Positions 1 through 64,000 of a stretch of DNA of 64,000 bases are shown in pieces. Source of the stretch: Cellulophaga sp. L1A9. GTDB lineage: Bacteria > Bacteroidota > Bacteroidia > Flavobacteriales > Flavobacteriaceae. The notes below the pieces were generated by a model. That model was given only the letters and a program-made list of their open reading frames with translations. It was not told the origin of the DNA and ran no database searches. Positions within the stretch are counted from its first letter, which is position 1, and every line of letters begins with the position of its first letter. Both the position numbers and the translations under genes were made by a program. The stretch covers positions 2,294,001 through 2,358,000 of the forward strand of contig NZ_CP047027.1 of the NCBI RefSeq assembly GCF_009797025.1. Reading direction: 5' to 3'.

Positions 1-1021
1 AGAAAATTACCACATAATTTTTTGCTGGTGCTAAAGCACTAAGCTTTTTTACTTCTTTCTCTGATTTCCACGTAATTTCTGGTGCTACTTCGCCTAATCG
101 CAACCTGTTATGTGCCTCAATTGTTTTTTTGATTGCTGTATTTTCTGTGGCAACCGCTAAGTTTTTAAGGTAGCTATTGTATATGTAATCAGATACGGTA
201 TTGTAATTGTAAGCTACCGCGGTATTCCACAACTCATTGTACACGTGAAAATTAAAATCAGCACCTAAATCACTAATTTGGGAGGAAACTCCATCTACAT
301 TTTTTATAACTTCTTTTTCTAATTCTTTAGGGTCAGAAAGCGTAAGTGGCAATGCTGTGAAAACGTAATTCGCTACTTTATCCGTCAGAAAAACAGAACT
401 TTGTAAAATAGAATCTTTAAAATCAATAGCTTTAAAGTAATTTTCTTTTTTACAGGTAACATAATCTGTTACAGTCTTATAGCTTTCTGGAATATAAGGC
501 GCATTTCCCAAAATAAAATGATGGGCTAGCAGGCCTTCTGATTTCGCTTCGTAAGTTTTTTGTATCCCTGCTAAGTGCTTTGTTAATGATTTAAACTCTT
601 TTTGATTTGTTTTCTGTGCTGTATAAAAGCTTATTATTTCTTTTTCTGCAGCATTGATTTCTTTCAAATAAGAATTTAAAACACTGTTTTCTTCTGATGT
701 TTTGTAGGTGACACCTTCATCAGTTTGGAAGTCCAAAACAATATCTTCTTTACCGTTGTAGATGACATCAAAATTATACTCTTCTTGTGGTACAGCATAC
801 ACCAATCGATACATTCCTGGTTCTGCATTTTCGGGCATATTTAGCGTAAACTTGCCAAATTTTATTGCGGTGTCTGCAGCGTAAGCCTGAGTGCCGGGTT
901 TTAATCGGTAAGCTATTAGGTAGGTGTAATCTTTGGCAGGGGTAAAGGTTCCTGATATGGTGTGTTGCGCGTTAACAGTTAATGCGAATAACGCAAGTAA
1001 TGACAAGATAATTTTTTTCAT
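1..1021 (-). CDS. TlpA/DUF4369-like thioredoxin-fold protein (partial, C-terminus outside window)
   Basis: The reading frame opens with ATG at 1019-1021 on the minus strand and runs off the left edge with no stop, so only about 340 residues are visible. It begins with a Sec signal peptide (MKKIILSLLALFALTVNAQ) and continues as a beta-rich domain of the DUF4369 type, then a helical, Lys/Glu-rich middle. The last visible residues (GEVAPEITW, then NYVVIF) match the entry into a thioredoxin fold, just before the expected CxxC motif. Such proteins in Bacteroidota are envelope thiol-disulfide oxidoreductases. The catalytic cysteines are not visible, so activity is inferred. It lies 31 bp downstream of mfd on the same strand. 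Confidence 0.7.
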   Translation of the reverse strand, partial: MKKIILSLLALFALTVNAQHTISGTFTPAKDYTYLIAYRLKPGTQAYAADTAIKFGKFTLNMPENAEPGMYRLVYAVPQEEYNFDVIYNGKEDIVLDFQTDEGVTYKTSEENSVLNSYLKEINAAEKEIISFYTAQKTNQKEFKSLTKHLAGIQKTYEAKSEGLLAHHFILGNAPYIPESYKTVTDYVTCKKENYFKAIDFKDSILQSSVFLTDKVANYVFTALPLTLSDPKELEKEVIKNVDGVSSQISDLGADFNFHVYNELWNTAVAYNYNTVSDYIYNSYLKNLAVATENTAIKKTIEAHNRLRLGEVAPEITWKSEKEVKKLSALAPAKNYVVIF

Positions 1022-1052
1022 ATTTCTAAATTTACAAAAACCACTCCAAAAA

Positions 1053-4000
1053 TTAATTTGTAGCTAATGTTTTTTCTTTTTCAAAGTGTTGTATTGCTAA
1101 GTAAGCTTTATCTAAGGAGTTAATATTTTCAAAAACTAAGAGTAATCGCAATCCGTTTCTCGTTTGCTTTTCTTTAATCTTACACAGTTTGGGGTGTGCT
1201 TGTACAAACTGCAATACCTTAGTAAAGTTAGCGCTTTGGTAAAAAGCAGATTGTTGGTCAGCGATGAAATACCCTATCATTTTACCTTGTTTCATTACTA
1301 TTTTTTCCAAACCAATGGCATTCGCAATCCATTTTATGCGAACAGAATTCAGTAAATCTTCTGCTTCTATAGGTAATTCGCCAAAACGATCTATTAGGTC
1401 TAATTCAAATTTCTTTAAGCCTTCTTCATCAGAAATTGTATTAAGCTCCGTGTACAGATTTAATCGTTCCGTAATATTATTGATGTAATCATCAGGGAAA
1501 AGCAGTTCAAAATCGGCATCAATCTGAGTTTCTTTTACAAATACTTTTTCGTGCGTGTGGCCTTCAATTTCTTCGTAAAGATCTTTAAACTCGTTTTCTT
1601 TAAGTTCATCAACGGCTTCTGCTAATATTTTTTGGTACGCATCAAAACCTATATCATTTATAAACCCGCTTTGTTCGCCTCCTAGAATATCTCCAGCACC
1701 ACGAATTTCTAAATCTTTCATGGCAATATTAAAGCCACTACCTAATTCTGTAAATTGTTCTAAAGCTTCAATACGTTTGCGAGCATCAGAAGTCATTACT
1801 TCATATGGTGGTGTTATAAAATAACAAAAGGCTTTTTTGTTGCTCCGCCCTACACGACCTCGCATTTGGTGCAAATCACTCAACCCAAAATTATTGGCAT
1901 TATTTATAAAAATGGTATTGGCATTTGAAACATCAAGTCCGCTTTCAATAATAGTCGTAGACACCAATACATCAAACTCTCCATTGATGAAAGCAAGCAT
2001 TAAAGTTTCTAATTTTTTACCTTCCATTTGTCCGTGTCCGATTCCTATTTTAGCATCTGGTACTAAACGCTGAATAAGTCCGGCTACTTCTTTAATGTTT
2101 TCTACGCGGTTATGAATAAAGAATACTTGTCCGCCTCGTTGAATTTCATAACTCACGGCATCGCGTATCGTTTCTTCCGAAAAGCGAATAACATCACTTT
2201 GGATAGGATACCTGTTTGGAGGAGCTGTATTGATAACCGATAAATCACGAGCAGCCATCAAACTAAATTGTAATGTTCTCGGAATTGGGGTTGCCGTTAA
2301 TGTCAGGACATCTACATTCTCTTTAATAGACTTTAATTTGTCTTTTACTGCAACCCCAAATTTCTGTTCTTCATCGACAATTAATAACCCTAAATCTTTA
2401 AATTTTACATTTTTGTTGACGAGCTGGTGTGTACCAATAATTATATCAACGTTACCTGCTGCTAAACGTTCTAAGGTGTCTTTTTTCTCTTTGGCAGTTC
2501 TAAACCTATTTAAATAATCTACTGTGACCGGCATATCTTTTAGCCGTTCTTTAAATGTTCTGTTATGCTGAAAAGCCAGAATGGTAGTAGGTACTAAAAC
2601 AGCTACTTGTTTTCCATTGGCAACTGCTTTAAATGCCGCACGGATAGCAACTTCAGTTTTCCCAAAACCTACATCTCCACAAATTAGACGATCCATTGGT
2701 CGCTCACTTTCCATATCTCGTTTGATATCTTCAGTCGCTTTACTTTGGTCTGGCGTGTCTTCGTAGATAAAAGAAGCCTCTAATTCGTGTTGTAGGTACC
2801 CATCAGGAGCATATTGAAATCCTTTTAGTGTTCTTCTTTTTGCATAGATTTGGATTAAATCAAAGGCAATTTTCTTAACTCTTGATTTCGCTTTTTCTTT
2901 TACTTTTTTCCAAGCACCAGAACCAAGCTTATATATTTTTGGTGGTGTGCCATCTTTGCCGGTGAATTTAGATATTTTATGAAGGGAATGGATGCTCACA
3001 TAAAGAATATCGCGCTCCCCATACACTAACTTAATGGCTTCTTGTTTTCTGCCTTCTACATCAATTTTTTGTAAACCTCCAAATTTTCCAACACCGTGGT
3101 CCATATGGGTCACATAGTCGCCAATATCTAAGCGAGTTAATTCTTTTAAGGTGATGGCTTGTTTTTTGGAATAGCCGTTTTTTAAATGGAATTTATGGTA
3201 CCGTTCAAAGATTTGGTGGTCTGTAAAACACGTTATTTTTAAATCGATATCTATAAAACCTTGAAAAAGTGAATACACCACTGTTTTGTAATGTACTTTT
3301 TTTCCAACTTCATCAAAAATATCATGAAAACGCTGTGCCTGTTGCTCAGAAGAACAAAAGATGTAATTGGTAAAGCCGGCTTTATCTTGTTCGTTTAAGC
3401 TATCAATTAGTAAATCGAACTTTTTATTGAAAGAAGGTTGTGGTCTTGTGTTGAAATTAATTTCGTGTGCTATTTCCTTTATGCCAGGATTTCCACCTAC
3501 AATCAAACTAAAGGCATCAAGTTCTTTTTTAAATAATACAGAATCTACAAATAGTGCTTTAGGTTCCGCATGTTTTATATCACTCGATAGTTTGCTAAAA
3601 GCTTCTTTCGCCTTTTCGAAAAAAGAATCTAAACGGTCTAAAAGCACCTCTAAATCACTGTTGAAAATTAGCGTGTTTGATGCAATATATTGAAGAAAAC
3701 TCTCTCTAGATTCATCTAAAAATTTGTTTTCTACATTAGGGATAATCGTAATTTTATTTAATTTCTCAAGCGATAATTGGGTTTCTACATCAAAAGTTCT
3801 AATACTTTCTACTTCATCGCCAAAAAATTCCAAACGATATGGTTCATCATTTGAGAAAGAGAATACATCTACGATACCACCGCGAACAGAAAATTCTCCA
3901 GGTTCCGTAACAAAATCTACCCGTTTAAATTTATATTCAAAAAGCACCTCGTTTAAAAAATCAAGCGATAAAGAATCTTCGATCTTTATTTTTAAAGTGT

Positions 4001-4430
4001 TTTTGTCGAGCTCTCTTCGGGTAACTACTTTTTCAAAGAGGGCATCGGGATACGTGACAATGACGGCAGGTTTCTTCCGCGAGTTAATTCGGTTTAAAAC
4101 CTCGGCACGTAGTAAAACATTTGCATTGTCTGTTTCTTCTATTTGGTAAGGTCTACGGTAACTTCCAGGGTAAAAAAGCACATCTTTCTCCCCAATCATT
4201 TGTTCTAGATCGTTCAAATGATAAGCTGCTTCTTCTTTATCGTTAAAAATTAGTAGGAAAGGCTCGTTGGCTGTCTTAAAAGCATCCGTCAATACAAACG
4301 ATAAGGAAGATCCTATAAGCCCTTTTATATTGATAATACCTTTCTCTTTTTCTAAATTGGAAATAGCGGTACGCAGTTTCTGCAATTGCGGAGACTGTTC
4401 GTAGAGTTGTTGAATGATTTTTTGGCTCAA
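1053..4430 (-). CDS. mfd: Transcription-repair coupling factor Mfd
   Basis: Mfd is an ATP-dependent translocase that removes RNA polymerase stalled at lesions and recruits UvrA. In order, the protein shows a UvrB-like N-terminal module, the RNA polymerase interaction (CarD-like) domain (TRLDIGDYVTHMDHGVGKF, about residues 440-460), a superfamily 2 motor with Walker A GDVGFGKT (about residue 590), a DEEQ box (about 690) and TATPIPRTL, and a C-terminal TRCF domain. Length, about 1125 residues, is normal. The frame is open to a TTG at 4448, but a TATATTTG promoter box covers 4446-4453, so the TTG at 4430 (protein SQKIIQQLYEQ onwards) is the more likely start. No ATG is available near the N-terminus. 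Confidence 0.95.
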   Translation of the reverse strand: MSQKIIQQLYEQSPQLQKLRTAISNLEKEKGIINIKGLIGSSLSFVLTDAFKTANEPFLLIFNDKEEAAYHLNDLEQMIGEKDVLFYPGSYRRPYQIEETDNANVLLRAEVLNRINSRKKPAVIVTYPDALFEKVVTRRELDKNTLKIKIEDSLSLDFLNEVLFEYKFKRVDFVTEPGEFSVRGGIVDVFSFSNDEPYRLEFFGDEVESIRTFDVETQLSLEKLNKITIIPNVENKFLDESRESFLQYIASNTLIFNSDLEVLLDRLDSFFEKAKEAFSKLSSDIKHAEPKALFVDSVLFKKELDAFSLIVGGNPGIKEIAHEINFNTRPQPSFNKKFDLLIDSLNEQDKAGFTNYIFCSSEQQAQRFHDIFDEVGKKVHYKTVVYSLFQGFIDIDLKITCFTDHQIFERYHKFHLKNGYSKKQAITLKELTRLDIGDYVTHMDHGVGKFGGLQKIDVEGRKQEAIKLVYGERDILYVSIHSLHKISKFTGKDGTPPKIYKLGSGAWKKVKEKAKSRVKKIAFDLIQIYAKRRTLKGFQYAPDGYLQHELEASFIYEDTPDQSKATEDIKRDMESERPMDRLICGDVGFGKTEVAIRAAFKAVANGKQVAVLVPTTILAFQHNRTFKERLKDMPVTVDYLNRFRTAKEKKDTLERLAAGNVDIIIGTHQLVNKNVKFKDLGLLIVDEEQKFGVAVKDKLKSIKENVDVLTLTATPIPRTLQFSLMAARDLSVINTAPPNRYPIQSDVIRFSEETIRDAVSYEIQRGGQVFFIHNRVENIKEVAGLIQRLVPDAKIGIGHGQMEGKKLETLMLAFINGEFDVLVSTTIIESGLDVSNANTIFINNANNFGLSDLHQMRGRVGRSNKKAFCYFITPPYEVMTSDARKRIEALEQFTELGSGFNIAMKDLEIRGAGDILGGEQSGFINDIGFDAYQKILAEAVDELKENEFKDLYEEIEGHTHEKVFVKETQIDADFELLFPDDYINNITERLNLYTELNTISDEEGLKKFELDLIDRFGELPIEAEDLLNSVRIKWIANAIGLEKIVMKQGKMIGYFIADQQSAFYQSANFTKVLQFVQAHPKLCKIKEKQTRNGLRLLLVFENINSLDKAYLAIQHFEKEKTLATN

Positions 4431-4445
4431 CTTAAAACTTTTGTG

Positions 4446-4453
4446 CAAATATA
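4446..4453 (-). promoter_or_regulatory. Promoter -7 box of mfd
   Basis: On the minus strand this reads TATATTTG, a perfect match to the Bacteroidota TAnnTTTG -7 element. It overlaps the longest possible mfd start and therefore argues for the inner TTG start at 4430. No good -33 element was found at the usual spacing. Confidence 0.55.
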
Positions 4454-4552
4454 ATCATACCACTTAAATGCATTGCGTTCATTTTTAATCAATATGAATC
4501 ACTTTTTGTCTTAAAAAGTAAAGAACTTAGTATTTCAATAAAAAAAGAGAAG

Positions 4553-5902
4553 ATGGCAAACAAGAAATTTGACGTATTTGTAATAGGTGGTGGTAGTGCA
4601 GGGCAAGCAACAGCAAAGACTTGTGCTGAAGCAGGTTTAAAAGTTGCAATAACGGAACGTAGAGATTATGGAGGTACTTGCCCATTAAGAGGCTGTGATC
4701 CTAAAAAAGCACTTTTGGCAGCTACAGAAGTTTTAGAATTCGCTAAAAATATGAATGGCAACGGAATTGTAAAATTGCCCAGATTACTCTGGAGCGATAT
4801 GCAAAAATTTAAAAAGAAGTTTACAAAGCCAGTTCCGAAAGCGGCAGAAGATAGTTTAAAAGAATTAGGAGTGATTACCTTTTCTGGAGCGGCTTCTTTT
4901 TTATCAGAAAACACCATCACTGTTGGCGATGAAGTTATTCAAGCCAATAAGTTTGTCATTGCCACTGGTCTTAAACCTCTAGCACTGCCTATTGAAGGCG
5001 CTGAGTATTTAGAAGAGAGTGACGATTTTCTAGACCTAAAAAAACTGCCAGAACATATTGTATTTGTGGGTGGGGGTTATGTAGGAATGGAGTTTGCGCA
5101 TATGGCAGCAAGAGCAGGAGCAAAGGTGACTGTTATTCATTCTCATGAAAGGCCTTTAAATAGTTTTGATCCTGATTTAGTAGATATGCTGGTTGAGTAT
5201 TCGAAAAAAATAGGAATTAAATTTCTGTTTAATGCGAAAGTAAATAAAGTTAAAAAAGGGAAAAAGAAGTTCAAAGTGTATTATGAGCAGAATGAAAAAA
5301 CAAAACATATAAAAGCAAGTATGGTATTTAATACCGCAGGTCGTGTACCTGCAATAGATACGCTGGACCTAGAAAATGCAAAAGTTTCTTTTAGTGAAAA
5401 AGGAATTGAAGTAAATGAATACCTTCAGAACACTAAAAACAAAAATGTATATGCTTGTGGGGATGTTACAGACCATGGATTGCCTTTAACATCAATGACA
5501 GGGCCAGAAGCTAATACTGTCTCAGCTAATATTATTGCGGGTAACAAAACGAAGGTAAATACACCCGTAATTCCTTCTGTGGTATATACCTTACCTAATC
5601 TTACCAGTGTTGGTTTAAGTGAAGAAGAAGCTAAGAAAAGATATAAAAATGTGCTGGTCAATTATGAGTCTGCAACTGATTGGTTTAATGCTAAGCGAAT
5701 AAATGCGCCTATATATGCTTATAAGGTTCTAATTAATGAACGTACAAAAGCAATTGTTGGTGCCCATATTATAGGTCCGCACGCAGGAGAAACTATCAAC
5801 TTATTTTCATTGGCTATCCGAAAAGAGATGACGATTGAGGACATGAAGGCTATTGTATTCACCTATCCTTCTTGGGGCTATGATGTAAATAGAATGTTAT
5901 AA
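4553..5902 (+). CDS. FAD-dependent pyridine nucleotide-disulfide oxidoreductase (glutathione reductase/Lpd-like)
   Basis: A 449-residue class I flavoprotein reductase. The N-terminal FAD Rossmann motif is GGGSAGQATA (residues 12-21), and the redox-active pair lies in GGTCPLRGC (Cys43 and Cys48, spaced as in glutathione reductase). A second Rossmann motif, VGGGYVGMEFA (about residue 170), binds NAD(P)H, and ACGDVT closes the FAD site. The C-terminal interface normally carries a catalytic HPTxxE; here the equivalent stretch reads YPSWGYD, so the His-Glu pair is replaced. It may therefore reduce something other than glutathione or lipoamide. It is divergent from mfd and convergent with the next gene (15 bp between stops). 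Confidence 0.85.
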   Translation: MANKKFDVFVIGGGSAGQATAKTCAEAGLKVAITERRDYGGTCPLRGCDPKKALLAATEVLEFAKNMNGNGIVKLPRLLWSDMQKFKKKFTKPVPKAAEDSLKELGVITFSGAASFLSENTITVGDEVIQANKFVIATGLKPLALPIEGAEYLEESDDFLDLKKLPEHIVFVGGGYVGMEFAHMAARAGAKVTVIHSHERPLNSFDPDLVDMLVEYSKKIGIKFLFNAKVNKVKKGKKKFKVYYEQNEKTKHIKASMVFNTAGRVPAIDTLDLENAKVSFSEKGIEVNEYLQNTKNKNVYACGDVTDHGLPLTSMTGPEANTVSANIIAGNKTKVNTPVIPSVVYTLPNLTSVGLSEEEAKKRYKNVLVNYESATDWFNAKRINAPIYAYKVLINERTKAIVGAHIIGPHAGETINLFSLAIRKEMTIEDMKAIVFTYPSWGYDVNRML

Positions 5903-5917
5903 CTAGCAGACGCGACA

Positions 5918-6715
5918 TTATTTTGCTAATCGCTCTTTTAATTTAATAGCAGGGCCAGTGGCTCTGTTTTTAAATGCGTGATAAAAAGTAGATGTACATA
6001 ATATAACACTAGCGACTGCGGCTGTGTAAGCAATTATTGGATGAGAAGCTATCTGCCGAACATAGATAGCAATAAAAGCCCAAACAGCTACCAATGCAAA
6101 CTCGCGCATGTTTCGTTTGTAAGTAATTAATAGGTTGATGATGGTTGCTATGCCAATCATGATAATGGTCCACGTAGTTTCAGATAAGAATCCGCCTTTC
6201 CAGCCAATTTTTGCTAGATATGCGGTGACATTTGCAATCGTCGCTACAGTAATCCAGCCGCTATATAAACAAATCGGCCACCAAACAAATGCAATAACTT
6301 CTATGGGAGCATCCCAACGTTCCATATTTGTATCTAAAATGATTTTTATCAGAGAACCTAAGATTCCGAACATAATAAACACGGATAATGCAGTATAGCC
6401 GTAAACAAAAGCGAGTACCCAAAGTCCATTTAAAAGATTAGCGATAGCAAACCAGTACCCAGTTTGAAGAATAAAATCGGTTGATTTCGTACTAAAAAAA
6501 GCTCTTCGTATTTGAAAAATAGCATATCCTACAAGGGAAATAAAGATAATTCCCCAAATAGCAAACGCATAACCTGCAGGTGTAAACAGGTTTTCATATT
6601 GTTTGCTTATTTCACCAATAGTGGTATTGTTAAATTTTAAGGCTTGTGATACATAATTAATGATAATCACGAAGAGTACAGAGGCCGAGTTTAAAAGTGC
6701 TAATTTCTTTTCCAT
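5918..6715 (-). CDS. TspO/MBR-related tryptophan-rich membrane protein
   Basis: A 265-residue polytopic inner-membrane protein with about eight hydrophobic segments. It has features of the tryptophan-rich sensory protein group: FTPAGYAFAIWGIIF near residue 45, the NLLNGLWVLAF segment near 100, and the Trp-rich WWPICLYSGW near 150. It is longer than canonical five-helix TspO (about 160 residues), as are many Bacteroidota members. TspO proteins bind tetrapyrroles and are linked to stress and light responses; the substrate here is unknown. The ATG at 6715 places a positively charged start before the first helix. It appears to be a single gene with no operon partner. Confidence 0.7.
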   Translation of the reverse strand: MEKKLALLNSASVLFVIIINYVSQALKFNNTTIGEISKQYENLFTPAGYAFAIWGIIFISLVGYAIFQIRRAFFSTKSTDFILQTGYWFAIANLLNGLWVLAFVYGYTALSVFIMFGILGSLIKIILDTNMERWDAPIEVIAFVWWPICLYSGWITVATIANVTAYLAKIGWKGGFLSETTWTIIMIGIATIINLLITYKRNMREFALVAVWAFIAIYVRQIASHPIIAYTAAVASVILCTSTFYHAFKNRATGPAIKLKERLAK

Positions 6716-6773
6716 AAGATAAAATTAAGTGCCTTAAAATTTAGTTGTTAATGGAATCCAATATAAAATGGAC

Positions 6774-7427
6774 TTAGATAATAGGAGAAGCTGTGTCTAT
6801 TTTAAATATTTCGTCTTTCGAAATTGCATACACTTCATTTTCTTTAGTTGGCTGCAGTACAAATGTACCTGTAAATTCTCCAAAGGCGGGCAATATCATT
6901 TGATTCTTCGATTTAAAAAAGCAAGCCAGTTTTAAAAACTGTTTTCCGATGCCTTTTAGTTTTATAGCTGGATGAATATGTCCCGCGAAATTAAAATGTC
7001 CTTCGCGTTCTTCAGGGTGATGTGTAAACAAAAAACCTTGAGTTACAATTTCATTGATCACCTCAATACCTAAAGCTTCATATTTTAATGGTGAAATGAT
7101 ATCGTGATTTCCGGCAACTAGGAATAGTTTTGCTGCTGTTTTTGCTACCCAATCTTCAAATAAATTCCATTCTGCATTCAGCGAAGAATGAAATAAATCG
7201 CCTAAAAAGCAAATACTTTTAGGTTCAAATTGATTTACGATAGCCTCTAAGAGGGTGAAATTTTTCTGAATGGCTTTTTGTGGAACGGCAGCACCATGTT
7301 TTCTAAAGTGCGAGACTTTTCCAAAATGAATATCACTAACAACGAGTGTACTTCTTTCTTCCCAAAAAAGTGCACCCGAACAATGCAGGATAAACGTCTG
7401 ATTGTTTAATTGTATAGTTTCTGTCAT
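6774..7427 (-). CDS. pdeM: Ligase-associated DNA damage response endonuclease PdeM (metallophosphoesterase)
   Basis: A 217-residue calcineurin-like metallophosphoesterase. Metal ligands are visible in DIHFGK (about residue 32), GDLFHS (about 96), AGNHD (about 126) and GHIHP (about 169). Characterised homologues (the Pseudomonas putida MPE) are manganese-dependent single-strand DNA endonucleases found in the same repair cluster. Here it is the last gene of a four-gene minus-strand operon, 33 bp after the helicase. The cluster context makes the DNA repair role much more likely than a general phosphoesterase role. Confidence 0.9.
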   Translation of the reverse strand: MTETIQLNNQTFILHCSGALFWEERSTLVVSDIHFGKVSHFRKHGAAVPQKAIQKNFTLLEAIVNQFEPKSICFLGDLFHSSLNAEWNLFEDWVAKTAAKLFLVAGNHDIISPLKYEALGIEVINEIVTQGFLFTHHPEEREGHFNFAGHIHPAIKLKGIGKQFLKLACFFKSKNQMILPAFGEFTGTFVLQPTKENEVYAISKDEIFKIDTASPII

Positions 7428-7460
7428 TCATAACAAAAATAAGAAAAAGCGAAGTGCTTT

Positions 7461-9935
7461 CTACTTTTTAGTTAGAATTGCGGTCATACGTTTGATGCGA
7501 TCTGCTAATTTTTCACTAGACAGTTTTTCTCGCAATCTGTCTGTAATTATAGGGAATGAAAATGGTGTTGGTTTTTGGCACGCTTTCCAAACAATCTCTT
7601 GTTGTGCAATGCGCTCTAGCGCCAATCGTAAACGACCTTCTTCCAATTGGTGTTCAAACGTCTCCGTAAAGGCCTGTTGAAATAGTAAATTATCAGCCTC
7701 ATAATCTCTAAAGACATCAAAAAGCAGTTGTGAGCTGCTTTGTAAATGCTTCATTTTTATACCTTTATTCGGGTATCCTGTGAATACCATGCCACTAATT
7801 ACCGCAATGTCACGGAATTTTCTACGCGCCATTTCTGTAGCATTTAAACTTTTCTGTAAGTCACTCAGCATAAAGTCTGTGGAGAATAAATCATTGTCTA
7901 AAACCTGCTGTAGGTCTATCTCTTGATCCGAGAGTAATTCAAATCCGTAATCATTAAAAGCTAGCGAAAAAGTTATTGGTGAAAGCAAACTTATGCGGTA
8001 GCCCAAAAGGCTTCCCATTGCTTCGTGCACAAACCTACCTTCAAAGGGGTAAAAAATATGATGGTATCCATCGCGTGTTTTAAAGGTCTCAATTAAAAAT
8101 TCATTGGGTTTTGGAACAATACTTTCTTTGCGCTGTTGGGTAAATACGGGCTCTAGTGCGATTAGCTCTGGGCCTATTTCTTTTTTAGTTAAATGATTTG
8201 CCGATGCTTTGTATAATTCTTCACGCAGCAATTCGGACATTTGAGCAGAAAAAGTGAGTCGCCCACCCATCCAACTTGGTATTTTATTTGTCTTTTTAGT
8301 AGAATTTCGCACATGTACTTGCATGTCTTTTATTCTAATAAATTCTAGATTTCTTCCAGCAAATGTGAAAATATCTCCAGGAGATAATTTTGAAACGAAG
8401 AACTCTTCTATAGATCCAATAAAACCTCCTTTTTGATAGCGTACCTTTAAATTGGCATCGCTAACAATAGTTCCTATCTGAAAGCGATGCCGCATGGCAA
8501 TACCTTTATTATGGACTTTAAACTTGCCATCCTCTTCAATCTCAACTTTTTTATATTCATCATAAGTTTGCAAGCTTTGGCTTCCTAGGACTAAAAAATT
8601 TAGTAACCATTGCCATTGTTCTTTGGAGAGTGCTTGGTAGCAAAAGGTTTTAGTTACCTCCTGATAAATTTCATCCGGATAAAAGCCATCAGAAATAGCG
8701 AGTGTGGTGAGGTATTGAAGCAGCACATCATAACTATTTAGATACGGAATCCGGTCTTCTACTACCGTATGTTTCACGGCTTCTTGTAAAGCTGAAGCTT
8801 CAATAAGTTCTATAGCGTGAGTAGGTAAAAAATAAATGACGCTTTCTTTACCAGGTCGGTGGCCACTTCGTCCAGCGCGCTGTAAAAAACGAGCGACTCC
8901 TTTTGGGCCTCCAATTTGAATTACTGTTTCTACGGGGGCAAAATCTACCCCTAAATCTAAGCTAGACGTACAGACAACTGCCTTTAAGTTTGCATTACGG
9001 ATGGCTTGTTCTACCCAAAGGCGAGTTTCTTTATTAATGCTTCCATGATGCATGGCAATTTCGCCAGCATACTCCGGATGTTTTTCTAATATTTTTTGAA
9101 ACCAGATTTCGCACTGACTTCTGGTATTGGTAAATAGTAAGGTAGTTTTACTATTGTTGATGATGGGAATAATAGCTTCTAATAAATGCAAGCCTAAATG
9201 TCCGCGCCATGGAAAGGTTTCCATTTTTTTTGGGATGATACTTTTTACGGTAATTTTCTTATTAAGTTTTGCTTTTATTAGAACTGAATTTTCGAGTGCT
9301 TTTGAATCGGTACCCAATAACACTTCTCGAGCTTGATCTAGATTCCCTATAGTTGCTGATATGCCCCAGATTCTGAGATTTTTAGAAACTGTTTTTAAGC
9401 GCGAAAGGGCTAGTTCCATTTGCACCCCTCTTTTGGTGCCTAACAGTTCATGCCATTCATCTACCACAATGGCCGTACAATCTTTAAATAGTTTGTCATA
9501 CCCTTTTGTAGCTAAGAGTAACTGTAGGCTTTCTGGGGTAGTTATCAATAAATCGGGCATTTGTTTTTTCTGAGCGGTCCGTTCTTTGGTACTGGTGTCT
9601 CCTGTTCTGATTCCTACGGTCATCTGTGTGCCCAAATCAGCCGCAACCCGTTCAGCAGATTGTCTAATCTCATCAGATAAAGCTCGTAGGGGAGTGATCC
9701 AAATAGCTTTTAATCCTTTTTTATGTTTGGTTTTATACGCGGGATTAGATTTTATATAATTTAGAATAATAGGAAACCAAAGGGCATAGGTTTTTCCACT
9801 GCCTGTAGGAGCGTTTAATAATCCGTTTTTACCCTGCAAAAAAGCCTTCCAAGTATCTTTTTGGAATTTAAAAGGTTTCCAATTGTTTTCTTGAAACCAA
9901 GTCTCGGCAATAGTATATAATTCGTCTCTATTCAT
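7461..9935 (-). CDS. Ligase-associated DNA damage response DEXH helicase (Lhr-core)
   Basis: An 824-residue superfamily 2 helicase of the Lhr-core type. Walker A is APTGSGKT (about residue 40), motif II is DEWH within VVDEWHELLG (about 165), then SATIGN, and motif VI is QRAGRSGHRPG (about 365). A winged-helix and Lhr-specific C-terminal region follows, including SWMGGRLTFSAQMSELLRE. Length agrees with Lhr-core proteins, which translocate 3'-5' on single-stranded DNA and unwind RNA:DNA hybrids. It is the third gene of the repair operon, 27 bp after the ligase. Confidence 0.92.
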   Translation of the reverse strand: MNRDELYTIAETWFQENNWKPFKFQKDTWKAFLQGKNGLLNAPTGSGKTYALWFPIILNYIKSNPAYKTKHKKGLKAIWITPLRALSDEIRQSAERVAADLGTQMTVGIRTGDTSTKERTAQKKQMPDLLITTPESLQLLLATKGYDKLFKDCTAIVVDEWHELLGTKRGVQMELALSRLKTVSKNLRIWGISATIGNLDQAREVLLGTDSKALENSVLIKAKLNKKITVKSIIPKKMETFPWRGHLGLHLLEAIIPIINNSKTTLLFTNTRSQCEIWFQKILEKHPEYAGEIAMHHGSINKETRLWVEQAIRNANLKAVVCTSSLDLGVDFAPVETVIQIGGPKGVARFLQRAGRSGHRPGKESVIYFLPTHAIELIEASALQEAVKHTVVEDRIPYLNSYDVLLQYLTTLAISDGFYPDEIYQEVTKTFCYQALSKEQWQWLLNFLVLGSQSLQTYDEYKKVEIEEDGKFKVHNKGIAMRHRFQIGTIVSDANLKVRYQKGGFIGSIEEFFVSKLSPGDIFTFAGRNLEFIRIKDMQVHVRNSTKKTNKIPSWMGGRLTFSAQMSELLREELYKASANHLTKKEIGPELIALEPVFTQQRKESIVPKPNEFLIETFKTRDGYHHIFYPFEGRFVHEAMGSLLGYRISLLSPITFSLAFNDYGFELLSDQEIDLQQVLDNDLFSTDFMLSDLQKSLNATEMARRKFRDIAVISGMVFTGYPNKGIKMKHLQSSSQLLFDVFRDYEADNLLFQQAFTETFEHQLEEGRLRLALERIAQQEIVWKACQKPTPFSFPIITDRLREKLSSEKLADRIKRMTAILTKK

Positions 9936-9962
9936 TGTACGGTTAGGGTACTGTAATTTGTC

Positions 9963-11591
9963 TTATTCTTTAGCTGCCACAATCGTACTTGGGATTAAAC
10001 TTTTCAAGTCCTCAAGGGTATTGGCCTCTTCAATTTTTTTATCATGTCGCCAGCGTATAATTCTAGGAAAACGCGTGGCAATTCCGCTTTTATGTCTTTT
10101 TGACAAAGCAATTCCTTCAAAAGCAATTTCAAAAACGTGATGCGGGGTAACACTCCTTACAGTACCAAAACGTTCAAGGGTATTCTTTTTAATCCAAGCA
10201 TCTACTTTACGGAACTCGGCGTCTGTAAGTCCGGAATACGCTTTTGCAAAAGTGACCAGTTCTTTTTGGCCCTCTTCATTTGAAGTCCAGAGTGCAAAAG
10301 TGTAATCCGTAAATAAATTACTTCTTCTTCCGTGGCCGCGCATAGCATACGTTAATACCGCATCAATAGTTAATGGATCTACTTTCCACTTCCACCAATC
10401 GCCCTTTTTTCTACCTACTAAATAGGGAGAGTCTTTTCTTTTGAGCATTAAACCTTCGCTATGCATTTCGCGCGCGCGTTCTCTTTCTTTAGTAACCTCT
10501 TCCCAAGAATTAAAGTGAATTGTTTCTGAAATTTGGAAAGGAATATCCTCCGGAGATGAAATAGTGTCAAATAGTTCTTCTAACAGCTGCCTTCGTTCTA
10601 TAAAAGGAAGTTGCCGAATATCATTCCCTTCCCATTCTAAAATATCATAGGCTTTAAGGATTATCGGTGTTTTTTTCAGTAGTGCTTTAGAAACCGTTTT
10701 TCTTCCGATCCTGGTTTGTAAATCATTGAAAGTACCTATCACGTTATTTGCGTAGGGCAAAATTTCGGCATCAATGACGGTCCCGTTTGGAATAACACCA
10801 ACAAGTTTTTCTAATTCCGGGTACTTATCGGTTACTAATTCTTCCCCACGACTCCATACAAATAATTCATCATTTCTAAATATGGTTTGCGATCGTATGC
10901 CGTCCCATTTATGTTCTGCAGACCATCCTTGCACATCACCCAGATCATGTACTTCATTCTCAATAGCGTAGGCTAAATAAAAAGGATATGGTTTTGAGAG
11001 GTAATCGTTTTCATTCTCCTCTAAAATCAGTTCTTGGAACGTAATTGCTTTTGGGTCCCAATTGCCCATCAATTTATAAGCTAATATATCTTCGTTTATT
11101 TCGGTAGCTTTAGATAAGGCTTTTGTCATTAATTTTTGACTTACTCCAATCCGGAAACCTCCTGTAATTAACTTAGTGAAAACAAAGCGTTCATAATAAT
11201 CTAATGCTTTCCAGTTGCTGTAGAGGTATTCTTTTTTCTCTTCTTCGGGCTTCTTTTTTAAAAGAATCATTTCTTCTAAAAATTCTGTAAGCGTTTTATC
11301 GGTTTGTTGGGGAGTAGATGGGATGACCAAGGCTATCGTCTCCGCTAAATCTCCTACAATATGATAACTCTCTTCAAAGAGCCATAAGGGAATATTGGAC
11401 AATTCTGAAGCCCATTGTCGTAGTAATGTTGTGTTTACGGGTCTTGGCGGTCTTCTGTGAGAAAGAATAGCGATAGTCCACACCTTATCTGAATCACTTG
11501 CTTTTTCAAAATACGCTGCTAGGGCAGCAACCTTTGTGTTTGTTTTAGTTGTGCTGTCTAGTGTTTTAATAAGTGAAGCAAAGTTTTTCAT
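9963..11591 (-). CDS. ATP-dependent DNA ligase (repair cluster type)
   Basis: A 542-residue ATP-dependent DNA ligase. The N-terminal DNA-binding domain covers about residues 1-200. The adenylation motif is EHKWDGIR, with the nucleotidyl lysine at Lys228, followed by VIDAEILP (motif III region), SEGLMLKRKDSPY (motif IV) and DWWKWK (motif V). An OB-fold domain completes the protein. This is the bacterial LigB/LigC-like form found next to Lhr-core, MPE and Exo. It is distinct from the essential NAD-dependent LigA, which is not in this window. It is the second gene of the operon, 22 bp after the exonuclease. Confidence 0.93.
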   Translation of the reverse strand: MKNFASLIKTLDSTTKTNTKVAALAAYFEKASDSDKVWTIAILSHRRPPRPVNTTLLRQWASELSNIPLWLFEESYHIVGDLAETIALVIPSTPQQTDKTLTEFLEEMILLKKKPEEEKKEYLYSNWKALDYYERFVFTKLITGGFRIGVSQKLMTKALSKATEINEDILAYKLMGNWDPKAITFQELILEENENDYLSKPYPFYLAYAIENEVHDLGDVQGWSAEHKWDGIRSQTIFRNDELFVWSRGEELVTDKYPELEKLVGVIPNGTVIDAEILPYANNVIGTFNDLQTRIGRKTVSKALLKKTPIILKAYDILEWEGNDIRQLPFIERRQLLEELFDTISSPEDIPFQISETIHFNSWEEVTKERERAREMHSEGLMLKRKDSPYLVGRKKGDWWKWKVDPLTIDAVLTYAMRGHGRRSNLFTDYTFALWTSNEEGQKELVTFAKAYSGLTDAEFRKVDAWIKKNTLERFGTVRSVTPHHVFEIAFEGIALSKRHKSGIATRFPRIIRWRHDKKIEEANTLEDLKSLIPSTIVAAKE

Positions 11592-11613
11592 GGGTTCAAA
11601 TTCAATCTATCTT

Positions 11614-12633
11614 TTAACTACTAATTATTTTTTCTTCAATTTCTGTATTTTCTTCGTCTCCGTATTGTGTTTCTTCAGTTCTGGCATCATACCCTTGTTC
11701 GCGTAGGTATCTTGAAAAAATATCAGCATAGCCGTGTGTACAAATTACCTTTTCCGCACCAGTAGCTTTTATACTTTCTAGCAGACCCGTCCAATCGCAA
11801 TGATCACTGAGTACAAAGCCTTTATCTATTGCTCTTCTGCGTCTTGCCCCTCTAAAAGTCATCCAGCCACTAGCAGATGCTGTAACATAAGGCACCATTT
11901 TTTTTATCCAAGTACTGCCGTGTGCGCTAGGAGGAGCTAGTACTATGTTGCCCAATAAATCTTGTTTTTTAGTTTCTTTGGTGATTAGTGTTGTTTCGGG
12001 GAAATCTACGAGTGGGCGTAATACTTCGGTCATGTTTTCTATGGCGCCGTGCGTATATATTTTGCCTATTTCAGGATTTAAATATTTTAATAAACGTTGC
12101 GCTTTACCTAGGCTATATCCAAAAAGTATCGATGTTTTTCCTTCCGCTTGGTTTTCAAGCCACCAGTTGTTAATAGATTCCATCACTTCCTGTTGTGGGG
12201 TCCATTTAAAGGCTGGTAATCCAAAAGTACATTCTGTAATAAAGGAATCGCACTTTACCACTTCATAGGGTGTAGAAATTCCGTCGTTCTCAGTTTTATA
12301 ATCACCCGTAAACACCCAAACTTCTCCTTTATGTTCAACGCGTATTTGTGAAGAACCAATAATATGACCTGCAGGGTGCAGGCTAAATTTTACATTATTA
12401 ATGCTAAAGGTTTCTCCCCATGCTACTCCAGATACATTAATTTCACCAAGCCTGTGGCTAATAATAGGAACATTTCTATGATGGGTAATGTAGCTCTTGT
12501 GTCCATAGCGGCTATGGTCTGCGTGGCCATGTGTAATAATAGCTTTATCAACTGGCTTCCAGGGGTCTAGATATACTTTTGCGGCACTGCAATATATACC
12601 TTTATTGGTAAATTGTAGTAGTGGGTTTTTCAT
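11614..12633 (-). CDS. Ligase-associated DNA damage response exonuclease (metallo-beta-lactamase fold)
   Basis: A 339-residue metallo-beta-lactamase/beta-CASP protein of the SNM1-like group. The metal-binding motif is THGHADHS (about residue 36). Further ligand regions are HPAGHIIGS, FTGDYKTENDG and SDHCDW (about 275). Homologues in this cluster act as DNA exonucleases, by analogy with SNM1/Apollo nucleases. It is the first gene of the four-gene operon, with no gene within 180 bp upstream on its strand, so the operon promoter should lie in 12,634-12,760. No clear -7 box was found there. Confidence 0.9.
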   Translation of the reverse strand: MKNPLLQFTNKGIYCSAAKVYLDPWKPVDKAIITHGHADHSRYGHKSYITHHRNVPIISHRLGEINVSGVAWGETFSINNVKFSLHPAGHIIGSSQIRVEHKGEVWVFTGDYKTENDGISTPYEVVKCDSFITECTFGLPAFKWTPQQEVMESINNWWLENQAEGKTSILFGYSLGKAQRLLKYLNPEIGKIYTHGAIENMTEVLRPLVDFPETTLITKETKKQDLLGNIVLAPPSAHGSTWIKKMVPYVTASASGWMTFRGARRRRAIDKGFVLSDHCDWTGLLESIKATGAEKVICTHGYADIFSRYLREQGYDARTEETQYGDEENTEIEEKIISS

Positions 12634-12759
12634 AGCCTTGTGAAATTACAAAATTATTTAAGAGTTGATTTTTTTAGGAAACTTCTGAAAGGCCAGTATA
12701 TCGTTATTTTTCATAGAAATAACCTTGTAGCTAATCAAGAGCCAAAATAATCGGTTTTA

Positions 12760-12792
12760 TTGTAAAAAATGACTCCTAAAAAATTATATTTG
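12760..12792 (+). promoter_or_regulatory. Promoter of the TerB-like gene
   Basis: A TTG (12760-12762) is followed after 22 bp by TATATTTG (12785-12792), a perfect TAnnTTTG -7 box. It ends 21 bp before the ATG at 12814, giving a short leader. Confidence 0.6.
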
Positions 12793-12813
12793 TGCTCAAA
12801 TAAAAAATAGATT

Positions 12814-13236
12814 ATGTCTTTTGTAGATTTATACAGCAGTGGCGAGCATAGAAGAAATTTAGCTCATTTTTCCTCAATTGCGTCTTTGGCGGCAATTGAC
12901 GGTGAAGTTAATCCTAAAGAAAAAGATTTATTAGACCGCTTTGCTCGGAAATTAGATATTACTGATGTAGAATATGCTGAGGTTTTGAGTTCTAATAATA
13001 AGTATCCTATTAATCCTCCAAATACATCAGAGGAACGTTTAGAGCGTTTGTTTGATTTATTTAGAATTGTTTACGCAGATCACGAAATTGAAGAAGAAGA
13101 AATGATTCTGATTAATAAGTATGCTATTGGTTTAGGATATTCTTCTGAGGCGGCTTCTAAATTAATTAAGCGTTCTATACAGATCTTTGGTGGACGATTA
13201 GATTTTGATGATTATGTTTACTTAGTTAAGAAATAA
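12814..13236 (+). CDS. TerB-like domain protein
   Basis: A 140-residue soluble, acidic, all-helical protein. The N-terminal part (about residues 17-40, ASLAAIDGEVNPKEKDLL) and the repeat-like central part (YADHEIEEEEMILINKYAIGLG, about 88-110) match the TerB/tellurite-resistance fold, in which paired acidic clusters bind divalent metal. Many TerB-like proteins are not involved in tellurite resistance, and no ter operon genes are near. The function is therefore unknown beyond the fold. It has its own promoter and ends at a strong terminator shared with fbp. Confidence 0.75.
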   Translation: MSFVDLYSSGEHRRNLAHFSSIASLAAIDGEVNPKEKDLLDRFARKLDITDVEYAEVLSSNNKYPINPPNTSEERLERLFDLFRIVYADHEIEEEEMILINKYAIGLGYSSEAASKLIKRSIQIFGGRLDFDDYVYLVKK

Positions 13237-13250
13237 GAAATTTAGGAACA

Positions 13251-13279
13251 AAAAAAAGGGGCTTTTAGCCCCTTTTTTT
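13251..13279. terminator. Bidirectional intrinsic terminator between TerB-like gene and fbp
   Basis: A 12-bp perfect stem: AAAAAAAGGGGC at 13251-13262, loop TTTTA, then GCCCCTTTTTTT at 13268-13279. The A tract on one side and the T tract on the other make it work in both directions, which suits the convergent genes on either side. Confidence 0.9.
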
Positions 13280-13296
13280 ATATGTTAATTATTGAA

Positions 13297-14307
13297 TTAT
13301 GCATTCGCAATTTTTATAAACTCCTCTGCTTTTTCAACCATTTTTCGGCTACCACAAAAGAAAGGCACACGTTGATGAAGTTCTACAGGATCAATTTCCA
13401 TAATTCTATTTTTTCCATCACTCGCTAAACCATTCGCTTGTTCTGCAATAAAAGCCATAGGGTTGCATTCATACAATAAGCGTAATTTGCCATCCGTAGC
13501 AACACTGCTTTTCGGGTACATATAAATTCCACCTTTGATCATGTTTCTATGAAAATCGGAAACTAATGATCCAATGTAACGAGAGGTATAAGGCCTATCT
13601 TCTTCTTCTTTTTGGCAATATTTGATATAATCTTTTACGCCTTGTGGAAAATGAACATAGTTTCCTTCGTTTACAGAATATATTTTTCCTGTATCAGGAT
13701 ATCTCATGTTTGGATGCGATAGATAAAATGTTCCTAAAGCTGGGTTTAAAGTAAATCCGTTTACACCATCTCCAGTAGTATATACTAGCATGGTTGATGT
13801 TCCGTAAATAATATAACCAGCCGCAATTTGATTAACACCTGGTTGAAGGAAATCTTCGATTGTAACAGGAGTTCCTACAGGCGTAATACGTCTGTAAATA
13901 GAAAAAATAGTTCCAACAGAGACATTTACATCAATATTGGAAGAACCATCTAGCGGATCTATCAATACGATATATTTATTCTGATGCTGATTATCAAAAC
14001 TGTTGATGCTTATAAAATCATCTTCTTCCTCAGAAGCGATGCCACAAACAATTTCCCTTTTTTTTAGGGTTTGGATAAACTTTTCATTAGCAAGAACGTC
14101 TAGTTTTTGCTGATTTTCCCCTTGAATGTTTTGATCTCCCGCTTCTCCAAGAATGTCAACTAATCCAGCTTTGTTAACTTCATGATTTACAACTTTAGCT
14201 GCTAATCTTAATCCGTTTAATAGTCTAGATAATTCCCCAGAAGAATACTTAAAAGAGTCTTGATTTTCAATAATAAACTCTCCTAGAGTTTTGTATTGTT
14301 TGGTCAT
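13297..14307 (-). CDS. fbp: Class I fructose-1,6-bisphosphatase
   Basis: A 336-residue FBPase that hydrolyses fructose-1,6-bisphosphate to fructose-6-phosphate in gluconeogenesis. The metal and substrate motif [10 protein letters not shown] lies near residue 115, with the upstream acidic SEEEDD patch (about 92) also conserved. The C-terminal [17 protein letters not shown] (about 278) is the family signature. The length is usual. It is convergent with the TerB-like gene and divergent from the GNAT-lysC pair. Confidence 0.97.
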
Positions 14308-14401
14308 GATTGTAGTGTTTATTTCCCTACAAATATCGTCTTTTTTGTGAAACTACAACGTTTTCGTTTAATTTATACTTTTTAAATTTGTAACTTCATG
14401 T

Positions 14402-14409
14402 TATATTTG
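14402..14409 (+). promoter_or_regulatory. Promoter -7 box upstream of the GNAT-aspartate kinase pair
   Basis: TATATTTG matches TAnnTTTG exactly. It lies 85 bp before the ATG at 14495 in the interval divergent from fbp. No convincing -33 element at standard spacing. Confidence 0.45.
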
Positions 14410-14494
14410 TAACAATAAAAAGCGAGTTAGGCTTCATATTGAGAATGGAGAAATAAATCTAGCTTATGATTATTAAAATCTAAAAAAAAAGGGA

Positions 14495-14974
14495 ATGAAA
14501 TTTTCAATAAGAGAAGCAAAAAAAGAAGACATGAATCAAGTTTTATCCTTGATAAACGAACTTGCCATCTTTGAAAAGGAAGAAAATGCTGTAGAAGTGA
14601 CCCTTGAAGATTTAATTCGCGACGGTTTTGGGTCTAAAATATTATTTCATTGTTTCGTTGCAGAAGTTGGTAGTGAAATTAAAGGAATGGCATTAGTGTA
14701 TAATAGATATTCTACATGGAAGGGACCTATTATTCATTTAGAAGATTTAATAGTTACAGCGTCTATGCGGGGAACAGGAATGGGAACTGCATTATTAAAT
14801 GAAGTGGTAAAGTACGGTCATGGTTTGGGTGTTAAACGAATAAATTGGGAAGTTATAGATTGGAACGAACCTGCGATTAAATTTTATGAAAGTAAAGGTG
14901 CAAATGTGATGCGCGATTGGGACGTGGTTCAATTAGATGAAAATGGTATTAAAAATTATATTGCTAATATATGA
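14495..14974 (+). CDS. GNAT family N-acetyltransferase (diamine acetyltransferase-like)
   Basis: A 159-residue GNAT enzyme. The acetyl-CoA binding segment is MRGTGMGTALLNEV (about residues 90-103, the RxxGxG/A pattern), and the C-terminal WNEPAIKFYESKGA (about 127-140) is typical of the spermidine/spermine acetyltransferase-like branch. The substrate is not certain. Its stop overlaps the start of aspartate kinase (ATGA), so the two are translationally coupled. Confidence 0.8.
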   Translation: MKFSIREAKKEDMNQVLSLINELAIFEKEENAVEVTLEDLIRDGFGSKILFHCFVAEVGSEIKGMALVYNRYSTWKGPIIHLEDLIVTASMRGTGMGTALLNEVVKYGHGLGVKRINWEVIDWNEPAIKFYESKGANVMRDWDVVQLDENGIKNYIANI

Positions 14975-16221
14975 GAATTTTTAAATTTGGAGGAGCGTCT
15001 GTAAAAGATGCAAATGGTGTAAAAAATCTAGTGAGTGTTTTAGAGCAGGTAGGGTATGAACATACTTTAGTTGTGGTTTCTGCAATGGGTAAAACAACCA
15101 ATGCAATGGAAACGGTTGTCACGAGTTATTTCAGAGATAAAACAGAAGTTGCTTCTGCTATACAAGAGGTTCTTAAGTATCATAATGATATTCTAATGGA
15201 TCTGTTTGAAAATGACAAACACCCAATTTTTAAGCAAATTAAAGATTTGTTCGATGAAGTTCAGGGTTTTTTAGCTTGGAATAAATCGCCAAAACATAGT
15301 TTTGTTTATGATCAAGTAATAGGATACGGCGAATTAGTTTCTACCACAATTTTAAGTGCTTATTTAAATGAGGTAGGTATAAACAATACTTGGTTAGATG
15401 TTCGTGATTATATTAAAACGAATGATAATTACAGAGATGCAGCCATTAACTGGGACAAGACTCAAGAAAATATTACAAAAGGGATCGATAAAAGCAAATT
15501 GTATATCACACAAGGGTTTATTGGTAGTGATGATAATAACTTTACAACTACATTGGGTAGAGAGGGGTCCGATTATTCTGCGGCGATATTAGCATACTGT
15601 TTGAACGCTACTGCTGTAACAATATGGAAAGATGTTCCAGGGGTATTAAATGCCGATCCAAGATATTTTGATAATGCACAATTGTTAAATCAAATATCAT
15701 ATAGAGAAGCTATTGAGTTGGCTTTTTATGGTGCTTCTGTAATTCATCCTAAAACATTACAGCCTTTACAAAGAAAAGAAATTCCTTTACTTGTAAAATC
15801 TTTTTTAGAGCCTAAAAATGCTGGGACTACAGTAGGTAAAGGTGTGGGTATTGAGCCAAAAGTGCCTTGTTTTATTGTGAAAAAGAATCAAGTTTTAATG
15901 AAGTTATCATCTTTAGATTTTTCATTTATTGTAGAAGATAGCATTAGTGAACTCTTTAAGTTGTTGCATGATCATAAAATGAAGGTTGATCTTATCCAGA
16001 ATTCTGCAATTAGTTTTTCAGTTTGTGTAGAAAATAAATATGGCAGGTTGAATGAGTTGTTAGAAATATTAAAAAGAAAGTTTAAAGTAAATCATCAAGA
16101 AGATGTTTCCTTATATACTATTCGTCATTTTGATACAGAATCCATTACATCTTTACAAAATGGTAAAGAAATTCTATTGGAACAACGCGGTAAAGAAACG
16201 GTACAGTTAGTCGTTAAGTAA
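14971..16221 (+). CDS. lysC: Aspartate kinase (monofunctional)
   Basis: A 416-residue aspartokinase that phosphorylates aspartate in the first step of lysine, methionine, threonine and diaminopimelate synthesis. The N-terminal FKFGGASVKD motif (residues 4-13), the TTLGREGSDYSAA segment (about 190), and WKDVPGVLNADPR (about 215) form the kinase domain. An ACT-like regulatory region follows from about residue 300. No homoserine dehydrogenase domain is attached. The ATG overlaps the preceding stop by four bases. Confidence 0.93.
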   Translation: MRIFKFGGASVKDANGVKNLVSVLEQVGYEHTLVVVSAMGKTTNAMETVVTSYFRDKTEVASAIQEVLKYHNDILMDLFENDKHPIFKQIKDLFDEVQGFLAWNKSPKHSFVYDQVIGYGELVSTTILSAYLNEVGINNTWLDVRDYIKTNDNYRDAAINWDKTQENITKGIDKSKLYITQGFIGSDDNNFTTTLGREGSDYSAAILAYCLNATAVTIWKDVPGVLNADPRYFDNAQLLNQISYREAIELAFYGASVIHPKTLQPLQRKEIPLLVKSFLEPKNAGTTVGKGVGIEPKVPCFIVKKNQVLMKLSSLDFSFIVEDSISELFKLLHDHKMKVDLIQNSAISFSVCVENKYGRLNELLEILKRKFKVNHQEDVSLYTIRHFDTESITSLQNGKEILLEQRGKETVQLVVK

Positions 16222-16341
16222 TCTTTTGATTGTCAATACTAAACTTCTATAAAAGGGAACTTTTTTTAAAAAAGAAATTAAAAGGTAAAAGTCAAGTAAC
16301 GATTTTCCTATATTAGCATACAGGAAAATGGGTAAGACACT

Positions 16342-18183
16342 ATGGGTTTAGTAACCGCGAAGGAAGTTGCGCAAGCAATAAAGATTGATAAATATGGCTT
16401 TTTGGGAACTTTTGTAGGATGGGTTCTTATGAAAGTAACTAGAATATCAGGTATCAATCGTTTTTATGATACCATTAAGCATTTAGAAGGCAAGGCTTAT
16501 GCAGAGGCTATAATAGATTATTTTGAAATAGATTTTAACATTCCTGAAGAGGATTTTAAAAGATTACCTAAAGAGGGAGCTTTTGTAACGGTGTCCAATC
16601 ATCCACTTGGCGCAATCGATGGGATTATTTTAATAAAGTTGATGGCAGAATATCGTCCTGATTTTAAAATCATGACAAATTTTCTATTACAGCGTATGGA
16701 GCCAATTGTTCCGTTTATAATTCCTGTGAACCCTTTTGAATCTCGAAAAGATGTTAGAAGTAGTTTGGCCGGATTTAAAACGGCATTGCAACATTTGAAA
16801 GACGGACATCCATTATGTGTTTTTCCAGCGGGGGAAGTTTCCACTTTAAGAGACGGTAAACTGCTTGTTGATAAACCTTGGGAACCGGCGGCTTTAAAAC
16901 TAATTAGAAGAGCGGAGGTTCCTGTTGTTCCAATCTATTTTCATGCTAGAAATAGCCGACTATTTTATCGTTTGGCTAAATTAAATGGTGTCTTTAGAAC
17001 AGCGAAAATACCTTCAGAAGTTTTTAGTCAAAGAAACCGACCAATAAAAATTAGAATAGGGCAACCTATATCTGTTAAAGCACAGAAAGAACAAGGGAGC
17101 TTAGAGGAGTATACAGACTTACTGCGCAGAAAAACATATATGCTTTCTAATGCCTACGAAAAGGAAGGTTTGACAGAGCGAATTCGGGAACAAATACCAA
17201 CGTCATTAAAACTACCAAAAGCGCCTCGAAAAATTGCTTCGGCTATTAGTCCAGAAATAATAGAAGAAGAAATCTTAAAACTTAGAGAAAAGGGCTGTAG
17301 ATTATTACAAAGTAGAAATTATGAAGTTTTCTTGGCGGTAGAAAATGACATGCCTAATATTTTACAAGAGATTGGGAGACAACGAGAGGTTACCTTTAGA
17401 GCAATTGGGGAAGGAACTAATAAAGCTATTGATCTTGATCCGTTTGATACGTATTATCACCATTTATTTTTATGGGATGAACAAGAAAAGGCCATTGTTG
17501 GAGCATATAGAATGGGCTTAGGACGTGAAATTTTTAAAACGTATGGGATAGATGGATTTTATCTGCAGGATTTGTTCAGGGTAGAGCCAGAGCTTTATGC
17601 AATGATGAGCGAGTCTATAGAAATGGGTAGAGCTTATATTGTAAAAGAATACCAGCAAAAACCTATGCCATTGTTTTTACTTTGGAAAGGGATTGTCCAT
17701 ACCACACTGCGTTTTCCTGAGTATAAGTATTTAATAGGAGGTGTAAGTATTAGCAATCAGTTTTCAAACTTTTCAAAATCTCTTATGATTGAATTTATGA
17801 AATCTAATTACTGGGATCCTTATGTAGCACAATACATTAGACCGAAAAAAGAATTTAAGGTAAAACTAAAGGATGCTGATAAAGAGTTTGTTTTTGACGA
17901 AACTCAGGCCGATTTAAATAAGTTTGATAAGTTAATTGATGAAGTAGAACCAGGGAGTTTGCGACTACCTGTTTTGATAAAAAAATACATAAAGCAGAAC
18001 GCTAAGGTTGTCGCTTTTAATGTTGATCCATTGTTTAATAATTCAGTAGACGGATTGATGTATATAAAGATAGCCGATTTACCAGAGGATACTGTTAGAC
18101 CTGTAATGGAAGAGTTTCAGGCAGAGTTAGAACGTAAAATGGCTGCAGGGCAAGATTTAACAACTAATGAGCCAGAGAGTTAA
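16342..18183 (+). CDS. olsF: Bifunctional OlsF-type acyltransferase (PlsC-like O-acyltransferase + GNAT-like N-acyltransferase)
   Basis: A 613-residue two-domain protein. The N-terminal half is a PlsC-like lysophospholipid acyltransferase with the catalytic NHPLGAID (HxxxxD; about residues 91-98) and FPAGEVS (about 170). The C-terminal half (about 310-520) resembles the OlsB/GlsB N-acyltransferase family, with YRMGLGREI and a DLFRVEPEL segment. This architecture is that of OlsF, shown in Flavobacterium johnsoniae and Serratia to make ornithine lipids in one polypeptide. The product here may be an ornithine or related amino acid lipid. It is a single gene ending in a strong terminator. Confidence 0.85.
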   Translation: MGLVTAKEVAQAIKIDKYGFLGTFVGWVLMKVTRISGINRFYDTIKHLEGKAYAEAIIDYFEIDFNIPEEDFKRLPKEGAFVTVSNHPLGAIDGIILIKLMAEYRPDFKIMTNFLLQRMEPIVPFIIPVNPFESRKDVRSSLAGFKTALQHLKDGHPLCVFPAGEVSTLRDGKLLVDKPWEPAALKLIRRAEVPVVPIYFHARNSRLFYRLAKLNGVFRTAKIPSEVFSQRNRPIKIRIGQPISVKAQKEQGSLEEYTDLLRRKTYMLSNAYEKEGLTERIREQIPTSLKLPKAPRKIASAISPEIIEEEILKLREKGCRLLQSRNYEVFLAVENDMPNILQEIGRQREVTFRAIGEGTNKAIDLDPFDTYYHHLFLWDEQEKAIVGAYRMGLGREIFKTYGIDGFYLQDLFRVEPELYAMMSESIEMGRAYIVKEYQQKPMPLFLLWKGIVHTTLRFPEYKYLIGGVSISNQFSNFSKSLMIEFMKSNYWDPYVAQYIRPKKEFKVKLKDADKEFVFDETQADLNKFDKLIDEVEPGSLRLPVLIKKYIKQNAKVVAFNVDPLFNNSVDGLMYIKIADLPEDTVRPVMEEFQAELERKMAAGQDLTTNEPES

Positions 18184-18200
18184 GATTTTTTAATACTACT

Positions 18201-18232
18201 AAAAAAGCCAAATCGTAAGATTTGGCTTTTTT
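18201..18232. terminator. Intrinsic terminator after olsF
   Basis: A 14-bp perfect stem, AAAAAAGCCAAATC (18201-18214) with GATTTGGCTTTTTT (18219-18232), around a GTAA loop. It sits between convergent olsF and the TM2 gene and has A/T tracts on both sides, so it can serve both. Confidence 0.9.
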
Positions 18233-18254
18233 TATTTTTATGATTCATGGCTGT

Positions 18255-18668
18255 TTAGAACCAAGGCTTTCTTCCTACTTGGTAGGTATTGTAGAATTCT
18301 TCATCAGATTTTGTTAGATAGATAATTCCTTCGATAATACCCACTATCCAAAGGGCAGATAATATAAAAAACCCAATCCCGATACACGAAGTAGCCATTC
18401 CTATTACAGCTGCTCCTAATAAAATAATTCCTTCCTTTTGGTATCCTAATATAAATTTATGAATACCGAATGAACCAAGAAATATTGCAAGCAATCCGGC
18501 AAGAACTTTCTTGTTGTCACCACTAGCACCGCTAAATGCTTCTTTTGCACCTTCAGAAAATTCATTTACAGTTTTTTTTGCATCATCTGCAAAATCGTTT
18601 GTGGTCTCTTTTGTATTGTCGAAAGCATCTTCTGCTTTGTCCCCTAAATCTTTTTGTTCTTCTGACAT
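18255..18668 (-). CDS. TM2 domain-containing membrane protein
   Basis: A 137-residue protein. The first 50 residues are hydrophilic and rich in Asp, Glu and Lys with a repeated pattern (KAEDAFDNTKET, DDAKKTVNEFSEGAKEAF), likely an amphipathic helix. The TM2 domain follows: KKVLAGLLAIFLGSFGIHKF (about 53-72), then a second hydrophobic segment around residues 77-108. TM2 proteins are widespread small membrane proteins of unknown function. Confidence 0.8.
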   Translation of the reverse strand: MSEEQKDLGDKAEDAFDNTKETTNDFADDAKKTVNEFSEGAKEAFSGASGDNKKVLAGLLAIFLGSFGIHKFILGYQKEGIILLGAAVIGMATSCIGIGFFILSALWIVGIIEGIIYLTKSDEEFYNTYQVGRKPWF

Positions 18669-18723
18669 TGGTTGAATTGTTATTTGTTATTAAACTAGTC
18701 TAAATGTAGCAATAATTTCTAAA

Positions 18724-19110
18724 TCAAAGAAATGCGGCGTCTTTTGGTTCCCAGAGTTCTATTTTATTTCCGTCTGGATCAAGAATCCATCCAAATTTTC
18801 CATATTCAAATTCTTGAATTTCACCTACAATGGTTACGCCCTCTTCTTTCAAAACTGCAAGCAATTCTACTAAATTTTCTACCCTGAAATTCATCATAAA
18901 TGATGATGTACTAGGTTCGTAATAGTCCGTGTCTTGATTCATTGGGCTCCATTGCGTACTGCAATCTTTGCCTTCTTTATCTTTCCACCAAAAAGTGCAG
19001 CCGTATTGATCTGTGTTTAATCCCAAATGGTTGTTGTACCATTTTTTAATGGCATCTGGGTTTTTTGTTTTGAAAAAAAATCCACCTAAACCTGTAACTC
19101 TATTTTTCAT
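18724..19110 (-). CDS. VOC (glyoxalase/bleomycin resistance) family protein
   Basis: A 128-residue single vicinal oxygen chelate domain. The N-terminal RVTGLGGFFFKTKNPDAIKKWY and the C-terminal FGWILDPDGNKIELWEP are the standard first and last strands, with the metal-site Glu in IELWEP. No substrate can be assigned from sequence. It lies between the TM2 gene and a 2-hydroxyacid dehydrogenase on the same strand with gaps of 55 and 85 bp. Confidence 0.8.
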   Translation of the reverse strand: MKNRVTGLGGFFFKTKNPDAIKKWYNNHLGLNTDQYGCTFWWKDKEGKDCSTQWSPMNQDTDYYEPSTSSFMMNFRVENLVELLAVLKEEGVTIVGEIQEFEYGKFGWILDPDGNKIELWEPKDAAFL

Positions 19111-19195
19111 TCTTATGTGTTTTTTAGAGCTTCACTCTAGTATGTTCTCTTGCTAATAGTACATATAGGTCTAGAAATTTTGTTTCTAAAACAAT

Positions 19196-20137
19196 CTAAA
19201 CGCTAAATTTTGCCTTAATTTTATCTACAACCGTTTGTGCTAGTTTTATTTTAGACTCTACAGTCCAACCACCAATATGTGGTGTTAATAATACATTTTG
19301 AGCTTTGATTAAATAGCTAAAAGCTTCCGGTAATTCGTTCTCTGTAAACATGTTTTCAAAAGATGCTTTTTCGTATTCTAAAACATCCAATCCTGCACCT
19401 AGAACTTTTTTACTTTTTAAGGCCTCCACTAAATCTTGCGTTACAATACACTTACCTCTAGCGGTATTCAAAATCCAAATATTTTTACTGAAACCATCGA
19501 TAAATTCTTTGTTAATCATGTTTATCGTACTTGCCGTTTGTGGAACATGAAGACTAATAACATCACTTTTTTGCTTAAGTTCCATAATGCCTACTTGGCG
19601 TGCATTTTCATCATCGATACCACCTCTAATATCGTAGCAAAGCACTTCTACATCAAAACCTCTAAGTTTTTTAGCAAATGCTTTTCCCATATTTCCGTAG
19701 CCAATAATTCCAACAGTTTTACCGTCTAATTCTATCCCACGATTTCCTTCTCTATCCCATTTTCCATGTCTTACCTCTTGGTCTGCTTTATTTAAGTTAT
19801 TGAAAAGAGATAATAGCATTCCTAAAGTATGTTCTCCTACGGCATTTCTATTGCCTTCAGGGGCAGCAGCTAAGAATATTTTTTTATCCTTAGTATAATC
19901 AGTATCAATATTTTCTAGTCCCGCACCCAGACGTCCTATAAATTTTAGGTGGGTAGCCTTTTCTAAAAAAGTATGATCAAGGCTAAATCTGCTACGGATG
20001 ATAATGCCATCATACAGGTGTATTTTTGCTGCTATTTGCTCTTTGGTAGACGTATAATCTTCGTCATTTACAAATCCTAATTCATTAAATTGCTCAATGA
20101 TTAGGGGGTGATTCTTATCTAAATGTAATACGCGCAT
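19196..20137 (-). CDS. D-isomer-specific 2-hydroxyacid dehydrogenase (phosphoglycerate dehydrogenase-like)
   Basis: A 313-residue NAD-dependent dehydrogenase. The split substrate domain flanks a Rossmann domain with VGIIGYGNMGKAFAKKL (about residues 143-159). Catalytic residues fit the family: NTARG with its Arg (about 229), an Asp/Glu-containing LDVLEYE segment (about 255) and the His in TPHIGGWT (about 287). It lacks the ACT domain of long SerA forms. It could be a short SerA or another 2-hydroxyacid dehydrogenase; no serC is beside it. Confidence 0.8.
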   Translation of the reverse strand: MRVLHLDKNHPLIIEQFNELGFVNDEDYTSTKEQIAAKIHLYDGIIIRSRFSLDHTFLEKATHLKFIGRLGAGLENIDTDYTKDKKIFLAAAPEGNRNAVGEHTLGMLLSLFNNLNKADQEVRHGKWDREGNRGIELDGKTVGIIGYGNMGKAFAKKLRGFDVEVLCYDIRGGIDDENARQVGIMELKQKSDVISLHVPQTASTINMINKEFIDGFSKNIWILNTARGKCIVTQDLVEALKSKKVLGAGLDVLEYEKASFENMFTENELPEAFSYLIKAQNVLLTPHIGGWTVESKIKLAQTVVDKIKAKFSV

Positions 20138-20280
20138 TCTTAATTTTTGGTTATATTTTTAGTAATCAGTTTTGTAAAAATGTGTCTAGCAGTATTCAGC
20201 AACTGCCGTAAGAATTAGGTTTTTTTTTGATTTTAAATGAGTGTATTCTAAAACCTAGTACTTCATTATGTAACGATAAA

Positions 20281-20661
20281 TTAGTACATTTTATTTGGAT
20301 TCTCTGAAGTTTTAGGAATTTGTTGAATAGTATCTCAATGTTTGCAAATTTTATTTTTTTCGTCAAACCTGAAAAAATCCATCATAACGTATTCATCATT
20401 ATCAGGCCAAATTTGGTGTGAATGTAATGCAACTAAATGGTCCTGAGCAATAACTTTAATTAATTCTATAGATTTTTCGGGGTATTCATTTTGCATTCTT
20501 TCAAAGTAACTTATAAAGCCTTCTGTTCCATTAGCTACCTTGTGATTGTGTTGAATGTATTCTTTATCTACATACTTTTCAATAGCAGTCTTAGGATTGC
20601 CTTCGTACGCCATTTTGTAGAAGTCGACAGCATTTTTTTTATTATCCTCTAATTGTATCAT
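20281..20661 (-). pseudogene. SnoaL-like (NTF2-fold) protein interrupted by an in-frame TGA
   Basis: The ATG at 20661 starts a SnoaL-like polyketide cyclase/NTF2-fold protein (YVDKEYIQHNHKVANG, then VMMDFFRFDEKNKICKH). A TGA at 20335-20337 stops the frame where family members usually have Trp in a KIVEHWD motif. Reading past it, the same frame continues as DTIQQIPKTSENPNKMY to TAA at 20281, which is the expected family C-terminus. So one TGG-to-TGA change removes the last 17-18 residues. It may be a recent pseudogene, a still-folded short form, or a sequencing error. A longer TTG start at 20688 is possible but not favoured. Confidence 0.75.
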
Positions 20662-20761
20662 TAATAATCTGGAATTGTTAGTGGGCAAAATTGGTTCGAA
20701 TTACAATATACAATAGTTTTGGCTTTGTTAAAAGGGAATTTTTCGACTTATGGGTAACAAT

Positions 20762-20805
20762 AATAGCCGAATTAAATCTGAATGTTCAGATATAATTCGG
20801 CTATT
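20762..20805. repeat. 44-bp near-perfect inverted repeat
   Basis: The outer arms (20762-20774 and 20793-20805) are a perfect 13-bp complement and the inner arms ATCTGAA/TTCAGAT are perfect too, with one A/A mismatch between them and a 2-nt centre. It sits between the GNAT-nitrilase gene and the SnoaL-like gene, both on the minus strand. A terminator for the upstream gene is possible, but there is no T tract directly after it. Confidence 0.7.
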
Positions 20806-20855
20806 TGCACTGCTTATTTTTTACAACACACTTATGGTAATGTAATTAATGCACT

Positions 20856-22379
20856 CTATTTTTTCTTCAATTCAAACAAATCTTTTCTACGATCCTTTAA
20901 ATTTTTCACACTACCAAATTGGTTGAGTTCTCTAAGTAAATCAATATCTACGTCACAAATTAATATCATCTCTGTATTTGGTGTGGCTTCCGCTTTGATA
21001 CCGTTGGCAGGGAAAGAAAAATCACAAGGGGTAAATACCATTGATTGTGCATATTGGATGTCCATGTTATTTACTTTAGGTAAATTTCCTACGCTACCGG
21101 CTATTGCCACATAGCACTCATTCTCAATAGCTCTTGCTTGTGCACAATGGCGAACTCGTGAATATCCATTTTGAGTATCTGTTAAAAAAGGAACGAATAA
21201 TATATCCATACCATCATCGGCAAGAAGTCTGCTTAGTTCAGGGAACTCAACATCATAACAAATAAGGATGCCAATTTTACCACAATCGGTATCGAAAGTA
21301 CGTATTTCAGAACCTCCTTGCATGCCCCATACTTTAGCTTCGTCTGGTGTTACGTGCAATTTTTCATAACGCTCTGTTGTTCCATCTCTTTTGCATAAAT
21401 ACCCTGCATTGTAGAGACGGTCATCTTTAAATTCAGGCATGCTACCTGTAATAATGTTGATGTTATAAGTTATAGCCAATTCCGAGAATTTTTTAACAAT
21501 TTCGGCAGTGTGTTTTGCTAGTTCTCTGATGGCATCAGATTCTTTTAGGTGGTTATTTTCGGCCATCAAAGGGGCATTAAAAAACTCTGGAAATAAGGCG
21601 AAATCTGAGCGATATCCAGAAACAGAATCAATAAAAAATTCTGCCTGCTGCATTAAATCTTCTAGATTTTTATAGCTCCGCATCTGCCATTGAATCAGTC
21701 CTAAGCGGATTACCTTTTTATTCGTTGCAGCCTTTGTATTTGTTTTTTGATAATAGATATTATCCCATTCTAAAAGAACAGCATATTCATTAGACTGTGC
21801 ATCTCCTTCAAGGTAGCCTTTCATGATTTTAGAAGGGTGGAAATCATTAGAAATCTGAAAGTTTAAAACAGGATCATGGATTTCTTTACGTCTCACACTT
21901 TCTATATATTGTTTAGGAGAAAGATCATCTGAGTATTTGTGGTAATTAGGAATTCTTCCGCCGAAAATGATCCCTCTTAGGTTTTCTCTTTCGCATAGCT
22001 CCTTGCGATAATCATACAAACGTCTTCCTAAACGTAAACCTCTAAATTCAGACTTAATAAAGACTTCTATACCGTAAAGTACGTCTCCATCTTTTTTTAA
22101 GGTATTAAAGGTGTAGTTACCGGTAACTTCCCGGTAGGTATGTGGTCTATCAAATTCTGCATAATCTACACGTAGTGATAGTGCGCAACCTGCTAAATTT
22201 CCATTAACTTTTATAACGACTTGACCTTGTGGGAAATCGTTTATCAATTTCTGAATTAGACTTTCTTTCCAATAGGCATTTTCCATATTGGGATACGTTT
22301 CAATCATTGCAGATTTCAGCGCTTGATAATCGTCAATGGTTAAGAACTCTAATTCAATATTTTCTATATTTCTTATCAT
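20856..22379 (-). CDS. GNAT acetyltransferase-nitrilase superfamily fusion protein
   Basis: A 507-residue fusion. Residues about 1-200 form a GNAT domain, with the FRGLRLGRRLYDYRKELCE acetyl-CoA segment near 118. Residues about 225-500 form a carbon-nitrogen hydrolase domain with the catalytic triad Glu in FPEFFNAP (about 266), Lys in YEKLHV (about 340) and Cys in ILICYDVEFPE (about 375). Proteins with this exact layout occur across bacteria, but their physiological substrate is not settled. It appears to be a single gene with a 133-bp gap upstream to mgtE. Confidence 0.88.
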   Translation of the reverse strand: MIRNIENIELEFLTIDDYQALKSAMIETYPNMENAYWKESLIQKLINDFPQGQVVIKVNGNLAGCALSLRVDYAEFDRPHTYREVTGNYTFNTLKKDGDVLYGIEVFIKSEFRGLRLGRRLYDYRKELCERENLRGIIFGGRIPNYHKYSDDLSPKQYIESVRRKEIHDPVLNFQISNDFHPSKIMKGYLEGDAQSNEYAVLLEWDNIYYQKTNTKAATNKKVIRLGLIQWQMRSYKNLEDLMQQAEFFIDSVSGYRSDFALFPEFFNAPLMAENNHLKESDAIRELAKHTAEIVKKFSELAITYNINIITGSMPEFKDDRLYNAGYLCKRDGTTERYEKLHVTPDEAKVWGMQGGSEIRTFDTDCGKIGILICYDVEFPELSRLLADDGMDILFVPFLTDTQNGYSRVRHCAQARAIENECYVAIAGSVGNLPKVNNMDIQYAQSMVFTPCDFSFPANGIKAEATPNTEMILICDVDIDLLRELNQFGSVKNLKDRRKDLFELKKK

Positions 22380-22512
22380 AAGGCAAGCAATTATTGCGCA
22401 AAGATTACAACTTTTTTCAATAGTATTTATTAAAGATTTAATAAATAATGCTATTTGTATAAATTTCTTGCAATATTAGTTGATTACCTGATACTTAACC
22501 AGTTGTTAGGCT

Positions 22513-23868
22513 TTAAAATCCGAGAATAGCCTTTGCTATGGAAAAATAGATAAGTATTCCTAAAACATCATTGCTGGTCGTTATAAAAGGACCTGTAGCA
22601 ATGGCTGGATCAATTCCTCGTTTATTTAGAAAAATAGGGATAAATGTCCCAATTACCGCTGCGTTTACTACTACGGTGACAAGGGCAATACCAATAGCAA
22701 TGGACTCTAAATACGAAGTTTTAAATCCGAAATGGCTGATTAAGAGAAAAACAAAAGCAAGAGCAAGACCATTCACTAAACCTAAAAGTAATTCTTTACC
22801 AAGTCTACCCCAAATAGCTCCTTTAATAGTATCGTTAGCCAAACCTTGTACTACAATAGCAGAGGATTGTACACCTACATTACCCGCGGTAGCTTGCATT
22901 AAAGGAATAAAAATTAATAAAACAGGAAATTTGGTCAATGCTTCTTGAAAGCCACTAATAATACTTGCGGCACCAATACCGCCCATCATACCTATTAATA
23001 ACCAAGGCCAACGCGCTTTAGTTAATTCCCAAATACTATCATCGGCTTCTACATCTTGAGAAATACCCGCGGCCATTTGGTAATCTTTTTCTGCTTCTTC
23101 TCTGATGACATCTACAATATCATCAATAGTAATACGGCCCACTAAGCGGCCTATTTCATCAATAACAGGAATAGCTTCTAAATCATATTTAGACATGATT
23201 CTGGCTACTTCTTCCGGTTTTTCATTCACATTTACATAATCTACTTTTGCGATGTAGACGTCTTTAATGTGTGTTTTTGTAGACGTGGTAAGTAAATCTT
23301 TTAAAGACAAGCGGCCTTTTAATTTACCTTCATCATCCACTACATAAATAGAATGTACACGGGTAACATTTTCTGCTTGCACACGCATTTCTTTAACGCA
23401 AGTAAGTACATTCCAGTTTTCATTTACTTTTACTAACTCTTTTGCCATTAAACCTCCGGCAGAATTTTCATCAAAACGAAGAAGATCCACAATATCTTTA
23501 GCATGCTCTCTGTCTTCAATCTCAGAGATTACTTGCTGAACCATCTCCTTTGGGAGTTCGCCAACAATATCTGCGGCATCATCGGTATCTAGTTCGTCTA
23601 ATTCTTCTGCAATTTCTTTGGCAGATAAATTCCCTAAAATATTTTCACGAACATCATCATCTAATTCCGTAAGAATGTCAGATGTTTTATCACTATCTAA
23701 AAGCTTAATAATGAAGGTTGCTTCATCCTCATTTAACTCATTGATGATCTCAGCAATATCGGCATAGTGAATGTCTTCTAAAAGCGATAGTAGTGCACTA
23801 TTGTCTTTAGTTTCGATAAAGTTCTCAATGTCGGTGATTAGCTCTTCGGTGAGTTTAAACGGTATCAT
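22513..23868 (-). CDS. mgtE: Magnesium transporter MgtE
   Basis: A 451-residue MgtE family magnesium channel. The N-terminal helical MgtE_N domain (residues 1-125, rich in DDDVREN and ELDTDDAAD repeats) precedes two CBS domains (about 130-250, with [24 protein letters not shown]) that sense magnesium. About five transmembrane helices follow from about residue 280, including [23 protein letters not shown], the pore signature. The frame is open to 23931, but the ATG at 23868 gives the usual N-terminus [10 protein letters not shown] and overlaps the rsmA end by 14 bp. Confidence 0.95.
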
Positions 23869-24724
23869 TGTCAATTTTGTTTGTAAGTGAAATAAAATCA
23901 GTAACCGATAGTTGCTCTGGTCTCTTGTCAAAGATAACGTCTTCTCTTAGACTATCAGAAAGGTTAAAAGTTTTTAAACTGTTACGAAGTGTTTTTCTAC
24001 GCTGGCCAAAAGCGGCTTTTACGACTCTATAAAGCGATTTTTCATTACAATCCAGGGTTTGATTTTCTTTACGCGTTAATCGTAAGACACCAGATTCTAC
24101 TTTTGGAGGAGGATTAAAAACGGTAGGAGGAACTGTAAATAAATATTCAGCTTCAAAAAACGCTTGTACCAAAACGGACATAATTCCGTAGGTTTTGCTG
24201 CCTTCTTTTTCGCAAATGCGTTGCGCAACTTCTTTCTGAAACATTCCTGAGAATTCCGGAACTAAATCTCGTATTTCTAATAGTTTAAATACAATTTGTG
24301 TAGAGATATTGTAAGGGAAATTACCCGTAATCGCAAACTGCTCATCGCCGAATAAAGTGGTAACATCATATTTTAAAAAATCGGCCTCAATGACTTTAAA
24401 CTCTTGTTTTCGGCTAATAAATTTAGGGTGTTCTAAAAGGAAACTATCATTTAAGTAGACAATAGATTCTGAATCTAAATCCATGGCGACCAAATTAACG
24501 TCTTGTTCTAAGATATATTTTGTAAGTACACCAGTTCCAGGCCCTATTTCAATAGCGTTTTTATACCCTTTAAATGTTAGTGTTTCTGCTATTTGTTTTG
24601 CAATATCTTCGTCTTTTAAAAAGTGTTGTCCTAAATGTTTTTTGGCTTTTACCGGACTATTTTGTTTAGACCCTTTTTGGGCATTAAACATTGCTTTATT
24701 TTTTTTATATTCTTTCTGAGCCAT
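23855..24724 (-). CDS. rsmA: 16S rRNA (adenine1518-N6/adenine1519-N6)-dimethyltransferase RsmA (KsgA)
   Basis: A 289-residue methyltransferase that dimethylates two adenosines in the 3' terminal helix of 16S rRNA. The motifs are [11 protein letters not shown] (about 28-38), [14 protein letters not shown] for SAM binding (about 58-71), and the catalytic NFPYNIST (about 134-141). The first about 25 residues ([18 protein letters not shown]) are basic and probably disordered, a little longer than in many homologues. Its stop lies inside mgtE, so the two genes are likely co-transcribed. Confidence 0.95.
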
Positions 24725-25010
24725 TTTTTTAGACTTTTATTTGGGATTTATAGCACACCAAGCATTTTTGCTAGCAGTGAATGTTACCCAAGTTTTTTGG
24801 TATTCCTAACCTTTACAATCGTCTTATTGCGATAATTCTTCAGTTGTAATTTAGGAAACAACACCTTCAACTAACGTATTTTTTAATGACGGATACCTTT
24901 TGGTTCTATTTTCTTTAGAAAACATTGCCTATTTAAAGTATCTCTACGGCCTTTTAGATTTCTTCCGCAAGCTCATGATAAACGGCTATATCGTAAGAGA
25001 AAGATAGGCT

Positions 25011-25322
25011 TTAGTGTTCACTAATAATTTCTAGTTCCGTTCTAAAAGCTAAAATTTTATCTGCGAAAAGTTTCATGGCTTCTTGCCTTAATCGAGGGGC
25101 GTCTTCTTTGTAATATTTTTCAAGCTCATCTTTTGAGCTTGTGGTGTATTGTACGGAATACGTAACGCCTCCCATTTCTTCTTTTATTAAAACGCGACAT
25201 AATTTTGCAGCGCTAAATTTTCCCGTTGCCATCATATCAGGAATATGATTTTCTTTCATCCAACCAAGCCATTGTTCATGTATTGATTCGTCTATGTTTG
25301 AAGTAACGTTGTATATGTACAT
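25011..25322 (-). CDS. DUF4286 family protein
   Basis: A 103-residue cytosolic protein of the DUF4286 family, small ferredoxin-like alpha/beta-fold proteins common in Bacteroidota and of unknown function. The signature MYIYNVTSNIDESIHEQWLGWM forms the N-terminus. The frame is open to 25385, but a promoter at 25357-25388 and the family N-terminus both point to the ATG at 25322. The 286 bp between it and rsmA show no gene. Confidence 0.85.
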   Translation of the reverse strand: MYIYNVTSNIDESIHEQWLGWMKENHIPDMMATGKFSAAKLCRVLIKEEMGGVTYSVQYTTSSKDELEKYYKEDAPRLRQEAMKLFADKILAFRTELEIISEH

Positions 25323-25356
25323 TAGGATTTTGTTATTAAGTGTAAAGTATTGGCAA

Positions 25357-25388
25357 CAAAGGTAGAAGTTAAATAGTACACCCACAAA
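25357..25388 (-). promoter_or_regulatory. Promoter of the DUF4286 gene
   Basis: On the minus strand TTTG (25388-25385) and TACCTTTG (25364-25357) are separated by 20 bp, a textbook Bacteroidota -33/-7 promoter. The leader to the ATG at 25322 is about 28 nt. Confidence 0.75.
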
Positions 25389-25503
25389 TACATGTATGGG
25401 AGCATTTTTATTTTAAACTTGTTTTTAAGTGATTTAGAATGTTTTTGGGCTATTTAGAGGACTATAAAATGATTTTGATTGCATTTTTTTCATCCCTAAA
25501 CCA

Positions 25504-27288
25504 TCATTCAAGGGCATCACCACGTAAGCGCCTATAGTTTTTTCTGGCTTGCGGAAAGTAATAACTGTCTTGGTAGTTGTATATAATTTTTTCGTAGCTT
25601 TCTTTGGCTTTCTCAATGTCGTTAAATTGATTTTCATACAATTGTGCAATAGCAAAATAGGAGTCATCAGCTAAAATATCGTTTCCATAAAATTCAATTA
25701 TTTTTTGATAGTTGAATTTTGCAGTATCAAAATCATTCATTTTCTCTAAGAGCTGGGCCTGTTTTAGCAAAGCTTCATCTTCAATCTTTTCGCCTTTATG
25801 ATCTTTTAGAATTGTTTCTAGTGTAGCAATGGCTTCTTTATTTTTATTCTGATAGGCTAGTAAGTCGGCCTTTGCATAAATTTTCAAAGCAGTTTGGGTA
25901 GAATCTTCTAAAGAGTTATCAGAAATTAATAAACTCAATTGCATGGCATCATTGGCAATAAGTTGCGATGTAGAACTGCGAAGTACTTTTAATTGCGTCA
26001 GTGCCCATTCAAAATCTCCCTTATAAAAACTAGTTTGGGCAACCTTAAAACGAGCATTTTGAGCTAATACATCATTCTTTAATTCTTGTTGAATCTGAGA
26101 AAAATAGATCAGGGCTTGATTAAATTTCTGGTCGTACACTAAGATATCTCCTAAGGCCATCTTTAAATAGGCTTTGCCATACGTATTTAAAGGGAGTTCT
26201 AAGCTTTTTTTAAGGATAGCAATAGCTCTTTCTGGATTGTTTTTCTGAAAGGTTAGAAAGTTAGCATAGGCAATTTGTAATTGTAGCGTGTTACTTTTAA
26301 ACCCATATTCTTCTATCATTTTTTCAAACAAAGCTTCTAGTTCATTCAGTTTTTTGTCATCGGCCTCTAGAAGTTCAATGTCTATTTTATGTAATTCGGC
26401 ATCTAATTTATACTCGCTATTGCTAGTATTGGATATAATAAAGTCAAATATAGCAGCTGCAGTTTCATAATCTTTATGTGCTAAAGCAAGTTTTCCTAAA
26501 TCTTGTATCCGTGATAAAGAACTGTCTTCAGATCTTTTGTAGATTGCCTTTTCCTGTGTAAAGGCACTTCTGTATTGTAACTGACGCACAAATAGCCAAC
26601 TCAATAATTGATTCCAAAGCGTATCGGGATCTTTTTGTGCGTTTTTTAATAAGAGCTTTTTAAATAGGATGTTATTTTCGGCTTGCGCGTCTTCTGTAAC
26701 AAAGTCATCTATATTTCTTAAAACGCTAGACATAGAAGTACTACCGTTTTTTAGAAGGTTGATAAAGGCCAAATACATCTCTTCAATTTTCCCTTGTTCT
26801 CCGTAAATTTTAGCCAATGGGAAATTGAAATCTAACTCCGGACTCGCTTCCATTCCGCTTAAAAAAGCCTTCTCCGAATAGTCTAGTAACGTATATTTCT
26901 GAAACCTTGAACCAATACTAAAGGCAAAATTGGGATTTTTAGGGATCACTGCTAGTGCTTGTTCATACATTTCTGCAGCCTTACTGTCTTCCTTTTGCAA
27001 GGTGTAATTATACCCCAGATCTACAATTAAAACGGGGTGCGATTTTTTGCTTTCTAATTTTTGGATAAGTACTTTCTCTGCGTCGTCATAGCGTTCTAGT
27101 TGCTGATAACAGGTAATTAAATCCTCAGAATAATCGTTGCGATAAGGATTTTGCTTTACTAGTTTTTCAAAATACACTACAGCTTTTTCAAATTCGCCAT
27201 CATTCAAATATTGCTTCGCCAAAATATACTCTTGTGAGTACGACATTTGTATGCAAAGAAAAATAAATAGGGATAGAAAAATTTTCAA
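25504..27288 (-). CDS. Secreted or periplasmic tetratricopeptide repeat protein
   Basis: A 594-residue protein made almost entirely of tetratricopeptide repeats (for example residues 27-60, 65-120, 270-400 and 480-580). It begins with a signal peptide, MKIFLSLFIFLCIQMSYSQ, so it is exported. The start codon is TTG at 27288; the signal peptide only makes sense from there. TPR proteins of this kind in Flavobacteria serve as envelope scaffolds, but no partner is visible here. The gene follows serS after a terminator, so it should have its own promoter. Confidence 0.85.
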   Translation of the reverse strand: MKIFLSLFIFLCIQMSYSQEYILAKQYLNDGEFEKAVVYFEKLVKQNPYRNDYSEDLITCYQQLERYDDAEKVLIQKLESKKSHPVLIVDLGYNYTLQKEDSKAAEMYEQALAVIPKNPNFAFSIGSRFQKYTLLDYSEKAFLSGMEASPELDFNFPLAKIYGEQGKIEEMYLAFINLLKNGSTSMSSVLRNIDDFVTEDAQAENNILFKKLLLKNAQKDPDTLWNQLLSWLFVRQLQYRSAFTQEKAIYKRSEDSSLSRIQDLGKLALAHKDYETAAAIFDFIISNTSNSEYKLDAELHKIDIELLEADDKKLNELEALFEKMIEEYGFKSNTLQLQIAYANFLTFQKNNPERAIAILKKSLELPLNTYGKAYLKMALGDILVYDQKFNQALIYFSQIQQELKNDVLAQNARFKVAQTSFYKGDFEWALTQLKVLRSSTSQLIANDAMQLSLLISDNSLEDSTQTALKIYAKADLLAYQNKNKEAIATLETILKDHKGEKIEDEALLKQAQLLEKMNDFDTAKFNYQKIIEFYGNDILADDSYFAIAQLYENQFNDIEKAKESYEKIIYNYQDSYYFPQARKNYRRLRGDALE

Positions 27289-27360
27289 GACTGCTTTTTA
27301 CTCAAAGATACGCAGAAACTTATTTGTTTTTAATGTGAATAAAATTTTAGGAGAACGCAT

Positions 27361-27392
27361 AAAAAAAGCGCTATAGAAAAACTATAGCGCTT
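27361..27392 (-). terminator. Intrinsic terminator of serS
   Basis: On the minus strand an 11-bp perfect stem AAGCGCTATAG/CTATAGCGCTT (27392-27382 and 27376-27366) with a five-T loop is followed by a T tract (27365-27361). It lies 12 bp past the serS stop. Confidence 0.9.
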
Positions 27393-27403
27393 AAATATGA
27401 TTC

Positions 27404-28675
27404 TTAATCTATCTTGTCAAAGCCACAATAAGGCACCAATACTTCGGGAATGGTTATCCCATCTGCTGTTTGGTAATTTTCTAAAATACCGGCTAAAACA
27501 CGAGGTAAAGCCAAAGAACTACCGTTTAAAGTATGTGCTAATTGACTCTTACCGTCTTCATCCTTGTACCGAAGTTTTAATCTATTTGCTTGAAAGGTCT
27601 CAAAATTAGAAACAGAACTAATTTCTAACCAACGGTCTTGTGCGGTTGAGAAAACCTCAAAATCAAAGGTTAGGGCAGAAGTGAAGCCTAAATCCCCAGC
27701 ACAAAGTCGCAATATTCTATACGGTAATTTTAATTCACGTAAAATGCCTTTTACGTGCTCCACCATGCCGTCTAATGCCTCGTATGATTTACTCGGGTGT
27801 TCTACACGAACAATTTCTACTTTGTCAAACTGATGTAATCTATTTAGGCCGCGAACATGCGCTCCATAACTACCTGCTTCCCTTCTAAAGCATGGCGTAT
27901 AGGCGGTATGTGTAATTGGAAAATCTTTTTCATTTAAAATAACATCTCTAAAAATGTTTGTAACGGGTATTTCTGCAGTCGGGATCAAGTATAAGTCATC
28001 CGCAGGCATGTAATACATTTGCCCTTCTTTATCTGGCAATTGCCCGGTTCCGTACCCAGAAGCTTCGTTTACCACATGGGGAACCTGAATTTCATTATAC
28101 CCAGCTGCTGTATTTTTATCTAAAAAGTAATTGATAAGTGCACGTTGTAAGCGCGCTCCTTTACCTTTATACACAGGAAAACCTGCTCCAGCAATTTTAA
28201 CACCCAATTCAAAATCGATGATATCGTATTTTTTGGCCAATTCCCAATGCGGTAATGCACCTTCAACAAGTACAGGAATAGCACCTTCTTTAAAAATTTC
28301 TTCGTTATCTTCTTCTGACTTTCCTGTTGGAACAGAATCATGAGGGACATTCGGAATCTGGTACAATGCATTCTGAAGCTCAGCAGCAATCGTATTTAGA
28401 TCTTCTGATAATTCTTTTGATGCCTCTTTTAAGTTGGCAGTTTCCTCTTTTAGTGCATTAGCTTCTTGAGCTTTTCCACTTTTGTAAAGGATACCAATTT
28501 CTTTAGAAAGTTTGTTTGAGTCTGCTAAAGTGTTATCTAATTGCGTTTGTGTAGCTCTTCTTTTTTCATCAAGATCTAATACAGCATCAATAAGGGAGGC
28601 TGCATCTGAATTCCGCTTTTTTAAAGCCTCAATAATAGCATCCTTATTTTCTCTGATAACATTTAGCTGTAACAT
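27404..28675 (-). CDS. serS: Seryl-tRNA synthetase
   Basis: A 423-residue class II synthetase that charges tRNA-Ser. The N-terminal long antiparallel coiled coil covers about residues 28-100 (LDEKRRATQTQLDN onwards). The catalytic core carries motif 2 FRREAGSYG (about 265) with TAEIPVTN before it, and motif 3 NGSSLALPRVLAGILENYQ (about 383). Length and order are standard. The gene has a clear promoter and terminator of its own. Confidence 0.97.
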   Translation of the reverse strand: MLQLNVIRENKDAIIEALKKRNSDAASLIDAVLDLDEKRRATQTQLDNTLADSNKLSKEIGILYKSGKAQEANALKEETANLKEASKELSEDLNTIAAELQNALYQIPNVPHDSVPTGKSEEDNEEIFKEGAIPVLVEGALPHWELAKKYDIIDFELGVKIAGAGFPVYKGKGARLQRALINYFLDKNTAAGYNEIQVPHVVNEASGYGTGQLPDKEGQMYYMPADDLYLIPTAEIPVTNIFRDVILNEKDFPITHTAYTPCFRREAGSYGAHVRGLNRLHQFDKVEIVRVEHPSKSYEALDGMVEHVKGILRELKLPYRILRLCAGDLGFTSALTFDFEVFSTAQDRWLEISSVSNFETFQANRLKLRYKDEDGKSQLAHTLNGSSLALPRVLAGILENYQTADGITIPEVLVPYCGFDKID

Positions 28676-28693
28676 CTACTTAAATTTTGATTT

Positions 28694-28724
28694 CAAATTT
28701 AATGGTAATTAAGGATAGCGCAAA
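28694..28724 (-). promoter_or_regulatory. Promoter of serS
   Basis: On the minus strand TTTG (28724-28721) and TAAATTTG (28701-28694) are 19 bp apart, an excellent -33/-7 pair. The leader before the ATG at 28675 is about 12 nt. Confidence 0.75.
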
Positions 28725-28762
28725 AGAGAAAGTGTAAAAGTTGATGCGTTTAAGCAATCCAT

Positions 28763-30073
28763 CTATTTAGAACTTGGCAAAATAAAGGTGTTGTGCTTAA
28801 AATGTTGCCATTTTTCCTGTGCTAAATCTACCTTAGGATCTATTAATTGCTTTTTGGGCTTTCCGTTGATGCTAACTCTAGCGTTGGCATAAACGGCAAT
28901 TTCTTTATTATTCTTTTTAGCTTCTTTTTTCAGATGTTGAGCAAATTGCCAAATAAAATCAGGATAAGCGCCAATTTTTCTAATTTGCTTTTTGGTTAAA
29001 TAATCATTTAGATTTACGTTTGTTGTGGTGTTGGTCTGTTTATCAATACTATTGAAATGAACAATGCCACTTCGTCTTCGCAACATCATTCTCCAACTTA
29101 ATCTATGGCCTTCTTCTGTCCAAAGAACATCATCTTCAAAAAAATGATGACGTAATGGTAAGCCAATTTGAAAGATAAAATATACAATCCAAACTCCCAG
29201 TATTAGGGTTTTGAATTTAGGGGTTGCCATATTGGCAGGTTTATAGTCTAATGTATTTTTAAAAAAGATGCTTCTAATTTTTTTTGGATCAAAAAAGAAC
29301 ACCGTAAATGCCAATGCTAAATAAGGAAAAATTCCTATTTGAAAGATAATAGAATTAAATATATGAAAGAAAACAGCAAAAATAAAAGCAAATTTTCTAC
29401 TCGGTTTCCAAAGTAAGGCGGGTACAATTAGTAAATCGAATAAAATCCCGAAAATGGCAATGAATTGGTGAATCCATGGAATTTGCAATAGGTCGCCTAT
29501 TAAAAAATAGTTTGCTTTGCCACGCATGAGTACCTGTATAAATTCAAAATTTAACCAATCAGCATATACTTTTGCAACGGCAGCGTACGTATAAACAATA
29601 AATAGTTGAAGGATAATTATATATTTAAAATACGCATGCATTTTGTTGCTACGGATTTCTGGATTTAATTTAGCATCAATTGAATAATCTTTATTGGCTG
29701 GGAAGAAGACCATTATACTAGAAATTAACATCAACAAATAATAATGGTTGTTGTAAGATGTTTTTTGCATAAGATATACACCAGACCACATAAGTGCAAA
29801 AGCAAGCATGCTATAGGTGTATTTGTAGCCAATAGAAATTAAAATACCTAAGGTGCCCATAAGTATAAAGTAGGCGTACATCCATGGACCTGTTAATGTT
29901 GTAAGCCATTCAAAGCCTATGAAAGAGAAGTTAAATTTTGGTGTTACAAGATTACTTTTAACCCAGCCCGTCAGGATAGCACCATAACATTCTAAGCTTA
30001 TTAAAATACCAAAAAATATTCTGAAAAGAATTAAATTTATGTTGTCTATCTTTTTAAGAAAAAAAGAATTCAT
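28763..30073 (-). CDS. HTTM (gamma-carboxylase-like) membrane protein
   Basis: A 436-residue polytopic membrane protein of the HTTM (horizontally transferred transmembrane) family, related to vitamin K-dependent gamma-carboxylase. The N-terminal ILFRIFFGILISLECYGAI and several later hydrophobic segments make up the membrane part to about residue 315; a soluble C-terminal portion contains WRMMLRRRSGIVHF. The family motif regions match, but the reaction in Bacteroidota is unknown. Its ATG overlaps the ribF stop by four bases, so it is translationally coupled to ribF. Confidence 0.8.
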   Translation of the reverse strand: MNSFFLKKIDNINLILFRIFFGILISLECYGAILTGWVKSNLVTPKFNFSFIGFEWLTTLTGPWMYAYFILMGTLGILISIGYKYTYSMLAFALMWSGVYLMQKTSYNNHYYLLMLISSIMVFFPANKDYSIDAKLNPEIRSNKMHAYFKYIIILQLFIVYTYAAVAKVYADWLNFEFIQVLMRGKANYFLIGDLLQIPWIHQFIAIFGILFDLLIVPALLWKPSRKFAFIFAVFFHIFNSIIFQIGIFPYLALAFTVFFFDPKKIRSIFFKNTLDYKPANMATPKFKTLILGVWIVYFIFQIGLPLRHHFFEDDVLWTEEGHRLSWRMMLRRRSGIVHFNSIDKQTNTTTNVNLNDYLTKKQIRKIGAYPDFIWQFAQHLKKEAKKNNKEIAVYANARVSINGKPKKQLIDPKVDLAQEKWQHFKHNTFILPSSK

Positions 30074-30999
30074 GGTTGCGCAATTAGGCTTAGAGATGTT
30101 TTTTTATCTTGCTCTAGCTGCTTTTTTAACTCTTCAACAGAACTAAATTTATGTTCATCACGAAGACGCTCTAAAATATCAATCTGAATTTTTTTACCAT
30201 ATAAGTCTTGGTCAAAATCAAAAAAGTGTACTTCTATGCTTTTCTCTTTTCCGGATACTGTTGGGTTAAAGCCTATATTCATCATCCCGTAAACGGTAGT
30301 ATTATCAATTTTACTCTTAACCACGTAAACACCATTCAACGGAATTAGTTTGTAGTCTTCTTCAATGTGAATGTTTGCAGTAGGAAAGCTTAACTGTTTT
30401 CCTAGGCCTTTACCGTGAATAACGGTACCTGTTAACATGTAGTTATAGCCTAAATATGAATTGGCGGTAGTAATATCACCCTCTTCTAATGCTTTTCTTA
30501 TTTTGGTAGAACTTACAGAAACTTCATCTATTTCTTGTGCCGGAATTTCTTCTACTTCAAAGTTATGGGTTTTACCAAATGAAATTAAATCTTTAATATC
30601 GGCATTTCTATTTCTTCCAAATCGATGGTCGTAACCAATAATTATTTTTTTACTATTCAGCCCTTTTACTAAAATTGATTCGACAAAATCGGTTGCAGAA
30701 AGCCTTGAAAATTCTTTTGAAAAAGGGTAGATCATAAGATAATCTAATCCTATGTTTTCTAGAATTTTTATTTTTTCATCAATGGTGTTTAAAAGCTTAA
30801 TGTTGGCATCTTGCTGTAAAACCATTCTAGGGTGGGGGAAAAAAGTAAGAACGGTAGCTTTTAAATTTAAAAGCTTGGCATCATTTATGAGTCTATCTAA
30901 TAACTTTCGATGACCTATATGAACACCGTCAAAAGTACCAATAGTTACAGCCGTAGGTTGTTGGTCGTCGAATTTACTTATGTTTTGAATAGTTATCAC
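30070..30999 (-). CDS. ribF: Bifunctional riboflavin kinase/FAD synthetase
   Basis: A 309-residue enzyme that makes FMN and then FAD. The N-terminal FAD synthetase domain shows GTFDGVHIGHRKLL (about residues 22-35) and SSTKIRKAL (about 163). The C-terminal flavokinase domain shows GKGLGKQLSFPTANI (about 193-208) and NGVYVV (about 220). The start appears to be GTG at 30999. It is the first gene of a two-gene unit with the HTTM protein and is divergent from the metalloprotease gene. Confidence 0.94.
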   Translation of the reverse strand: MITIQNISKFDDQQPTAVTIGTFDGVHIGHRKLLDRLINDAKLLNLKATVLTFFPHPRMVLQQDANIKLLNTIDEKIKILENIGLDYLMIYPFSKEFSRLSATDFVESILVKGLNSKKIIIGYDHRFGRNRNADIKDLISFGKTHNFEVEEIPAQEIDEVSVSSTKIRKALEEGDITTANSYLGYNYMLTGTVIHGKGLGKQLSFPTANIHIEEDYKLIPLNGVYVVKSKIDNTTVYGMMNIGFNPTVSGKEKSIEVHFFDFDQDLYGKKIQIDILERLRDEHKFSSVEELKKQLEQDKKTSLSLIAQP

Positions 31000-31050
31000 A
31001 AAAATTAAATAATAAAAAGCCTTACTTTTATACTCTGTTAATTCGTTTTA

Positions 31051-34000
31051 ATGAAAACAAACTTACGCCTACTTTTTGCAATTCCCATATTTTTTCTCTC
31101 GTTTTCTGGGTTTAGTCAAGATGTTTTTTGGCAGGAAACAAGTGCGAATGCTTCTAATGTTTCTGGTAAATTACAAAAATTGTCTATTCTTAAAGCTAAA
31201 ACGTTTACGTTAAACGATTTAGATTTTAAAGCAAATCTAGAAAAAAAAGTAAGTGCTAAGGGAAATTATGTTCTTTATTTTCCTGGTGAGAATGGAGAAT
31301 TAATAGCTTTTGATGTTCAGGAATCTTCCGTTATGGCGCCTGAGCTAGCTAAGAAGTACCCCAATATAAAATCGTATAGAGGAGTAGGTAGTTCTGACAG
31401 GTCTAAAAATATTCGTTTCAGTGTATCTCCTAAAGGAGTGCAGAGTATGATGGTAGATAAAAAATCTTCGGAAGCTACGTTCATGCAAAAATTGGATGGA
31501 GATGATTATATTTTGTATACGAGAAAGTCTGATGATGTTGTAGATGCAAATTTTATTTGCGAAACCAAAGAACTTAGTTTAAGTAGTAAAGGTGCTTCTA
31601 CAGCACGATTGGTAGAGGACCAAGTACTGAGGAAGTATAAAGTTGCTGTTTCTGCAACAGGAGAGTATACAGCATATCATGGAGGGACAAAGGCAGATGC
31701 TCTGGCAGCTATCAATGCTACGTTAACCCGTATAAATATGGTGTTTGAAACAGATTTAGGGGTTACGCTTGAATTAGTAGCAAATACAGATTCGGTAATT
31801 TATACTTCGGCAACTACTGATCCTTATACTGGAAATTTGAATACACAAGCGCAAAACACTTTCACTAGTGTTATTGGTGCTGCTAACTACGATATTGGCC
31901 ATTTGTTTAATGAAGATTCTAATGGGGGAGATGCCGGTTTTATTGGCTCTGTCTGCAAGGATGCTCAAAAAGGAAGTGCCTATTCTTCAGGTACTACGCC
32001 CGAAGGAGATTTGTTTGATTTAGATTTTGTTGCGCATGAAATGGGGCATCAGTTAGGTGCTAATCATACGTGGTCTTTTGAGTCTGAAGGCACGCAAGTA
32101 CAAGCAGAACCAGGTAGTGGTTCTACAATTATGGGGTATGCGGGTATTTCTGGGGTAAACAATGTTGCTGCTAACGGACAAGACTATTTTCACTATTATA
32201 GTATTAAACAAATCTCAGAAAATTTAGCAACAACCAGTTGCGCAACCGAAATTCCAATTCTTGATGTTCCTCCTGTAATTGTTGGTGTATCTGATTATAC
32301 TATTCCAATAGGTACGCCATTTGTCCTTGCTGGTAATGCTTCAGATGCTGATGCTGCAGATGTTTTAACGTATGCCTGGGAACAAATAGATGACGGGGTA
32401 GTTACTAGTGCTACTTTTGGCCCTACAAATCCTTCTGGAGCCATGTTTAGGTCGCAAAGGCCATCGGTAGATTCAAGTCGATATTTTCCAAAATTATCTA
32501 GTGTAATTAGTGGGGATCTTACGCAATCTAATCCAACCGTTAATTCTGCATGGGAAACTTTATCCACCATAGAAAGAGATCTTAATTTTGCCTTAACTGT
32601 TCGTGATAACGCCTCTGGAGGCGGACAAGTAGTCTCTGACCTAATACAAGTAAATGTTGTTGAAAGTGCGGGGCCTTTTCAAGTGCTTTCGCAAAATGTA
32701 GCAACAAGCTATGAAGCCGGGAGCTCTCAAGAAATTTTATGGGATGTATCTAATACTACAAATTCTAGTGTAAATGCTCAATTTGTAGACATATTATTGT
32801 CTACAGACGGCGGACTTACTTTTGCAACAACCTTAGCTGAAGATGTGGTCAATGATGGTTCTTATGCTGTTTTGTTGCCCAATGTGGTTACTACGCAAGC
32901 CAGAATAATGGTGAAAGCAAGTGCTAATGTATTCTTTGCAGTAAACGATGCTAATTTTTCAATTACCAGCAGTACTATCGTTTTAAATTTTGCTGCCTTA
33001 GACTATTTTATCTGTCAGCCTCTAGATTTAGTTATTCCTTTTGTTTACGAAGCAAATTCAGGGTTTGCAGAAACAGCTACTTTTAGTGTGTCCGGGTTGC
33101 CTACTGGCTTAGCAGCAAGCTTTTCGCCGGTTACCGCCACAACAGATGGTACTTTGGTAGATCTAACTTTTACCAATAGCGGTGCTGTTTCTCCTGGCGA
33201 ATATCAAATAGAGGTTTTAGCAACTACCGCGAGTGTTACAAAACAAGTTGCATTAACTATTTCTGTTGAGAATACGAGTTTTACACCCGTGCTATTAACT
33301 TCACCAACGGATGCTGAAATAGGTACGAGTATTCATCAAGTTTTTGATTGGGTAGCCGAACCCGCTAGTAGTTCTTATGATATTGAAATTGCCAGCGATG
33401 CGGCATTCGCAAGTGTTGTGGAATCCGCGAGTGTGTTAGCTACTACATATACCTCTTTAGGTTTAACCCCTAATACCGTTTATTACTGGCGTATAAAACC
33501 AAAAAATAATTGTGGAGAAGGTGCTTTTAGTGATGCCTTTAGTTTTACCACGACAACTATTGATTGTAAGGTTGTTTCCGCCAAAAGCCTTCCAATAACC
33601 ATATCTTCATCTGGTACTCCTACGATATTTTCTACCATTTCTTTTATTGAAGATTTACCACTTTCAGATGTTAATGTTGTTTTAGACCTTACGCATTCTT
33701 ATCTAGCAGACCTTACGGTTAAGTTAACTTCTCCAGAAGGTACTACTGTTGTTTTAATGGCAAATTCTTGTGGAGAAAATAGAAATGTTAATGCCACATT
33801 TGACCAAAGTGCAAATAGTTTTGTTTGTGGTACGAACCCTGCAATAAACGGACTAGTAAAACCTCTAGGTTCTTTAAATTCTTTTAATGGAGAATCTTCA
33901 AAAGGAGATTGGGTTTTAGAAATTAGTGATAATGCAGGAGGAGATGGAGGTTCCTTAAATGGTTTTTCATTAGAATTATGTGTTGAGGGTGAATTTAGAC

Positions 34001-34818
34001 CAGATGCAGATAATGATGGAGTTTTTGATGATGGCGATGATATGTGTTTAGGAACGCCAGAAGGGCAAGAAGTAGATGTGCAAGGATGTCCGCTTTATTA
34101 CTTTGATGCTTCTAATTTTGAAGTTGCTTTAAGTAGTGAGTCTTGTAGAGAAAATAACGATGGCGTAATTTCGGTTTCCGCAACTACATCTTTAGCATAT
34201 GCGGTCAACGTTTCTGGAAATGGTATTAATGAAGACGCCAATTTTACAACAACCTATAGTTTAGGTAATTTAGAGTCAGGGAGCTATCAAGTATGCATTA
34301 CTGGAACAGATGGTAGTATTACTTACGAGCAATATTGCTTTGATGCGGTTATTACTCAACCTGACGAATTAGAGGTTTTTGCAGTGGTTTCTAATGACGG
34401 AAATAGTGTTAGTTTAGATTTAAATGGGGCAGATGAATATAGTGTTAGTCTTAATGGTGTAGCTGTAATCGTGACCGATTCTTCCTATAAAATATCTTTA
34501 GAGAATGGCATTAATACTTTAAAGGTTGAAACCAATTTACCATGCCAGGGATCTTTTGAGGAGGAATACATTCTGCTTGATAAACCATTTATTTATCCTA
34601 ATCCTGCAAGTGAAGAGGTACGTATTTTTACGGGAGTAGAAACGAACAATAATATAGTTCAGATCTTTGCTTTGAATGGGAGGTTAGTAAAAACGTCAAG
34701 CATAGCAAGTGCTACAACCGAATTGATAATTTCGGTGGCTAACTTGCCACCAGGAGTCTATGTTTTAAAGCTTCAAAGTGATGTACTAAAGGAGACATTT
34801 AAATTAATTAAGCAATGA
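31051..34818 (+). CDS. T9SS-exported reprolysin-like zinc metalloprotease with P-domain
   Basis: A 1255-residue secreted protein. A signal peptide (MKTNLRLLFAIPIFFLSFSGFSQ) and a propeptide-like region lead to a metzincin catalytic domain with HEMGHQLGANH (His329, Glu330, His333, His339) and a later SGSTIMGYAG Met-turn. Then come Ig-like domains (about 420-740), a fibronectin III-like domain (about 750-835), a proprotein convertase P-domain (about 840-978), a calcium-binding DADNDGVFDDGDD stretch (about 988), and a C-terminal type A sorting domain (YPNPASEEVRIF to the end) for type IX secretion. It overlaps the next gene by four bases. Confidence 0.9.
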   Translation: MKTNLRLLFAIPIFFLSFSGFSQDVFWQETSANASNVSGKLQKLSILKAKTFTLNDLDFKANLEKKVSAKGNYVLYFPGENGELIAFDVQESSVMAPELAKKYPNIKSYRGVGSSDRSKNIRFSVSPKGVQSMMVDKKSSEATFMQKLDGDDYILYTRKSDDVVDANFICETKELSLSSKGASTARLVEDQVLRKYKVAVSATGEYTAYHGGTKADALAAINATLTRINMVFETDLGVTLELVANTDSVIYTSATTDPYTGNLNTQAQNTFTSVIGAANYDIGHLFNEDSNGGDAGFIGSVCKDAQKGSAYSSGTTPEGDLFDLDFVAHEMGHQLGANHTWSFESEGTQVQAEPGSGSTIMGYAGISGVNNVAANGQDYFHYYSIKQISENLATTSCATEIPILDVPPVIVGVSDYTIPIGTPFVLAGNASDADAADVLTYAWEQIDDGVVTSATFGPTNPSGAMFRSQRPSVDSSRYFPKLSSVISGDLTQSNPTVNSAWETLSTIERDLNFALTVRDNASGGGQVVSDLIQVNVVESAGPFQVLSQNVATSYEAGSSQEILWDVSNTTNSSVNAQFVDILLSTDGGLTFATTLAEDVVNDGSYAVLLPNVVTTQARIMVKASANVFFAVNDANFSITSSTIVLNFAALDYFICQPLDLVIPFVYEANSGFAETATFSVSGLPTGLAASFSPVTATTDGTLVDLTFTNSGAVSPGEYQIEVLATTASVTKQVALTISVENTSFTPVLLTSPTDAEIGTSIHQVFDWVAEPASSSYDIEIASDAAFASVVESASVLATTYTSLGLTPNTVYYWRIKPKNNCGEGAFSDAFSFTTTTIDCKVVSAKSLPITISSSGTPTIFSTISFIEDLPLSDVNVVLDLTHSYLADLTVKLTSPEGTTVVLMANSCGENRNVNATFDQSANSFVCGTNPAINGLVKPLGSLNSFNGESSKGDWVLEISDNAGGDGGSLNGFSLELCVEGEFRPDADNDGVFDDGDDMCLGTPEGQEVDVQGCPLYYFDASNFEVALSSESCRENNDGVISVSATTSLAYAVNVSGNGINEDANFTTTYSLGNLESGSYQVCITGTDGSITYEQYCFDAVITQPDELEVFAVVSNDGNSVSLDLNGADEYSVSLNGVAVIVTDSSYKISLENGINTLKVETNLPCQGSFEEEYILLDKPFIYPNPASEEVRIFTGVETNNNIVQIFALNGRLVKTSSIASATTELIISVANLPPGVYVLKLQSDVLKETFKLIKQ

Positions 34819-35495
34819 GAAAAATAATTGTATTTGGTGTTTTTCTATTCGTATTTGGATGCTCAAAAGATGAAGTTAAGGGGCCTTCGAGTGCAATACT
34901 CGTATTTCCGTTACAAAATTCAGAGTGTACGACGGGGGTGGATATTAATGAAACTGCTAGATTGATTACTTTTCAGTGGGAGGCATCAGATAATACACAA
35001 ACGTATAAGTTGACCGTGGAAAACTTACTAACCAACAGTCCACAAGTAGTCAGTACAAATCAAACATCTGCGCAGGTAGAAGTCACCAAAGGAACTCCGT
35101 ATGCGTGGCATGTTGTTTCTGAAAATACAAAAGTAACTACTTCTGCTACAAGTGAGACTTGGAATTTTTTTAATGCAGGAACCATACGTACACATATTCC
35201 GTTTCCTGCGAACCTTATGTCGCCACTCTCGGGAGAAACAGTATTAAGAGATATAAATAATGAAGTAGCGCTAACCTGGTCTGGATTAGATTTAGATTCA
35301 GATATAGAGACCTACGAAGTGTTTTTTTCTGAAAGCAATCCGCCAACTCAATGGACAACTATGGGAACTAATGAGATAAATGAGCTCAAGGTTTCTGTAG
35401 AAGAAGATACCGTGTATTACTGGCGTATAAAAACAATAGATGCTGAGGGTAATAGTTCTAATACGGGCGTATACAGCTTTAAAGTTTTAGAATAG
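34815..35495 (+). CDS. Fibronectin III-like lipoprotein coupled to the metalloprotease
   Basis: A 226-residue predicted lipoprotein: the signal peptide ends in FVFGC, with the lipid-bearing Cys at about residue 16. Two fibronectin III-like modules follow (about 25-115 and 125-224); the repeated YAWHVVSENTKV and YYWRIKTIDAEG strands resemble the YYWRIKPKNN strand of the protease's own FN3 domain. The ATG overlaps the protease stop (ATGA). A surface partner or anchor for the protease is plausible but unproven. Confidence 0.7.
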   Translation: MRKIIVFGVFLFVFGCSKDEVKGPSSAILVFPLQNSECTTGVDINETARLITFQWEASDNTQTYKLTVENLLTNSPQVVSTNQTSAQVEVTKGTPYAWHVVSENTKVTTSATSETWNFFNAGTIRTHIPFPANLMSPLSGETVLRDINNEVALTWSGLDLDSDIETYEVFFSESNPPTQWTTMGTNEINELKVSVEEDTVYYWRIKTIDAEGNSSNTGVYSFKVLE

Positions 35496-35496
35496 A

Positions 35497-36126
35497 TTAG
35501 GTGTTATTGTATTGGTTCATTGTAATGGTGATACCTGCAAGAACAAAAGATTTTATAAGTTCAGCAGATCGTTCTAGGCGTTCAGGCATTGCAGCTTTCT
35601 CATCATCATTCCATTTTCCAAGAACGTAGTCTACTTGCCTTCCTTTGCCAAAATCGGCTCCAACTCCAAACCTAAATCTGTTATAGTTTGAGGAGTTTAG
35701 TATGTTTTGAATATCTTTTAATCCATTATGGCCACCATTGCTGCCTTTGGTTTTTACTCTTATGACACCGTAATCTAAGTTAATATCGTCTGTAATAACA
35801 AGAACGTTCTCTAGCGGAATATTTTCCTTCTCCATCCAGTAGTGAAGTGCCTTACCACTTAGATTCATATAGGTAGATGGTTTTAAAAGCAAAACACTTC
35901 TTCCTTTTAATTTTAAAGTAGTTACTGCGCCTAATTTAGCAGTCTCAAAGGTTAAATTTTCTAGCGCGGCAAGTTTGTCAAGAACTTTAAAACCAATATT
36001 GTGCCTTGTTTGTGCGTATTCTGGGCCTATATTTCCTAAACCAATGATTAAATATTTTTTCATAGTATTTTGCTCTTCTAGATAGCTTTTGGGTTTTTCA
36101 AAAAAGAACTTTATAAAATTAAACAT
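35497..36126 (-). CDS. pth: Peptidyl-tRNA hydrolase
   Basis: A 209-residue Pth, which releases tRNA from peptidyl-tRNA dropped by ribosomes. The core begins KKYLIIGLGNIGPEYAQTRHNIGF, with the catalytic His in TRHN (about residue 41). It continues with KPSTYMNLSG (about 85), the Asp-bearing ITDDINLDYG (about 110) and KGSNGGHNGLKDI (about 128). A 21-residue basic-hydrophobic extension precedes the usual start; the inner ATG at 36063 is an alternative. It follows rplY, 89 bp downstream with a terminator in between. Confidence 0.94.
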   Translation of the reverse strand: MFNFIKFFFEKPKSYLEEQNTMKKYLIIGLGNIGPEYAQTRHNIGFKVLDKLAALENLTFETAKLGAVTTLKLKGRSVLLLKPSTYMNLSGKALHYWMEKENIPLENVLVITDDINLDYGVIRVKTKGSNGGHNGLKDIQNILNSSNYNRFRFGVGADFGKGRQVDYVLGKWNDDEKAAMPERLERSAELIKSFVLAGITITMNQYNNT

Positions 36127-36161
36127 CTAAGATAGTATAGATTGTTACTGGGTAAAAATAT

Positions 36162-36195
36162 AAAAGCATCTCAACAATTACGCTGAGATGCTTTT
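36162..36195 (-). terminator. Intrinsic terminator after rplY
   Basis: A 12-bp perfect stem AAAAGCATCTCA (36162-36173) with TGAGATGCTTTT (36184-36195) around a 10-nt loop. On the minus strand it is followed by TATATTTTTA, and it lies about 20 bp past the rplY stop. Confidence 0.85.
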
Positions 36196-36215
36196 TAAGA
36201 TTATTGGTCAAAAGT

Positions 36216-36839
36216 TTATTCAGCAGCAGCCTCTGTTGCTCCTTCTTCACCTTCAGCACCTTCTTCACCTTCTTCTTCGTCAGTAAGAACTGCATTACGA
36301 GCAGATTTAACTTGTACGACAACAGTATTTTCTGGGTGTAAGATTGTGAATTCGTCTTTTAATAACGATTCAACAATAATATTACCACCGATTTTCAATT
36401 TAGAAATATCGATATCAAAGAAATCTGGTAATTTAGATGGTAATGCTTTGATTGTTAATTTACGTTTTCTAAATAATAAACGACCACCGTTCATTACCCC
36501 TGGAGAATTACCTTTCAATTGTACAGGAATATCCATAGTAACTTCTTTATCAGCAAATAACTGATAGAAATCGATATGTAAAATAGCATCTGTAACTGGG
36601 TGAAATTGAATGTCTTGTAAAACAGCGTCAAATTTTTTGCCACCTTCGATTTCAATCACTGCGGTGTGAGCGTTTGGGGTGTACACTAAGTGTTTGAATG
36701 CTGGTTCATCCGCTGAAAAGTGTAATGGTGTTTCCCCTCCGTACAGTACGCAAGGAACCTGTCCAGCATTACGTAAGGCTTTTGTTGCTTTCTTGCCTAC
36801 GCTTTCTCTTTTAGATCCTGAGATTGTAATTGACTTCAT
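36216..36839 (-). CDS. rplY: 50S ribosomal protein L25/general stress protein Ctc
   Basis: A 207-residue L25 of the long CTC type, which binds 5S rRNA. The N-terminal L25 domain ([35 protein letters not shown], residues 1-35) and the C-terminal TL5 domain (about 95-185) are both present. A very acidic tail ([12 protein letters not shown]) ends the protein, a usual feature in Bacteroidota. It lies between prs and pth, a common neighbourhood in bacteria. Confidence 0.96.
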
Positions 36840-36939
36840 TATATATATTTAACTATTAATTATTCTACTTGAAATTTGTGACTTCAGCTTTCTTCAGTCA
36901 ATCTTGTTTATTAATTTGAGTTCTAGCTTTTTGCGGCTG

Positions 36940-36947
36940 CAAAGCTA
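36940..36947 (-). promoter_or_regulatory. Promoter -7 box of rplY
   Basis: On the minus strand TAGCTTTG matches TAnnTTTG and overlaps the end of prs. It would give rplY a leader of about 95 nt. No clear -33 partner. Confidence 0.4.
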
Positions 36948-37886
36948 CATTAAAAATTTTGAACTAATTGAGGTATTGTTATGTACTCTTTCCATAACGT
37001 CAGCAAATAAATCTGCACAACTCAATACACGAACTTTATTACTATCTTTTCTTGAAGGAATAGAATCAGTAATGATGAGTTCAGATAACTGTGAATTTTC
37101 TATTTTTTCATAGGCATCACCAGATAAAAGACCATGAGTGGTAATTGCACGTACACTTAAAGCGCCTCGCTCTATCATTAAATCAGCGGCTTTTGTTAAT
37201 GTTCCAGCAGTATCTACCATATCATCAACTAAAACAACATTTTTGCCTTTTACATCGCCGATTAATTCCATATGTGAAATGATATTGGCTTTTTCTCTTT
37301 GCTTATAACAAATAACAACATCAGACTTTAAAGCTTTTGAATAGGCATAAGCTCTTTTAGAACCACCCATATCCGGAGAAGCTATCGTAAGGTTGTCTAG
37401 ATTTAAACTTTTTAAATAAGGTAAGAACAAGGTAGATGCAAAAAGATGATCAACAGGCTTTTCAAAAAAACCTTGTATTTGATCTGCATGCAAATCCATT
37501 GTTATTATTCTAGTTGCACCAGCAGCTTCGAGCATTTTTGCTACTAATTTTGCGGCAATGGGTACTCTAGGTTTGTCTTTTCTATCTTGTCTTGCCCAAC
37601 CAAAGTAAGGCATAACAGCAGTAATGTGTCTAGCAGAAGCGCGTTTTGCAGCATCAAGCATAAGCAACATTTCCATTAAATTTTCAGAACTTGGATTCGT
37701 AGAACCGATTATAAAAACACGTGTGCCTCGTACGGATTCTTCAAAAGAAGGTTGAAATTCTCCATCACTATACCTAGAGAACAGCACTTTTCCTAACTCC
37801 GTACCATAAGACTTCGCAATTCGTTCCGCTAAAGCTGTACTTTGAGTACAGGCAAAAATTTTAGGTTCTGGTACTTGATAAGACAT
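36945..37886 (-). CDS. prs: Ribose-phosphate pyrophosphokinase
   Basis: A 313-residue PRPP synthetase that makes the PRPP used for nucleotides, His and Trp. The ATP-binding FSRYSDGEFQPSFEESVRG (about 32-50), catalytic MPYFGWARQDRKDKPR (about 97-112), DLHADQIQGFF (about 133) and PRPP-binding VVLVDDMVDTAGTL (about 220) are all seen. The frame is open to 37940, but a TAAATTTG promoter box lies there, so the ATG at 37886 (MSYQVPEPKIF) is the start. Confidence 0.96.
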   Translation of the reverse strand: MSYQVPEPKIFACTQSTALAERIAKSYGTELGKVLFSRYSDGEFQPSFEESVRGTRVFIIGSTNPSSENLMEMLLMLDAAKRASARHITAVMPYFGWARQDRKDKPRVPIAAKLVAKMLEAAGATRIITMDLHADQIQGFFEKPVDHLFASTLFLPYLKSLNLDNLTIASPDMGGSKRAYAYSKALKSDVVICYKQREKANIISHMELIGDVKGKNVVLVDDMVDTAGTLTKAADLMIERGALSVRAITTHGLLSGDAYEKIENSQLSELIITDSIPSRKDSNKVRVLSCADLFADVMERVHNNTSISSKFLM

Positions 37887-37937
37887 TGTTAATCTCCTGT
37901 TTTTAAGTTTATTGGCCTCTAAATTCTTTTGAGAGTG

Positions 37938-37945
37938 CAAATTTA
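37938..37945 (-). promoter_or_regulatory. Promoter -7 box of prs
   Basis: On the minus strand TAAATTTG matches TAnnTTTG; its position, about 50 bp before the ATG at 37886, rules out the longer reading frame start. Confidence 0.5.
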
Positions 37946-37984
37946 GAAATTTATTTGTCGTCTAAGAGGATTATTCTCAAGTTT

Positions 37985-38018
37985 TTTGTCAAAAAAAGAA
38001 ATTTATTTTATAGTTTTG
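37985..38018 (+). promoter_or_regulatory. Promoter of tRNA-Leu
   Basis: TTTG (37985-37988) and TAGTTTTG (38011-38018) are separated by 22 bp; the -7 box ends 12 bp before the mature tRNA 5' end. Confidence 0.6.
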
Positions 38019-38030
38019 CACTCCTTAAGA

Positions 38031-38111
38031 GCTCGAGTGGCGGAATTGGTAGACGCGCTGGATTCAAAATCCAGTTCCTCTGGAGTGCGGGTTCGATTCC
38101 CGCCTCGAGTA
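38031..38111 (+). tRNA. tRNA-Leu (anticodon CAA)
   Basis: An 81-nt class II tRNA. The acceptor strands are GCTCGAG (38031-38037) and CTCGAGT (38104-38110), with a G-T wobble at the first pair and discriminator A at 38111. The anticodon arm is CTGGA-TTCAAAA-TCCAG, giving anticodon CAA (leucine UUG). The extended variable arm typical of tRNA-Leu follows, then the T arm GCGGG-TTCGATT-CCCGC. The CCA end is not encoded (CTA follows). An integrase gene begins 239 bp downstream, so the 3' end is a candidate attachment site. Confidence 0.95.
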
Positions 38112-38134
38112 CTAATTAACTATCAAATTGAATC

Positions 38135-38168
38135 AAAACCCTATAAATCGCAGTATTTATAGGGTTTT
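38135..38168 (+). terminator. Intrinsic terminator of tRNA-Leu
   Basis: A 14-bp perfect stem AAAACCCTATAAAT (38135-38148) with ATTTATAGGGTTTT (38155-38168) around a CGCAGT loop, followed by further T residues. It lies 23 bp after the tRNA. Confidence 0.88.
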
Positions 38169-38220
38169 TCATTTTCTGACATATCATTTGACACCATCTA
38201 AACACATCTAAAAGGTGTCT

Positions 38221-38263
38221 AATTCGGTTGCACTAACGAGATATAATTTAGTGCAACCGAATT
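38221..38263. repeat. 43-bp inverted repeat with perfect 16-bp arms upstream of the integrase
   Basis: AATTCGGTTGCACTAA (38221-38236) and TTAGTGCAACCGAATT (38248-38263) are exact inverted copies around an 11-nt centre CGAGATATAAT. It has no T tract after it, so it is not a typical terminator. It lies 86 bp before the integrase ATG. Roles as a recombinase core site, an excisionase or regulator operator, or an mRNA stem-loop are all possible. Confidence 0.8.
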
Positions 38264-38349
38264 GATGTTAATAATCTTGTTTTCAGTATGTTACGTTGTT
38301 GTGTTTTGATATTTATTTCCTATATTTAAGTATCAAAAATTTAAAAATA

Positions 38350-39591
38350 ATGCAAGATTTGGTATCCGTATTGTTTTATATTCGAAAAAAAGGTACCAGT
38401 GACCCTACTATGGGCACTATTTACCTTAGAATTACGGTCAATGGGAAAAGAGCAGAAGTGAGTACTATGAGGAAGGTAGCTATATCTAGATGGAATGCAA
38501 AGGCTAATAAGGTGAAAGGATACTCCATAGAAGCTAGGCAAACCAATCGTCATCTAGACGTTATTAAAAATAGGATCTATGAGATTTATCAAAATCTATT
38601 ACATGAAGATATGGACATTGTATCCGCAGCCAGTATAAGAGACGAATATGTAGGTATAAATAAAAATCAGAAACTAATTTTAGAACTGTTCGAAGAACAT
38701 AATCTAAGAATGGAAAGGTTGGTGGGGAAAGATTTTTCTTTTAGGACGTTACAGCGATATAAGACTACTAAGAAGCATCTTGGTAGGTTTATGAGGACTA
38801 ACTATGATTCTAATGATTATCCTGTGAAGAAGATAGATGTCAAATACGTCAACGGGTTCATCTATTTTTTAAAATCAGAACAAAATCTTTCGCATAATTC
38901 AGCACTGAAGTATGTTGCTTATTTTAAAAAAATCGTTCGGGTTGCTTATGCAAATGGATGGTTAGACAAAGATCCATTTTACAATTTTAAACTTCGACCA
39001 CAAACTATCGATAAAGAATTTTTAAGCAATAATGAGCTTGATAAACTAATACAGAGTGATTTTTCTATCCCAAGATTAGAACATGTAAGGGATGTTTTCA
39101 TTTTTAGCTGCTATACAGGTCTAGCTTATGTTGATGTTGCAAAACTTAAGGAAGATGACATTGTACTTGGTATGGATGGTAGACTTTGGATAAAAGTGAA
39201 CAGGACTAAGACAAAAACATTAAGCAGTATTCCAATTTTACCCATTGCCGAGCAAATTATAAATAAGTACGCCAGCCTACCAAAGATTGATAATAAATTA
39301 CTACCAGTATATAGTAATCAAAGAACTAACGGGTACTTAAAAGAGATAGCAGATCTTAGTGGAATAAATAAGAAGTTAACTTTCCATATGGCTAGACATA
39401 CTTTTGCAACTACAGTAACTTTATCCAATGGCGTTCCCATTGAGTCGGTAAGTAAAATGTTAGGTCATAAATCTTTGAAAACTACGCAGCATTACGCGAA
39501 AATTTTGGACACTAAACTTTCTGAGGATATGAAAAATCTTAGAATTAGGTTTGAAAATGAAAATATACTATCAAATATAAACGGGTCTTAG
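38350..39591 (+). CDS. Tyrosine-type site-specific recombinase (IntDOT-like integrase)
   Basis: A 413-residue integrase of the kind found on Bacteroidota mobile elements. An N-terminal arm-binding domain (LVSVLFYIRKKGTSDPTMGTIYLRI) is followed by a SAM-like core-binding domain (about residues 105-200) and the catalytic domain. HMARHTFAT (His and Arg), LGHKSLKTTQHYAK (His and nucleophile Tyr) and an upstream KTKTLSSIP Lys are present. The first catalytic Arg, expected in TGLR, is absent: the motif reads TGLAYVD, as in IntDOT-like enzymes. The frame is open to a TTG at 38296 but the ATG at 38350 gives the family N-terminus. Its position next to tRNA-Leu suggests integration there. Confidence 0.9.
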   Translation: MQDLVSVLFYIRKKGTSDPTMGTIYLRITVNGKRAEVSTMRKVAISRWNAKANKVKGYSIEARQTNRHLDVIKNRIYEIYQNLLHEDMDIVSAASIRDEYVGINKNQKLILELFEEHNLRMERLVGKDFSFRTLQRYKTTKKHLGRFMRTNYDSNDYPVKKIDVKYVNGFIYFLKSEQNLSHNSALKYVAYFKKIVRVAYANGWLDKDPFYNFKLRPQTIDKEFLSNNELDKLIQSDFSIPRLEHVRDVFIFSCYTGLAYVDVAKLKEDDIVLGMDGRLWIKVNRTKTKTLSSIPILPIAEQIINKYASLPKIDNKLLPVYSNQRTNGYLKEIADLSGINKKLTFHMARHTFATTVTLSNGVPIESVSKMLGHKSLKTTQHYAKILDTKLSEDMKNLRIRFENENILSNINGS

Positions 39592-39691
39592 AAAAAAAGA
39601 AGACTATTGTATTATTGGAACTTACTTAAAAGTACCACTAAGAGGTTTTGATATCGTATTATTAACTTGCAGCTATTAGTTGAAAAACAAA

Positions 39692-40267
39692 ATGAAAGAA
39701 TTTAAAGGCCGAAAACTAGAAATCGTAAAAACAGCCTCCTCACTTTTTAACACTATGGGGTACAAAAATGTAACCATGCGGGTACTTGCTGAGGAAATAG
39801 GAATAAAAGCGGCCAGTTTATATAATCATATCTCGTCAAAACAAGAAATACTCTCTGCGATTATAATTTCATTGGCAGAACAATTTACCAATAGTATGGA
39901 TACTGTTATGGCCGATGATTCTACCCCTGTTGAAAAAATCAAAAGCATAATTATTCATCATATAGAAATTACATTGAACAATCCGGATGGCACCGCTTCC
40001 TTGCAGAATGATTGGATGTACCTCGAGGGAGATGACCTTATTTACTTCAAAAAAATGCGAAAGCAATATGAAGAAAATTTCAGGCAGATTATAAAAAGTG
40101 GAATAGCTTCTGGTGAAATTAGAAAGATAGATTCTGAAACAATGCTTTTTTCAATACTTACCACACTTAGGTCTTTGTATATATGGTATTCTCGGCAAAA
40201 AGAGATGGATAAAGACAAACTAAAAGCAGATATGATAAGTGTCTTGTTAGACGGTATCCGAACGTAA
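39692..40267 (+). CDS. TetR/AcrR family regulator, probable paa operon repressor
   Basis: A 191-residue TetR-type regulator. The N-terminal helix-turn-helix spans about residues 7-53 (MRVLAEEIGIKAASLYNHISSKQEIL), followed by an all-helical ligand domain. It lies just upstream of paaE on the same strand, and a palindrome (40322-40339) overlaps the paaE promoter, so it probably represses the paa operon and responds to phenylacetyl-CoA, as PaaR proteins do. The frame opens at a TTG (39680); the ATG at 39692 is preferred. It resembles the TetR gene at 62,797. Confidence 0.82.
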   Translation: MKEFKGRKLEIVKTASSLFNTMGYKNVTMRVLAEEIGIKAASLYNHISSKQEILSAIIISLAEQFTNSMDTVMADDSTPVEKIKSIIIHHIEITLNNPDGTASLQNDWMYLEGDDLIYFKKMRKQYEENFRQIIKSGIASGEIRKIDSETMLFSILTTLRSLYIWYSRQKEMDKDKLKADMISVLLDGIRT

Positions 40268-40285
40268 TAATATCTAATTATTTTA

Positions 40286-40318
40286 TTGAATTTTAATTTT
40301 TTTCAATAAATACATTTG
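40286..40318 (+). promoter_or_regulatory. Promoter of the paa operon
   Basis: TTG (40286-40288) and TACATTTG (40311-40318) are separated by 22 bp; the -7 box is a perfect TAnnTTTG. It lies between the TetR gene and paaE, and the palindrome at 40322-40339 starts 3 bp after it. Confidence 0.7.
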
Positions 40319-40321
40319 CGA

Positions 40322-40339
40322 AACTAACAAATGTTAGTT
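40322..40339. promoter_or_regulatory. Candidate TetR operator over the paa transcription start
   Basis: AACTAACAAATGTTAGTT is an 18-bp palindrome with perfect 8-bp arms and an AA centre. Its place directly after the -7 box is where a bound repressor would block initiation. Confidence 0.65.
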
Positions 40340-40364
40340 AGTTTTGTATCAAAGATTGATTCAA

Positions 40365-41438
40365 ATGGCTGACTTTCAAGAATTGATAATTTCCCATATT
40401 GAAAGAACTACCAAAGATTGTTCGGTACTTTCTTTTCAGGTTCCCAATGAGAAAAAGGAACATTTTAAGTTCAAGCAAGGGCAGTACCTCACCTTAGAAT
40501 CGCTCATTGAAAATGAAAATGTAAGACGTTCCTATTCCCTTTGTTCTAGTCCTTTTGATGATGAATGGAAAGTTGCCGTTAAGCAAATTCACAATGGCGT
40601 TTTTTCCACCTTCGTCAATACGAAATTGAAATCTGGAGATACTTTAAAGGTGATGCCTCCCAAGGGGGATTTTTATGTACGCATTGACCCAACAGCTACT
40701 AAAAATTATATTGCTTTTGCTGCAGGTAGCGGTATTACTCCAATTCTATCCATTATAAAAACGCATTTAAAGGCAGAACCCAATAGTACCTTTAAATTGT
40801 TCTATGTCAACCGAACAGCAAAATCCATTATACTAAAAGAGGAAATAGAAGAATTGAAAAACCTGTTTTTCAATAGGTTTCAGGTGTTCTACTTCCTTAC
40901 CAAAGAGCAGCGGGATATTCCATTTTTAAACGGTCGTTTCGACAAGGAGAAGCTGCAAATATTAACGAATTCTTTTATTCAAATAGAAAACACCGATGAT
41001 TGTTTTATTTGCGGACCTCAAGACATGATTTTCTTGATTCGTGATGAACTACAAGCGGCTGGATTATCAAAAGATAAAATACACTATGAACTTTTCTTTT
41101 CAGGAAGTTCGGAAGAGAATCAACAGCGTATTTCTGAAATTTTAGAACAAAAGGTAGAAGGTACCGAAGTGACCATTATCGATGGTAGTAAAGAATTTCA
41201 TTTTGTAATGACCGAAGACCACGATAATATACTAGACGGCGCATTGGCGGCAGGAGCAGATTTGCCTTTCGCATGTAAGGGCGGTGTTTGTAGTACTTGT
41301 AAATGTCGCGTGTTGGAAGGTTCTGTAGAAATGAAAATAAACTATGCTTTAGACGAGAGTGAAGTAGCTCAAAATCTGGTCTTGAGCTGTCAATCAGTAC
41401 CCACTTCAGAAAAGGTAGTGGTTGATTTTGACGTTTAA
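40365..41438 (+). CDS. paaE: 1,2-phenylacetyl-CoA epoxidase, subunit E (reductase)
   Basis: A 357-residue reductase that passes electrons from NADPH to the PaaABC diiron epoxidase. The N-terminal flavin domain has [10 protein letters not shown] (about 50), a ferredoxin-NADP reductase NAD(P) region has [12 protein letters not shown] (about 118), and the C-terminal plant-type 2Fe-2S domain has CKGGVCSTC (about 304-312) with the fourth Cys in LSCQS (about 343). The frame opens at TTG 40344; the ATG at 40365 is the natural start. It is the first gene of the paa operon. Confidence 0.94.
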
Positions 41439-41455
41439 ACATAAATCGTATAGCT

Positions 41456-42412
41456 ATGAGTAAAGAAAAAATCAAAAATTTAGAAGAGCAATTTGATGCA
41501 CGAATTGCCCGCGATGAAAAAATAGAAGCAAAAGACTGGATGCCAGAAAAATATCGCAAAACGCATATTCGGCAAATGTCTCAACATGCACATTCTGAAA
41601 TTGTAGGAATGCTGCCGGAAGGAAACTGGATAAGCAGGGCGCCAAGTTTAAGAAGAAAAGTAGCTTTATTGGCAAAAGTGCAAGATGAAGCGGGGCATGG
41701 TTTATACCTCTATAGCGCTTGCGAGACCTTAGGTATTTCTAGAAACGAATTATATGAGCAATTGCATTCTGGTAAGGCTAAATACTCCAGTATTTTCAAT
41801 TACCCTACCCTTACATGGGCAGACATGGGTGCTATTGGCTGGTTGGTAGATGGTGCTGCAATTATCAACCAGGTGCCATTGTGTAACACTTCTTATGGTC
41901 CTTATGCCAGAGCTATGGTCCGTGTTTGTAAAGAAGAGAGTTTTCATCAACGCCAAGGCTATGAAATCATGATAAAATTGGCGAATGGCAGTCAGGAACA
42001 AAAAGAATTGGCGCAAGATGCTTTAAATCGCTGGTGGTGGCCATCGCTAATGATGTTGGGACCTACGGATGGGGAATCAGTTCATACAGCGCAATCCATG
42101 AAATGGAAATTAAAGCGAAAGACCAATGATGAATTACGTCAACAATTTATAGACCAAACGGTGCCACAGGCAGATTTAATAGGCTTGACTATTCCTGATG
42201 CGGATTTAAAATGGAACGAGGAGCGTAAGAGTTATGACTTTGGAGAAATAAACTGGGACGAGTTTTGGCAAGTGGTCAAAGGACACGGACCATGTAATAA
42301 GGAACGCATGAATGCTCGTGTAAGTGCTTGGGAAAATGGTGGATGGGTTCGGGATGCCGCTATGGCGCATGCGGAAAAAAAAGAAAATAGAAAACTGGAT
42401 AAAGCTGTTTAA
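41456..42412 (+). CDS. paaA: 1,2-phenylacetyl-CoA epoxidase, subunit A (catalytic)
   Basis: A 318-residue diiron oxygenase subunit that epoxidises the ring of phenylacetyl-CoA. Iron ligand motifs are visible in [20 protein letters not shown] (Glu and His, about residues 73-92) and in [13 protein letters not shown] (about 158-170). Length agrees with PaaA of other bacteria. It lies 17 bp after paaE and one base before paaB. Confidence 0.96.
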
Positions 42413-42413
42413 T

Positions 42414-42698
42414 ATGGATAAGAATTGGCCCCTTTGGGAAGTCTTCATTAGAAGTAAAAACGGATTAGAGCATCGTCATGTGGGAAGTCTACATGCCTCA
42501 GATTCTGAAATGGCTTTAGATAATGCACGTGATGTCTATACTAGGCGTAATGAAGGTATTAGTATTTGGGTAACAGAGTCTAAGCATATTACTGCTTCTA
42601 ACCCTGAGCATAGTGGGGAGCTTTTTGAACCTGCAAAAGACAAGATTTACCGTCACCCTACTTTTTATGAGCTGCCAGACGAAGTAAAACACATGTAA
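42414..42698 (+). CDS. paaB: 1,2-phenylacetyl-CoA epoxidase, subunit B
   Basis: A 94-residue small subunit of the PaaABCE complex; it bridges PaaA-PaaC heterodimers. The signature WPLWEVFIRSKNGLEHRHVGSLHA opens the protein, with DVYTRRNEGISIWVTES in the middle. The frame is open far upstream inside paaA, but the ATG at 42414, one base after the paaA stop, gives the family start. Its TAA overlaps the ATG of paaC by one base. Confidence 0.95.
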   Translation: MDKNWPLWEVFIRSKNGLEHRHVGSLHASDSEMALDNARDVYTRRNEGISIWVTESKHITASNPEHSGELFEPAKDKIYRHPTFYELPDEVKHM

Positions 42699-43450
42699 TG
42701 AAAGAAAACTTATATAAGTATATTTTAGCCATTGCCGATAACTGTCTTATTCTAGGGCAACGTTTGGGCGAACTCTGTGGCCATGGTCCCAGTTTAGAAA
42801 CTGATATAGCTTGTACCAATATTTCTCTTGATTTGTTGGGGCAAGTTCGCAGCTACTATCAATATGCCGCTAAAATCGCTGGTGATGGCAGAAAGGAAGA
42901 TGATATTGCCATGCTACGAAAAGAACGTGAGTACGTAAATGTTCTATTGGTAGAGCAGCCCAATACAGATTTCGCACATACCATATGCAGGCAATTTCTA
43001 TTTGATGTGTACCACCTTCTATTTTTAGACCAATTGCAGAACAGCACCGATATGACCTTATCGGCTATTGCAAAAAAATCGATTAAAGAAGTAAGCTACC
43101 ACGAACGTTTTTCTTCCGATTGGGTAAAAAGACTAGGTGACGGTACTACAGAAAGCAAAGAAAAAACGCAAAACGCAATAGATTTTTTATGGACCTATAC
43201 CGACGAGTTTTTTCATCAAACGGAAGCTGACAAGGCTATGCTTGAAGAAGGCGTTGGTGTTGATGTCACTCAATTAAAAGATAGCTACTATCAAAAGGTT
43301 ACTGAAATACTAGATGCGGCAACGCTCTTCGTTCCAGAATCAAAGTGGTTTCAAAAAGGTGGTAAAGAGGGCATCCATACAGAACACATGGGATACATAT
43401 TGAGTGATTTACAGTATATGCAGCGCACATACCCTAATATGGAATGGTAA
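42698..43450 (+). CDS. paaC: 1,2-phenylacetyl-CoA epoxidase, subunit C (structural)
   Basis: A 250-residue ferritin-like subunit that pairs with PaaA. Segments such as NCLILGQRLGELCGHGP (near 15-31), VEQPNTDFAHTICRQFLFD (about 85) and EVSYHERFSSDWVKRLGDGT (about 130) match PaaC. The start overlaps the paaB stop (TAATG) and its end overlaps paaD. Confidence 0.95.
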   Translation: MKENLYKYILAIADNCLILGQRLGELCGHGPSLETDIACTNISLDLLGQVRSYYQYAAKIAGDGRKEDDIAMLRKEREYVNVLLVEQPNTDFAHTICRQFLFDVYHLLFLDQLQNSTDMTLSAIAKKSIKEVSYHERFSSDWVKRLGDGTTESKEKTQNAIDFLWTYTDEFFHQTEADKAMLEEGVGVDVTQLKDSYYQKVTEILDAATLFVPESKWFQKGGKEGIHTEHMGYILSDLQYMQRTYPNMEW

Positions 43451-43947
43451 TAGAAATGCAACATATAGACAAACAATTAATTCCAATTTTAGAAAAGGTA
43501 TCCGACCCAGAGATTCCGGTACTTTCTATTATGGATATGGGAGTTGTTCGTTCTGCGGTCATTTCTGATACTGACACAGTACATGTTGTAATTACACCAA
43601 CCTATAGTGGTTGTCCTGCTATGGATGTGATTGGAGATGATATTACAGCCGCACTTAAAATTGCAGGGTATACTGCTACAATAGAATTAGTGTTGTCACC
43701 TGCATGGACAACAGATTGGATTACCCCAAGAGGACGTAAAGCGCTTGAAGACTATGGCATTGCAGCACCATTAGATGCACATGCCGATAAAGAAGCATTA
43801 TTAGAGAATAAAAGAATTGTAAAATGCACCAATTGCGGTTCTACGGAAACCCAATTGGTAAGTCAATTCGGTTCTACGGCTTGTAAGGCATTGTTTAAAT
43901 GCGAAAACTGTCAAGAACCTTTTGATTATTTCAAATGTCTAAAATGA
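43444..43947 (+). CDS. paaD: PaaD-like protein for epoxidase Fe-S maturation
   Basis: A 167-residue protein with an N-terminal MIP18/DUF59 domain (SDPEIPVLSIMDMGVVRS, about residues 17-34, and TPTYSGCPAMDVI, about 55) and a C-terminal zinc ribbon (CTNCGS and CENC pairs). PaaD is thought to help assemble the iron-sulfur or diiron site of the epoxidase. Start at 43444 overlaps paaC by 7 bp; an inner ATG at 43456 is also possible. Confidence 0.92.
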   Translation: MVIEMQHIDKQLIPILEKVSDPEIPVLSIMDMGVVRSAVISDTDTVHVVITPTYSGCPAMDVIGDDITAALKIAGYTATIELVLSPAWTTDWITPRGRKALEDYGIAAPLDAHADKEALLENKRIVKCTNCGSTETQLVSQFGSTACKALFKCENCQEPFDYFKCLK

Positions 43948-43949
43948 TT

Positions 43950-44729
43950 ATGGCGACTATTCAAAAAGATATAGAGAACAACATTGCTTTTTTAAGACTG
44001 AATCGACCTGATGTCTATAATAGTTTTAATAGGGAAATGGCGCTTCAATTGCAAAAAGAGCTGGACTTCTGTGCAAGTAGTGATTTGGTCAGAGCGGTGG
44101 TTATTTCTGGAAACGGAAAAGCGTTTTGTGCTGGTCAAGACCTGAAAGAGGTGACCGATAAAGAATTAAACCCAGGGTTTCGTACGATTCTAGAAGAGCA
44201 CTACGCTCCGATAATAGAAAAAATCAGGAACCTTAAAAAACCCGTGATTGCTGCCGTAGATGGAGTAGCTGCAGGGGCAGGCGCGAATATAGCATTAGCC
44301 TGTGATGTTGTAGTTGCTAGTGAAAGAACAAGCTTTATACAAGCGTTCAGCGGCATTGGCTTAGTGCCTGATAGTGGCGGCACCTTCTTTTTGCCAAGAC
44401 TTATTGGTTTTCAAAAAGCATCGGCCTTGGCCATGTTGGGTGACAAAATCAAGGCAAAAGAAGCGGAACGTATGGGAATGATTTATAAAGTTTTTACTGT
44501 TGAAGCTTTTGATGAAGAAGTACAAAAAATAGCTGAGAAAATGGCACAAATGCCAACGATGGCACTAGGGCTAATTAAGCAAGCATTAAACAGTTCGATG
44601 ACAAATTCGCTCGAAGACCAATTGAAACTAGAAACAGAGCTGCAATTGAAGGCATCAGAAAGTAATGATTACGAGGAGGGCGTGACGGCATTTCTTCAAA
44701 AAAGAAAACCAGAATTCAAAGGTAACTAG
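43950..44729 (+). CDS. paaG: 1,2-epoxyphenylacetyl-CoA isomerase (oxepin-CoA forming)
   Basis: A crotonase-family enzyme of about 259 residues that converts ring-1,2-epoxyphenylacetyl-CoA to oxepin-CoA. The PaaG-type motifs are FCAGQDLKEV (about 58), GVAAGAGANIALACD (about 105-119) and FSGIGLVPDSGGTFFLPRL (about 131-149), in which the Asp of LVPDSGG is the known catalytic residue. The ATG at 43950 lies 2 bp after paaD; earlier ATGs at 43935 and 43944 would overlap it. Confidence 0.9.
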   Translation: MATIQKDIENNIAFLRLNRPDVYNSFNREMALQLQKELDFCASSDLVRAVVISGNGKAFCAGQDLKEVTDKELNPGFRTILEEHYAPIIEKIRNLKKPVIAAVDGVAAGAGANIALACDVVVASERTSFIQAFSGIGLVPDSGGTFFLPRLIGFQKASALAMLGDKIKAKEAERMGMIYKVFTVEAFDEEVQKIAEKMAQMPTMALGLIKQALNSSMTNSLEDQLKLETELQLKASESNDYEEGVTAFLQKRKPEFKGN

Positions 44730-44730
44730 T

Positions 44731-45900
44731 ATGAATGTAGGCGTTATAGGTTCAGGAACAATGGGCAGCGGTATTGCACAAGTAGCGGCAACTTCAGGTT
44801 GCACCGTAAATTTGTATGACACCAATCAAGCGGCATTGGATAAAGCTAAAGCAGTTCTCGAAAAAATACTACTACGTTTAATTGAGAAAGGGCGAATAGA
44901 TACCGCGGAGAAAAATAGAATTCAAAACAAAATCTCCTATGTGAATCAGTTAAAAGATTTAGCAGATTCAGACCTTACTATAGAGGCGATTATTGAAAAT
45001 CTTGATATCAAGAAAAAAGTATTTATAGAATTAGAGGGTTACGTTTCCGATGATTGTATTATCGCTTCCAATACATCGAGCCTTTCTATTGCTTCTATAG
45101 CAGCTTCATTGAAAAAGCCAGACCGTTGTATTGGAATTCACTTTTTCAATCCTGCGCCATTAATGAAATTGGTAGAGGTGATTCCTGCTATTCAAACTTC
45201 AAAAGAGGTAGTGCAAAAATCCGTAGCGATTATTTCCGATTGGAAAAAAGTGGTAGCCGTAGCCAAAGACACTCCAGGTTTTATAGTAAACAAAGTGGCA
45301 CGACCATTTTACAGTGAATCTCTTAGAATATATGATGAAGGTATTGCATCTTTCGAAACCATAGATTATAGTTTAAAAACTTTGGGAGGCTTCCGTATGG
45401 GACCATTTGAGCTAATGGATTTTATAGGAAACGATGTCAATTATGCGGTAACCGAATCCGTTTTTGCCTCTTTTTATTATGATGATCGATACAAACCTTC
45501 CTTTACACAAAAAAGACTTTCAGAAGCAGGATACCTAGGTAGAAAATCGGGTAGAGGATATTACGATTATACGAGCATCTCTGATTTAGAAAAGCATCAG
45601 GATAAATATAAAAGCAGCGATGTATTTTTGAAGCAACAAATATTGGAGCGTGTTCTGGCAATGCTTATCAATGAAGCGGCAGATACCTTATTTATGGGAA
45701 TTGCTACTGCAGAGGATATTGATAATGCAATGACCAAAGGCGTAAACTACCCTAAAGGATTGTTAGCATGGGCCGATGAAAAAGGAACGGATTGGTGTGT
45801 AACAATGATGGATAAGTTATATGATGAATATCATGAAGATAGATATCGATGTAGCCCATTATTGCGAAGTATGAGCAAGGAAAATAAAACATTTTTTTAA
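44731..45900 (+). CDS. paaH: 3-hydroxyacyl-CoA (3-hydroxyadipyl-CoA) dehydrogenase
   Basis: A 389-residue NAD-dependent dehydrogenase for 3-hydroxyadipyl-CoA oxidation. The N-terminal Rossmann motif VGVIGSGTMGSGIAQVAA covers residues 3-20, the catalytic His is in GIHFFNPAPLMKLVEV (about 137), and two 3HCDH C-terminal domains follow (about 184-280 and 295-385). It is shorter than the E. coli PaaH (475 residues). It starts 1 bp after paaG and overlaps paaI by one base. Confidence 0.92.
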   Translation: MNVGVIGSGTMGSGIAQVAATSGCTVNLYDTNQAALDKAKAVLEKILLRLIEKGRIDTAEKNRIQNKISYVNQLKDLADSDLTIEAIIENLDIKKKVFIELEGYVSDDCIIASNTSSLSIASIAASLKKPDRCIGIHFFNPAPLMKLVEVIPAIQTSKEVVQKSVAIISDWKKVVAVAKDTPGFIVNKVARPFYSESLRIYDEGIASFETIDYSLKTLGGFRMGPFELMDFIGNDVNYAVTESVFASFYYDDRYKPSFTQKRLSEAGYLGRKSGRGYYDYTSISDLEKHQDKYKSSDVFLKQQILERVLAMLINEAADTLFMGIATAEDIDNAMTKGVNYPKGLLAWADEKGTDWCVTMMDKLYDEYHEDRYRCSPLLRSMSKENKTFF

Positions 45901-46304
45901 TGGAAGGAAAAGATATTCCCTTTAGAATGCTAGATGCGGATCCATTCAGTAATTGGTTGGGTATAGCGATACTGGAATCTAGGGTAGGTTATTGCAGGGT
46001 AGGTATGACCATCCGCAGAGAAATGTTGAACAGCATGGGAAAAGCTCACGGTGGCATAACATTCTCTTTGGCGGATACTGCTTTTGGGTTTACCAGCAAT
46101 ACCCACGGTAAATATGCGGTCTCTATTGAAACATCTATCAATCATATTGAAGCATTAGAGGAAGGCGATTTTATTACTGCGGAATGTAGTTTAGAAAAAG
46201 TAAAGAATAAAGTAGGGTTTAATATCATCGCAGTAAAAAAAGGTGATGATTTGGTAGCACTATTCAAAGGTGTCGTATACAGAACACAAAAAGATTGGGA
46301 ATAA
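45900..46304 (+). CDS. paaI: Hydroxyphenylacetyl-CoA thioesterase PaaI
   Basis: A 134-residue hotdog-fold thioesterase, which rescues CoA from dead-end phenylacetyl-CoA derivatives. The catalytic region GKAHGGITFSLADTAFGF (about residues 46-63) matches PaaI. The ATG overlaps the paaH stop (TAATG). Confidence 0.92.
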   Translation: MEGKDIPFRMLDADPFSNWLGIAILESRVGYCRVGMTIRREMLNSMGKAHGGITFSLADTAFGFTSNTHGKYAVSIETSINHIEALEEGDFITAECSLEKVKNKVGFNIIAVKKGDDLVALFKGVVYRTQKDWE

Positions 46305-46305
46305 A

Positions 46306-47514
46306 ATGAAAGAAGCATATATTATAGATGGCGTTAGAACACCCATCGGAAGTTATCAAGGTACATTATCGTCTGTAAGAACAGATGATTTAGGGGCTTT
46401 GGTGATTAAGGAAATCGTATCAAGAAATCCAGCTATCCCAAAAGAAGCCTATGACGATGTTATCATGGGTTGCGCAAACCAAGCAGGAGAAGATAACCGT
46501 AATGTAGCGCGAATGTCTTCCTTATTAGCAGGATTGCCTTTTAGTGTTCCTGGTGAAACGGTAAATCGTTTATGTAGTTCTGGCCTATCCGCAATCATTC
46601 ATGCAAATAGAGCTATCAAAGCAGGGGACGGTGATGTATTTATTGCTGGTGGTGTGGAGAATATGACACGTGGGCCATATGTCATTTCAAAACCCTCAAC
46701 AGGTTTTGGTGGTGATTCTAGAATGTATGATTCTACATTCGGATGGCGATTTATCAATCCGCAAATGCAAAGAATGTACGGTACGGACGGCATGGGAAAT
46801 ACAGCTGAAAACCTAGTGGATAAATACAATATTTCAAGGGAAGACCAAGACACCTTTGCCTATGGTAGCCAGATGAAGGCAACCAAAGCACAGGAAAATG
46901 GTCGTTTGGCAAAAGAGATTATTACCGTTGAAATTCCACAACGTAAAAAAGACCCTATTCAATTTTCAAAAGACGAGTTTGTAAAGCCAACAACAACTCC
47001 TGAGATTTTGGCAAAACTAAGACCAGCATTTAAAAAAGAAGGCGGTAGTGTAACCGCTGGAAATTCCTCTGGATTAAATGATGGTGCTGCGGCAACTATA
47101 ATCGCTTCTGAAGATGCGGTTAGAAAATATAATCTTAAGCCAATCGCTAGAATTGTAAGTTCTGCGGTGGTTGGTGTAGAACCTAGAATAATGGGTATTG
47201 GACCCGTAGAAGCATCAAATAAAGCTTTGAAAAAAGCGGGCTTGACCATGGCAGATATGGATGTTATCGAATTGAACGAGGCTTTTGCATCGCAGGCACT
47301 TGCCTGTATAAGAGCTTGGGGGTTAGCTGATGATGATGCCAGAATAAACCCAAATGGAGGTTCTATTGCCATCGGACATCCACTTGGGGTGACAGGTACA
47401 AGAATTGCCTATTCCGCAGCTTTAGAACTGCACGAACAAAACAAGAGGTACGCTTTGATTACCATGTGTATTGGTGTGGGGCAGGGGTATGCCGCAATTA
47501 TTGAAAGAGTCTAA
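46306..47514 (+). CDS. paaJ: 3-oxoadipyl-CoA/3-oxo-5,6-dehydrosuberyl-CoA thiolase
   Basis: A 402-residue thiolase acting twice in the pathway to release acetyl-CoA and succinyl-CoA. The nucleophile Cys90 is in NRLCSSGLSAI, with EAFASQA (about 327), GHPLGVTGTR (about 358) and CIGVGQG near the C-terminus. The frame is open to 46270 inside paaI, but the ATG at 46306, one base after the paaI stop, gives the expected N-terminus KEAYIIDGVRTPIGSYQG. Confidence 0.95.
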   Translation: MKEAYIIDGVRTPIGSYQGTLSSVRTDDLGALVIKEIVSRNPAIPKEAYDDVIMGCANQAGEDNRNVARMSSLLAGLPFSVPGETVNRLCSSGLSAIIHANRAIKAGDGDVFIAGGVENMTRGPYVISKPSTGFGGDSRMYDSTFGWRFINPQMQRMYGTDGMGNTAENLVDKYNISREDQDTFAYGSQMKATKAQENGRLAKEIITVEIPQRKKDPIQFSKDEFVKPTTTPEILAKLRPAFKKEGGSVTAGNSSGLNDGAAATIIASEDAVRKYNLKPIARIVSSAVVGVEPRIMGIGPVEASNKALKKAGLTMADMDVIELNEAFASQALACIRAWGLADDDARINPNGGSIAIGHPLGVTGTRIAYSAALELHEQNKRYALITMCIGVGQGYAAIIERV

Positions 47515-47530
47515 GTAAAGGAAAAGAGGT

Positions 47531-50029
47531 ATGAAAAAGTCACAAAATTTTGTATTAGATAATTGGGTTGAAGGTAAAGGTGAAGGAATACCCATGTTCG
47601 ATGCGGTAACAGGCGAAGTAGTTTCCCTTTCCGATACAGAAGGGTTGAACTTTGAAGAAATTTTGCATCACGGTAGAACGGTTGGTGGTGAAGTATTACG
47701 CAAGATGACCTTTCAAGAACGGGGTAATATGCTTAAATCCTTAGCACTACATCTCACTAAGAAGAAAGAAGCCTTTTACGAACTAAGTTATAGAACAGGA
47801 GCGACTAGAATTGATAGTTGGATAGACATTGAAGGTGGTTTTGGTAACCTATTTGCCAATGCATCCCTTCGTAAATTGTTTCCCAATCAATCGTATCATG
47901 TAGAAGGTGAACCTATAGACTTATCTAAAGGAGGCCGTTTTATGGGACATCATATTATGGTGCCTAAAAGAGGGGTAGCCATTCATATTAATGCCTTTAA
48001 CTTTCCTATTTGGGGCATGTTAGAAAAATGCGCTTGTAATTGGATGGCAGGAGTGCCTGCAGTAGTAAAACCAGCAACCAACACCTCATATTTAACCGAA
48101 GCCGTAGTTAAAGAAATTATAGCTTCGGGTATCTTACCCAAAGGAGCCTTGCAATTAATTACGGGTTCTGCTAGAACTATATTAGAAACTGTAGATTCTC
48201 AAGATGTAGTCACATTTACAGGCTCTGCAAGTACAGGTAGATTGTTAAAGTCCAATCCTAGAATTATAAATGAATCGGTTCCTTTTACTATGGAAGCAGA
48301 TTCTTTAAACTCCTGTATTTTAGGAGAAGATGCGATTCCTGGCACACCAGAATTTTCTTTGTTTATAAAAGAAGTGAGAAAAGAGATGACCGTGAAGTGC
48401 GGACAAAAATGTACTGCAATACGGAGGGTAATTGTTCCTGAAAAATTGGTAGAAGATGTACAAATAGCCTTAGGTAAAGAACTAGCTAAAATCACCATTG
48501 GTGACCCACGACTTAAAGAAGTAAGAATGGGAGCTTTGGTAAGTAAAGATCAAGTAATCGAGGTAAAAGAGCGTGTTGCTGAACTAGCGAAAACTGCTGA
48601 AATCATATATGGCGATTTTGAAAAAAATGAAATCATTGGTGGCAACTACAAAGACGGCGCATTTTTAAGTCCGATAGTCTTAAGAGAAGATAATCCTTTT
48701 GAAAATTTAAGGGTACACGATACTGAAGCTTTTGGTCCTGTTAGTACAATTATGCCTTACAAAAATTTAGAAGAGGCAATTACCCTAGCGCAAATGGGTA
48801 AAGGTTCTTTGGTTTCTTCAATAGTAACTAATGATGATAAAATAGCTAAGGAATATACCATTAACGCTGCGGCATATCATGGTAGAATTCTCATCTTAAA
48901 TAGAGATAGTGCTAAAGAAAGTACAGGCCATGGCTCGCCATTACCAACCTTAGTACATGGTGGTCCTGGTCGTGCCGGTGGCGGTGAAGAAATGGGCGGT
49001 TTACGTGGCATAAAGCATTATTTGCAACGTACGGCAATTCAAGGCTCTCCCACTACCCTAACCGAAGTAACAGGTATTTACCAACCAAATGCTAAATACA
49101 AAGAGGCGGCTCAACATCCATTTAAATACCATTGGGAAGATATTCAACCGGGCATGTCTTTAAAGACCCATAAGCGGACTTTTACAGATACAGATATCAT
49201 CAATTTTGCCAATGTTACTTGGGACCATTTTTATGCCCATACCGACATTACGTCTTTAGAGGGCAGCATTTTTGAGAAAAGAACGGCGCACGGCTATTTC
49301 ATTATTTCCGCTGCCGCGGGATTATTTGTTTACCCGAATAAGGGCCCAGTTTCTGCCAATTACGGATTAGAAGAGTGCAGGTTCCTTCGTCCATTATACC
49401 ACAATGATACCGTTTATGTTCGCTTGACATGTAAGCAAAAAGTAGATAGAGATGTAGCGAGTGCAGAGCATCCTAGTGGTATCGTAAAATGGTTTGTTGA
49501 AGTTTTTGATGCCGAAGATGAATTGGTGGCTATTGCTACTATTTTGACCATGGTGCAAAAGAAGCAGGAAACTTTAGTCGAAATGACTGAAGATAAGATT
49601 ACAGAATCTTTAGCGAAGTTGACAGAAGCTTCAAAACCAAAATGGGGCATCATGACGCCGCAACATATGATTGAGCATCTAGATTTCACCTACAAAATAG
49701 CTGCTGGAGAAGTACAGGATTTTGATATTGCAACTCCAGAAAAGATATTAGAAAAAGTACACAATAGTCTCTATGATTATGAGCCATTTCCAAAAAATAG
49801 TCAGTTTCCGCTATTGGAAAAAGACACGCTTGCTCCTTTACAATATCCCGATTTGCAGACAGCTATTGAAAGTCTTATTAAGAATCGAAATGGCTATTTA
49901 TCTTATTTCAAGGAGAACCCAGAAACAAAGTTGAAAAATTTGATTTTTGGGGAACTGAACAAATATGAATGGTATTTACTGGAACGAAAGCACTTGAACC
50001 ATCACTTTGAACAATTCGGATTGATTTAG
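47531..50029 (+). CDS. paaZ: Bifunctional oxepin-CoA hydrolase/aldehyde dehydrogenase PaaZ with an extra C-terminal DinB-like domain
   Basis: An 832-residue enzyme; E. coli PaaZ has 681 residues. The N-terminal aldehyde dehydrogenase domain (to about 520) has its Glu in FTMEADSLNS (about 256) and Cys in GQKCTAIRR (about 295). The MaoC-like hydratase domain (about 530-680) opens the oxepin ring; DHFYAHTD and RTAHGYFI are its hot-spots. Residues about 690-832 are extra: WGIMTPQHMIEHLDF and ERKHLNHHFEQFGL look like the DinB/DUF1569 helical-bundle family, a fold often carrying a His-metal site. The role of this tail is unknown. Confidence 0.93.
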   Translation: MKKSQNFVLDNWVEGKGEGIPMFDAVTGEVVSLSDTEGLNFEEILHHGRTVGGEVLRKMTFQERGNMLKSLALHLTKKKEAFYELSYRTGATRIDSWIDIEGGFGNLFANASLRKLFPNQSYHVEGEPIDLSKGGRFMGHHIMVPKRGVAIHINAFNFPIWGMLEKCACNWMAGVPAVVKPATNTSYLTEAVVKEIIASGILPKGALQLITGSARTILETVDSQDVVTFTGSASTGRLLKSNPRIINESVPFTMEADSLNSCILGEDAIPGTPEFSLFIKEVRKEMTVKCGQKCTAIRRVIVPEKLVEDVQIALGKELAKITIGDPRLKEVRMGALVSKDQVIEVKERVAELAKTAEIIYGDFEKNEIIGGNYKDGAFLSPIVLREDNPFENLRVHDTEAFGPVSTIMPYKNLEEAITLAQMGKGSLVSSIVTNDDKIAKEYTINAAAYHGRILILNRDSAKESTGHGSPLPTLVHGGPGRAGGGEEMGGLRGIKHYLQRTAIQGSPTTLTEVTGIYQPNAKYKEAAQHPFKYHWEDIQPGMSLKTHKRTFTDTDIINFANVTWDHFYAHTDITSLEGSIFEKRTAHGYFIISAAAGLFVYPNKGPVSANYGLEECRFLRPLYHNDTVYVRLTCKQKVDRDVASAEHPSGIVKWFVEVFDAEDELVAIATILTMVQKKQETLVEMTEDKITESLAKLTEASKPKWGIMTPQHMIEHLDFTYKIAAGEVQDFDIATPEKILEKVHNSLYDYEPFPKNSQFPLLEKDTLAPLQYPDLQTAIESLIKNRNGYLSYFKENPETKLKNLIFGELNKYEWYLLERKHLNHHFEQFGLI

Positions 50030-50039
50030 AATAATAGCA

Positions 50040-50786
50040 ATGGAAAATAAACCCTACGTAAACATAGAGGTAGCCAATAGTATGGGTATGATAACTTTTT
50101 ATCATCCTTCACATAATTCGCTTCCGGGAGATATTTTGGCAAAGCTTGCGCAAACCATTACCGAAGCGGGGAAAAACGATGCCATAAAAGTCATTGTTTT
50201 AAAAAGTGCTGGTGACAGAGTGTTTTGTGCCGGAGCAAATTTTAAAGAGTTACTGGCAATTAATAGTATTGAAGAGGGGCGACAGTTCTTTTCTGGTTTT
50301 GCTAAAGTCATCAATTCTTGCAGAAAATGCCCAAAACTTATAATAGGTCGTATTCAAGGCAAGGCAGTCGGAGGAGGCGTTGGATTGGCAGCAGCGGTTG
50401 ATTATTGCCTAGCTACTAAGTATGCTTCTGTAAAATTAAGTGAACTAAACATAGGTATCGGTCCCTTCGTTGTAGGCCCTGCTGTAGAAAGAAAAATCGG
50501 TGTCTCAGCAATGTCGCAATTAGCTATTAACGCAGATACCTTTCAAACTGCTGAATGGGTAAGAGAAAAAGGGCTATACACCGAGATTTTTGATACAACT
50601 GAAGAATTGGACAATGCTGTTGTTGAGTTAAGCTTGAAACTTGCAAAATATAACCCTAAGGCCATGCAACTCTTAAAAACCACTTTTTGGAAAGGAACAG
50701 AAGATTGGGATAAACTTTTAGCAGTACGTGCAGAAATAAGCGGGGAATTAGTGCTTTCTGATTTTACAAAAGAGAAATTGAAATGA
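50040..50786 (+). CDS. Enoyl-CoA hydratase/isomerase family protein, probable PaaF role
   Basis: A 248-residue crotonase-family protein. The oxyanion motif is FCAGANFKEL (about residues 62-71) and the second is GKAVGGGVGLAAAVDY (about 107). The pathway needs PaaF, the 2,3-dehydroadipyl-CoA hydratase, and this gene is the only second crotonase in the operon. One of the two catalytic Glu residues of hydratases (GGGCEL) is replaced by Gly (GGGVGL), while the other, in KLSELNIG, is kept, so the assignment is tentative. It is 10 bp after paaZ and overlaps paaY by four bases. Confidence 0.75.
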   Translation: MENKPYVNIEVANSMGMITFYHPSHNSLPGDILAKLAQTITEAGKNDAIKVIVLKSAGDRVFCAGANFKELLAINSIEEGRQFFSGFAKVINSCRKCPKLIIGRIQGKAVGGGVGLAAAVDYCLATKYASVKLSELNIGIGPFVVGPAVERKIGVSAMSQLAINADTFQTAEWVREKGLYTEIFDTTEELDNAVVELSLKLAKYNPKAMQLLKTTFWKGTEDWDKLLAVRAEISGELVLSDFTKEKLK

Positions 50787-51382
50787 TTTACAGTTTCCAA
50801 GGATATATTCCTGTCGTACACCAATCTAGTTTCGTTCACCCTCTAGCAGCCGTTACCGGTAATGTAATCATTGGTAAAAACTGTTATATAGGGCCAGGTG
50901 CAGCTATTCGCGGTGATTGGGGACAAATTATTTTGGAAGACGGTGTGAACGTTCAAGAGAATTGCACGGTGCATATGTTTCCGGGTAAATCTATAGTTTT
51001 AAAAGAAAGTGCACATGTCGGCCATGGGGCGATTATCCACGGGGCGAATCTGGGAAAGAATTGTCTTATCGGTATGAATTCCGTTATTATGGACGATGTG
51101 GTAATTGGAGACGAATCCATAATTGGGGCAATGGCATTTGTGCCTGCTGAAACAAGTATTCCTGTTAGAAGTTTGGTTGTTGGAAATCCCGCAAAAGTGG
51201 TGAAGCAAGTTAGTGATGAGATGATAGCTTGGAAAACAAAAGGCACCAAACTGTATCAAGAACTGCCCAAAGAATGTCATGAAAGTCTAAAGGAGGTTGC
51301 TCCATTACGTGAAGTTCCAAAAGACCTTCCTAAACAAGATGATGCATATCGAACACTTCGAGAAAGTTTTAAAAAGAAGTGA
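50783..51382 (+). CDS. paaY: PaaY-like hexapeptide-repeat thioesterase (gamma carbonic anhydrase fold)
   Basis: A 199-residue left-handed beta-helix protein. Hexapeptide repeats run from about residue 20 to 130 (VIIGKNCYIGPGAAIRGD onwards). Metal-binding His residues are visible in CTVHMF (about 60) and HVGHGAIIHG (about 75-84). PaaY removes blocked CoA thioesters such as the shunt product of oxepin-CoA. It overlaps the preceding gene by ATGA. Confidence 0.9.
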   Translation: MIYSFQGYIPVVHQSSFVHPLAAVTGNVIIGKNCYIGPGAAIRGDWGQIILEDGVNVQENCTVHMFPGKSIVLKESAHVGHGAIIHGANLGKNCLIGMNSVIMDDVVIGDESIIGAMAFVPAETSIPVRSLVVGNPAKVVKQVSDEMIAWKTKGTKLYQELPKECHESLKEVAPLREVPKDLPKQDDAYRTLRESFKKK

Positions 51383-51478
51383 TTTGAAGACAATAGAGTC
51401 ACTACCAACTCAAAAAAATGCCCTGTGGAGTTTAGCTCTTTACCAACATCAAAAATAAATCATCCCAATAAAATACAA

Positions 51479-53071
51479 ATGACCAATTCTTTGAAAGACG
51501 TCGGAATTACCCATAGTAATATCAATACTCAAACTTCTCCAGAAGTGCTACAATCAATTAGCATTAAGAAAAATATGGGCCAGGAAAATTCGGATGGTGT
51601 ATTATGTATCAATACAGGTGAGTTTACCGGGCGTTCTCCAAATGACCGTTTTATTGTAAAAGATGATATTACTAGAGACAAAATTTGGTGGGGGGCTATT
51701 AACATCCCTTTTAAACCAGAAAAATTTGATGCTCTATATGATAAGGTAATTTCATATTTGAATCAAGAGGAACTTTATGTTCGTAGTTGTTATGCATGTG
51801 CGCATAGCAATTACCAAATGAGTATTCGGGTTGTAAACGAATATCCTTGGTCCAATATGTTCGCTTACAATATGTTTATACGACCAACGGAGGAAGAATT
51901 AAAAACCTTTGAGCCAGAATGGACGGTGATAAATGCACCAGGTTTTATGGCAGATCCAAAAACAGATGGAACACGCCAACATAATTTTGCTATTTTAAAT
52001 TTTACAAAAAAAATAGCTTTGATTGGTGGAACTGGCTATACAGGTGAAATTAAAAAAGGTATTTTTTCTGCGTTAAACTTCATACTTCCGACGGAGAAAA
52101 ATACCTTGCCAATGCATTGTTCTGCTAACATAGGTGAAAAAGGAGATACCGCAATTTTCTTTGGATTATCCGGCACAGGAAAAACAACCTTGTCAACAGA
52201 TGCCAAACGAAAACTTATTGGTGACGATGAGCATGGGTGGAGTATGGATAATGAGATTTTTAATTTCGAAGGCGGTTGCTATGCAAAAGTGATTAATCTA
52301 TCTAAAGAAAGTGAGCCTGAAATTTACGGTGCCATTAAAAAGGGCGCTATTTTAGAGAACGTAGTATTGGATGATAAGGGTATTGTAAACTACACAGACA
52401 CATCCATTACCCAGAATACAAGAGTAAGTTATCCTATTCATCATATCGATAATATTCAATCGCCTTCAATAGGGGGAAATCCAAAGAATATTTTCTTTTT
52501 GACTGCTGATGCTTTTGGGGTGTTACCTCCAATTTCGAAGTTAACACCAAACCAAGCTGCTTATCACTTTATCTCAGGTTATACCGCCAAGGTCGCTGGT
52601 ACCGAAGCGGGAGTTGTTGAGCCTATGCCTTCTTTTTCTGCATGTTTCGGCGCACCGTTCATGCCATTGCATCCAGCTAAATATGCCGAAATGTTAAGTA
52701 AAAAAATGAAAAAGGCGGGTGTAAATGTGTGGTTGGTGAATACGGGTTGGACAGGCGGTCCTTACGGAATAGGTACTCGAATGAAATTAAAGTATACCCG
52801 CGCTATGATAGATGCAGTTCTCAATGGTGAGCTAGGAGCTTACAATTACGATAATTATCATATTCATTCAGTTTTCGGAGTTGCGCAGCCACGTGAATGC
52901 CCAGGTGTCCCAACAGACGTTTTAAGTCCGAGAACCACCTGGAACGATGATAAGGCCTATTACGAAGCAGCTTTCAAACTAGCGAATGCTTTTCGAGAGA
53001 ATTTTAAAAAGTTCGAAGCGTACGCAAGTGAAGAAATTCATCGTGGTGGACCACAGCGCTTCGCGTTCTAA
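51479..53071 (+). CDS. pckA: Phosphoenolpyruvate carboxykinase (ATP)
   Basis: A 530-residue PEPCK that converts oxaloacetate to PEP with ATP. The P-loop GLSGTGKTTLS (about 234-244), kinase-2 GDDEHGW (about 254), TGEFTGRSPNDRF (about 46-58) and the C-terminal NTGWTGGPYGIGTRM (about 420) are present. The frame is open to a GTG at 51425, but the ATG at 51479 is preferred. Its place in a catabolic block fits gluconeogenic growth on C2/C4-CoA products. It ends convergent with the AraC gene. Confidence 0.94.
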   Translation: MTNSLKDVGITHSNINTQTSPEVLQSISIKKNMGQENSDGVLCINTGEFTGRSPNDRFIVKDDITRDKIWWGAINIPFKPEKFDALYDKVISYLNQEELYVRSCYACAHSNYQMSIRVVNEYPWSNMFAYNMFIRPTEEELKTFEPEWTVINAPGFMADPKTDGTRQHNFAILNFTKKIALIGGTGYTGEIKKGIFSALNFILPTEKNTLPMHCSANIGEKGDTAIFFGLSGTGKTTLSTDAKRKLIGDDEHGWSMDNEIFNFEGGCYAKVINLSKESEPEIYGAIKKGAILENVVLDDKGIVNYTDTSITQNTRVSYPIHHIDNIQSPSIGGNPKNIFFLTADAFGVLPPISKLTPNQAAYHFISGYTAKVAGTEAGVVEPMPSFSACFGAPFMPLHPAKYAEMLSKKMKKAGVNVWLVNTGWTGGPYGIGTRMKLKYTRAMIDAVLNGELGAYNYDNYHIHSVFGVAQPRECPGVPTDVLSPRTTWNDDKAYYEAAFKLANAFRENFKKFEAYASEEIHRGGPQRFAF

Positions 53072-53117
53072 GATTAGGTCATAATTCATCTTTTGAATTC
53101 TAGCAGCTACCATCCGA

Positions 53118-54014
53118 TTAAAGCGACCAGATTACATTGCTTTTTTTGTATGAAGACGGTGACATTCCCTCTATTTTTTTAAACGAATTACAAAAATGCT
53201 CATACGTATTAAAACCACTCTGAAAAGCGACACTTCGCAAATCTTCTGATTTGTCGATAAGCTTTTTCGATAATTCGATTCGTTCTTTCATTATATAGCT
53301 CACAGGCGTAATACCAATACTAGTTTTGAACCTAGTAAAAAGATTCGTTTTTCCTACCCCTGAAATAGCGACCAAATCATCGATAGTTATTTTATTGTTC
53401 AGATTGGTCTTGATGTAGTGTACTGTAGAAGCTACTTTTTTGTCTTTAATTCTGTTCTTGAAATTTTCCTTTAAGAGCTTACCCGCCTCGGTTTGAAAAA
53501 GTCTTGATAGCAACTCTTTGAGCATAAGGGTATGTATTATATTATTTTGATCTGAAGTACTTGACTGAACCGATTTAAATAATCGCTGAAAGCACTCGAT
53601 ATTAGCCCCGTCATTAAGGCAAATGTGGTTGTAAGTATTTGATATTGAACTATTTTTAGTTCGAAAAAAACCGTTAGGTTCGAGCAATAACTCTTCGTAA
53701 AAAGATTCCAAGAATTCGGGGGCCATATCAAGAACCAAACATTTGGTCGGATTGGATAAGCTCGCATTGGCAATAGTTACTTCCTGCTCAACTCCTTTTT
53801 CGGGAATAAAAATCATACCTGGATAGAATTCGATGTGTACATTTTCAGATTTCACTGTTTTATGTCCAACCATCATCAATGTTATTACATAACGGTTGAA
53901 GTAAAACTTTACATTCTTACATGGCGTATTGGTTTCATACACCGAGAGTTTATTACCAGAAACGAATTCATAATGCGTTCCCCTTTCGATAAATCTAGTC
54001 TCAGAACCTTTCAT
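53118..54014 (-). CDS. AraC family regulator, FeaR-like by position
   Basis: A 298-residue regulator. The N-terminal half (about residues 1-180) is a cupin-like AraC_N sensor domain. The C-terminal double helix-turn-helix (about 200-298) contains IDDLVAISGVGKTNLFTRFKTS and FQSGFNTYEHFCNSFKKIEGMSPSSYKK. It is divergent from an aldehyde dehydrogenase gene, the same layout as E. coli feaR/feaB for phenylethylamine use; FeaR also controls the amine oxidase gene. The match is positional, not proven by sequence. Confidence 0.85.
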   Translation of the reverse strand: MKGSETRFIERGTHYEFVSGNKLSVYETNTPCKNVKFYFNRYVITLMMVGHKTVKSENVHIEFYPGMIFIPEKGVEQEVTIANASLSNPTKCLVLDMAPEFLESFYEELLLEPNGFFRTKNSSISNTYNHICLNDGANIECFQRLFKSVQSSTSDQNNIIHTLMLKELLSRLFQTEAGKLLKENFKNRIKDKKVASTVHYIKTNLNNKITIDDLVAISGVGKTNLFTRFKTSIGITPVSYIMKERIELSKKLIDKSEDLRSVAFQSGFNTYEHFCNSFKKIEGMSPSSYKKSNVIWSL

Positions 54015-54090
54015 GTCATTGAATTATTATTCTATTAAAATGAATTATAATTATATTTTTTCGAATATATAAAATAATTTAACACTATTT

Positions 54091-54162
54091 GAACTATTAA
54101 TTAATAATTGTGTTTTATAGTTCATTATTGACTAATGATTGTTCATTAATATTGAGAACTAT
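54091..54162. promoter_or_regulatory. Candidate AraC operator repeats between regulator and aldehyde dehydrogenase
   Basis: GTTCATTA occurs twice (54120-54127 and 54141-54148), exactly 21 bp apart, the two-helical-turn spacing used by AraC proteins. GAACTAT occurs at 54091-54097 and 54156-54162 and inverted at 54117-54123. All lie in the 165-bp AT-rich divergent interval. Confidence 0.5.
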
Positions 54163-54179
54163 TCTAAAAAGACATATTT

Positions 54180-55592
54180 ATGAAAACGTATAAAGTTAGT
54201 ATTAATGGAGAGCTAAAAGCAAGCACGAACACCTTTGAAGTAAAGAATCCAGCAACAGATGAAGTGATTGGTTATGCACCGATTTCGAATGAAGGAGAAG
54301 TAAAAGAAGCAATCGCTGCTGCCAAAGCTGCACAAAAAGACTGGGCTGCGCAATCGGATGAATATAGAAAAGGCAAGCTTATGGAAGCTGCCAAGGTTTT
54401 AGAAGATAACACCGAATACTTAGCACAATGGATAACCAAAGAACAAGGTAAGGCCATGGCCGGTCCAGGTTCTATGTTTGAAATGCAAGCCTGTGTGGGT
54501 TGGACACAAGTACCAGCATCATTGGATTTACCGGTTGAAGTAGTCTTTGAAGACGAAGCTAGAAGGGATGAGCTACATAGAAAACCAGTAGGCGTTGTAG
54601 GTGCCATTGCACCTTGGAACTGGCCTTTAATGATTGCCATTTGGCAAATTATGCCATCACTTCGTGCAGGGAATACCGTGGTAATCAAACCTTCGGAGTA
54701 TACCACTATTGGTACTTTAGAAATGGTTCGTTTGCTAAATACGGTCCTTCCAGCAGGGGTATTAAATTCTATATCTGGTGGCGGTAAAGTAGGGGCCATG
54801 TTAGTTGAAAGTAAAGACGTAGATAAAATAATGTTTACAGGCTCTACCAGTACAGCACGAAAAATCATTGAGGCATCAGGAAATAACATGGCCAGATTGA
54901 CTCTGGAATGTGGAGGTAACGACCCAGCTATTATTTTGCCAGGAACAGATATGACTTCTAAAGCTGGAGATTTATTCTGGGGAGCTTTCATAAATCAGGG
55001 ACAAACTTGTGCATGCGCTAAAAGACTTTACGTACATGAAAATGACTATGAAAACGTAATCAATATACTTAATGATGTCAGTGGGCAAATGGCTATGGGT
55101 AATGGTATGGATGAAGGTGTGTTGTTAGGACCTATTCAGAATAAAATGCAATTTGACAAAGTAGTTGATTTGGTGGAAGATGCCAAGGCAAATGGAGCAC
55201 GTGTTATTCGTGGCGGAAAAGCCACAGGTGGCGCAGGCTATTTTTATCCTATTACACTAATAGCTGATGTAGATAATGGTTCTCGTATTGTTGATGAAGA
55301 ACAATTTGGACCAGTGTTACCAATTATTAAATATAAAACTGTTGAGGAAGCTATACAAAAAGCTAACGATACTCGAACTGGTTTGGGTGCCTCTGTATGG
55401 AGCGATAATATAGACGAAGCCACCAAAGTAGCCCAACAAATAGAATCTGGTACGGTATGGATCAACCAACATGGTGCAATACACCCAATGGTTCCATTTG
55501 GAGGAGTTAAAGATTCTGGTTACGGAGTTGAGTTTGGTATTGAGGGTTTAAAATCGGTAACACAACCAAGGGTTATCAGCATTAAAAAATAA
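54180..55592 (+). CDS. NAD(P)-dependent aldehyde dehydrogenase, probable phenylacetaldehyde dehydrogenase
   Basis: A 470-residue aldehyde dehydrogenase. The cofactor segment is APWNWPLMIA (about 142), the general base Glu is in LECGGNDP (about 241) and the nucleophile Cys in GQTCACAKR (about 277). Context gives the substrate: an amine oxidase lies downstream and phenylacetate-CoA ligase is next, so oxidation of phenylacetaldehyde to phenylacetate is the best guess (FeaB or PadA role). It starts a run of five plus-strand genes. Confidence 0.85.
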   Translation: MKTYKVSINGELKASTNTFEVKNPATDEVIGYAPISNEGEVKEAIAAAKAAQKDWAAQSDEYRKGKLMEAAKVLEDNTEYLAQWITKEQGKAMAGPGSMFEMQACVGWTQVPASLDLPVEVVFEDEARRDELHRKPVGVVGAIAPWNWPLMIAIWQIMPSLRAGNTVVIKPSEYTTIGTLEMVRLLNTVLPAGVLNSISGGGKVGAMLVESKDVDKIMFTGSTSTARKIIEASGNNMARLTLECGGNDPAIILPGTDMTSKAGDLFWGAFINQGQTCACAKRLYVHENDYENVINILNDVSGQMAMGNGMDEGVLLGPIQNKMQFDKVVDLVEDAKANGARVIRGGKATGGAGYFYPITLIADVDNGSRIVDEEQFGPVLPIIKYKTVEEAIQKANDTRTGLGASVWSDNIDEATKVAQQIESGTVWINQHGAIHPMVPFGGVKDSGYGVEFGIEGLKSVTQPRVISIKK

Positions 55593-55622
55593 TACAATCA
55601 ATCTAACAGAAATATCTTTTAA

Positions 55623-56915
55623 ATGTATAATCCAAAATTAGAGACCTTACCTCTAGAAGAATTACGAAAATTACAGAATCAGCGGCTGGCTGTGATGCTC
55701 AAGAGAATTTACGATAAAGTCCCTTTTTATAAGAATAAGTTCGATGCTATAGGGTTGAAACCAGAAGACATAAAAGGAGTTGAAGATTTACATAAACTAC
55801 CTTTTACCAAAAAGAGTGATTTACGTGATCACTATCCTTTCGGTCTTTTTACCTGTAAAGAAGACCAATTAAGAAGAATACATTGCTCTAGTGGTACAAC
55901 AGGAAAACCTATTGTAGTGGGATATACTAAAAACGACTTGGATGTTTTTGATGAAGTGGTGGCGCGATCTTTGGCTTGTGCTGGTGCTAAACCAGGAATG
56001 AAATTGCACAATGCGTATGGGTACGGTCTTTTTACTGGAGGTTTGGGTATGCACTCTGGTGCAACCAAATTTGGTATGTCTGTTATTCCTATTTCAGGAG
56101 GAATGACAGACAGGCAATTAGACCTTCTAGAAGATTTCAAATCTGAGGTCATTTGCTGTACACCGTCATATGCACAAACAATTGCCAATGAATGTGTAAA
56201 AAGAGGTATTGATGTTGCCTCAAGGTTTAACCTTAAATATGCTATTCTTGGTGCAGAACCTTGGACAGAAGCTATCCGTCAGGAAATAGAGCAAAAGCTA
56301 CACTTAAAAGCAACTAACATCTATGGTTTAAGTGAAATTATAGGGCCCGGAGTTTCTCAAGAAGATTTTGAAGAACAGGGTACAGGAAGTTATATCTGGG
56401 AAGATCATTTTTTTCCAGAAATTGTAGATAAAGACACGGGCAAACCACTGCCTTATGGTGAGGAAGGTGTTTTAGTATTCACAACCCTTACTAAGGAAGC
56501 TTTCCCTGTTTTGCGTTATTGGACCAACGATATTTGCAGTCTCACGTATGACCATAGCCACAAAAGAACCCACATAAAAATGGGGGCTTTAAAAGGAAGG
56601 TCAGACGATATGTTGATTATTAGAGGTGTTAACCTATTCCACACTCAAGTAGAGAGTATCATAGAAAATATACCGCAACTCACACCAAATTATCAACTTA
56701 TCGTAACCAAGCAGAATGCAATGGATTGCGTTGAAGTTAAAGTGGAAACTTCAAATTCCAATGACATTAATAACGTTGATTTATCAAAAGGTTTTATCAA
56801 AAAAATCAAAGATAATATAGGAATTTCAATGAAAGTCACCTTGGTAGCACCAGGTGGTGTTCCAAGAAGTGAAGGAGGAAAGCTCAAAAGAATTTTAGAT
56901 TTAAGAACTAAATAA
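55623..56915 (+). CDS. paaK: Phenylacetate-CoA ligase
   Basis: A 430-residue adenylate-forming ligase that joins phenylacetate and CoA with ATP, the entry step of the pathway. The ATP motif CSSGTTGKPIVVGYT (about 88-102), YGLSEIIGPGV (about 236) and the C-terminal GRSDDMLIIRGVNLF (about 325) match PaaK. Length is normal. It is 30 bp after the aldehyde dehydrogenase gene, separate from the main paa run. Confidence 0.95.
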   Translation: MYNPKLETLPLEELRKLQNQRLAVMLKRIYDKVPFYKNKFDAIGLKPEDIKGVEDLHKLPFTKKSDLRDHYPFGLFTCKEDQLRRIHCSSGTTGKPIVVGYTKNDLDVFDEVVARSLACAGAKPGMKLHNAYGYGLFTGGLGMHSGATKFGMSVIPISGGMTDRQLDLLEDFKSEVICCTPSYAQTIANECVKRGIDVASRFNLKYAILGAEPWTEAIRQEIEQKLHLKATNIYGLSEIIGPGVSQEDFEEQGTGSYIWEDHFFPEIVDKDTGKPLPYGEEGVLVFTTLTKEAFPVLRYWTNDICSLTYDHSHKRTHIKMGALKGRSDDMLIIRGVNLFHTQVESIIENIPQLTPNYQLIVTKQNAMDCVEVKVETSNSNDINNVDLSKGFIKKIKDNIGISMKVTLVAPGGVPRSEGGKLKRILDLRTK

Positions 56916-56939
56916 TCACTAACAACTAAATCAATAATT

Positions 56940-59405
56940 ATGAAGAACTTTTTAGTAACGGCCCTGATTTTCGTTTTCAGTATGGGAATGGTATCAGCGC
57001 AAAAAACGGTTGATGGCACCGTAAAAGACAATTTAGGAGAACCGCTACCGGGAGTTAGTGTGTTGATAAAGAACACAACAACAGGTACTACTACAGACTT
57101 TGATGGAAATTATGCCATTGAAGTAACTGAGGGCAATGTTCTTAAATTTTCTTATATAGGATATACAAGTAAGTCTATTACAGTAGGCGCTAATAACACC
57201 TACAATATATCTTTAGCAGAAAATGCACAGGCGCTTAATGAAATTGTATTAACCTCAAGGAAAAAGGCCGAGTACGCTAAAGACATTCCTATTAGTATTA
57301 CTGCTATAGGTGGTGTTGAGCTGCAAAAAAGCGGTTCTTTTGAATTCACAGACTACGCGTCTAAAGTACCCAACCTCTCTTTTGGTAAAGGTGGGGGTGG
57401 TGGTGATCTTGCTGATGGCAGAACATCAAACTCCATTACCATTAGGGGTATCACGGGTAATGCAACAACAGCTTTTTATTTAGATGAGATTCCGTTACCA
57501 GAAACTATTGACCCTAAATTAGTAGACATCAAACAAGTTGAAGTTTTACGTGGTCCTCAAGGAACTTTATATGGCTCAAGTGCCATGGGAGGTGCATTGA
57601 AGGTACTAACAAACGAACCGAATACTAAGGGTTTTTATGCTAATGTAGGTACCGAACTGAGCACAGTAAAAGAAGGTGGAGTGAATTATGGTGGAGACGT
57701 TGTATTTAATGTACCTCTAAAAGAAAATAAAGCAGCTTTAAGATTGGTAGGGTTTTACAATTTAAAGAGCGGTATATTCGATAAGACACCTAATAACTAT
57801 ACTCCTTTGAATGGTAATCATCCAGTACTAACTGACGTAAAGGAAGATGTTGATGAGGAAAGAAGTTATGGTTTTCATGCGAGTTTAAAGTTTACTCCGA
57901 ATGAAAAATGGACTATTCTTCCAAAATTAATCTATCAGAAAACAGAAGCTGACGGTTATAACCTTGCCGATATTCAGCCAGGGAATTTTACTGCTATTAG
58001 GTCTGCCGATATCGATGAGGATTTTGAGGATTCCTTTACCTCTACATCGCTTACCATTAAGCACGACACAGGAAAAGGTGAGTTTGTTTCAGCAACATCT
58101 TATTTTGATAGATTTTTTAGTGAGACCGAAGATATTACAGAATTTTTCAACTTTGCTTTCGAGATTGATGGAGATGACCTGTCTTATCCTGTAGCCATAA
58201 AAAGAGATGGTGACTACAATAAGTTTATTCAGGAATTACGTTATATTTCTGATACGGAGTCTAAAGTTAATTTTGCTGCTGGTGTGTTTTACGCGAATGA
58301 GACCCTTGATGAGATAAGTATAAGCGAATCTCCTGGCTTAGGTCAGTTTATTGAAGCCGCCGAGGAGGGTGATACATCGTTAGATGATATTTATCGTACT
58401 GAAAATAAATCTACTATAACCGAAATTGCCATATTCTCTGAATTGTACATAGACTTAACAGATAAATTAATAGGTACGTTAGGCGTGCGTTATTTTGATG
58501 CAAAAAGTGAGAGAGAGCGAACCGCATTTCCTTCCTTGGTATCAAATTATGAGCTTTTAGATGGTGAATTGCCAGACATAAATAACGATGGTTTTAATCC
58601 AAAATTTGGGTTGAGCTATAAAATCGATGATAATAACTTAATTTATACCACAGTATCAAAAGGGTTTAGAATTGGCGGTGTGAATGCTAATTTGCCCTCA
58701 TTTAGTGTTGATGAGGCTATTGAACTTTTTGGTACAACCGAAGTTCCGCAAACCTATAAGTCAGATAACTTATGGAGTTATGAACTAGGGGGTAAATTAG
58801 CCTCAAAGAACAGAAAGTTCGTATTGAATACCGCAGTATTCTATAACAACTGGAACGACTTGCAGCTTAGAAGTCTATTACCAGCATCAGGATACAGTTT
58901 CCTTACCAATGTAGGTGCTGCTAGAAGTGCAGGCTTTGAGTTCGATGCAACTGTATATCCGACAAAAGGACTTTCATTGGGTGCCAGTTTTGGTTATATA
59001 GATTCTAAAATAACAGATTTGGGTGAAAATGAAATTTTTAGTCAAGCTGAAGAAGGAGCCGAAATTTTACTAGTACCCTCTGTAACAGCAGCTGGTAATG
59101 CTGAATACTCTTGGGATGCATTTGGAGGCAATATGTTTATAAGAGCTGATATTCAACATTCAGGCGAGCGTTTTAGTAGTTTTGATAGAACGCCTGAACG
59201 TACCTTGGGTGCATACACAATCGTCAATTCCAGACTAGGTTTGCAATTAAACAAAGCAGATATATCACTGTTTGTCAATAACTTAACCAATGAAAATGCT
59301 AACTTTGGCGATGTTATTTCCTTAGGTGCTGAAGTACCTGGTCGAGTTCGTTATGCACAGAGTAGACCAATCACAATTGGCACCTCTTTTAGGGTTAAAT
59401 TTTGA
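56940..59405 (+). CDS. TonB-dependent outer-membrane receptor
   Basis: An 821-residue receptor. A signal peptide (MKNFLVTALIFVFSMGMVSAQ) is followed by a CarboxypepD_reg-like domain (residues 22-105, VKDNLGEPLPGVSVLIKNT), a plug domain (about 115-225, with QVEVLRGPQGTLYGSSAMGGALK) and a beta-barrel ending in aromatic FRVKF. No SusD-like lipoprotein is beside it, so it is not a SusC-type pair. Being embedded between paaK and the amine oxidase, it may import an aromatic amine, a related compound or a copper complex. Confidence 0.9.
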   Translation: MKNFLVTALIFVFSMGMVSAQKTVDGTVKDNLGEPLPGVSVLIKNTTTGTTTDFDGNYAIEVTEGNVLKFSYIGYTSKSITVGANNTYNISLAENAQALNEIVLTSRKKAEYAKDIPISITAIGGVELQKSGSFEFTDYASKVPNLSFGKGGGGGDLADGRTSNSITIRGITGNATTAFYLDEIPLPETIDPKLVDIKQVEVLRGPQGTLYGSSAMGGALKVLTNEPNTKGFYANVGTELSTVKEGGVNYGGDVVFNVPLKENKAALRLVGFYNLKSGIFDKTPNNYTPLNGNHPVLTDVKEDVDEERSYGFHASLKFTPNEKWTILPKLIYQKTEADGYNLADIQPGNFTAIRSADIDEDFEDSFTSTSLTIKHDTGKGEFVSATSYFDRFFSETEDITEFFNFAFEIDGDDLSYPVAIKRDGDYNKFIQELRYISDTESKVNFAAGVFYANETLDEISISESPGLGQFIEAAEEGDTSLDDIYRTENKSTITEIAIFSELYIDLTDKLIGTLGVRYFDAKSERERTAFPSLVSNYELLDGELPDINNDGFNPKFGLSYKIDDNNLIYTTVSKGFRIGGVNANLPSFSVDEAIELFGTTEVPQTYKSDNLWSYELGGKLASKNRKFVLNTAVFYNNWNDLQLRSLLPASGYSFLTNVGAARSAGFEFDATVYPTKGLSLGASFGYIDSKITDLGENEIFSQAEEGAEILLVPSVTAAGNAEYSWDAFGGNMFIRADIQHSGERFSSFDRTPERTLGAYTIVNSRLGLQLNKADISLFVNNLTNENANFGDVISLGAEVPGRVRYAQSRPITIGTSFRVKF

Positions 59406-59440
59406 TAGTTAATTATTACTAACCATTAAGTTTAAGTGTC

Positions 59441-59474
59441 AATCACATCCGTCAATTTTGATGGATGTGATTTT
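59441..59474 (+). terminator. Hairpin terminator after the TonB receptor gene
   Basis: A 15-bp stem with one G-T pair: AATCACATCCGTCAA (59441-59455) with TTGATGGATGTGATT (59458-59472), followed by TTT. It could weaken read-through into the amine oxidase gene, which would then need its own promoter. Confidence 0.7.
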
Positions 59475-59490
59475 CTAAATAATACATAGC

Positions 59491-61461
59491 ATGAAAAAAA
59501 CAATCTTACCATTTCTATTTTTGTTCACTTTAATAGGGTGCGAACAAGAAAATAATGAAGCGATAAAAACTTCTACAGATACGACTACTACTGCAAAGAT
59601 AGTGCAACACCCCCTTGATGCACTCACCGAAGCTGAAATCTTAGAAGTCAAGGAGATTTTAATGACTTCAAAGAAAATTTCAGAAACCACTCGATTTCCT
59701 GAAATAACTCTGTTAGAGCCTTCTAAAGAATCAGTTTATGCTTGGGGTCGTGGTAATGATATAACCAGAAAAGCTGCATTGATTATAAGAGATGATAAAA
59801 AAACATATGAAGCTATTGTTGATATTTCTAAAGAAGAGGTTCTGCAATGGGAAGAAATTAAAGATGTTCAACCTTCTTTAATGCTCGAAGAATGGATGCA
59901 AGCCGGAGAAATATGGAAGACTGACAAACGTGTAACAGACGCTTTAAAAGAGCGTGGTTATAAGATTGAAGATGTTGCTGGAGCACCTTTAACTACAGGT
60001 TTTTTTGGCACAGAAACTAGAGATCAAAGACTGTTAAAAGTTTGGTTGTTAGATATAAAGGACATTAAAAGGAATTTATTCGCAAAACCAATTAACGGCA
60101 TCACTCCCGTAGTTGATATCAACAAAGGTGAAGTCATTGATGTACTTATCGATGATAATGTTGGTCGAAATGATACAACTTATGACTATGATGAAGCCTC
60201 GGTCAATGCGTATAAATTAAAACCCGTAACCTTAAATTCACCAGAAGGTGATAATTTTTCATTTACGGATGATGGAAAAATTACTTGGGATAAATGGAAA
60301 TTTCATTTGAGAATGGATAAACGATTTGGGGCGGTAGTTTCTCTTGCAGAATTTGATGGGCAATCTGTAGCCTATCAAATATCCGCCAACGAGATGTTCG
60401 TCCCTTATCAAGATGCTTCGGAAGATTGGAAATATCGCTCTTACATGGATATAGGTGAATATGGCTTTGGCTTGTTGTCTTCCGCATTACAGGAAGGAAC
60501 GGATGTGCCAGATAATGCCACATTACTGAATGCTGTTATCCCTATGGATGATGGTACACCCTTGCTGTATGAAAAGATTATAGGCATTTTTGAACGGAAC
60601 ACGGGTAGACCATTATGGAGGCATGCTGAATTTTTAAATGAGACTCATGAAAGTAGGGCGGAAATAGAATTAGTTGTGCGTACCATTCCTGTTGTAGGAA
60701 ACTATGATTATGTGGTGGACTATGTTTTTAGCTCAAAGGGAATATTAAACATTGAGGTTGGTGCAACCGGTATGGATGCTGTTAAGGCAGCCAAAGCGAA
60801 AACAATGAGTGACCCGACTGCGATGTCCGAAACAAGAGTGGGTAATCTTGTAGCACCGAATCTAATCGGAGTGTACCATGACCATTTTTTATCCTTCAGA
60901 ATTGATTTGGATGTTGATGGCATTCAAAATTCTTTTGCTACCGATGAAATTGTTCCTGTAAAATACCCTAATAACACTCGAAAAAGTGGTTGGGAAGTTG
61001 TAGAGCATCCAGAATTAAAAGAAGGAGCCATTACAGAAAACAAAGAAGGTCATGATGGTTTCTGGAAAGTGGTAAATAAAAATTCGAAAAACAGTCTGGG
61101 TCAACATAAAAGCTATCAGATTTTAGGGCATAGCTATCTTTCGGTTCTAGACGATGAAGACTATCCGCAGAAAAGGGCAGCTTGGTCTAAACAGCAATTA
61201 TGGGTAACTCCCTATGATAAATCTGAACTATATCCGTCCGGTAAATACCCTAATCAAAGTGATGGTTCTGATGGTATTTTAAAGTGGATAGCGCAAGATA
61301 GGTCTATTGATAATACCGATATTGTTTGTTGGTACACCATGGGCTTTCATCATATTACCTTGCCTGAAGATTGGCCGGTCTTGCCTACTTTTTGGCACTC
61401 GGTAACGCTAAGGCCCGCTAAGAGTTTTGACCGTAATCCCGCCATAGAAATTGGAAAGTAA
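59491..61461 (+). CDS. Copper amine oxidase (primary-amine oxidase), lipoprotein
   Basis: A 656-residue copper/topaquinone amine oxidase; it turns a primary amine into an aldehyde, releasing ammonia and hydrogen peroxide. The topaquinone precursor is Tyr405 in GNYDY. The catalytic base is Asp320 in YMDIGEYG. Copper ligands are His463 and His465 (YHDHF) and His621 (HHITLPEDWP). A lipobox (TLIGC, Cys at about 17) shows export and membrane anchoring. By context (aldehyde dehydrogenase, PaaK) the substrate is probably phenethylamine, as for TynA. The SCO gene overlaps its end. Confidence 0.92.
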   Translation: MKKTILPFLFLFTLIGCEQENNEAIKTSTDTTTTAKIVQHPLDALTEAEILEVKEILMTSKKISETTRFPEITLLEPSKESVYAWGRGNDITRKAALIIRDDKKTYEAIVDISKEEVLQWEEIKDVQPSLMLEEWMQAGEIWKTDKRVTDALKERGYKIEDVAGAPLTTGFFGTETRDQRLLKVWLLDIKDIKRNLFAKPINGITPVVDINKGEVIDVLIDDNVGRNDTTYDYDEASVNAYKLKPVTLNSPEGDNFSFTDDGKITWDKWKFHLRMDKRFGAVVSLAEFDGQSVAYQISANEMFVPYQDASEDWKYRSYMDIGEYGFGLLSSALQEGTDVPDNATLLNAVIPMDDGTPLLYEKIIGIFERNTGRPLWRHAEFLNETHESRAEIELVVRTIPVVGNYDYVVDYVFSSKGILNIEVGATGMDAVKAAKAKTMSDPTAMSETRVGNLVAPNLIGVYHDHFLSFRIDLDVDGIQNSFATDEIVPVKYPNNTRKSGWEVVEHPELKEGAITENKEGHDGFWKVVNKNSKNSLGQHKSYQILGHSYLSVLDDEDYPQKRAAWSKQQLWVTPYDKSELYPSGKYPNQSDGSDGILKWIAQDRSIDNTDIVCWYTMGFHHITLPEDWPVLPTFWHSVTLRPAKSFDRNPAIEIGK

Positions 61462-62092
61462 GTTTAAGTATATAATCTTTGTTAGTTTGGCTTTTGTTTG
61501 TACGAGTTGCTCTTTTTTTTCAACTCGTTCAGACAAGAGTATTGCCTTATTGGATGAACCAGAACTACCTATTTTGTCGCCAAAGGTGGCAGGGGTGTAT
61601 TTGCCTATTGACTCCTTTCAATTTACCAATCAGTATGCTGATACTATTTCACAAGAAGATGTGAAAGGTAAAGTATACGTCGCTGAATTCTTTTTTTCGA
61701 GCTGCCCATCTATTTGTCCGGTAGTTTCCAAACAATTAAAACGTGTTTTCAAAACCTATGAGATTGAATCGAATTTTATGATTCTTTCGCATACCATAGA
61801 CCCCGAACATGACACAATTTTAAAACTAAAGGATTACTATGAGAATACATTAGAAATTGAAAGTGTCTCAAACTGGCACTTGCTAACCGGAAACCGAGAT
61901 GCAATTTATAACCTAGCGAATTTTAGCTATGGCGCGGTTGTTTATAATGACGACAATAAGCTTAAGAACAACATAATGCATAGTGGCGCATTATTACTGG
62001 TAGACCGTGAAGGTTTCGTGCGAGGTATGTATGATGGAAAGGATAAAGAATCGGTTGACAGATTGATAGCCGATATTCGAAAGTTACTTTAA
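61451..62092 (+). CDS. SCO-family copper chaperone, lipoprotein
   Basis: A 213-residue SCO1/SenC protein. The copper site is CPSIC (Cys85 and Cys89) with His177 in IMHSGALLLVD, on a thioredoxin fold. A lipoprotein signal peptide ends in VCTSC (Cys about 20). No ATG is present before the signal peptide, so the start is TTG at 61451, overlapping the amine oxidase stop by 11 bp. SCO proteins usually serve cytochrome oxidase; this tight coupling suggests copper delivery to the amine oxidase (inference). Confidence 0.88.
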   Translation: MESKFKYIIFVSLAFVCTSCSFFSTRSDKSIALLDEPELPILSPKVAGVYLPIDSFQFTNQYADTISQEDVKGKVYVAEFFFSSCPSICPVVSKQLKRVFKTYEIESNFMILSHTIDPEHDTILKLKDYYENTLEIESVSNWHLLTGNRDAIYNLANFSYGAVVYNDDNKLKNNIMHSGALLLVDREGFVRGMYDGKDKESVDRLIADIRKLL

Positions 62093-62156
62093 TTCGCTAT
62101 GGGTAAATAAATAGAAATATTTAAAAATATAAAGCTTGTAATTTTGTTTTCATATT

Positions 62157-62190
62157 GGACTGTTATCTGGCTGCAACCTAATAACGGTCC
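62157..62190. repeat. Inverted repeat between convergent SCO and TetR genes
   Basis: GGACTGTTAT (62157-62166) pairs with ATAACGGTCC (62181-62190) with one G-T pair and a 14-nt loop. It could be a weak terminator, as it lies between two gene ends, but neither side has a strong T tract. Confidence 0.45.
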
Positions 62191-62212
62191 AAAAAACAAT
62201 CAATAGAGAAAA

Positions 62213-62797
62213 CTAATAATTTTCATCCACTCCACTAAATACAATATCCAATAGGGTTTTTTCTAGTTCGTCAAGACTAACATTACTAGTGTCCGCATAA
62301 ATTTCCGAGTTATAAATCCAACGAAGAGAAGAAAGAATAGCGTTCAGGGTAATTTCTATATTAGCGGTTTTGAGCTCACCTGCTTTCATACCTCCTAAAA
62401 TTACCTCTTTTAGTTTTTTCCGATAATCCAATCGAATCTTTACAAATTTAGACAGCGATGGTTCCTCTAAATGCTTCCAGTCATGTGTAATTAGCGCCGT
62501 AATATGCTGATTTTCTGTAGCGACTCTAATATGCATTTTAATAATTTCCTTGAGTTTAAAACGATAAGAATCTTCTGTACTTGTAACCTCTTGAATACCC
62601 TTATAAAACTTGTTCGCAATAGATAGCAATAAGATGCTAAGTATTTCTTGTTTCGATTTAATATGATTGTACAGACTTGGTGCTTTAACACCCAATCTTC
62701 TGGCTATGTCGTTCATGGAAGTGGCACTATAGCCCATCTCATTAAAAAGAACAGCAGCTTCTTCTACAATGATTTGTTTCTTACTTTTTCTATTCAA
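62213..62797 (-). CDS. TetR/AcrR family regulator, paralogue of the paa-linked regulator
   Basis: A 194-residue TetR-type protein; helix-turn-helix at about residues 25-50 (MNDIARRLGVKAPSLYNHIKSKQEIL). It shares the pattern KAxSLYNHIxSKQEIL and much of the following helix with the regulator at 39,692, so the two are probably duplicates that bracket the catabolic block. The start is TTG at 62797, supported by a TAAATTTG promoter box 23 bp upstream and by a stop just before it in frame. Confidence 0.83.
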   Translation of the reverse strand: MNRKSKKQIIVEEAAVLFNEMGYSATSMNDIARRLGVKAPSLYNHIKSKQEILSILLLSIANKFYKGIQEVTSTEDSYRFKLKEIIKMHIRVATENQHITALITHDWKHLEEPSLSKFVKIRLDYRKKLKEVILGGMKAGELKTANIEITLNAILSSLRWIYNSEIYADTSNVSLDELEKTLLDIVFSGVDENY

Positions 62798-62819
62798 AAT
62801 GGTTTCCGCGTTAAGGGTG

Positions 62820-62827
62820 CAAATTTA
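62820..62827 (-). promoter_or_regulatory. Promoter -7 box of the second TetR gene
   Basis: On the minus strand TAAATTTG fits TAnnTTTG and gives a leader of about 15 nt to the TTG at 62797. No -33 match at normal spacing. Confidence 0.45.
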
Positions 62828-64000
62828 CAGAAAATATTAAGCTAATACCTAATATAAAAATGCTGCAATACACTTTTTTCTATACCTTGACCAAGTAAAT
62901 ACTTTATAATTATTCCCAATTAATAAGCTAGGGTATTCTGCTATCATACTGGTAACATCTAAATAATAAATTTTATCGGTAGAAAAGCTAATGGTCCAGT
63001 TATATGAACTTTTTTCGGGACTACATTTGTCCTGATATCTTTTAAGCAGACCTATATTTACCAAACTTAACTTTACTATTATCTAGACTTTGGTAAACTT
63101 GACGCACCCTTTTAACGGATTGAAAATAAGAGTTTACCCTCAGCACATTCCCTTCCATTTCGCAGAAAAAGCTCAATTATAGGAAAAGAGCTTCACTACA
63201 ATAAGTCTTGAACACAATCCTCAATTTTGACTTTTCATTTCGTTTCTTCTTTCCGCTGCGCTGGAAAGAAACACTACACTCCCAAGTAAAAATTCAGTTT
63301 TACGTTCGTTAACCACTGTGCAAGCTTTCTACTTTCTTGCTCAAAGGTTTAAAATTTAGCTTGAGACGGACTGCATAACCATTCGCATGCTCATTTTTAT
63401 AAGCCCTTACGCAATCGAAATTTTAGATACAGTTACAGAAAAGGTAACAGCGAAGGCTCTATGGGAAGTAATTGGAATAGCTCAAAACCAACCTATATAT
63501 TAGCTAGTAATAAAGATCTTTCTGCCAGATAAATACAATCTACCATCAAAAGAAAGAAAAGGAAAACGCTCTGGATATAATAAGTAGTTGGATAAATGCC
63601 ATTTTGGCAACTAATTGACACCAAAGAGAACTATTAAATATGGCTTCGATTTTGTGGTAGTTCAATAAGAACGGGGTTAAATAAATATCATCGTTTTCTT
63701 TTGAACACTAAGGATTCATTAAAAAACAGGTATATGTCATGCTAAAAAAAGCGGTCGGATTATATTTTTTAATTCGCTTTTTAGTTTCAGGTAAAAAGTT
63801 CGAAATCCCAAAATGAAATGAAGGGATGGAGTAGCAAGAGGGTAACACGCTGGCGCGATGTTTCGTTTTGTTATTTTTCTCCATTAGCAATGAGAATAGG
63901 GGTTTCGGGAGTATTATCTCTTATGGGGATTTTAGCATTTGAGCCCGATTTTCAGAAAAAACGCTTACAGCCCAATAAAAAAGCATAAAATTTCAGAAAA
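62828..64000. other. Gene-poor tail with doubtful or broken reading frames
   Basis: About 1.2 kb with no gene I recognise. Candidates only: a minus-strand frame at 62849-63064 from a TTG (71 residues); a plus-strand frame from ATG 63387 that meets TAG at 63501 and continues open to 63587 (AIEILDTVTEKVTAK, then KYNLPSKERKGKRSGYNK); and a plus-strand frame 63818-63988 (56 residues, RVTRWRDVSFCYF onwards). None matches a family I know. The look is that of decayed mobile or accessory DNA at the edge of the island, and no copy of the tRNA-Leu 3' end was found here. Confidence 0.5.

Follow-up and report, generated by a model that had tools for sequence, protein, structure and literature searches.

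In Escherichia coli, a copper amine oxidase (CAO) permits growth on phenethylamine, FeaR controls the CAO gene together with feaB, and deletion of tynA lowers the paa transcripts, according to PMC4640556. PaaZ of the same organism couples ring opening with aldehyde oxidation, as stated in PMC9007349. In the window analysed here (the whole stretch of 64,000 nucleotides from Cellulophaga sp. L1A9), we found predicted genes for such a route on an island that spans 38113 to 65280 (27,168 bp), its right end lying 1.3 kb past the 64-kb window. It is highly likely that this island is an element integrated by its own tyrosine recombinase in the 3' end of a tRNA-Leu(CAA) gene and carrying a phenethylamine route. 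On paper, the predicted route from the amine to acetyl-CoA and succinyl-CoA is complete. The pathway is known, the packaging and the parts are new; no description of such an arrangement was found in open-access PMC titles and abstract starts. An earlier note had proposed a compact island for the use of phenethylamine or a related arylalkylamine, its amine step being placed at the cell envelope, and the sequence evidence given below (att sites, integrase and the lipoprotein-type Cys in 4/4 CAOs) fits that proposal. The borders drawn there, 39680..62797, miss both ends of the island, which includes the integrase. In the left part of the window (1-35496), the analysis covered composition, tRNA genes and short motifs.

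The genes named in that note, coding for the CAO, an aldehyde dehydrogenase (ALDH), PaaK, the Paa set, a TonB-dependent receptor, Sco, two TetR regulators, an AraC regulator and PckA, were all recovered by family searches at their places in the window, and the roles given here are those predicted by family matches. From left to right, the order is integrase, tetR1, paaE-A-B-C-D-G-H-I-J-Z-F-Y, pckA, araC (opposite strand), ALDH, paaK, TonB receptor, CAO, Sco and tetR2 (opposite strand). The first group reads as follows, assigned by family match unless stated otherwise:

39680..40267, plus strand: TetR regulator 1 (TetR_C_24), PaaR-like by position (family and place)
40323..40338, no strand: putative operator palindrome ACTAACA-AA-TGTTAGT, between tetR1 and paaE (conserved)
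40344..41438, plus strand: paaE, reductase of phenylacetyl-CoA epoxidase (first ATG 40365)
41456..42412, plus strand: paaA
42414..42698, plus strand: paaB (ORF listed from 42324; Pfam match starts near 42423)
42698..43450, plus strand: paaC
43444..43947, plus strand: paaD
43935..44729, plus strand: paaG, isomerase
44731..45900, plus strand: paaH, 3-hydroxyacyl-CoA dehydrogenase, short form
45900..46304, plus strand: paaI, thioesterase
46306..47514, plus strand: paaJ, 3-oxoadipyl-CoA thiolase (pcaF model)
47531..50029, plus strand: paaZ, ALDH, MaoC hydratase and C-terminal DUF1569/DinB-type domain
50040..50786, plus strand: enoyl-CoA hydratase in the paaF position (Pfam ECH_1, conserved place)
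50783..51382, plus strand: paaY, hexapeptide-repeat protein
51425..53071, plus strand: pckA, second PEP carboxykinase gene of the genome (NCBIfam 712/590)

Scores are given as bits/NCBIfam curated cut-off. PaaA (528/280), PaaB (145/85), PaaC (279/133), PaaD (181/108), PaaJ (603/597 with the pcaF model) and PaaZ (894/563) scored above their cut-offs. PaaE (411/421), PaaG (308/345), PaaI (95/119) and PaaY (234/320) received the right best name with scores below the cut-off, PaaK was likewise best-named at 581/646, and PaaH reached 468/669 with 389 aa against a model of 503 positions. The pathway set of PaaABC(D)E epoxidase, PaaG, PaaZ, PaaJ and PaaK is present, with PaaE, PaaG and PaaK under the NCBIfam cut-offs. 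PaaZ of the island keeps Glu255 and Cys294, which we take to be its catalytic residues. The gene at 50040-50786, a candidate paaF in the earlier note, does encode a member of the enoyl-CoA hydratase family (Pfam ECH_1, E 4e-33) in a conserved place, but it is only weakly PaaF-like (60 bits, cut-off 371). The island pckA is 78% identical to the chromosomal copy, of which there is one in the host and likewise in three congeners checked.

The locus was compared with 18 other paa loci of the family, 16 of them taken from the best-scoring paaA matches and therefore non-random, plus those of Lacinutrix mariniflava AKS432 and uncultured Flavobacteriaceae YR26-21-1-G. The order tetR-E-A-B-C-D-G-H-I-J-Z-F-Y is kept in 18/18, in some with intervening genes, and all of them have the hydratase gene in the same slot, after paaZ and before paaY. 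The full amine module recurs in the two named loci, which lack pckA and the second TetR gene. The gaps measure -13 to 42 bases from paaE to pckA and 30, 24, 85 and -11 bases from ALDH to Sco; two operons are therefore likely. Between tetR and paaE, ACTAAC-N4-GTTAG[TC] is found in 19/19 loci, one per stretch, and the longer form ACTAACA-N2-TGTTAG[TC] in 16/19. This is strong evidence that the palindrome is the TetR operator, by which TetR1 would repress the paa operon from ahead of paaE. No further operator copies were found in a 101-kb stretch made up of the window and the following 37 kb.

The second group comprises the amine module and its neighbouring regulators:

53118..54014, minus strand: AraC regulator, divergent from ALDH (family match)
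54180..55592, plus strand: aldehyde dehydrogenase, taken as phenylacetaldehyde dehydrogenase (family match)
55623..56915, plus strand: paaK, phenylacetate-CoA ligase (family match)
56940..59405, plus strand: TonB-dependent receptor (family match)
59491..61461, plus strand: CAO, lipoprotein-type signal, Cys17 (alignment with E. coli CAO)
61451..62092, plus strand: SCO1/SenC copper protein (Sco), Cys85-x3-Cys89, lipoprotein-type signal (family match)
62213..62797, minus strand: TetR regulator 2 (TetR_C_24), without counterpart in the 18 other paa loci

Residues 22 to 652 of the CAO align with the E. coli amine oxidase (1d6u_A) with 394 bits, and the primary-amine oxidase model gave 536 bits, below its cut-off of 651. 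The alignment places Asp320, Tyr405 (in N-Y-D), His463, His465 and His621 at sites that we take to be the catalytic Asp, the TPQ tyrosine and the three His ligands. Read by eye, the signal ends in a lipoprotein-type Cys in 4/4 CAOs and 3/3 Sco proteins. The ALDH scored similarly with StyD (372 bits, cut-off 850) and aminobutyraldehyde dehydrogenase (390 bits, cut-off 615), so its substrate is not set by sequence. Since the AraC gene is divergent from the ALDH gene and this placement is kept in 4 loci, AraC control of the ALDH operon is predicted. In the gap between the TonB receptor and CAO genes, a 9-bp perfect hairpin is followed by T's (59442-59471), possibly an attenuator or processing site within the apparent operon.

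From these genes, the following course of events can be proposed. By analogy with E. coli, the CAO would oxidize phenethylamine to phenylacetaldehyde at the envelope, and the aldehyde would be converted to phenylacetate, then to phenylacetyl-CoA, and would enter the Paa steps. AraC would turn on the ALDH-PaaK-TonB-CAO-Sco operon, Sco may aid copper loading of the CAO, and the TonB receptor may import copper or the substrate. We infer the substrate, the regulation, the copper loading and the present mobility of the element; phenethylamine is our candidate substrate because the path encoded on the island is complete for this amine. It counts against this assignment that several Paa proteins score under the curated cut-offs and that some members of the ALDH and CAO families act on other amines and aldehydes. 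Indeed, CAOs can be broad, the E. coli CAO is also named tyramine oxidase (PMC4640556) and the ALDH match is non-specific. The same island could then serve tyramine or another arylalkylamine, with phenylacetate coming from elsewhere. We regard this as rather unlikely: in a search of the island, none of its ORFs was assigned to a 4-hydroxyphenylacetate pathway, so a full path exists there only for the unsubstituted phenylacetyl product, and the CAO shares an apparent operon with PaaK. Another way to read the module is that the CAO acts mainly in nitrogen acquisition or in the production of hydrogen peroxide against competitors, the carbon pathway being secondary. With the E. coli enzyme, hydrogen peroxide is set free in the medium and phenethylamine can serve as a nitrogen or carbon source (PMC4640556), and the CAO of the island looks like an envelope lipoprotein. 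Carbon use, however, best explains why the CAO is found with ALDH, PaaK, pckA and all of the ring pathway, which makes a main role in nitrogen supply or competition improbable.

The genus survey of cargo genes covered paaA and CAO, and pckA in three congeners. Both paaA and the CAO gene were present in 1/18 genus genomes, this one only, and in 0/17 congeners; within this sample of the genus, the island is new. Among 397 family genomes, CAO gave 3 matches and was full-length only in this genome, the two others being fragments of 97 and 53 residues (E 1.9e-4 and 5.8e-4). Among 395 phylum genomes, 13 matched, with 100% identity for its own and 25-57% over the matched stretch for the others; near-full-length CAOs of the phylum were 25-36% identical. 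A contig scan with the CAO as query, limited in reach to close relatives, returned 9 loci. The CAOs of L. mariniflava and YR26-21-1-G are 75-76% identical, and a third locus, from a 5.9-kb contig recorded under Porticoccaceae, has a 64% identical CAO with ALDH and an AraC gene. In the distant CAO loci (five of the phylum, L071-L075, and two of Hyphomicrobiales, L064 and L067), only the CAO matched at E<=1e-6 and 30% of the query. TonB receptor, CAO and Sco occur together in all 3 Flavobacteriaceae-type loci with this CAO. One of the 16 loci chosen by paaA (G310) has a GMC oxidoreductase after AraC-ALDH-PaaK, in the position of the amine cassette, and no TonB, CAO or Sco match in the next 18 kb; an origin of the ALDH in amine use is therefore not a necessary assumption. 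L. mariniflava contains both the GMC gene and the amine cassette.

The ends of the island are marked by the following features:

38031..38112, plus strand: tRNA-Leu(CAA), putative integration target (last 15 bp are the att core)
38113..64000, no strand: island, in-window part (flanks contiguous in congeners G001, G010 and G002)
38221..38263, no strand: inverted pair of AATTCGGTTGCAC, probable integrase arm sites (third copy at 65195)
38296..39591, plus strand: tyrosine recombinase (Arm-DNA-bind_5, Phage_int_SAM_5, Phage_integrase)
63939..64000 (to 64418 beyond the window), plus strand: start of a 159-aa element protein (no significant Pfam match)
64418-65101, following the 159-aa protein: 227-aa element protein (no significant Pfam match)

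The integrase gene, starting at 38296, adjoins the end of the tRNA gene at 38112. The att core consists of 15 bp of the tRNA 3' end (38098-38112), and a second copy lies at 65266-65280 (extended window coordinates); it recurs once in the 101-kb stretch, where about 2e-5 matches are expected by chance. The 13-base repeat AATTCGGTTGCAC forms an inverted pair near the left att and is present as a single copy beside the right one, each copy at most about 150 bp from the att core (3 copies versus 0.0024 expected per 101 kb). This placement is presumably that of integrase arm sites, and the copies are probably such sites. An uninterrupted site was found in 3/6 congeners whose tRNA region was compared (G001, G010 and G002). 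There, the left-flank match runs directly into the right-flank match with an overlap at the att core, from which G010 and G002 deviate by one base. In G017, G009 and G007, the sequence to the right of the tRNA is a different one and shows no empty site. With tRNA target, att repeats, integrase and uninterrupted sites, the block is, as judged from its sequence, a tRNA-targeted integrated island in the strict sense, which the tyrosine recombinase would have inserted at the 3' end of tRNA-Leu(CAA). Although the presence of paaA in 129/397 family genomes makes loss possible in principle, an old chromosomal locus that was retained here and lost in 17 congeners, with the integrase as a chance neighbour, is very improbable in view of the att duplication exactly at the ends, the arm repeats, the uninterrupted sequence in three congeners, the element-type proteins at the right end and the absence of paaA from the rest of the genus sample.

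Shortly beyond the right end of the island lie two similar sensor-kinase-like genes (L003 5948-7840, window ~66.9-68.8 kb), a stretch that has matches at several places in congeners. It weighs against the element reading that no relaxase or conjugation gene was recognised among the Pfam matches of the island ORFs and that the end proteins have no significant Pfam match, so that these genes offer no account of its transfer. Between tetR2 and the end proteins, 1.1 kb (62798-63938) has no ORF of at least 90 aa and perhaps represents decayed genes or an origin.

Relatives of the 159-aa end protein were found in 88/299 family genomes. In 30 loci with this protein (L112-L141, own included), the 227-aa partner adjoins in 5, and an integrase lies inside the short flank in 3, one of these only 26% identical. 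When larger stretches were inspected, G225 was found to contain the end-protein pair with an integrase (52% identical) and a tRNA-Ser, and upstream of the pair (L144 582-19461) HsdR, HsdM and HsdS of a type I restriction system and other large ORFs. G260 has the pair with a tRNA-Met, and no integrase match in 20 kb. Since the pair is found by an integrase or tRNA elsewhere with other cargo, the element appears to belong to a set of tRNA-targeted elements whose cargo varies. The 159-aa protein had no match in plasmids; the 227-aa protein had one weak plasmid match (Marivirga, 26.6%) and matched a PHROG of unknown function (E 3.5e-7). A second copy of the 159-aa protein (61%) is encoded elsewhere in the same genome (G000:C1:3841952-3842350), and another related element may therefore be present.

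PaaZ of the island has a C-terminal tail (residues 676-832, window 49556-50026); the match to the PaaZ model stops at residue 677. PaaZ was 829-846 aa long in the 16 loci measured. All 18 other paa loci encode the tail as well, which makes it a feature of the paa loci of this family and not one peculiar to the island. It is conserved, with 14 other tails 48-75% identical to that of the island, and H716, H821, H824 and H825, which include an H-x3-H, are invariant in 15/15 sequences. The commonest weak Pfam matches were DUF1569 and DinB_2, each in 10/15 members at E<=1; the island tail reached 14.2 bits with DUF1569, under the 21-bit Pfam cut-off. A search with a tail profile found relatives in 68/247 phylum genomes. 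Of 10 loci returned by it, 7 have the tail fused to PaaZ (own included) and 2 have no fusion; in the remaining one, L161 from another Bacteroidota family, the domain precedes a PaaF-like hydratase within one fused protein (4133-5350, minus strand). Standalone relatives exceed the DUF1569 cut-off in 5/8 cases scanned, as does the hydratase fusion. In the neighbourhoods of 20 further homologues, a paa gene was nearby in 1/20 (the fused hydratase of L161), so that the standalone forms are not linked to Paa by their neighbours. Modelled from two sequences, the tail came out all-helical, but the model was too weak for use (mean pLDDT 52.9), and a fold search with it gave no match at E<=0.001. The single match of the tail profile to PDB sequences, an antibody chain (E 1.6), was discarded as chance.

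Bacillus subtilis proteins of the DinB type transfer bacillithiol in a metal-dependent manner and have three conserved His (H67, H160 and H164 in BstA); where superfamily members have more than one domain, the choice of substrate has been attributed to the second (PMC5815605). The bacillithiol synthesis gene bshA was above cut-off in 18/18 genus genomes; among the controls, every genome gave some match and 3/14 were above cut-off. Given the invariant His, the DUF1569 relatives, the DinB-type precedent and bshA in the genus, it is plausible that the tail could act on a Paa intermediate, either by thiol transfer or as a thiol-dependent isomerase. More tentatively, PaaZ may be a three-function enzyme, namely, an ALDH, an oxepin-CoA hydrolase and a metal-dependent (bacilli)thiol transferase or thiol-dependent isomerase that handles a reactive or wrongly configured Paa intermediate; we consider this possible, with the odds against it. 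If it were true, the island would bring the pathway along with its own detoxification step and a copper-loading function dedicated to an amine oxidase of the envelope. The extra domain is an addition to a pathway usually drawn as complete, and is the part likeliest to surprise specialists.

A whole peripheral-to-central catabolic route, with its regulators and a gluconeogenic gene, could have been brought by one integration event, and it becomes testable which extra parts (Sco, TonB receptor) a Bacteroidota cell needs for an envelope CAO. Closest to the island are the loci of L. mariniflava and YR26-21-1-G, which have the same order from tetR to paaY and then AraC-ALDH-PaaK-TonB-CAO-Sco, with proteins 44-91% identical to those of the island. 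They differ in having other ORFs between some paa genes and in lacking pckA and the second TetR gene, and in L. mariniflava the GMC oxidoreductase gene lies between paaK and the TonB gene. Read by eye, both share their flanks, with alaS on one side and an Lrp/AsnC regulator and keto-acid dehydrogenase genes on the other. The elements at tRNA-Ser (G225) and tRNA-Met (G260) share with the island the end-protein pair beside a tRNA; upstream of the pair, G225 carries type I restriction-modification genes, whereas the cargo here is catabolic. With the E. coli TynA-FeaB-FeaR system and paa operon, the island has in common a CAO, a predicted phenylacetaldehyde dehydrogenase, an AraC regulator, PaaK and the Paa enzymes. 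A predicted TetR operator stands before paaE, whereas E. coli has the repressor PaaX (PMC4640556). In contrast to E. coli, the genes of the island are all in one integrated element, its CAO is lipoprotein-type and adjoined by Sco and a TonB receptor, and it has an extra pckA and a PaaZ with a third domain.
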